Of a stretch of 27,099 nucleotides of DNA, positions 1 to 27,099 are shown piece after piece (positions within the stretch are counted from its first letter, which is position 1; each line of letters begins with the position of its first letter). The notes under the pieces are model-generated. The model did no database searches. It was not told the DNA's origin and worked only from the letters and a program-made list of their open reading frames with translations. This stretch comes from Baffinella frigidus (lineage: Eukaryota > Cryptophyceae > Cryptomonadales > Baffinellaceae). A program made the translations under genes and the position numbers. The DNA is taken from NCBI GenBank assembly GCA_026770585.1, contig MU646407.1, positions 477,764 to 504,862 of the forward strand, in the 5' to 3' direction.

Positions 1-40
1 GAGGGGGGGGGGGGAAGAGAGAGAGAGAGAGGACAGAATG
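1..40. repeat. Poly-G and (GA)n low-complexity start
   Basis: A run of G followed by a GA dinucleotide tract opens the window. The window also ends in a long CT tract, so both edges are simple-sequence DNA. No gene is visible here. Confidence 0.9.
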
Positions 41-129
41 GAGGGGGAGGCGCCCGCTTTTTAAAGTCAACACGCCCAGGGGCAATCGACAGAAAGGCCT
101 TTTCCAGTACAAATGTGATGACGTGAACC

Positions 130-345
130 CCACAATATGATTTGTAGTCCATCGAGTGGCTGTGATCCAATGCGAAATCAGGTTCATTTTGAAACGCTGG
201 TGGGTGCTATCTCAATGGTGGAAGTTGGCACGAGCGCAGGGCTGTTTGATTGTGACGAGCCAATGCTGCAGAAGGAGATTGATTTGATATCATCTCGTGT
301 GCTATCTCAAGGGTGGAACTTGCTATCATTCCTCGACATAGCGTT
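130..345. repeat. Fragments of the GCTATCT repeat family
   Basis: A 24-26 base direct repeat (starting GTGCTATCTCAA) occurs at 204-229 and 299-322. The same motif, as GTGCTATCTTGAGGGTGAAA, is the reverse complement of the right end of the element at 9450-9540. The 84-codon ORF across this stretch (137-391) runs through the repeats and has no recognisable domain, so I do not call it a gene. Confidence 0.55.
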
Positions 346-414
346 ACCATACCACAAACCCCACCCTTCAGACAGCAAAAACGTGATGTAACCTAAATAT
401 GTTTCCGCAAGATG

Positions 415-840
415 TAGACCAACAGATGTCAGTAACGTGCTTCTCCAAATAATCACGTCCTTGTTCATAGCCGCTCTTGGGCCTTAAACAACCTTTCACC
501 ACAACTTGGGGCGCGACCGGCCACCTTTCAACGCCCAAACCGCGTCAGTTGGTGTGTGAACAATAGTTTTAGACCAACAGTTGACAGTCACGTCCTTCTC
601 CAGGTGGTCATGTCCTTGGTCGTGGCCGCTCTGGGGGCGTATCTCCCGGTCCGGTCTATTTTGGGCAGAAGCATCTCCACGGTTACGAGCCCTCCTCCTG
701 GAAACCTCCACCCCGTATTTGTGTTAAAACCGAATTTGGGTTTAAAAGGCATCGTTTGGTCTGCAGCTGTTTTGCATGCACCAACCGACGTGGTTTGGAC
801 GTGCAAAGGTGGCCGGTCGCGCCCTAGGTTGTGGTAAAGG
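415..840. mobile_element. Long inverted-repeat element (about 350 bp)
   Basis: The arm at 492-554 is a near-perfect reverse complement of 779-840 (about 62 bases, roughly 88 percent identical by eye), which makes a MITE-like or foldback element. Inside and to its left is a diverged direct duplication: 415-481 resembles 571-637. A second short direct repeat (TCTCCACGGTTACGAGCC) occurs at about 673-690 and 863-880. ORFs on both strands are by-products of this symmetry. No transposase is visible. From about 881 to 1025 I see nothing definable. Confidence 0.7.
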
Positions 841-1025
841 GGTGTAGAAAGGGCCCCAGTATCTCCACGGTTACGAGCCTTCCTTATCTTCTTCTTTACT
901 ACTGGCAAGCCGTGTTCTTGTGTACTACCCGCAAGCATGAATATTTGGTGGTTCGCCTTTACTTAACTCAAGCCTCACACTGAGTTGTTTACCTTCTTCG
1001 CGTTGACGTTGGCAACCTGCACTGA

Positions 1026-1085
1026 GCAGCCACCGGTGACTTCGGGAAGCAGTCCATCTGAACCACTCCGGTACAAATTGCCCTA
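1026..1085 (-). mobile_element. Truncated copy of the CCACTTAGCAGC element family
   Basis: The reverse complement of 1026-1085 matches the right half of the elements at 4735, 13566 and 18314 (the part reading TTTGGATGGACTGTATCCGTGAAGC then GGTGGCTGCT, here diverged). Only one end is present. Confidence 0.5.
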
Positions 1086-1134
1086 GCACGCATTACAATC
1101 TCCCCCAGGCATCCGGAGAAGAGAGACGTCGGTC

Positions 1135-1408
1135 AAATTTCATCTCGAAAGATAACTGAATAAGTTCCCTAGTTAGCGGTTCTCATTTAATTAGGACGCC
1201 TTATTAGGTTTCCTATACCATACAGGGGTACCTCGCTCATAAGAAACCGCCTCCTCCTAGGGCCCTACAGTAGGCCTATGCCTAGGGCCCTACGATAGTC
1301 CTAGGGGGGGGGCGGTTTCTTATGAGCGAGGTACCCCTGTAACTGATTTCTCTTATTCAACCTCCTGCTGAAAAAGAACTGATTCAGTTATCTTCCGAGA
1401 TGCAATTT
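1135..1408. mobile_element. Outer inverted-repeat element carrying a nested MITE
   Basis: The arms at 1135-1167 and 1376-1408 are inverted copies of each other (core CATCTCG-AAGATAACTGAAT, about 30 bases with few mismatches). The element at 1221-1341 sits between them, so one hairpin element is inserted in another. No coding capacity is visible. Confidence 0.65.
1221..1341. mobile_element. MITE family F1, intact copy with 31-bp perfect terminal inverted repeats
   Basis: The element is 121 bases long. Its terminal inverted repeats at 1221-1251 and 1311-1341 start TACAGGGGTACCTCGCTCAT and match perfectly over 31 bases. The middle is rich in CCTAGG and CCTAC palindromes. It is the best-preserved of at least six F1 copies here (1577, 15493, 17476, 18846 and 21414). 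It cannot encode a transposase and would need one in trans. Confidence 0.85.
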
Positions 1409-1576
1409 AAGTGGTACCCTGTAACCCCCCTACTTTTTGGCAACAGGTCCTCAAGGCGACCTAACGGCGTTAAGTTGCAGAGGAGATGTTGATGCGCGGC
1501 AGGAAGTACGTAGCATCGTGCATTTGTCTCATCAATCGCACGGCCGCGGAAACCTCACGCTCAGAAGCGGAACCTC

Positions 1577-1697
1577 TACATGGGTACCTCGCTCATAAGA
1601 AACCACCTCCGCCTAGGACCCTACAGTAGGGCTATGCCTAGGGGCCTACCGTGGTCCTAGCGGGGGGGCGCTTCCTTGTGTGCGAGGAACCCCTCCA
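1577..1697. mobile_element. MITE family F1, diverged copy
   Basis: The left terminal repeat is nearly intact (TACATGGGTACCTCGCTCAT). The right one has decayed to CTTCCTTGTGTGCGAGGAACC. Length and CCTAGG-rich core match the copy at 1221. Confidence 0.75.
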
Positions 1698-1835
1698 AAG
1701 AGTCCGTGCGGGGGAATCTCACCGCCAAGGTCGACTTTTGGTCGAGTTCTCTCCACTTTCGTGGATGTGGAGGGCGGGGGCTGTAAATATGCGCAGGGCG
1801 CGAGAGTAGGTGTAATTACAATATGTTGAACGGGG

Positions 1836-2144
1836 ATGCGCGAAGGGCGAGACTGGGTGTGGGCCTTCTGCAGGTTCCTGGGGGGGGGCGGTGCAATGTC
1901 AGCTAGGCACCCCTGTGTTTTCAGCAGCGTTGCTCAGTCAACGGCAGCCGCTCAGCTGGACGCTGTCATGTGTCTGCTCAACAGCTACGTGCCTCCTGCC
2001 TGTCACTTCGACTACCTTTACTGTACATGCACACTACCCTCATTCCTCGTTCCTCGCACCTCACCCCTACTCTCTCACCTCCCACCCCCTCTCTTCCCGT
2101 TGATTCCCTCACTCTCTCCCAGGTGTCAGAGAGTGACTAGGTAA
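1836..2144 (+). other. Weak open reading frame, possible fragment
   Basis: An open frame of 102 codons starts at ATG 1836. Its middle (a plausible acceptor TTTTCAG near 1923, then residues such as QSTAAAQLDAVMCLLNSYVPP) looks like helix-forming coding sequence, but the rest is proline- and serine-rich translation of a CCT-rich tract. It lies just beyond the 3' end of gene A and has no recognisable domain. I cannot tell whether it is an exon or chance. From 1700 to 1835 nothing else is visible. Confidence 0.15.
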
Positions 2145-2232
2145 GGCCCTTACGTAGGGGTGAATTCGGAAGCGGTCCGGGTCGTCCCCACAACACATCA
2201 GGACGTGCCGACGGACGTGCTGGGACACGTGA

Positions 2233-2257
2233 CTAGTCAAAGTCGGCGTTCGTGACG
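2233..2257 (-). repeat. Copy of gene A's last coding segment including the stop
   Basis: This repeats the 25 bases at 2279-2303 with one mismatch. On the minus strand both read through codons VT-ADFD and a TAG stop. The copy lies just downstream of the true stop and is one of several exon-end copies placed downstream of their source exon. Confidence 0.75.
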
Positions 2258-2278
2258 TTGATGGTCAAAGTGACGGTG

Positions 2279-4087
2279 CTAGTCAAAGTCGGCGTCCGTG
2301 ACGAAAAAGGAGGGGGGCACGTCCTCCCCATCGTTGTCTGAGTCGTCCGACCTGCGCCAAGCCGCGTCGCGTCAACTTTCGTCAACTTTTGCCAGCTTGG
2401 CTATTCAACTTTTGCCAGTTTGTCGGCGGGCCACCTTCCGTGCCGCGCCAAGTGAACTTTTCCCGACAGTGCTGTTTTTGTTGACAGTAGGGTTCAGGGT
2501 TCAGGGTGTGGGGAGCTGAACCCGCGTCGTACTTCTTGCGGGCGTCCTTCTTCTTGGTGACCAAGCACGCTACATTCGGCATAAATGGACAGATACGAAA
2601 ATATATCAACGGACCAATCTGCAGTCCATTTAAATAAACGGACTTAAATAAACCTGTGAAGCAGATTTCAATAAATCTGCGAAGCGCACTGTGTGGTTTG
2701 GGGTACTGACCCCGCGTCGTACTTCTTGCGGGCATCCTTCTTCTTAGTGAGCAGCACGTTGTTCGCGTACGATATCTCCTCGTCTGCTTCGAACTGCTGC
2801 ACCTGCGGCGTTAGGGTTTGGGTTTTAGGTTCGGGGTTCAAGGGTCTGGGTTTGGAGTGTGGGGTTCAGGGTTTAGGGAATGGGTTTTAGGGGTCAGGGG
2901 TTAGGGGTTTGCGGGTTGCGGGTTGGGTTTCAATGTTTAGGGTTTAGGGTTGGAGGTTTGGGGTTGAGGGTTGAGGGTTTATGGTTTAGACCTGCATGCG
3001 GCGCCAGCAGACGCTGAAGAGAATGCGCGAGAGGATCCCTGGGATGAGGCTCGCGGACTATTCTTAAGTTGACATCCTCGGGCCACGATACAACCCCGTC
3101 AACTTTCGCGCGGGAAAGAGCCCGGGGGAAGCAAGCTGGCGAGCCCAAATAAACCTGAGAAGAAGCAGGAAATAGACTGGGGCAGAAACCTGCATGCGGC
3201 GCCAGCAGACGCGGAAGAGGATCAGGGACATGATCCCCGGGAAGAGCTCTTGCTGACGTCAGCAGCGCCAGGAAGAGCCTGTTATAGTGCTGACTAATAC
3301 TATTATAGTGCTGACTAATAGTAACATAGTGCTGACTAATAGCATTATAGTGCTGACAAATAGCATTATAGTGCTGACTGACAGTATTTTAGTGCTGACG
3401 AGAAGAAACCTGCATGCGGCGCCAGCAGACGCAGAAGAGGATCAGCGAGATGATCCCCGGGAACAGCCCCGTGAGCAGCGACAGGAAGAGCCACGTCCAA
3501 TACCCGCATGATCCGAAGAGGCACGCAAACCTGCTCGGAGAAAGATGTTCACAATTGTTATAAAAATATTGAAATATACCAATTGTAGGTATGTTTTAGG
3601 GTTTCCGGTCATGAAAGACAGGAAGAGCCACGTTCAATTCCCGTACGACCCAAAGAGGCACGCGAACCTGCCCAGGGTTTGGGGTTTGGAGTTGGTCTTC
3701 GAAGGAAATTTCGACAAGAAATCTGGTCGAAATGTCAGTGAATAAGATGTCTCTTTGTACCGCGCAATTCTTAATAAGTACAACGAAAATAAATGGCCCG
3801 ATCCGCAAAACCCACCGTGTGGGTTTGGTGGAGAGCAACACAGAAGCAGAAGAGGAGAAGAGGAGAGGCGTTGAGGGTTTCGGGTCTAGGGTGTGTAGGG
3901 TAACGCCGCAGTACCCATCGGTACTGATGCACGTCTGACTCTGGAAATTAGGGTTCAGGGTTTTGGGGGTAAGGGATTAGCGTGTACACTGACGGTCAGT
4001 GTTGATGCACGTCGGCTCCATGGCTTTGACCCCCCCTCCTAATCCTAAACCCTCAACCCTCCCCGCACCAGCCCCGCGGTTCACACC

Positions 4088-4131
<44 letters not shown>

Positions 4132-7100
4132 CTCTCTCTCTCTCTTTCTCTCTCTCGCGGCGACCAGCGACAAGAAACCATCTAGCAACCATCAATTTCA
4201 CAGAGAAGACGCGAGGAGTTCAGGGTTTAGGTGTTCGAGGTTTAGGGTGCAGGGTTCAGGGTGCATGGTTTTAGGGTTGAGCGTGTGCCCATCCAAATTT
4301 GTTTAGGGTTTAGCGTGTACCCGTCAGAGTTGATGCACGTGGGCTCGACGGCTTTGACGCCCCGCACCAGCCCCAAGGTGCACACCGGCGCCGCGATCAC
4401 CACGCTCCCTGCGAAGGTGACACACCGCCGTTTATCAGCACTAACAACTCCCAGGGATTCCCCCCATTATTTCCTAGGGAATTAGCACATGGGTTGAGGT
4501 TGTTGGCGTATGGTATCGCTGTGGAGGTGACACCTCGCCGTTTATAAACTAGAAACCCTACGCCCCAAACGCACCCTCAGGTTAGGGTTTAGGGTTCAGA
4601 GTCTGGGGCTCGGGGTTTGGGGTTTATTAGGGCTGAGGGCTTAGGGCTGAGGGCTTGGAGCTTAGGGCTTAGGACCCGCGGGGTTCGGTTTGAAGGCGAA
4701 GTCTGCCAGAGCCGCGTCGGAGACGTTGACCCTCCCACTTAGCTGCGAGCGAGGACCTTTTCACCTTGAATCCAAGGTGAAATTCCTGTTAGGTTCCAGG
4801 GCGATGGGTAAGATTCTAGTACAAATCGTTTGGATGGACTATCCGTGAAGCCCCCCGTGGCTGCTAGGTGCAACAATCACCCCTCAACCGAAACCCACAA
4901 CGGACCCGCGGGGTTGGCGATGAAGGCGCAGTCAGCCGGGGCCGCGACAGTGACGTTGACTTTGGGGACGAACAACTTGAAGTCGCACGGCTTGCTCGTG
5001 GAGATCGGCCGGATCGAGATCCAGTACTCCTCCTGTCCACACAAGAAGGGGGGCCTGTTTACAATCAAGATAATTTTGTATGGACCATTTGTGTAGTCAC
5101 TTGCATCGCCATTGGAACCACTGAAACCCTGGTTAGGCCGGTTACGAGGTTGGAACACCTTATCCTGGTACAAAGTTTTGCAACCTCACATGTAAATAGG
5201 CCCCTCTAGCATTCTCGAGTGGGTCCTTAGGGTTTGGGGTTCAGGGTTTGGGGATTATGGTTCAGGGCAGGAGCGGTTGTCTGGCCCGGGCAGCGTGTGT
5301 ACCAGGACGGTAGCCACACATCAGCCTGAATGCTGCTTCTTTGCAGGGGTTGCGGATCAGGATCTGTTTCGAGTTACCCGCACGAGAATGCTAGAGGGGC
5401 CTATTTAAAACGAAGATAATTTTATATGCAGCATTTGTGTAGTCACTCGCATCGCCCTTAGAGCCACTGAAGCCCCGGTTAGGCCGGTTACACATGTAAA
5501 TAGGCCCCTCTAACATTTTCGAGTGGTACAGGTCTTGCATAGAGAGGGTAATACGATTCATAATCACGGCCCCGTCATTGCAGGGGAAACAGTGGTCTGC
5601 CTCGAAACTAGAGCCGTCAAATTTGAGCGTTTTGCCTGGACCACACGAGGCCATCTATGTGAACAGATTCCTAAGTCAATTATTGGATTATTGCCCAGGA
5701 AACACGCCAAAAGTCAGCAATTGGTCACGTACATGCACGCTTTCCGTGCAGGCTTTCCCACAAAACCCTAAAACGTCCATGTATTATGTTCGCATGGGTA
5801 GCCTCGTGTGGGAGAGGGGACTGACCCCTTCCTTGCAGGGGTTGCAGATCAGGATCTGCTTTGAGAAGCGGTCGCTCCTATCCTGGAAGTTGTTGTTGTC
5901 CACATTCGGGCGACACCCCTGCCCCACCTGCACACACACAGAAAAGGTGAGAGGCCTGCATTATTACCGACACGGCCGCCACGTGTGCACCCCCACCGAG
6001 GCTGCGAATAAGCGATTGATCGGATCGCAACCAACATGGCCACCATCCTGCACACCACGCCAGATGCCTCCAGTGAATCTGCCTCGAGTCAATCTGCCTG
6101 TACACTTTCCGACACATCTCAGGAATCCCTATAGGTTTTCGGGCGACACCCCTGCCCTACCTGCTTGTAAAAAGTCGATTGGACGTGACTACTACACGGT
6201 GGTTTGCGTTTTGTAAAAAGTCGATCACCCTAGCTAGCTAGGTCCTAGGTGCCAACGCGAAAACACTCAGCCCCAAACACTCAGCCCGGCCTGCAACCCA
6301 CGCCGTACGGCTCCAGTGCATATGCCATGTATGACATATTTCAGATGACTCCAGTGAATATGCCATGCATATTTCATTTACGCGGCCTTTCAGCTCCACC
6401 GCGCGTCGATCTGAAAGACTAGCTCCAGCAAGTCCTTTCTGAATTGAGTAGCAGTAGAAAGGAAGGACACACAGGCCATGCCTGGCTATCAGGGACACGA
6501 TCTCGCGCAAAATAAAGGCTTGTTGTCACGGTCGTTTCTATTCGACCGGACAACAACCTTTTTATTTCCGATGTCCTCCACATGTGTTTGCCGCTGGCTT
6601 TCTGTATTGCAGACCCGCCCGTTTTCGGGCGACTTCTCGTACAAATCCCCGAAAAACGGGGAAATGGCAATCGAAAGTCGATGGTTTCCTTAAAGAGAAC
6701 GTTCGGCCGCGGTAAAATCACTTGTAAAGGGCATCGAGAAATAAGGCAAAGACCTGGTACAAAATTACAACCGTCGGTTGTAACCCGCCGATGGCGCTTC
6801 TCCACACAGCGGACTTCGAAGGGGTTTTGAATAACCCCCTAGTGAATAGTCCCTAGGTCCTACGGTAGGCAATACCGTACGGGCATAGGGGGGTTCCTGT
6901 GGATAAGGTAACGGAAAGTCGGTGGATTATCCACCGAAAATCCCTTCCCACTCAGAACACTACGGGGAACGTTCCTGAAGTTAATTATTGGATTGTTTCT
7001 TAGGAAACACACTCAAAGTCTGCAATTACTGGTCACGTTATCCCCGGATATCCGGGGAAGATGTGACTCTTAGCCTTTTGAGCGGGTAGCCCGCTGTTTA

Positions 7101-7771
7101 CATTCCAAATTGTCGACGCGAGCTCCACCTGGCTCTGTATCAGTCTATATGGGCTCAATTTTTGTTGGTGGGCCCGGGCTCTTTTCCGCTGCAAAGTTGA
7201 CGGGTTTGTACCGCGAACCAATGATGTCAACTTGACAATAGTCAGCCAACTGAACTGAGGCAGAGCTTAGAGGAAACAGAGAAATTGGCGGGAGCCCTAC
7301 CTGGACGTCGTACGCGGTGATGGCGTTGGTCGGTGCGGTGCACAGGAAATCCGACCCCGTCCCCGAGCACATCGCCGCGGACGGGGTGATGATGGAGGTG
7401 TACGCCTCAAGCGCCTTCCCCGAGATGGTGACCTTGAAGTAGCGGTATCGGTCGGCACCGTCCGGGCACCCAGCCTCGACCACAGACGTGGGCACTGCGC
7501 TTCGGCAGTCGTCTATGCGCGTTTGCCCCCCGCACAGGCCGGCCGACGCCAGCAGCGCCACCGCACAGAGCCACCCCCTGCCCCGGCGCCAGCCCACTGT
7601 GAATTTCCCCTCCTCTCTGGCGGAGCAGCGCCGTTCCGCACGGGGAAGCTCCGTTTCAGGTACACGCGGATGCCGCCGTGACACCCTGCTGCCCAGCCCT
7701 TGCGGTGCTGCTGCCGTTGCACCAGCAGGAATCCACCACTCCCCTGGGGCGCTGTTGCGCTCTTCATCCAT
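2279..7771 (-). CDS. Gene A: predicted type I membrane protein with cysteine-rich ectodomain, 8 exons
   Basis: Spliced gene on the minus strand. Exons in transcription order: 7771-7301, 5927-5826, 5654-5568, 5032-4906, 4408-4321, 3530-3410, 2802-2711, 2351-2279 (stop TAG 2281-2279). All introns are GT-AG, and phases match at every junction, giving 386 residues. A hydrophobic signal-like segment (WLCAVALLASAGLC, residues 67-80) is followed by an ectodomain of about 220 residues with paired cysteines (motifs ILICNPCKEG, ADHCFPCNDGA, SKPCDFKLF, EPTCINSDG). A single transmembrane helix lies at about residues 303-328 and ends in WRRM, which places the C-terminus in the cytosol. The tail is a lysine/arginine-rich stretch (TKKKDARKKYDAG) and then a very acidic end (DDSDNDGED). 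I recognise no named family; a receptor or adhesion-like role is only inference. Odd points: 65 residues precede the signal segment, so the true start may differ, and several exons have decayed copies nearby. The start at 7771 is the first in-frame ATG. Confidence 0.72.
2517..2575 (-). pseudogene. Decayed copy of gene A exon 7 end
   Basis: Minus-strand translation gives VTKKKDARKKYDAG, as in exon 7 (2802-2711), but the 5' half of the exon is absent and the donor has changed from GGGTCAG to GGTTCAG. It lies in the last intron, downstream of its source. It could act as a decoy donor region but lacks its own acceptor. Confidence 0.7.
2815..2995 (-). repeat. Telomere-like heptads in intron 6 of gene A
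   Basis: Degenerate TTTAGGG/TTCAGGG/TTGGGGT units on the plus strand, so the transcribed (sense) strand reads CCCTAAA. They start right at the acceptor side of exon 7. Similar blocks in gene A introns lie at about 3880-3980, 4203-4320, 4575-4680 and 5226-5268, all in the same orientation. Confidence 0.85.
2988..3280 (-). pseudogene. Two decayed copies of the transmembrane exon's end
   Basis: Copies at about 3280-3186 and 3060-2988 keep the exon end, reading PGIMSLILFRVCWRRMQ and PGILSRILFSVCWRRMQ, each followed by a GT. Both lack the exon's start. They lie downstream of the intact exon in the same intron. A family C repeat (3068-3126) is embedded between them and the heptads. Confidence 0.75.
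3282..3400. repeat. 21-bp tandem repeat, about 5.5 units
   Basis: The unit GTGCTGACTAATAGCATTATA is repeated with variation (actaatacta, actaatagta, actaatagca, acaaatagca, actgacagta). The array ends about 10 bases before the donor of gene A exon 6 (plus-strand 3410), so it fills the start of intron 6. No branch-site or coding role is evident. Confidence 0.85.
3410..3530 (-). CDS. Gene A exon 6: transmembrane exon
   Basis: This exon encodes residues 293-332, including the only membrane-spanning segment (YWTWLFLSLLTGLFPGIISL onward) and the WRRMQ stop-transfer end. The acceptor is GAGCAG and the donor CAG|GTTTCT. It enters with one base completing a glycine codon, matching the two bases left over by exon 5. 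It is the only one of four copies of this exon that is complete and open: 3603-3662 has a stop codon, and 3186-3280 and 2988-3060 lack the start. Confidence 0.75.
3603..3662 (-). pseudogene. Decayed copy of the transmembrane exon's start
   Basis: Minus-strand sequence corresponds to the start of exon 6 with its acceptor (FACLFGS), then a stop codon, then TWLFLSF. It lies upstream of the intact exon in transcription order, which fits the pattern of start copies upstream and end copies downstream. Confidence 0.7.
3700..3835 (-). mobile_element. Dispersed repeat family S, reverse copy
   Basis: The reverse complement reads through GGATCGGGCCATTTATTTTC, then a GGTACAAAGAGACATCTTAT segment. Diverged copies occur at about 22765-22880 and 26610-26720 on the plus strand. 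About 110-130 bases long, non-coding, inside intron 5 of gene A. Confidence 0.65.
3910..4040 (-). pseudogene. Two decayed copies of gene A exon 5 end
   Basis: Copies near 4035-3990 (VKAMEPTCINTD) and 3945-3910 (TCISTDGYC) match the end of exon 5 (VKAVEPTCINSDG at 4321-4365). The second keeps G|GTAC at the donor position. Both lie downstream of the source exon in intron 5. Confidence 0.7.
4091..4158. repeat. (CT)n microsatellite
   Basis: A nearly pure CT tract with a few interruptions lies in intron 5 of gene A. Low-complexity ORFs of alternating residues on both strands come from it. Confidence 0.95.
4672..4735 (-). pseudogene. Decayed copy of gene A exon 4 end
   Basis: The minus strand reads VNVSDAALADFAFKPNPAG, matching VNVTVAAPADCAFIANPAG at the end of exon 4, and keeps the donor context GCGG|GTCC. 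It lies downstream of exon 4 in intron 4, next to the element at 4735. Confidence 0.75.
4735..4870. mobile_element. MITE family F2 (CCACTTAGCAGC ends)
   Basis: About 136 bases with imperfect terminal inverted repeats (CCACTTAGCTGC and GTGGCTGCTAGGTG). Conserved internal parts: AAGGTGAAATTCC, TAAGATTCTAGTACAAATCG and ATCCGTGAAGCCCCC. Full copies also lie at 13566 and 18314. Here it separates exon 4 of gene A from the decayed exon 4 copy. Confidence 0.8.
5046..5221. mobile_element. MITE family F3, copy with internal insertion
   Basis: Matches the element at 5381-5525 in its core (GTGTAGTCACTTGCATCGCC, GGTTAGGCCGGTTAC) and right end (TAAATAGGCCCCTCTAGCAT). It carries about 44 extra bases with short inverted ends (GAGGTTG/CAACCTC) that the other copy lacks, which looks like a small nested insertion. 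It lies immediately upstream of gene A exon 4. Confidence 0.7.
5341..5372 (-). pseudogene. Decayed copy of gene A exon 2 end
   Basis: The minus strand reads KQILIRNPCKE, matching KQILICNPCKEG at the end of exon 2 (5826-5861). Unlike the other copies it is not in the adjacent intron: intact exon 3 lies between source and copy. Either it predates insertion of exon 3 or a larger block was duplicated. Confidence 0.65.
5381..5525. mobile_element. MITE family F3, intact copy
   Basis: About 145 bases. The terminal inverted repeats at 5381-5407 and 5497-5525 share CTAGAGGGGCCTATTTA and its complement. It is inserted in intron 3 of gene A. Confidence 0.8.
6137..6165 (-). pseudogene. Decayed copy of gene A exon 2 start
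   Basis: The plus-strand text TTCGGGCGACACCCCTGCCC followed by ACCTGC is almost identical to 5906-5931, the start of exon 2 with its acceptor. It lies upstream of exon 2 in transcription order. A weaker match (TTTTCGGGCGAC) occurs near 6622. Confidence 0.75.
7160..7235 (-). repeat. Dispersed repeat family C
   Basis: The reverse complement contains GTTGACATCATTGG, then CCCGTCAACTTTGCAGCGG and AAAGAGCCCGGGCCCACC. Related copies lie at 3068-3126 and 12101-12165. AAGTTGA and TCAACTT form a short inverted pair inside the element. Confidence 0.65.
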
Positions 7772-8205
7772 GCCGGAGCCCCGCAAATCCTCACACCGCG
7801 CGGAAGACCTCGCCGGGGGACCACCAAAGAAGAAGGCTTCCTGCGCTGATCAAGTAACCTGCAGGGAACGTTCGGGTATTGTGAGAGACTGGTGGAAGGG
7901 GGGGTGGGGGGAAGGACAAGGTTCAGCCCAAAGTCCCAAGATTTCGAGATTTGACCTTTGACCTTGTTGTGAGCAATCCTGCCCCGTTCTTGGAGCCGTT
8001 ACCCCGTTCTTGGAGCTAAGTGTCCACTTTTGGCCGAGATGGCCATGGGCTCTTCAAACCAACCTGAAAAAATTGACTTTTAAATACACCCCTACAACTG
8101 TCTGACGTTTTTTCAACGACCAACGGATCCTCCATCTCCCAGAGCGTCGGGCCTTCTGGATCACTCTGGTTGTGTGGAAGGTTGGCTGGTCCGTGCAGCG
8201 CCGCC
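7772..8205. promoter_or_regulatory. Divergent promoter region between genes A and B
   Basis: Only 434 bases separate the first ATG of gene A (minus) from that of gene B (plus). The region must hold both promoters and 5' leaders. It contains a G-rich tract (7893-7913) and a short direct repeat (CCCCGTTCTTGGAGC at about 7981 and 8002). I see no convincing TATA box. No telomere-like heptads are present, unlike the introns on either side. Confidence 0.6.
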
Positions 8206-11200
8206 ATGGTTGCCATGTTATCGCAGCATGGCAGCGTGCTACGCCTGGGGCTGGCGGTGTTGTGTCTCGCAGCAGGATCGGCGGGGCGCCACGTATCTCC
8301 GTCGGTGTCGCTCGCCCGCATCTCTGATCCTCGGGCTGAGGCCCAGAGATGCGGCGCAAGCTGCCTCCCGGTCGCAGCGAACCTTGCGCTGCGCGGCGGG
8401 CATGAGAGCACGGACGTGCAGGTGGGTTGTTTGTCGGCCTTTTTTTCCTGCTTCGGCCGCAAGGCGCCGGAGCCACCCCCGCCAGTGGTTGAGACTACTG
8501 AATTCACCACCGTCGTGCACTTCGCGACTGCCGATGGCGAGGGGAGCGAGCTGAGGCCGTTCATCAGCGGGTCGTGCGATGGGCTGGGCGACTGGGACTT
8601 ATCCAAGGCCGTCGCCCTCCAGGCGGGGGCTGGATTTGCGCGCTGGGAAGGCACCTTCCGGTGAGCCTCTTTGGAGCGGAAAAGAGCCCAAACAGACTGC
8701 GACAGACCTGAAATTCCTGCTGTAAAAGCACACATCGCCTCGTTCGACCCCTTGTTTGTTCTGGAGGTCGCGGGAATCCGACGACACGTGGTACACATCG
8801 AGGGTCTCGACAAAGAGGATTTACTCCCTCTCTCAGGGCTGGTGGCATGTCGTGTACAAATGATGCATCTTCATGGACGAGGCCATGCAATTTAACCGTT
8901 TTAACCGTTTTTTGCTATATTCGGGTGGATTTTGTGTTATTTTACAGCTTAGTCGAAGCTAAGATAGCAAAATCTGAGAACATTCACCCTTATTAAGATA
9001 GCGTACACGGCGGTTTCAATTGCATGGAAGCGGGAACTCATCTGGGCCATCTCGCTCCCTACCTCCAAATGAAACATCAATTAACTTGAGAGGCTTATTT
9101 CCCCGGCGTGCCTCCCCGTGCAGGTTCCCGAAGGTGGATGCCACGTTCTTCTTCAAGTATGTCCTGCTCCCGGTCACTGAAGAGGGCCTCCTTGACCTGG
9201 CGCGCCTCGACGAGGTCCGTTCCTTTGTCGAAACAGATGCATGGTTGTAGCCTCGCTGCATCTCACATGGAAACAGATTTAATTGCTCCACGAAATCGAT
9301 TGACCCTGCACCCTACAACCTAAACCCTGAACCCTCAAACCTAAACCCTAAACTCTAAACCCTTGACCCTGAACCCTTGATCCTAAATCCGAGTCCGTAA
9401 CCGACACCTTTAATAAAACTCATTTCGAAACAGATTTAAGTAAAGCCACCTTTTTGCTATCTTATGGGTGGGTTTTGCGCTGTGGTACAGCTATGCCGAG
9501 GCTAAGATAACAAATTTCACCCTCAAGATAGCACACGAGGTGATATTACATCAATCTGCCTCCGCAGTGTGGGCTCCCCACAAGCCAAGGGCCCTGCGCT
9601 CGTGCGATTCCCAAATGCTTTGAATAAACTTTTTTTTTTCTGGTTGGTGGCTATGCAGGCAACCCTAAACCCTAAATCCTAAACCTTGAAACCTGAACCC
9701 TAAACCCTAAACCCTAAAACGCTCATCCCCAAACCCGAAACCCTCAACGCAGGCGGCTTGGGAGGACGGGCATAACAGGGAGCTGCACGTGACAGAATCG
9801 GGACAGGTCTCTCCACCCACACCCCTCACCCTCAACCCTACACCCTACAACCTACTGCCTGAACCTTACACGCTCAACCCTAAATTTGAGGTTAAACCAG
9901 GGCACTCCGCCACCCTTCCAGCCCTGAGAAGCGAGGCGTTATGCCATAAGTTGACATTTTTCGGTCGACTTTGGTGATCGGGATGTTTTCATCGTTTGGG
10001 TTTGGCGGATCAGGACAAGGGTTGGGTACTGAAGAGGACACTCGCGTCTTTTTTTCCATTTTGATCGTTTAACCCCGGATTTGGACGGGGAGGGGAGGGT
10101 ATGGAAGGGCGGTGGAGTGACCGGGTTAAGGCTTTAGGGTTGAGCCCACCGGCCTGGAGAAGTGAAGCGAACCACCCTGCACCCCACACGCCGACTCACA
10201 AGTTGACGACGCTCGTACTCAACTGACAACGTTTCCAAAAGTTGGCAACGCCACGGCAGGTGCCGCTGGGGGGCACGGTGCCCCAAGCCTCAAACCCCTG
10301 AAACACTAACCCCTGAAATATCACCCCCCGAAACCCCTGACCCTATCCCCTGAGATCCCAAACCTCACCCCCCTGAAACACTAACCCCTGAGATCCCGCA
10401 CCCCGAAACCCCTGAGCCCCTGAACCCCACACCCCGAAATAGGTGGCGCTTGGGGGCACGGCGCATGGTCGCAAATCGCCTTTTCCAACCCCTTGCTTTG
10501 TTCTGGAGGTCGCGTGAATCCGGCGACGCGTGGTACAAAAAAGGGGTCTGAGCGAAGAGGATTTGCCCCCCCCCTCTGACGGCACACCCCACACAGGTGG
10601 CGCTGGGGGGCACGGCGCTACCGCACCACATGCGCCACCCGATCAACGTCTATCCTACACCTTAATCCCTAACCCTTAATCCCCTACATAACACCTAAAA
10701 CCTAAAACCCCAAAACCCCTGAAACGCCAAACCCCTGATCCCCCAAGCCCCTACAGCCTAAAAAATAAAAATAAAAAATAAGACATGAACAATAAACATA
10801 AAACATAACCTGAAACTTACCACAAAACCTAACGTAACCCGACACACAAACAGGTGGAGCTGGGGGGCACGGCGCTGCCGCACCACATGCGCCATCCGCT
10901 CAACGTGCACCCGCCTTGCGTCGATGTACGCCCCTCAACCCTATTATACCGTGTACACTATGGATGCACACCCCTCAACCCTCAACCCTGGACCCTGGAT
11001 CCTGGACCCTAGGCCCTAGACCCTGGACCCTAGGCTCAACGTCCATCCGCTCTGTGTGGTTGTACGCCCCTACATCATACACCCTATACCCTGAACCCTG
11101 GACCCTGAACCTTAGGCTCAACGTGCACCACAACCCTAAAGATTTAACCCTATATATGTACGCCCCTGTATCTTGAACCCTGACGTGTGTAGATGGACGT

Positions 11201-14200
11201 CCCCGAACCCTAAACCCCAAACCCTAAACCCTAATCCCTAAACCCTGCTGTTAACCATAAACCATCAACCACAACCCCGCACCTTATACTGTGAACCCTA
11301 CACCCTGCCCTCGCTCAACGTGCGTCGCGGGATCCGACCATGAGGGCGGTTGGCAGGGTGCGGTGCATGCGCCTAACCCCCAAACCCGGGGTGGTCGGCC
11401 CCGGTTTTGGTTGGAGAGGTGGGGGGCAGAGGTGGCGTGAGGGGAGATGGTGTGTGAGAGAGTGAGAGAGTGAGGGAGTGAGAGCGTGAGAGCGTGAGAG
11501 CGTGCGAGAGTGAGAGAGTGTGGTGCATGGATCGTGTAGTTCGCCTCGCCATACCCACAACGTGCCAGTCCCGCTGGGCGGGGCTGCCTCTGGCTACCCG
11601 TGAAGTAGAAGGCGTGGGCTTTCACCGAAATGAAATGTGCGTGGCTGCGGCCAACCATAACTTGTGGCCATGGCTGCATAACCTGTGTGGGTCCATCACC
11701 TGTATGGGTCCATGATCTCTCCGAACATGCCTGCGGGTTCCCACGTGCGTCGCGGGTCTGTTTCGGGTTTAGGGTAACCCCTAACCCACCCACGGGGTGC
11801 GTGTGCCCTCCTCGGGTGTAGGGCTTCGGGGTGTAGGGTCTACCCTAAGGTACGCCCTCAACCCTGCGCAGGAGGTGACAGGGTTTAGGGTCCTAAACCC
11901 TAAACCCCACGCAGGAGACGGCCCCGGCGGCGCCTCCCCTGCCTCCCCAGGGGCCTCTTCGTAGGTTCCTGAGGTTCATCCGGAGGGGTCCCTGGGGTCT
12001 CATGCCTTCTGCCAAGGATTGCCTGGGGGGGGGGGTCCGGGCTGCCGCGTGAGCCCTGCCGTGTGCTGTAGGATGGGGGCGCGGGGTGGGGGGCGTTTCT
12101 AAAGTTGATGTCCCGGGTGTGCGGTGCACACCCGTCAACTTTGGAGCGAAAAAGGACCCGGTCTCACCAAATTGGTGAGGCAAAATCGACTGAGACAGAG
12201 CTAGAATGCGCGTGCGCAGGTTGTGAGCCTCTCCTCTTAAGGGTTGACGCCCTGTTTCCGGCGTCCACCAAATTCCGGGCACGGGTGTGTGTGCGGCGTA
12301 TCAAGGCGGGGAAACGTTCTGGAGGAACTGCCAATGTGTTTCCCCCGAGGATGTCCCCCGAGGATGTGTTTTTGAATACCTCCCCGATTCGGGTCGGTGG
12401 GGAGGGGGGGCTGGTGTGGTCACTGCAAAAGCGCCACACGTATAGGAGGTGGGAAGAGGGGGGGTTCGATGGGGAGGCGCTCACGTGCTGTAGGCCCGTC
12501 TGAGACGGGCCTACAGCACGCCCGAGTCGGTTTACCGGCGCTGGGAGAGCTCCCCGCGTGTAGGGGNNNNNNNNNNNNNNNNNNNNNNNNNNNNNNNNNN
12601 NNNNNNNNNNNNNNNNNNNNNNNNNNNNNNNNNNNNNNNNNNNNNNNNNNNNNNNNNNNNNNNNNNNNNNNNNNNNNNNNNNNNNNNNNNNNNNNNNNNN
12701 NNNNNNNNNNNNNNNNNNNNNNNNNNNNNNNNNNNNNNNNNNNNNNNNNNNNNNNNNNNNNNNNNNNNNNNNNNNNNNNNNNNNNNNNNNNNNNNNNNNN
12801 NNNNNNNNNNNNNNNNNNNNNNNNNNNNNNNNNNNNNNNNNNNNNNNNNNNNNNNNNNNNNNNNNNNNNNNNNNNNGGGGGGGGGGGGGGGGGGGGGGGG
12901 CGCGGTGTTGTAGTAATTGGTACACGGATTGTAGACGAACCCGTGGTGTTGCTGGACCCCGCCCCCTCGTGGATTTTGTGTCGTGGATTTTGTTGAGGGT
13001 TGCACCCAGGGTTTTTTTAGGGTTGGACCAAGGTTGAAGGTTACACCTGTGCCCGTGTCGCTCCCTGCCGGGCCATCCCGAACCTACCAAAGCCCCTTCG
13101 TTTACGGTCTACCCTAAACTATTTCATCCCCTAAACCCTAAACCATGAACCTTAAACCCAAAACCCTAAACCCTCAACCACAACCCAAAACCCAAAACCC
13201 TACTCCCCAAACCCCAAGCCCCAGACCCCAAACCCAAAACCCCCAACCCTAGACACCAAACTCCAAACCCCAAACCCCAAACCCCAAACCCCACACCCTC
13301 AACAAGGTGACGTTCACGGTGCACCACCGGCGGCGCGCGGACGAAGAGCTTGTCTACCTCACAGGTACCCTTCGCAGCGACGGTTTAGGGTTTATGGTTT
13401 AGGGTTTAGGGGCAAGATCCTGGTGTTGTCGGGAAGTGCGGATCGCGCGGAACAGGATGGGTCCGTAGAACATCAGAAGGAACCTGCTTTCGGGTGTCGC
13501 ATTCAGTGTTTGTCGCATTCAGTGTTTGGACAAGTGCGCGTGGTTCAGTCGGGAGGCTGTCTGGGCCACCTAGCAGCGACCGAGGACCTCTTCGCCTTGA
13601 ATTCAAGGTGAAATTCCGGTTAGGTCTCAGGGAAATGGATAAGATTCTAGTAGAAAATGGTTTAGATGGACTGTATCCGTGAAGCCCCCGTTGGCTGCTA
13701 AGTGGATCCTAAGGATGGAGGACCTAATCCCGGCATAAACCTAATTCCGGCATTCCGTATCACCCTACCGTATTGCGTACCGTAGCACCGGAATGCCGTA
13801 GCCGGGTAGATGTCCTACCTCACTCTCAGTCGCAGCGGTTTCCACGTCGGTTGGTGAAAACAACGTTTACTGAAAACTGTGAAAGAGCACTCCGTCACCC
13901 AAAGGTGGCAGGATGGTAGCAGCATCGTCACAACGTGTGTTACGTGTGTTTTGGTTTTCGCAGTCCACCACGAGGAGCTTGTCTTCCTCACAGGTACAAC
14001 GCTTTTCGCATCGGTTGCCGAATGTCAGAAAACGTTGAAAGAGTGCCAAAAGGTGGCAGTTTAGCAGCAGCAGCGTCACAACTTTTGGCATGGTTTGAAA
14101 CGACACACGGCGTGAAAGTGAGGTGCGTGTGGTCCTCACAGGTATCAGACCTTTCCGGCCCTTGAGGGTTTGCCTCAACCCTAAACGCTAGGGCTTAGTG

Positions 14201-17200
14201 GATTTGCAGGCTCTAGGGTTTGTGGGATTTTCTTAACCCCCGCTCAAGATGTTTTCGTCTCTGCCAGATCGAAGACGGAACCCCAAAAGCCTCAAACCCC
14301 CAACCCTGTCCCAGGCGACTCCAAAAACCTAGGAAATTGGGACCCTTTGCAGTCGATCCCGATGGGGGCGGGGGCGGAGGATAAGCTCGGGCGGACACGG
14401 TGGACCGCGCACCTCTCGCTCCCGCTTAACTCGTCGATGGAATTTAAGTGAGCGTCCGAAATCCGAAACCTAGCTTAGTGTTTTGAGAGAAAAACTGACA
14501 TGCGCGCGGTTAGTTCCAAACCCGGACCCCGAAAGACGAAACCCCAAAGGCGAAACCCGGAACCCGAAACCCGCACGGCGGAGGACGAGCTTGGGAGGAC
14601 ACGGTGGACCGCGCACCTATCGCTCCCCCTGAATTGGTTGATTGAGTTCAAGTGAGAACCCGAATCCCTAACCAACCAAAAAAAAGACACGCGCGGTTAG
14701 TTCCAACCCCGAAACACGAAAAATGAAAAACGAAACCCGAAACCCGAAACACGACTCTGTCCCGCAACACCTCAACGGAGGTCAACAGAGCGTCCTGAAC
14801 CCTGAATCCTAATCGTTCAACCCCCACTCCAGGTTCTACATGGTGAACGTGTCAGACCCTGAGGTGATGTGGGAGGGGGGCCAGAACCGCCTCTGCTCGA
14901 TCACCGCTCCGGGCCAGGTTCTAAACCCCTGCACCGAACCCCAAAAACACGAAACACGAAACCCGAAACCTGAAGCACGAAACATGAGACACGAGACACG
15001 AGACCCAAAAGCCGCGACCCGACACCCGAAACCCGAAACCCGAAACCCGAAACCCGGGGAAGTGACGTGTGGGGGGGGGCATAACTGCCTCTGCTCGATC
15101 ACCGCGCACGGCCAAGTGCGTTGCGTGTCCTAAACTCTCGACCTAAACCCTCAGTCTGAACGCCGCTCTAAGTGTCTCGGCCGCATCTTCGTTCGTGACC
15201 CGGAACCCTACACCCTTCACCCTACCCTAAACCCTAGACCCTTAACCATAAACCCTAAACCCTAGACCCCACACCCGACAGGCGCGTCGGCACGTTGACT
15301 CCCTCAACCCTCAACCCTTGACGATCCAACCTCGACACCCCACCCCCCCCCCAAAAAAAAACTCGCTCACACCCCAACCCCCACACCCCCAACCCCAACC
15401 CCGCATGTATCCTTCTTCCCAGACGAGCTAGGCCTCGATCTGGAGGGCGCCTTCCAGGGTGCGCGCACTGCGAGTGCAGAGCTTTTGGACACTACAGGGG
15501 TTCCTCGCTCTTACGAAACGCCCACCCTCCTAGGGCTGCGATAGGGCTCTAAGCAGGGGCCTACTGTAGGGTCCTAAGGGGCGGCTGTTTCTTATGAGCG
15601 AGGTACCACTGTACCCCTGCGCGCGCGGTGAAGAGCTAAACACTAGCGCTCAAACACCAACCCCGCAGGTGTCGTTCTTCCCCGACGAGCTAGGCCTCGA
15701 GCTGGAAGGCGCCTCCAAAGGAGCACGCGTCCTTCCCTTCCTCCCAGCTGGGAGCTTCCCATGGTACTACTGCCCAAAACCCTTCTCCCAAAACCCTGAA
15801 CCCTAAACCCTTAACCCTGAACTCTGAACCCCCATCCCCAAACTTCCCAAGCTCGCGCCCTCCCCTTTCTCCCAGCCAGCAGCTTCCCATGGTGAATACA
15901 GCTGCCCAAAATCCTGAACCCTAAACCCGAAAGCCTGAAGCCTGAACCCTCATCCCCAAACTTCGCAAGCTCGCGCTCTCCCATGCCTCCCAGCTGGGAG
16001 CTTCCCTTGGTGAACCACAGCTACCAAAACTCCTACACCCAAAACCCTGAACCTTAAACGCTGAGTCCACAAACTTTGGATCGTGAACCAGCACGTGTCC
16101 GTCCCTTCCTCCCACCTGGATGCTTCCCATGGTCCAACTCCAAACCCCTCAACCTCTGTAAAACCCTAACCCTAAACCCTAAAACCCGAAACTGTCAAGT
16201 AAACCCTTAACCCCAAACTTTGACCTAGACCCTAAGCACGTGCCCTCCCCTTCCTCCCAGATGGGAGCTTCTCATGGTTCACCCCTAATCCCAAACCCTA
16301 CACCCCAACCGTTGCACCCCAAACCCGGAACCGTACGCCCCAAACCCGAAGCCCTAACCCCCAAACCCCCGACCAACCACTAGGGCCTCCTCGCGTGGAG
16401 GGACGGGGAAACGGCGAAGCTGGGGCGCTGGGGGCGGGGGCTTCCTCTTCCGCGTACAAGGTCCAGCCTACCACTTAGCAGCCACCGGGGGCTTCACGGA
16501 TACAGTCCATCTAAAATATGTGTACTGGAAGCGTATCCATTGCCCTGGAACCTGACCGGAATTGCGAAGCTGGGGCGCCGGGGGCGGGGGCTTCCTCTTC
16601 CGCGTGTAAGGTCCTACCTAGCACCAAAAACTAAAACTTAACATCGGTCATCCCTGAACAAAAAACTCTCAAAGGCGAAGCTGGGGGGCAGGGGGTGGAG
16701 GGTTTCTCTTCCGCGAGCAAGGTCGGCCTGCCTAAATCAAAAAAACTACCACCCAAAATCGTTGATCCCTGAACAAATGCGGCCCACCTCAAATCTCTGA
16801 ACCCTGAACCCGATCTACAAAAGCTTGATCCGCTAGGGGTAGGGGGCGGGGGCTTCCTCTTCCGCGTGCAAGGTCCTGCCTGGACCCCACCCTTTGACGG
16901 TGGGTTGTTTTCGTGGCCAACGGTAGGTTGCTACAACATTGAAGGATGCTGTAGTGTCTGTCATTTTTCTTTTAATCTCTATAATTATAAAAAGATATAT
17001 TTAAATGTGAAAATCATTTTCTCCGCTCAAGGCGGGCCAAGTCCTCTATTTTAAAATTTCGGTTGTAGGCGCACGTCCAGGTGTGTACGGAAGTTGGTCA
17101 CGTTCCCTACCGAAAAGCAGTAGGGAACGTGACCAACTCCCCCAAGAAATTTCAAGAAAGCCGACATGTACAAATAGGAGGTTTTAAAGGGAGGATTTGG

Positions 17201-18035
17201 TACGCCTTGAAAGAGGATTTGGTCCGCCTCGTTTTGTGTGCACCCCGCTCTAACACGGTGTCATGTGAAACCCGCGCTAACACGGGAATATGTGAAAAGC
17301 GCTCTAACACGGGTTTCAACAGGCGTGGTGCGCTCGATCTCGCGAGGCATCCTCGGCGGAAGTCCAGAGAAGTCTCCCGCGTCGTCTCCGAAGGGAGAAA
17401 AGGAGGGGAAAGAGGGGGGCGAGGAGGTGCTGCCACCATTGACCCTGGTCTATGCCCGAAACCTTGCACCCCGCATGCACAGGGGCACCTCGCTCACAAG
17501 AATCTGCCCCCCCCCCCGTTAGTGCCACCATAGAGCCCTAGGAATGGGCCTACTGTAGTGTCCTGGGGGGGGGCGATTTCTTATGTGCGAGGTACCCCTG
17601 TAACCCTGGTGTATGCCCGAAACCGTGCACCCCGCATGCAAACCCGAAACCTTGAACCCGACGCGGGGGCGAAACCTTACACCCGAAACTCTTTTTTACA
17701 CCCGAAACGTTGCACCCCGCATTTGAACGCTGAACCATGAACAATCCGTGCTCCCTATGCCGTTAATCCTACACTTTGAACCCTAAACCTGGAACCGAAC
17801 CCCCACACCCCACCCCCGAATCCTCACCCCCGAAATCCTAAACCCCACACCCCAAACCCCAGAACCTAAAACCTAAAACCCAAAACCCTATCACCCTGAA
17901 CTCTCAACCCAGTGCCCTCAGCTCAATACCCTAAACCCTAAACACGATCCCCGAAACCAGGGGGACGCGACTGCGGTGGACATGGGCTCTGAGGCGGAGG
18001 CAGGGGGGGAGGGGACGGGGGTGATCCCCATGTAG
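8206..18035 (+). CDS. Gene B: secreted or plastid-routed protein with two CBM20 starch-binding domains, 13 exons
   Basis: Exons: 8206-8660, 9124-9214, 9753-9806, 10854-10925, 11915-12034, 13307-13364, 14210-14250, 14353-14447, 14833-14917, 15669-15763, 16384-16460, 17323-17447, 17961-18035 (stop TAG). GT-AG introns, phases consistent throughout, 480 residues. The start has a strong context (GCCGCCATGG). Residues 1-27 form an ER signal peptide (LRLGLAVLCLAAGSAG); 28-90 is a basic, serine- and proline-containing stretch like a transit peptide. CBM20 domain 1 spans about 100-200 with its hallmarks (GLGDWD, ARWEGTF, FFFKYVLL, WEDGHNREL). CBM20 domain 2 spans about 265-357 (VTFTVHH, ELVYLTG, RWTAHLSLP, MEFKFYMV, MWEGGQNR). 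A basic linker joins them, and a charged lysine/glutamate/glycine-rich tail follows. CBM20 modules bind granular starch. No glycosidase, transferase or kinase domain is visible, so a scaffold or targeting role at starch granules is inferred. Absence of phenylalanine after the signal peptide would suit the periplastid space of a cryptophyte. Exons 5 and 7 are the least certain, and the gap in intron 5 could hide an exon. Confidence 0.75.
8700..8840 (+). mobile_element. Dispersed repeat family R
   Basis: Shares CCCCTTGTTTGTTCTGGAGG, then TCGCGGGAATCCGACGAC and GTGGTAC, with 10460-10575, and in reverse complement with about 22925-23030. Located in intron 1 of gene B. ORFs on its minus strand are by-products. 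Confidence 0.7.
8913..9010. mobile_element. GCTATCTT-ended MITE, copy 1
   Basis: About 98 bases with inverted ends (TTGCTATATTCGGGTGGATT and CACCCTTATTAAGATAGC) and an internal GCTTAGTCGAAGCTAAG hairpin. A second copy lies at 9450-9540. Located in intron 1 of gene B. Confidence 0.7.
9301..9412 (+). repeat. Telomere-like heptads in intron 2 of gene B
   Basis: CCCTACAACC, CCTAAACCCTGAACCCTCAA and similar degenerate units with CCCTAAA on the sense strand. Further blocks of the same orientation in gene B introns: 9661-9745, 9825-9890, 10280-10430, 10655-10760, 10930-11300, 13115-13300, 14935-15060, 15200-15320, 15780-16380 and 17640-17960. Confidence 0.9.
9450..9540. mobile_element. GCTATCTT-ended MITE, copy 2
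   Basis: Inverted ends TTTTTGCTATCTTATGGGTG and TTTCACCCTCAAGATAGCAC. Internal GTACAGCTATGCCGAGGCTAAG aligns with copy 1 at 8913-9010. Located in intron 2 of gene B. Confidence 0.7.
10264..10652 (+). pseudogene. Three copies of gene B exon 4 start, upstream of the exon
   Basis: GGCAG|GTGCCGCTGGGGGGCACGG (10264), AG|GTGGCGCTTGGGGGCACGG (10440) and CACAG|GTGGCGCTGGGGGGCACGG (10597) each repeat the acceptor and start of exon 4 (10854). The third is nearly full length (ALGGTALPHHMRHPINV) and could be an alternative exon. A family R repeat (10460-10575) separates the second and third. Confidence 0.75.
11036..11335 (+). pseudogene. Copies of gene B exon 4 end, downstream of the exon
   Basis: CTCAACGTCCATCCGCTCTG followed by GTTGTACGCCCC (11036), CTCAACGTGCACCACAACC (11119) and CTCAACGTGCGTCGCGGG (11316) repeat the exon's end (CTCAACGTGCACCCGCCTTG then CGTCGATGTACGCCCC at 10909). 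Each is separated by CCCTAAA-type heptads. Confidence 0.7.
11440..11525. repeat. Degenerate (GAGAGTGA)n tract
   Basis: A purine-rich GAGAGTGAG/GAGCGTGAG tandem in intron 4 of gene B. The leucine/serine/histidine-rich minus-strand ORFs here are translations of this tract. A short unassigned stretch to about 11750 shows GTGGCCATGG-type near-repeats and no exon. Confidence 0.8.
11757..11900. repeat. Telomere-like block in mixed orientation
   Basis: GGGTTTAGGGTAACCCCTAA and TTTAGGGTCCTAAACCC show both orientations abutting. This is one of few places inside a plus-strand gene where the G-rich strand is the sense strand. A near-copy of the exon 5 acceptor (GCGCAGGAGG at about 11868) precedes the real one (CGCAG|GAG at 11915). 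Confidence 0.7.
12101..12165. repeat. Family C copy with hairpin
   Basis: AAGTTGA...TCAACTT encloses a GTGTGCGGTGCACAC hairpin (12101-12141), then GGAGCG-AAAAGGACCCGG as in the copies at 3068 and 7160. Located in intron 5 of gene B. Confidence 0.65.
12484..12520. repeat. Perfect 37-base palindrome
   Basis: The 18-base arms 12484-12501 (CGTGCTGTAGGCCCGTCT) and 12503-12520 match perfectly around a single G. It lies 46 bases before the assembly gap. It could be the core of a hairpin element or an assembly fold-back. Confidence 0.9.
12567..12876. other. Assembly gap (310 N) followed by poly-G
   Basis: Unknown bases, bounded on the right by a run of about 24 G (12877-12900). The gap is in intron 5 of gene B; a linker exon between the two CBM20 domains could be hidden. 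From 12901 to 13110 I see no exon. Confidence 0.95.
13566..13705. mobile_element. MITE family F2, full copy
   Basis: Ends CCACCTAGCAGC and GGCTGCTAAGTGG; internal AAGGTGAAATTCCGGTTAGG and TAAGATTCTAGTAGAAAATG match the copy at 4735. Located in intron 6 of gene B. Just after it, GGAATGCCGTA/TACGGTA palindromic bits near 13750-13805 suggest another small element. Confidence 0.8.
13960..14150 (+). pseudogene. Copies of gene B exon 6 end
   Basis: GTCCACCACGAGGAGCTTGT then CTTCCTCACAG|GTAC (to 13993) and GTGTGGTCCTCACAG|GTATC (to 14141) repeat the end and donor of exon 6 (CACCACCGG...GAGCTTGT then CTACCTCACAG|GTACC). The first keeps open codons VFAVHHEELVFLTG. Both lie downstream of the source exon. 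Similar intron sequence (CTTTTCGCATCGGTTGCC and CTTCGCAGCGACGG) follows the donor, so the duplication included intron DNA. Confidence 0.75.
14571..14651 (+). pseudogene. Copy of gene B exon 8, open but without acceptor
   Basis: Translates to AEDELGRTRWTAHLSLPLNW and ends TTCAA|GTGAGA, exactly like exon 8 (14353-14447), but its 5' end and acceptor are missing. It lies in intron 8. It could serve as an alternative exon only if an acceptor is found; the reading frame is intact. Confidence 0.7.
14700..15056 (+). repeat. CCCGAAA-type heptad blocks
   Basis: In introns 8 and 9 of gene B the heptad is mainly CCCGAAA (for example AAACCCGAAACCCGAAACAC), not CCCTAAA. The block at 14935-15056 is nearly pure near its end. 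The orientation is C-rich on the sense strand. Confidence 0.85.
15059..15115 (+). pseudogene. Decayed copy of gene B exon 9 end
   Basis: Reads EVTCGGGHNCLCSITAHGQ, against EVMWEGGQNRLCSITAPGQ in exon 9. The tryptophan essential to CBM20 is lost and the donor GT changed. Downstream of its source exon. Confidence 0.75.
15404..15465 (+). pseudogene. Copy of gene B exon 10 start
   Basis: Reads VSFFPDELGLDLEGAFQGAR, against VSFFPDELGLELEGASKGAR in exon 10. It lies upstream of the exon and lacks the CAG acceptor (CATG replaces GCAG). Frame intact. Confidence 0.8.
15493..15613. mobile_element. MITE family F1 copy in intron 9 of gene B
   Basis: 121 bases, ends TACAGGGGTTCCTCGCTCTT and TTATGAGCGAGGTACCACTG. 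It is inserted between the exon 10 start copy and exon 10 itself. An ATG in the right terminal repeat opens a spurious ORF (MSEVPLY) that runs into exon 10. Confidence 0.8.
15853..16282 (+). repeat. Array of four extra copies of exon 10 end and donor
   Basis: The exon 10 end (CTCCCAGCTGGGAGCTTCCC then ATG|GT, donor at 15764) recurs with donors at 15892, 16010, 16132 and 16277. Spacing is 118-145 bases and heptads fill the space between. Every copy keeps the GT at the donor position although the flanks diverge. Confidence 0.85.
16471..16560 (-). mobile_element. MITE family F2, truncated reverse copy
   Basis: Starts CCACTTAGCAGCCACCGGGG then GCTTCACGGATACAGTCCAT, the reverse complement of the family's right half. 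It begins 10 bases after the exon 11 donor. Confidence 0.7.
16564..16880 (+). repeat. Three extra copies of gene B exon 11 end and donor
   Basis: GGGGGCTTCCTCTTCCGCGT followed by ACAAG|GTCC (donor 16461) recurs with donors at 16611, 16722 and 16873. The copy at 16611 has a TAA in the exon frame, so only the first is usable. Spacing 111-151 bases. Confidence 0.85.
17093..17137. repeat. Perfect 18-bp hairpin in intron 11 of gene B
   Basis: Arms 17093-17110 (GTTGGTCACGTTCCCTAC) and 17120-17137 are exact inverted copies around a 9-base loop. The stretch before it (about 16920-17060) is AT-rich and holds nothing recognisable. Confidence 0.9.
17245..17320. repeat. Short tandem repeat with CTAACACGG
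   Basis: Three units of about 28 bases: CGCTCTAACACGGTGTCATG, CGCGCTAACACGGGAATATG and CGCTCTAACACGGGTTTCAA. It lies just before the acceptor of gene B exon 12. CTAAC resembles a branch-site consensus. Confidence 0.75.
17476..17640. mobile_element. MITE family F1 copy followed by a copy of exon 12's end
   Basis: 17476-17602 is an F1 element (GCACAGGGGCACCTCGCTCA ... GCGAGGTACCCCTGTA). Directly after it, ACCCTG|GTGTATGCCCGAAA and CCGTGCACCCCGCATGC repeat the exon 12 end and donor (ACCCTG|GTCTATGCCCGAAA at 17442). The element therefore sits exactly between a boundary and its copy. Confidence 0.8.
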
Positions 18036-18071
18036 GCTGGCAGGCCGTAGAGGTATGCGTGCCACGTAGGT

Positions 18072-18176
18072 ATCCCTTAAGTGGCGAGTAGGCGCATACA
18101 CCCTACGGTAGGGCCCTAGGACCTGCCTAGGGCGAGTAAGGGTGAATTATTTTCACCCTATGGGCACTCAAGGGAT
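18072..18176. mobile_element. Small inverted-repeat element
   Basis: Ends ATCCCTTAAGTGGC and GGCACTCAAGGGAT are imperfect inverted copies. The core has CCTACGGTAGGGCCCTAGG and a GGGTGAA/TTCACCC hairpin, resembling the core of family F1. Confidence 0.6.
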
Positions 18177-18313
18177 GTTGGGGGGGTATTCAAAAGTCTA
18201 TGGGGGGTTATTCAAAAGTCAATTTACAAAGGTCTATGGGGGGGGTTCAAACGTCATTTTACAAAGGTTTTGTGGAACACGCGGGCCCTTCTCTGGCAAA
18301 CGTTGCCGACAAT

Positions 18314-18452
18314 CCACTTAGCAGCGGCCGAGTTCCTTTTCCCTCGGATATCCGGGGAAAATGAGGTTAGAATCCAATGCAAATGGATAAGATGCTAGTA
18401 CAAATCGTTTGGATGGACTGTATCCGTGAAGCCCCCGGTGGCTGCTAAATGG
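18314..18452. mobile_element. MITE family F2, full copy
   Basis: Ends CCACTTAGCAGCGGCC and GGTGGCTGCTAAATGG. Internal GCTAGTACAAATCGTTTGGA and CTGTATCCGTGAAGCCCCC match the copies at 4735 and 13566. Confidence 0.85.
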
Positions 18453-18845
18453 CCATGACCTTCGAGTGCGGCCCTGCATTGCCCCACCGAACAGCCCTGC
18501 GTGGTGCGTGCGGGTAGTAGATACGTTTGCTCCTGCATGGGTGCAGGGGTTGCTCGAAAACAAGGTCCCACACCGCTTGGAGGGTGGTCCTAGGCCCGCA
18601 GGCATTGGCCTACTGTAGGCGTGGTACATGTACATGTACATGTAGACCTTATTGTCGGTACGTGTAGAACTTATTGTCGTAACCCCCTGTATCTCGAATA
18701 CAGCACCAGGAACCCGCATCCCGACCTAGGACCGTCTTAATGTCCTGTGGATACACCTGTATGCAGGCCTGCAGGACACTGTATGTCCATACAGGGGTCA
18801 TACAGGGGTCACTCGGAGCCTGCGGGATGCAGTGAGTACATGATG

Positions 18846-18930
18846 TACAGGGTACCTCGCTTATAAGAAACCGCACCCCCCTAGGACCCTGCAGTAGGCC
18901 CATGCCTCTAGGGCCCTATAGTGGTCCACC
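18846..18930. mobile_element. MITE family F1, right end missing
   Basis: The left terminal repeat (TACAGGGTACCTCGCTTATA then AGAAACCGC) and CCTAGG core are present, but the right terminal repeat is absent after GGTCCACCCCTGCAGG. Just upstream, CATACAGGGGTCATACAGGG suggests earlier rearrangement of such ends. Confidence 0.7.
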
Positions 18931-19626
18931 CCTGCAGGTCTACTGTAGTCTCGTAGGAGGTGCGGGTTCTTGTTGCCGCAAGCTTTTTCGGCGGCTTACA
19001 TGCGTACACGTGAGTATCGAGGGATGGCCTTCGCACGCTGTGTCCTTCCTTTTCGTGCACAGACAAAGATGTAAGGATGTATTCGAACTGTCGTTATTCG
19101 ACCATGGTTCCCTGCCGGGCATTAGGCCAAGACGGTTGCTGATTGCCTGCACTGCTACACTCCTCGCCTCGCCCGTGGCCGCACGGAACTCTCCTGATAT
19201 CAAGAGCTCATTCGTACAGGGTGCCGCGGTCCCTCTGGGTTGGGGCACGGGGGCAAGGGGGAGCAGGCGGGAGGGGCACCGAGACAAGAGTTTTTCCGAA
19301 CGGAGCTCTGGAGGCTCTGCGACGCAGGTCGCCCTCACCAGTCGGAAGACCAGTTTTGTGGCGTCCGAGCGATCGATTGCAGTGCATGAATAGTTCTGCG
19401 GGATCGGGCGCCGGGGCAAGCACACGTAAAGCAGCGAAACAAAGCAGCACAAGCAGGCTGAAAGCAGCAAAAGCAGGCTGAGGTCCTCAATTTACTCTGA
19501 AAGGCCTGAGTTCGTACACGCGGGGGTGCGGGTTCGCTTCCAGGTAGCGGCGTGTGCTTTCTGCAGCTGAGCGTGCAGGGATGATCCCCCTTGTGCGACC
19601 AGGTGAAGATAGTCGGAGGTGGGGGG

Positions 19627-20052
19627 ATGCTCGAACGGACGGAGCGGAAGGAACAGGAGTGGAAGGCCAAGACGCGGGTGCGGATGCCTACCTCTGTCTC
19701 ACTACGACTGGGCAGTTTTGTCGCCCCGTGTACTGGAGTGTGTACTCTGAATATGTTTGATGGCGTTGTGTACCCGGCAGAGCCCCCGCTCGCGCCTTGG
19801 CTTGAGCCCTCATCCCGCCGCCGCTTGCGTCCGCCCATCGCCAAGTCACCCGGCATCTTGCACCTTCTTCGAGAAACTGAGCTTTGGAGCTCCGGAGCTT
19901 TGAAGCGTAGGAGCTTTAATGAACGGTGTATCGCAGGACGCACGTTTCTAGGTCCGCCGGACCGAAACGCCGTGGTGGGCACAGCCGCGGGGGCTGAAGA
20001 AGCTAGTCGAGATTCCTACAGGACCTTGTTTCTTAGAACCGGTTTCGTTTGA
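19627..20052 (+). CDS. Weak candidate ORF, 141 residues
   Basis: Open from ATG 19627 to TGA 20052. The first part (LERTERKEQEWKAKTRVRMP) is charged and helix-like. The rest is arginine/proline-rich with no recognisable domain. A long open frame exists on the opposite strand over the same bases, so this may be chance in GC-rich DNA. Possible splice sites (GACCAG|GTGAAG at 19612) do not give a clear gene. Confidence 0.2.
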   Translation: MLERTERKEQEWKAKTRVRMPTSVSLRLGSFVAPCTGVCTLNMFDGVVYPAEPPLAPWLEPSSRRRLRPPIAKSPGILHLLRETELWSSGALKRRSFNERCIAGRTFLGPPDRNAVVGTAAGAEEASRDSYRTLFLRTGFV

Positions 20053-20127
20053 AAATCGATTATTCGGTGGCTATGTCACCTAATTAATTCAGGCCTAATT
20101 AGCGTTTTCTTCCTAAAGGTCCCCCTT

Positions 20128-20153
20128 GAAAGGGGACCTAAAGGTCCCCTTTC
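20128..20153. promoter_or_regulatory. Perfect 12-bp hairpin upstream of gene C
   Basis: GAAAGGGGACCT (20128-20139) and AGGTCCCCTTTC (20142-20153) are exact inverted copies with a 2-base loop, 74 bases before the ATG of gene C. A further GGTCCCCC at 20119 repeats the arm. It may be a regulatory hairpin or an element remnant. Confidence 0.6.
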
Positions 20154-20226
20154 CCGAAACTGGTCAAATCGATGGTCAAATCAACGCTAAAAAAAACAGG
20201 CAACAGCGGGGTCCAGCACTCTTAAA

Positions 20227-23200
20227 ATGGCCGGCGACGCATCCGCTCCGCCAGCGATCGAGCGGGTGCTGGAGGCAGCTGCGGCTGGCGCGCAGGCGTC
20301 GTGCTACCAGGTGCTCGGCCTCGCGGCGAGTGCTGCAGCTGGCGATGTCCGACGCGCCTACCTTTCTCTGGCGCTCCAGGTGAGAAAGTTTGATTTAAGT
20401 TTCTGCCTTTTCAACGCACTCAGTCATGAGAAAGAAGAATTTAGGAAATATGTCCAGCTGCAGGGGGGGGGGCAAGTTGAGCGGTGTGTCCAGCCGTGGG
20501 ACAAAGTGAAAGCTTCCTGCCGTGGGACAAAGGGGAAGCTTCAGAGTTGGATCATGCATCCGGATCTCTCGCGAATCCCTGTCAGGGACATGGGTCCCTG
20601 TTTCTCCTCCCGTGACCTCATCCGGGTTGTCCCTGAGGCACGACTGCTGATTTAAGCCAGACAGGGGTTTTTTGAAGACGGCGACCAAACCGGGAAGGGC
20701 GTTCCGATGGTGCCAGAGAATCCTTCGCCAACTCTCCCGTAGGTAGACTAGATTGCGGAAGTTATATAGACCAGAATGTAAGTTTGATAGACTGATGAAC
20801 GCACCCCCCTAGGTCCTGCTCAACCAAATCCTGCATAGCTGTGCATACATGGCGGCCGTGTCGGCATTAACCAACGATATCTCTCAGACCTTCATTAATA
20901 CCAGAGCACCCAGGGAGAGACCGTCATTCATACCAGGGATAAATCATCATGAATACCTTGGGTGCAGGTTCACCCGGACAAGCACAACGGAGACGAGCGT
21001 GCCGCGCAGGCGTTCGTAGCGGTGTCGCTCCTGACCCCCCCCCACCAACCCTCACGGGCGGACCAAACCGACTGTTTTCGATTTCCCAATCCCTACAGAA
21101 AATGGCTCCACCATATACGAATTCGCTTGTGGTGGAGCCATTTCCCATGGGAACTGTGATATCAAAAATCGTCGTTTTGGTCAGCCCGTGGGGGTTGGTT
21201 CGTTGCGGTGTCACCCCTGCACCAACCCTCACGCTGGAGGCAAATCGACGAAATCATGGAGCCATTTTCCCCTTGGAGGCCGTCGGATTCCGACATCGGT
21301 TATTTTTACGACTCTCAAATCTTGATCACAGCAGGGGTTTTGTTGTTTCAAAACTGTTTTGCAGAAAAGTCTAAAATCGTCGATTTGCCTCCCCTGTGAG
21401 GGTTAGAGGCTGATCCCCCCAGAGGCCTACTGTAGGGTTCGGGGGGCGGCGGCGGTTTCTTATGAGCGAGGTACCCCTGTACATGAATTCGCGAACGCTT
21501 GTAGGCACACAGAGATTATTGGCGGCATGCAGTAATGAGAAAATATTTATGCACAACCTCAGTGTCTCGCCCAGCACTCTTCGTCAAAAATATTGGCACC
21601 TTTCGACACGACCACGTACTAAGACACCCTTGGATCTCGATGAGAGAACACACCGTGACTAAATCCACGTTGCCGAAACCCACGATTTCGTCCTGTTTCG
21701 GTGTTTGAAGCGTTCGCGGCCCTGTTCGACCCTCCTGTCGGGGTGCTATCGGGTGCTTCTTTAACCCCTAACCCCTAACCCCCAACCCCTAACCCCTAAC
21801 CCCTAACCCCTAATAACGCGTCATGCCGCTTTCAGGTATTCGAAGCGTTCGAGACTCTCTCCGACCCTGCGGCGCGCGCGCGCCACGACATCCTCCTACA
21901 GCAGACACTCCACGCGCAGACCCTACACACTGGTCCTCCAGGGGGGGGGGCGCGCGGAGCAAGGAGCGAAGCGGGACGCGGCGCTGGGAGGGGGCAGGCT
22001 GCCGCTAGCGCTGACTCGAGGGGTTTCCGCGATGAGGGCTCTGATGCGAGGGGTTTCGGGTGTGATTCTGGGGGTGTCGGCCCGAAGGCGGAGGGTGCTG
22101 GGAGGCCCGGGGCGCAGCCCGCGTTTCCAAACGCGTTTTCGTCGCGCGGTGCTGCGCCGAGAGCACCGGGAGGTGCGTGTGCCGGACAGCCCCACTCGAG
22201 GCTGCAAGAGGGAGTGTTTTAAATGTGGGGTTGTTAAATCTAGTACCAGTCACAGGCAGGCTTGGTGACGTAGCTGGGGGAATTCCCCCAGGTACGTGAC
22301 TAAACGTCCCTATTTGTGTGAAATGTACTACACATATTTTTTTTTTACTCGTAAAAAAACCTGTTTTAAAATAGTCACATTTCTAGCCTCGAGTGGCCCT
22401 CTAGCCCTCTGAAGTGAACGGTTTTCACATTTTACTCAACGATTTTCGCCGAGAGCGTCGACAGGTGCGCAGCCGCCCACACACGCTAACAAGTCGGTTG
22501 TAATTTGGGCGTGTGGTACAAAGTTACAATGCCCTGGTACGAAACGTTTTTAGCCTCCGGCTCCAGAGAGCGCCGACAAGTGCGTTTGCGGGAAAGCCCT
22601 CGAGCTCTCTCACATGAACAATTGTCACGGTGCTACGCCGAGACCCTGACCCCGTCCCACATCCTGGGGGTCGGAGGGTCAGCAATTTGGAACCTTCACA
22701 CTGAACCCTAATCCCGAAACTATAAACCGTAGCCGGCTGGTGCGTTTGCCGGCGAGCCCACCACACAGGGGGGCTTCGCAGATCGGTCCATTTATGATCT
22801 TGATTGCATGGTACTAATGAAGAATTGCTCGGTACAAAGACATCTTATAAACCGACGTTCCAACCAGTTTTTTGAGCCCTTCCACGCGCAGGCAGCACGA
22901 AGGGGGGTGTACCAAGCGGGGGTGGGTGGTGTCCTGGATTTGTACTGTAGTCGCCGGAATCCGGCAACCCCCAGAACAAATCAAGGGGATTAAAACAGAC
23001 GATTTGCTCCCACTCTGAGGGCTGTTGAGAACCCTTGCCCGTGCAGGGGGTGCTTCAAGCGGGGGTGGATGGTGTCCTGGGAGGACTCCTACTCCACAGC
23101 CGGGTGGGTCATCGGCGCAGCCCCGGCATTCAGGGGGTGCCAAGTCGGGTGGCGCGGCGGCGGAAGGAGCATGGAGGAAGGGGGGGAGCTTCGATGATCG

Positions 23201-23450
23201 CCTTAGAGAGGTCTGAACCCTCCACTAGAGAGAGGAGGAAGGGGGGGGGGCTTCGATGAATGTCTGCGAGAGGTCTTTGCAGGACCGATTGCTAACTCCT
23301 TGCAAGTTTACGTTCGCCTACCGATAATTTTGCGGTTGGTCGGCTTACACAAAATACACCGTGTGGCAGGCGGCCGCAAGGTGGAAGACGGAGTTTGCAG
23401 CGACTCACCGCGTGGAGCACTCCGCTGCTCTGGTCTCGCGCCCCATTTAA
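20227..23450 (+). CDS. Gene C: J-domain (DnaJ/Hsp40-type) co-chaperone, 5 exons
   Basis: Exons: 20227-20379, 20968-21015, 21836-22172, 23047-23210, 23370-23450 (stop TAA). Phases agree and the product is 260 residues. The J domain covers about residues 26-88: CYQVLGLAASAAAGDVRRAY (helices I-II), the catalytic HPD at 53-55 (VHPDKHNGDE, exon 2) and AFETLSDPAARARHD (helix III, exon 3). J domains stimulate Hsp70 ATPase through the HPD loop. The rest is a glycine/alanine/serine-rich, probably disordered region, then FDDRLRE and a short C-terminal exon (RWKTEFAATHRVEH). No zinc-finger or peptide-binding domain of DnaJA/B type is visible, so it is a class III (DnaJC-like) protein; the client is unknown. 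There is no signal peptide. Exons 1-3 are firm. If the donor at 22173 is not used, the frame ends at TAA 22222 (179 residues plus a short tail); downstream copies of that donor favour splicing. Confidence 0.75.
20490..20545 (+). repeat. Direct repeat in intron 1 of gene C
   Basis: CCGTGGGACAAAGTGAAAGC and CCGTGGGACAAAGGGGAAGC are adjacent direct copies of about 27 bases. The rest of this intron (20545-20960) shows no exon or heptads. Confidence 0.7.
21061..21182. mobile_element. Inverted-repeat element in intron 2 of gene C
   Basis: Exact arms AAATGGCTCCACC (21100-21112) and GGTGGAGCCATTT (21131-21143), with looser outer arms ACCAAACCGAC and GTCGTTTTGGT. The element begins shortly after exon 2. 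Confidence 0.75.
21192..21236 (+). pseudogene. Copy of gene C exon 2 donor region
   Basis: GGTTCGTTGCGGTGTCACCC then CTGCACCAACCCTCACG repeats the exon 2 end and intron start (CGTTCGTAGCGGTGTCGCTC ... CACCAACCCTCACG at 21011-21058). It lies downstream of the source. Confidence 0.7.
21239..21389. mobile_element. MITE with GGCAAATCGACGA ends
   Basis: Exact 13-base terminal inverted repeats GGCAAATCGACGA (21239-21251) and TCGTCGATTTGCC (21377-21389), about 151 bases, non-coding. ATGGAGCCATTTTCC inside resembles the neighbouring element at 21061. Confidence 0.75.
21414..21481. mobile_element. MITE family F1, right half
   Basis: The CCTACTGTAGG core and intact right terminal repeat (GGTTTCTTATGAGCGAGGTA then CCCCTGTA) are present; the left terminal repeat is missing. 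Confidence 0.8.
21688..21730 (+). pseudogene. Copy of gene C exon 3 start
   Basis: Reads VFEAFAALFDPP, against VFEAFETLSDPA in exon 3. It lies 140 bases upstream of the exon, and its acceptor has become TTTCG|G instead of TTCAG|G. Confidence 0.8.
21762..21815 (+). repeat. Octamer block (ACCCCTAA)n
   Basis: About seven units of ACCCCTAA, an eight-base variant of the heptad, lie directly upstream of the exon 3 acceptor of gene C, C-rich on the sense strand. Confidence 0.9.
22447..22765 (+). pseudogene. Three copies of gene C exon 3 donor region
   Basis: The exon 3 end GCCGAGAGCACCGGGAG|GTG then CGTGTGCCGGACAGCCCC (22155) recurs as GCCGAGAGCGTCGACAG|GTG (22450), CCAGAGAGCGCCGACAAGTG then CGTTTGCGGGAAAGCCC (22562) and GTAGCCGGCTG|GTGCGTTTG then CCGGCGAGCCC (22728). 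All lie downstream of the exon. Confidence 0.75.
22770..22880 (+). mobile_element. Dispersed repeat family S
   Basis: CTTCGCAGATCGGTCCATTT, GGTACAAAGACATCTTATAA and ACCGACGTTCCAACCAG align with 26618-26705 and with the reverse copy near 3700-3835. Located in intron 3 of gene C. Confidence 0.7.
22885..23035 (+). repeat. Copy of gene C exon 4 start, then a reversed family R copy
   Basis: GCGCAG...GTGTACCAAGCGGGGGTGGG then TGGTGTCCTGG (22885-22936) repeats the acceptor and start of exon 4 (GTGCAGGGGGTGCTTCAAGC then GGGGGTGGATGGTGTCCTGG). Next, about 22937-23030 is the reverse complement of family R (GTCGCCGGAATCCGGCAACC then CCCAGAACAAATCAAGGGG). Confidence 0.75.
23225..23275 (+). pseudogene. 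Copy of gene C exon 4 end
   Basis: GGGGGGCTTCGATGAATGTC then TGCGAGAG|GTCTTTG repeats the exon 4 end (GGGGGAGCTTCGATGATCGC then CTTAGAGAG|GTCTGA). Codons read GFDECLRE against SFDDRLRE. Confidence 0.8.
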
Positions 23451-23617
23451 TTTAACTGTTTCAATTATTTTAATTAATTCACCCGCCCTTCGGAGTGAAG
23501 TATTCTAATCTTTGGGGTCTGGCGAATTTGTGCGGGGGATTTTCTATTATCGGTAAACCCTGGTGCAAATCGGGGATTGGCGATACGATGAGATGATTCA
23601 CTTCTGTCGAGAGCCCC

Positions 23618-26582
23618 ATGTCGAAGCTTGCCCAGGTACTAACCGTGCTCGGTTTGGGGAGCCATCCCCAACACTAACCTCTAATCCCTAAACCCTAAAC
23701 CAAAACCCAAAACCCAAAACCCAAAACCCAAAACCCAAAATTCAAAACCCAAAACTCTGAACCCAACCCCCAAAACCCAAAACCCCAAACCCCAAACCCA
23801 AAACCCAAAACCCAAAACCCAAAACCCAAAACCCAAAACTCAACACCCAAAACCCAAAACCCAAAACCCAAAAACCCAAACACCGAAAACTCAAAACCAA
23901 AAACCAAAAAACCAAAAATCCAAAACCCCAAACCCCTATAACCCAAACCCCAAACCCCAAACCCCAAACTCCAACATCCAAGCCCCAAAACTCAAAAAAG
24001 AAAAACTGAAATCCTCATAGACCATAAACCATAAACCATGAATCATAAACCATCAACCATTCACCCCAAACCCTCAACAATAAACCAGGTCGGAGAGCTA
24101 TCGCGCCGCAACGTTCCTGACTCGGCTATTGGCGAGATGCTGCGATCCGCCTCAATCGGTATCACTAAACCCTAAACCCTAAACCCTGAACCCTAAACCC
24201 TAAACCCTGAACCCTGAACCCTAAACCCTCAACCCTAAACCCTAAACCCTAAACCCTAAACCCTAAACTCTAAACTCTAAACCCTAAACCCTAAACCTGA
24301 AACCCTATTCCGGCGTAGTTACGGTGATCCTCAGGGCGCAGTATCGTACCCTAAACCCTGAACCCTAAACCTGGACCTTTAAACCCTGAACCCCAAACCC
24401 CAAACCCTGAACCCTGAACCCTTACCCCTCAACCCTAAACCCTGAAAGCAATCCTCAACCCTGACTCTTAACTCTGAACCATGAACCATAAACCATAAAC
24501 TCTGAACTCTGAACTCTGAACTCTGAATTCTGAACTGAACTAACCCCGACTGCAGGCGGCACGCACCCCGCTACCCAAGACCTCGCCGCATTGGAAGCAG
24601 GTACCCCAAACCTCAAACCCTAAACCTCCAATCCCAACCCCAACCCTAAACCACAATCCCCCAAACCCCAAACCCCAAACCCCAAACCCCAAACCCCAAA
24701 CCCCAAACCCCAAACTCCAATCCCCAATCCCCATCCCCCAAACCCGCCTAAACCCTAAACCCCAACTCCTCGCCACCAACCAACCCCGAAACCTCAAACC
24801 AGGCGACCGCATGACCATGCTCTCTCTCGACCCGCCGAAAGATCTCTCGAGAGAGCCCCCGCGAGGCGGGAGGGGGCGGAAGGGCGGGGCGGATGAGCTG
24901 CCAACTCAGGGGTATTCACGCCCCCCCCTCCCCCTGTAAGATTGGTGGCGGACTATTCAGAGATGTGTTCGTGGTACTGATCTTTGAGGTTTTGAGAGCT
25001 CCTATAGTGACGGCGTTCAGGGTTGGTTTCGGGATTGGGCTTCAGGGTTCAGAGTTCAGGATTCAGGGTTGAGGGTTGAGAAGTTGGGGTTTAGGGGTTC
25101 GGGATTCTTTGTTCGCGGGAAGCCTCGTAACCTGCTCGCTGGTCAAAAAATCACGACGTCGAATCTCAACCGTCACCATGCCCCAACCTCTAACCCCTCA
25201 GCCCTGAAGCAGGTGGACCGTTTCGAAGGGGGCGGTGTTCGTCTGGGTCCCGCGCCTCGCTCCCCGCATCCTGTACCCCCCCCCTACACCCTAACACGAG
25301 GAAAAGGGAAGGGTTCACCCTAAAACGAGGAAGTGGGAAGTGGTACACCCGATCCGAGCAAGAGTCTACGACCGATCTGGGAGCACCTGGTTGAGGGTTT
25401 AGGTCTTTCTACGATTCTGAGCGTGCTGATTTATTGCGCACGATTCTGAGCATGCTAGTTCACGCATCCTGTACCACCCGATCCGAGCAAAACAAACGTC
25501 TTTCTAAGATGTGTACCACAGATCGGCCACTTTTGCAGACTAGTCCAGAAATCCTTCGCGAAATTGACTTTTGGACACAGCCGGATTCGGATGGAAAGGG
25601 CCGGTGTTCGGCTGGATGCCGCACCCCGCGCCACGCATCCTGTGCCTCCTCCGTCCGTCCCCCTTCTTCTGTGTTGCCCCCGGACCCGACAAAAAGTGAT
25701 CCATCTTGTAGGAAGAAAAGACGCGGCGGTGGTGTGATGCATCCGCGTGAAACCACTATACCCTAAAACCCTAAGCCCTAAGACCTAAAACCTGAAACCT
25801 AAAACCTAAACCATAAACCCTAAATCCCAAACCCCAAACCCTAAACCCTAGACCCTAAACCCTAAACCCTAAACCCTAAACCATCAACCATAACTCCGGA
25901 AACAGGCGTTGGAGAGCAGCAGGTGGCTGCGGGGCGGTTGTAGCTCCTGATTTATCTCCTTTGAGGTTGTCGCTCCTGCGTAATCTCCTACGAAGAGGCG
26001 CGGTGGGTTCCTGATCAATCGCAGGAAGAAAACACGCGGCCTTATTGTGATGCACGTGAAAATCCTAAACCCTAAGACCTGAGCCCTAATCTCTCATCCC
26101 TGAACCCCAAACCCTACAGCCTACACCCTAAACCCTACACCCTAACTCCCGAAACAGGCATTGGCGAGCAGCAGGGGGGGGGGGGTCTGCGGAACCAGAC
26201 GGAGGCATCGTGGATTCCCCGCCCTGAAACCCTCAACCCTCAACCCTAAACCCGAAACCCGAAACCCTAAACCCTAAACCCTACACCCTCCACCCTGAAA
26301 CCCTCCACCCTAAACCCTCCACCCTCAAACCCTGAACCCAGCACCCCTATATCCTGAAACCCTTCACCCTCCACCCTCAACCCTCAACCCTCAACCCTAG
26401 ACCCCAAACCCTAAACCCTAAACCCTAACCCCCACACCCCACAGGAGAATCACACAATGCCAAACGTTGATGACACACTCCCTAAAGTTGATGGTCCGAG
26501 GCAGGTCCTGGGTGGTTCGGTGCGCGTCGCGAAGCTCAAAGGGGAGGGTGATGCGTGCTTTTCCGTCGCCTCTCCCCAGTAA
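23618..26582 (+). CDS. Gene D: unrecognised protein, 7 exons
   Basis: Exons: 23618-23635 (18 bases, MSKLAQ), 24089-24158, 24556-24600, 24803-24911, 25213-25272, 26158-26209, 26445-26582 (stop TAA). Phases agree and the product is 163 residues. I recognise no domain. Visible features: an N-terminal helix-like part (DSAIGEMLRSASIG), a central basic glycine/arginine-rich loop (REPPRGGRGRKGG), a hydrophobic strand (GWTVSKGAVFVWVP) and a C-terminal part ending VRVAKLKGEGDACFSVASPQ. There is no signal peptide or membrane segment. It lies only 168 bases after the stop of gene C, same strand. The start is chosen because ATG plus 15 bases sits in front of a clean CAG|GTACTA donor. Exons 2-5 and 7 are reasonably supported; exon 6 is glycine-rich and weaker. 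The last stop overlaps a possible donor (CCCA|GTAAGA), so the protein may continue past 26577. Confidence 0.55.
23670..24070 (+). repeat. CCCAAAA-type heptad block in intron 1 of gene D
   Basis: From about 23700 to 23990 the unit is almost purely CCCAAAA, then CCCCAAA and CCATAAA variants follow. The long aromatic/glycine-rich minus-strand ORFs over this block are its translation and not genes. Confidence 0.95.
24160..24540 (+). repeat. CCCTAAA/CCCTGAA heptad block in intron 2 of gene D
   Basis: This is the purest telomere-like tract in the window (24165-24300), then CCCTGAA and TCTGAAC variants. A 45-base island at 24303-24347 resembles the exon 2 end (GATCC, GCGCAGTATCG) and may be another decayed boundary copy. 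Confidence 0.9.
24600..24800 (+). repeat. CCCCAAA-type heptad block in intron 3 of gene D
   Basis: Eight or more consecutive CCCCAAA units at about 24657-24715, flanked by CCCTAAA variants, fill the 202-base intron almost completely. Confidence 0.9.
25015..25110 (-). repeat. Reversed heptad block in intron 4 of gene D
   Basis: GGGTTCAGAGTTCAGGATTC and GGGTTGAGGGTTGAG are G-rich on the sense strand, opposite to every other long block in this gene. A shorter one follows at about 25390-25405. Confidence 0.8.
25440..25660 (+). pseudogene. Copies of gene D exon 5
   Basis: A short copy of the end (CACGCATCCT|GTACCACC, 25462) and a nearly full copy (25580-25633, reading GWKGPVFGWMPHPAPRI against GWTVSKGAVFVWVPRLAPRI) lie downstream of exon 5, each with GT at the donor position. 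The full copy lacks an AG acceptor directly before it. Confidence 0.75.
25755..25935 (+). repeat. Heptads and a copy of gene D exon 6 start
   Basis: CCCTAAA heptads (25758-25890) end in GGAAACAG|GCGTTGGAGAG then CAGCAGG (25901-25922), a copy of the exon 6 acceptor and start (CGAAACAG|GCATTGGCGAG then CAGCAGG at 26150). GGAAGAAAAGACGCGGCGG (25710) and GGAAGAAAACACGCGGCC (26024) form another direct pair. Confidence 0.75.
26224..26440 (+). repeat. Telomere-like heptads in intron 6 of gene D
   Basis: CCCTAAA, CCCTCAA and CCCTCCA units fill this intron up to the CCACAG acceptor of exon 7, C-rich on the sense strand. A shorter block lies at 26065-26150 in front of exon 6. Confidence 0.9.
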
Positions 26583-27037
26583 GACCCCCTCTACTATTAT
26601 TTACCACACGGTTGGTTTCGCAGATTGGTCGATTTGTTTTCGTGGTACTAAGTAAGGATTTTCTCGGTTCGAAGACATCTTGTGAACCGACGTTTCAGGT
26701 CGAAAGCTGCTTTGAAGCCCTCCTACCGTGTTGCACGGCGCGCCCCCCTCCGTAAAGAGAGAAAATGCGTGTTTGGCACGGACCGAAACCAACATGGCTA
26801 CCATGTATTCCCTTTCGTGAAGGCCTTGTAAGATCAGGACCTAAACGCCAACCAAAATTAACGGTGCCTTCCCCGACGGCAGGGGTGAAGCTACTCGCGA
26901 GCGATTCTCTCTCTCGCTAGCTCTCTCTCTCTCTCTCTCTCGCTCGCTCGCTCTCCCGTTTCGATCCGCAATAAACGTCTCTCGCCCGACGGCAGCGACG
27001 GGGTGAAGCTACGCGTGAGCGGGGCTATCTGTTTCTT

Positions 27038-27099
<62 letters not shown>
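26583..27099. other. 3' region: family S copy, possible exon pair and CT tracts
   Basis: A family S copy lies at about 26610-26720. GACGGCAG|GGGTGAAGCTA at 26875 recurs as GACGGCAGCGACGGGGTGAA then GCTACGC|GTGAGC at 26990, which looks like an exon edge and its copy. This could be the next exon of gene D or a new gene. (CT)n tracts lie at 26906-26955 and 27037-27099, the window end. Confidence 0.6.

Follow-up and report, generated by a model that had tools for sequence, protein, structure and literature searches.

Exon-edge copies with a fixed polarity in the introns of a Baffinella frigidus locus are consistent with recurrent local duplication

The lengthening of introns is generally attributed to transposons and drift. 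In a stretch of DNA from the cryptophyte Baffinella frigidus (27,099 nt, hereafter the window), the introns of four genes contain partial copies of the exons that adjoin them, which raises the question of how these copies arose and why they lie where they do. We modelled 26 exons by hand in genes A to D (Table 1) and compared them with the introns and 3' flanks of the window at a cut-off of at least 28 bits. The comparison left out the C5 end and the upstream flanks of first exons, and the end of gene D exon 4 used in it is provisional. The gene B model is co-linear with P0002, the protein of a relative, and its residues 1 to 201 equal the protein record P0001. A protein search with gene C gave five hits, each over 24 to 28% of the query and none of them a same-species record, and Pfam gave no match for the gene D sequence tried.

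Table 1. Genes, exons, exon-edge copies and filler elements in the window
Feature	Positions	Strand	Details
Gene A	2279..7771	-	7 exons; translation = NCBI record P0003 + one residue + stop
Gene A exons	7771-7301, 5927-5826, 5032-4906, 4408-4321, 3530-3410, 2802-2711, 2351-2279	-
Gene B	8206..17520	+	exons B1-B10; two CBM20 starch-binding domains; Pfam CBM_20 E 8.4e-29
Exons B1-B5	8206-8660, 9124-9214, 9753-9806, 10854-10925, 13307-13364	+
Exons B6-B9	14315-14447, 14833-14917, 15669-15763, 16384-16460	+
Exon B10	17326 to about 17478 or 17520	+	end provisional
Gene C	20227..23450	+	DnaJ-domain protein; Pfam DnaJ E 5.5e-17; hand model
Gene C exons	20227-20379, 20968-21021, 21836-22172, 23047-23210, 23370-23450	+
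Gene D	23618..26582	+	hand model, partial
Gene A CDS-end copy with stop codon	2233..2257	-	last 25 nt, 24/25 identical; no splice site
A6 end + donor copy	2509..2569	-	76.1 bits, 89%
A5 end + donor copy 2	2990..3044	-	73.4 bits, 89%
A5 end + donor copy 1	3184..3279	-	113 bits
Minisatellite between A5 donor and first copy	3282..3399	-	period about 21 (by eye); pair 3282-3336/3345-3399
Upstream copy of A5 start + acceptor	3617..3671	-	68.9 bits, 87%; exon 6 of the sequence-only reading
A4 end + donor copy	3977..4035	-	58.1 bits
A3 end + donor copy	4672..4730	-	58.1 bits
MITE-like element 3 separating the A3 donor from its copy	4735..4866	.	85% to 13566-13700
A2 end copy, GT lost	5336..5373	-	51.8 bits; additional to the sequence-only list
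A2 start + acceptor copy	6138..6164	-	45.5 bits
B4 start + acceptor copy 1	10257..10281	+	32.8 bits; exon (VPLGGT) in P0001
B4 start + acceptor copy 2	10437..10464	+	38.3 bits
In-frame B4 start + acceptor copy 3	10590..10649	+	86.9 bits, 92%; exon in P0001
B4 end + donor copy	11034..11071	+	38.3 bits
B5 end + donor copy	13970..13997	+	42.8 bits
B6 end + donor copy	14577..14656	+	86.9 bits; homology about 77 nt further into intron
B7 end + donor copy, after heptad run	15059..15117	+	58.1 bits
B8 start copy, AG lost	15395..15466	+	81.5 bits
Four B8 end + donor copies (15850/15968/16090/16235)	15850..16278	+	49-60 bits each; heptads between, units about 120-145 nt
MITE-like element 3, truncated inverted piece abutting first B9 copy	16471..16563	.	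86% to 13612-13705, inverted
Three B9 end + donor copies (16564-16620, 16671-16724, 16842-16881)	16564..16881	+	58-82 bits
MITE-like element 1 (17479-17600) with flanking 38-bp direct repeats of gene B 3' end	17479..17640	+	60.8 bits, 95%
C3 start copy, AG lost	21696..21733	+	31.9 bits
C4 start copy	22903..22937	+	46.4 bits
C4 end + donor copy	23234..23276	+	43.7 bits
D5 end + donor copy	25594..25652	+	local alignment score 58
D6 start + acceptor copy	25887..25926	+	local alignment score 55, 35/40

We found 30 matches at this cut-off, all of them direct and all in the intron or 3' flank adjoining the source exon; none was local and inverted and none fell in a non-adjacent intron, in a search space of 4.2e6 locally and 5.8e7 (14 times larger) elsewhere. 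Chance similarity as the source of the copies is ruled out by this distribution. At 26 bits or more, there were 33 local direct, 1 local inverted and 3 non-local matches. Copies of exon starts lay upstream of their source exon and copies of exon ends downstream, and 29 of the 30 matches came to within 3 nt of the proper edge; the exception, positions 20 to 49 of A4, adjoins an edge copy. With random placement and one match for each of 20 edges, the probability that all would touch the proper edge only is about 4e-15. The polarity described in the sequence-only reading was thus borne out, most copies were recovered at the positions it had given, and aligning exons with flanking introns in this window produced no wrong-side match at 28 bits. 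Its donor copy at 2233 proved to be a copy of the CDS end of gene A, stop codon included, and its site at 17603 repeats the 3' end of gene B beside a MITE, where a GT donor was not established.

The copies take up about 22 to 83 nt of exon, are 75 to 97% identical to it (25 copies) and number up to four per edge. At 28 bits they occur in 16 of 22 introns, including 13 of the 15 in genes A and B; the six introns without one are B1|B2, B2|B3, C1|C2, D1|D2, D2|D3 and D3|D4. A separate test found none ahead of the first codon of gene A, B or C, nor downstream of the C5 end. Borderline copies below the cut-off lie at 21198 (27.4 bits), after the C3 end (22447-22751; 22 to 26 bits), at 3934 (A4; 22 bits) and, for B4, at 11116 (26.5 bits) and 11312 (22.9 bits). 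B5 has a second copy near 14132, recognised by eye alone. In additional side alignments, the A2 upstream, A3 and C2 rows matched the original DNA and were not used, and several rows paired with a neighbouring copy of the same exon.

A further view came from direct repeats lying no more than 1.5 kb apart after masking of the window. Sorted by hand, these 51 pairs comprised 25 of exon edge and copy, 12 of copy and copy, 6 from mobile or dispersed elements, 2 simple repeats, 3 other intronic or unresolved pairs and 3 intergenic ones, so duplications that span an edge are far commoner than intron-only ones. (For inverted-repeat pairs, the best 40 of 50 in the window were considered.) The space between copies is taken up by heptads of the CCCTAAA type, by MITE pieces or by a minisatellite; alignments and repeat pairs agree here with the earlier proposal that heptads and MITEs fill it. 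Some fillers abut copies: a MITE piece ends at 16563 and a copy begins at 16564, a MITE ends at 17600 with a copy at 17603, and the minisatellite (3399-3282) is followed by a copy at 3279. Strict heptads are confined to introns and gene tails, mostly in the orientation of the gene, and none occurs in 5,136 intergenic bases. MITE-like families recur within the window, and a MITE core pattern had no match in viral contigs. Introners are single element families that form many introns, some with 3- to 9-bp target-site duplications (PMC9860276); no intron made up of one element was seen in the window.

We consider it likely that the copies are the remains of recurrent short local duplications across the coding/non-coding border, with polarity arising from geometry. 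Small duplications (tens to a few hundred base pairs) would have spanned this border many times, probably during repair of DNA breaks, each leaving a second exon edge in an intron that was once shorter. Fillers of the three kinds above would be captured or grow between the two edges, and the spare edge would decay inside the intron while the body-joined edge stays in use. When an exon edge is duplicated locally, the spare falls on the intron side, and selection presumably removes duplications within exons; the polarity would thus be largely a matter of geometry and selection and is not evidence of directed growth. Repeated duplication of boundary segments, as first suggested from the sequence, is supported by the 30 local direct matches, the repeat pairs and duplicated spacer units. 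Of 22 successive steps, seven (A2, through a repeated MITE; B4; B5; B6; B8 twice; and B9) had a spacer whose resemblance to the sequence after the copy exceeded that of every mismatched pair, which indicates that the duplicated units comprised both edge and intron; among the B8 end copies, two of four spacers were homologous in this way. Sharp copy ends at the splice site were rejected as a general rule, since in the B6 and B8 alignments homology continues into the intron, and apparent sharp ends would therefore stem partly from fast heptad turnover.

A narrower form of this explanation takes every copy to be a long target-site duplication left by a single insertion, in which a staggered break at the exon edge was filled in on both sides and telomere-like repeats or a MITE fragment came to lie between. 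Fillers lie within about 10 nt of both edge and copy for B9, B10 and A5, 15 of the 22 steps lack spacer homology beyond all mismatched pairs, and staggered-break duplications have been described both at interstitial telomeric repeats of the horse (PMC7215372) and in Daphnia introns (PMC4202315). However, the duplicated units in the B4, B5, B6, B8 and B9 steps include intron, and the length of exon copied here far exceeds the 4 to 12 bp of exon repeated in Daphnia (PMC4202315). We hold this form to be possible, with the odds somewhat against it.

The protein records bear on which edge is used. The sequence-only reading had the outermost intact edge kept in use, which is not supported: P0003 corresponds to the gene A model with innermost, body-joined edges, and P0002 contains no repeated edge in its aligned part. 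Splicing uses the body-joined edge. The same reading had named transcripts that use copies as regular exons as evidence against it, and the protein records leave some room for such use: in P0001, the gene B record, two B4 copies (10260 and 10597) form extra in-frame exons, and P0002 and P0003 include none. Splicing itself seems unnecessary for copying, because the stop-codon end of gene A and, probably, the gene B 3' end carry copies, and a splicing-dependent mechanism is unlikely. These two sites also count in favor of local duplication, as do the fillers that abut copies and the body-joined edges of P0003 and P0002. End copies at the acceptor of the next exon, as in AGGT-type intron gain, where the intron is created by the duplication, were not found; end copies of at least 28 bits sit inside introns, away from it.

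Differences between copy and exon fall mainly at third codon positions: 28, 31 and 88 for the three positions over 25 copies, where several copies per exon are counted repeatedly, and 21, 22 and 63 in a one-per-edge tally over 17 edges, C4 end included. The dN/dS between copy and exon was 0.18 (0.12-0.26) for 24 copies at 16 edges and 0.22 in a second test of 22 copies at 16 edges, without the copies of the B4 start at 10260 and 10443, compared with 1.98 and 1.61 in the wrong frames. These codon tests left out the A2 end, A7, B10, C2, C3 end, C4 end, D5 and D6, as well as the A4 copy at 3934 and the weaker, later copies of B4 and B5. For A5 copy 1, they and the one-per-edge tally used only the part that follows a 7-nt insertion. 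None of 400 simulations of neutral copies with equal rates reached the observed dN/dS. The pattern looks as if the copies were once translated. The edge copies could serve, or long have served, as alternative edges or mini-exons that are translated in frame, as in P0001, so that introns would hold spare coding edges within oriented heptad arrays; the CCCTAAA unit contains neither GT nor AG, and false splice sites cannot arise from it. Yet several copies carry stops or frameshifts, others have lost AG or GT, the other two records lack them, and unequal rates reproduce the low dN/dS in simulation (21% of runs at an exon/copy rate ratio of 3, 93% at 5). On balance, we regard translation as unlikely. 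Gene conversion from the copies was considered as a possible cause of a raised synonymous rate in the exon.

It is also conceivable that the Illumina AllPaths-LG assembly merged diverged alleles or repeats, as this is a draft short-read assembly (PMC9756366) and the window includes a 310-base run of N. We judge this very improbable: the copies are diverged from their exons, recur at single edges and are joined without N, and no second diverged gene A or B appeared among the protein-search hits (8000 candidates sharing most words were scored).

Several observations nevertheless weigh against recurrent local duplication. Intron-only duplications are rarer than it would lead one to expect, for which short ancestral introns would account; the codon-phase signal is unexpected of simply dead copies; some introns, the CDS starts tested and the C5 end carry no copy; and one protein record includes two.

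Duplication debris is legible in most introns of genes A and B, which makes the rate, size and filler of such events directly measurable, and the codon-phase signal would surprise specialists if it held genome-wide. The Baffinella genome is 534.5 Mb and that of Guillardia theta 87.2 Mb (PMC9756366), a gap that makes the duplication process a testable contributor to genome growth. Among the literature matches listed, none described exon-edge copies or heptad introns for a cryptophyte.

The direct, nearby copies, which contain exon as well as splice site, fit tandem duplication over exon-intron borders, for which a potato RdRp gene offers a precedent (PMC4974935). That duplication likewise lies over an intron-exon border, comprising the 3' part of an intron and the 5' part of an exon, but is described as one event that yielded a new intron; in Baffinella, duplication recurs at about 20 edges on both exon sides, with multiple copies, fillers and existing splice sites still used. 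In Daphnia, new introns are shaped by staggered double-strand breaks, and repeated break repair is proposed to lengthen introns over time (PMC4202315); both systems have direct repeats of exon ends in introns, although those of Baffinella are longer and accompanied by telomere-like heptads and MITE pieces. Direct repeats of 4 to 30 bp near intron borders have also been described (PMC11782384), where they pair both borders of one intron, whereas Baffinella copies one exon edge into the intron. Finally, mammalian interstitial telomeric repeats were inserted at breaks, sometimes duplicating the target (PMC7215372), and, as here, place telomere-like repeats at non-terminal sites. The intron share of the human repeats fits random placement (PMC7215372), whereas the strict heptads of Baffinella, telomere-like by sequence only, avoid the intergenic bases of the window and mostly follow the orientation of the gene.

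Many exon starts and ends in the hand-modelled genes A to D are accompanied by partial copies in neighboring introns and 3' flanks, and these copies are polarized. We compared 26 exons, each with 12-nt flanks, to 22 introns and three 3' flanks. At a threshold of at least 28 bits, there were 30 local direct matches, no local inverted matches, and no nonlocal matches on either strand, in a nonlocal space 14 times larger than the local one; at 26 bits, the counts were 33 direct and 1 inverted locally and 3 and 0 nonlocally. The 30 matches fell at 6 of 22 acceptor edges and at 14 of the 25 exon ends examined; A7 and B10 (named by gene and exon number), both among the 14, are gene 3' ends, not donors. 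At least one match was found in 16 of 22 introns (A, 6/6; B, 7/9; C, 3/4; D, 0/3), and two further edges with copies were detected in gene D outside this comparison. All copies of starts lay upstream of their exon and all copies of ends lay downstream (P ~4e-15 that all 20 matches touch the proper edge only, if a single match for each edge is positioned randomly). The polarity described in the sequence-only reading is confirmed.

The gene models are supported in part by protein records of Baffinella frigidus, a member of a cryptophyte genus; splice sites used in the models are GT-AG, and the later exons of gene C, and gene D, were modeled by hand reading. GC content is 54.9% in the window; the published Illumina/AllPaths-LG assembly of strain CCMP2293 has 534.5 Mb and 53.9% GC (PMC9756366). 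The hand-built gene A and gene B proteins match NCBI records P0003 and P0001, respectively. P0003 is the exact translation of the gene A model (minus strand, seven exons), which adds one residue and the stop. Gene B (10 exons) contains CBM20 domains, and gene C contains a DnaJ domain. P0002, a 344-residue protein from a relative, is colinear with gene B (56% identity over 299 aligned positions) and has no repeated edge across the aligned part; B10 would be the last exon, since P0002 ends soon after. The first 201 residues of P0001, up to the end of exon 3, are identical to the gene B model, from which the record departs after B4. Before B4, P0001 contains VPLGGT and VALGGTALPHHMRHPIN, which correspond to translated intronic copies (10260 and 10597). 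Including two intronic exon copies (10257-10649) as coding sequence and departing from P0002 after B4, P0001 is possibly a wrong gene model.

It had been proposed that introns grow from both ends by boundary duplication, with the outermost edge kept in use. P0003 and P0002 indicate instead that the edge joined to the exon body stays in use. If so, any duplication spanning an edge would leave its extra edge toward the intron, and polarity needs no directed growth. What stands of the proposal is duplication of boundary units, evident at several steps. Because copies also occur at the gene A coding sequence end (with its stop codon) and at the gene B 3' end, the spliceosome seems not to be required for copying. 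Where the coding sequences of genes A, B, and C begin, no upstream copies were found, and no downstream copy was found of the C5 end.

The exon part of each copy is about 22 to 83 nt and the intron part usually up to about 18 nt, with the B6 copy reaching 77 nt into the intron; the B8 array is a series of units of about 120 to 145 nt each. At 7 of 22 successive steps (A2, B4, B5, B6, B8 twice, and B9), the spacer resembled the sequence following the copy more than any mismatched pair did, at A2 owing to a repeated MITE. Since different fillers serve as spacers elsewhere (see the table), two processes may be at work, simple tandem duplication and insertion accompanied by duplication.

Repeats and fillers in the window
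Feature	Positions	Description
MITE-like family 1	1221-1341, 1577-1694, 15493-15613, 17479-17600, part at 18846	Long inverted repeats reading GGTACCTCGCTCATAAGAAACCGC; 17479-17600 is a spacer between 38-bp repeats
MITE-like family 3	4735-4866, 13566-13705, 18314-18452, 16471-16563 (inverted, truncated)	About 135 bp; 16471-16563 is a spacer
Minisatellite	3399-3282	Spacer
Intergenic local direct repeat pairs	204-322, 415-636, 670-884	

The codon phase of the differences in genes A to C weighs against our own reading of small local duplications across the coding/noncoding border. With one copy per edge (17 edges), differences between copy and exon numbered 21, 22, and 63 by codon position, a third-position excess (P = 0.004 against an expected 46%; P = 0.03 against 50%). 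dN/dS between copies and exons was 0.18 (bootstrap, 0.12 to 0.26; 16 edges) and 0.22 under another choice of copies, compared to 1.98 and 1.61 in the wrong frames. In simulations pairing a constrained exon with a neutral copy, the observed value was reached in 0 of 400 runs at equal rates and in 0%, 4%, 21%, and 93% at exon/copy rate ratios of 1.5, 2, 3, and 5. Copy-private changes (four multicopy groups, 12 copies; shared changes counted twice) were synonymous in 21 cases and nonsynonymous in 17, with 12 of the 21 coming from B8 copies 1 and 2 and B9 copy 2; some of this signal is expected if older copies preserve earlier exon states. The signal would reflect either a period in which the copies were translated or faster change at synonymous sites of the exons.

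We surveyed the heptad-masked window for direct repeats whose members lie no more than 1.5 kb apart and score at least 30 bits, and sorted them by hand. Of the 51 pairs, 25 joined an exon edge with a copy and 12 joined two copies; 6 were mobile-element or dispersed repeats, 2 were simple repeats, 3 were intergenic, and 3 were other intronic pairs or unresolved. The intergenic pairs indicate that local duplication is not confined to genes. Near inverted pairs numbered 23, and no exon edge was paired with an inverted intronic copy among the 40 listed of 50 inverted pairs. Copy-copy pairs show that intronic pairs stay detectable, so the scarcity of intron-only pairs is probably not due to decay alone; past constraint on the copies would weaken this argument, and the survey masked heptad stretches. 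MITE-like family 1 had no exact matches in viral contigs.

Strict CCCTAAA heptads are confined to introns and gene tails of genes A to D: resolved introns hold 52 sense and 8 antisense units, for genes on both strands, and none occurs in exons or on either strand of 5,136 intergenic bases. The less strict motif CCCNNAA is present nine times between genes. Because CCCTAAA lacks both GT and AG while its complement, TTTAGGG, resembles an acceptor, the orientation could result from selection that disfavors false splice sites; the heptads may be of telomeric origin. Each kind of event is known on its own, from potato, Daphnia, and interstitial telomeric repeats. What is new, in this one window, is how densely the copies occur, together with their polarity on both sides of exons and the orientation of the heptads.
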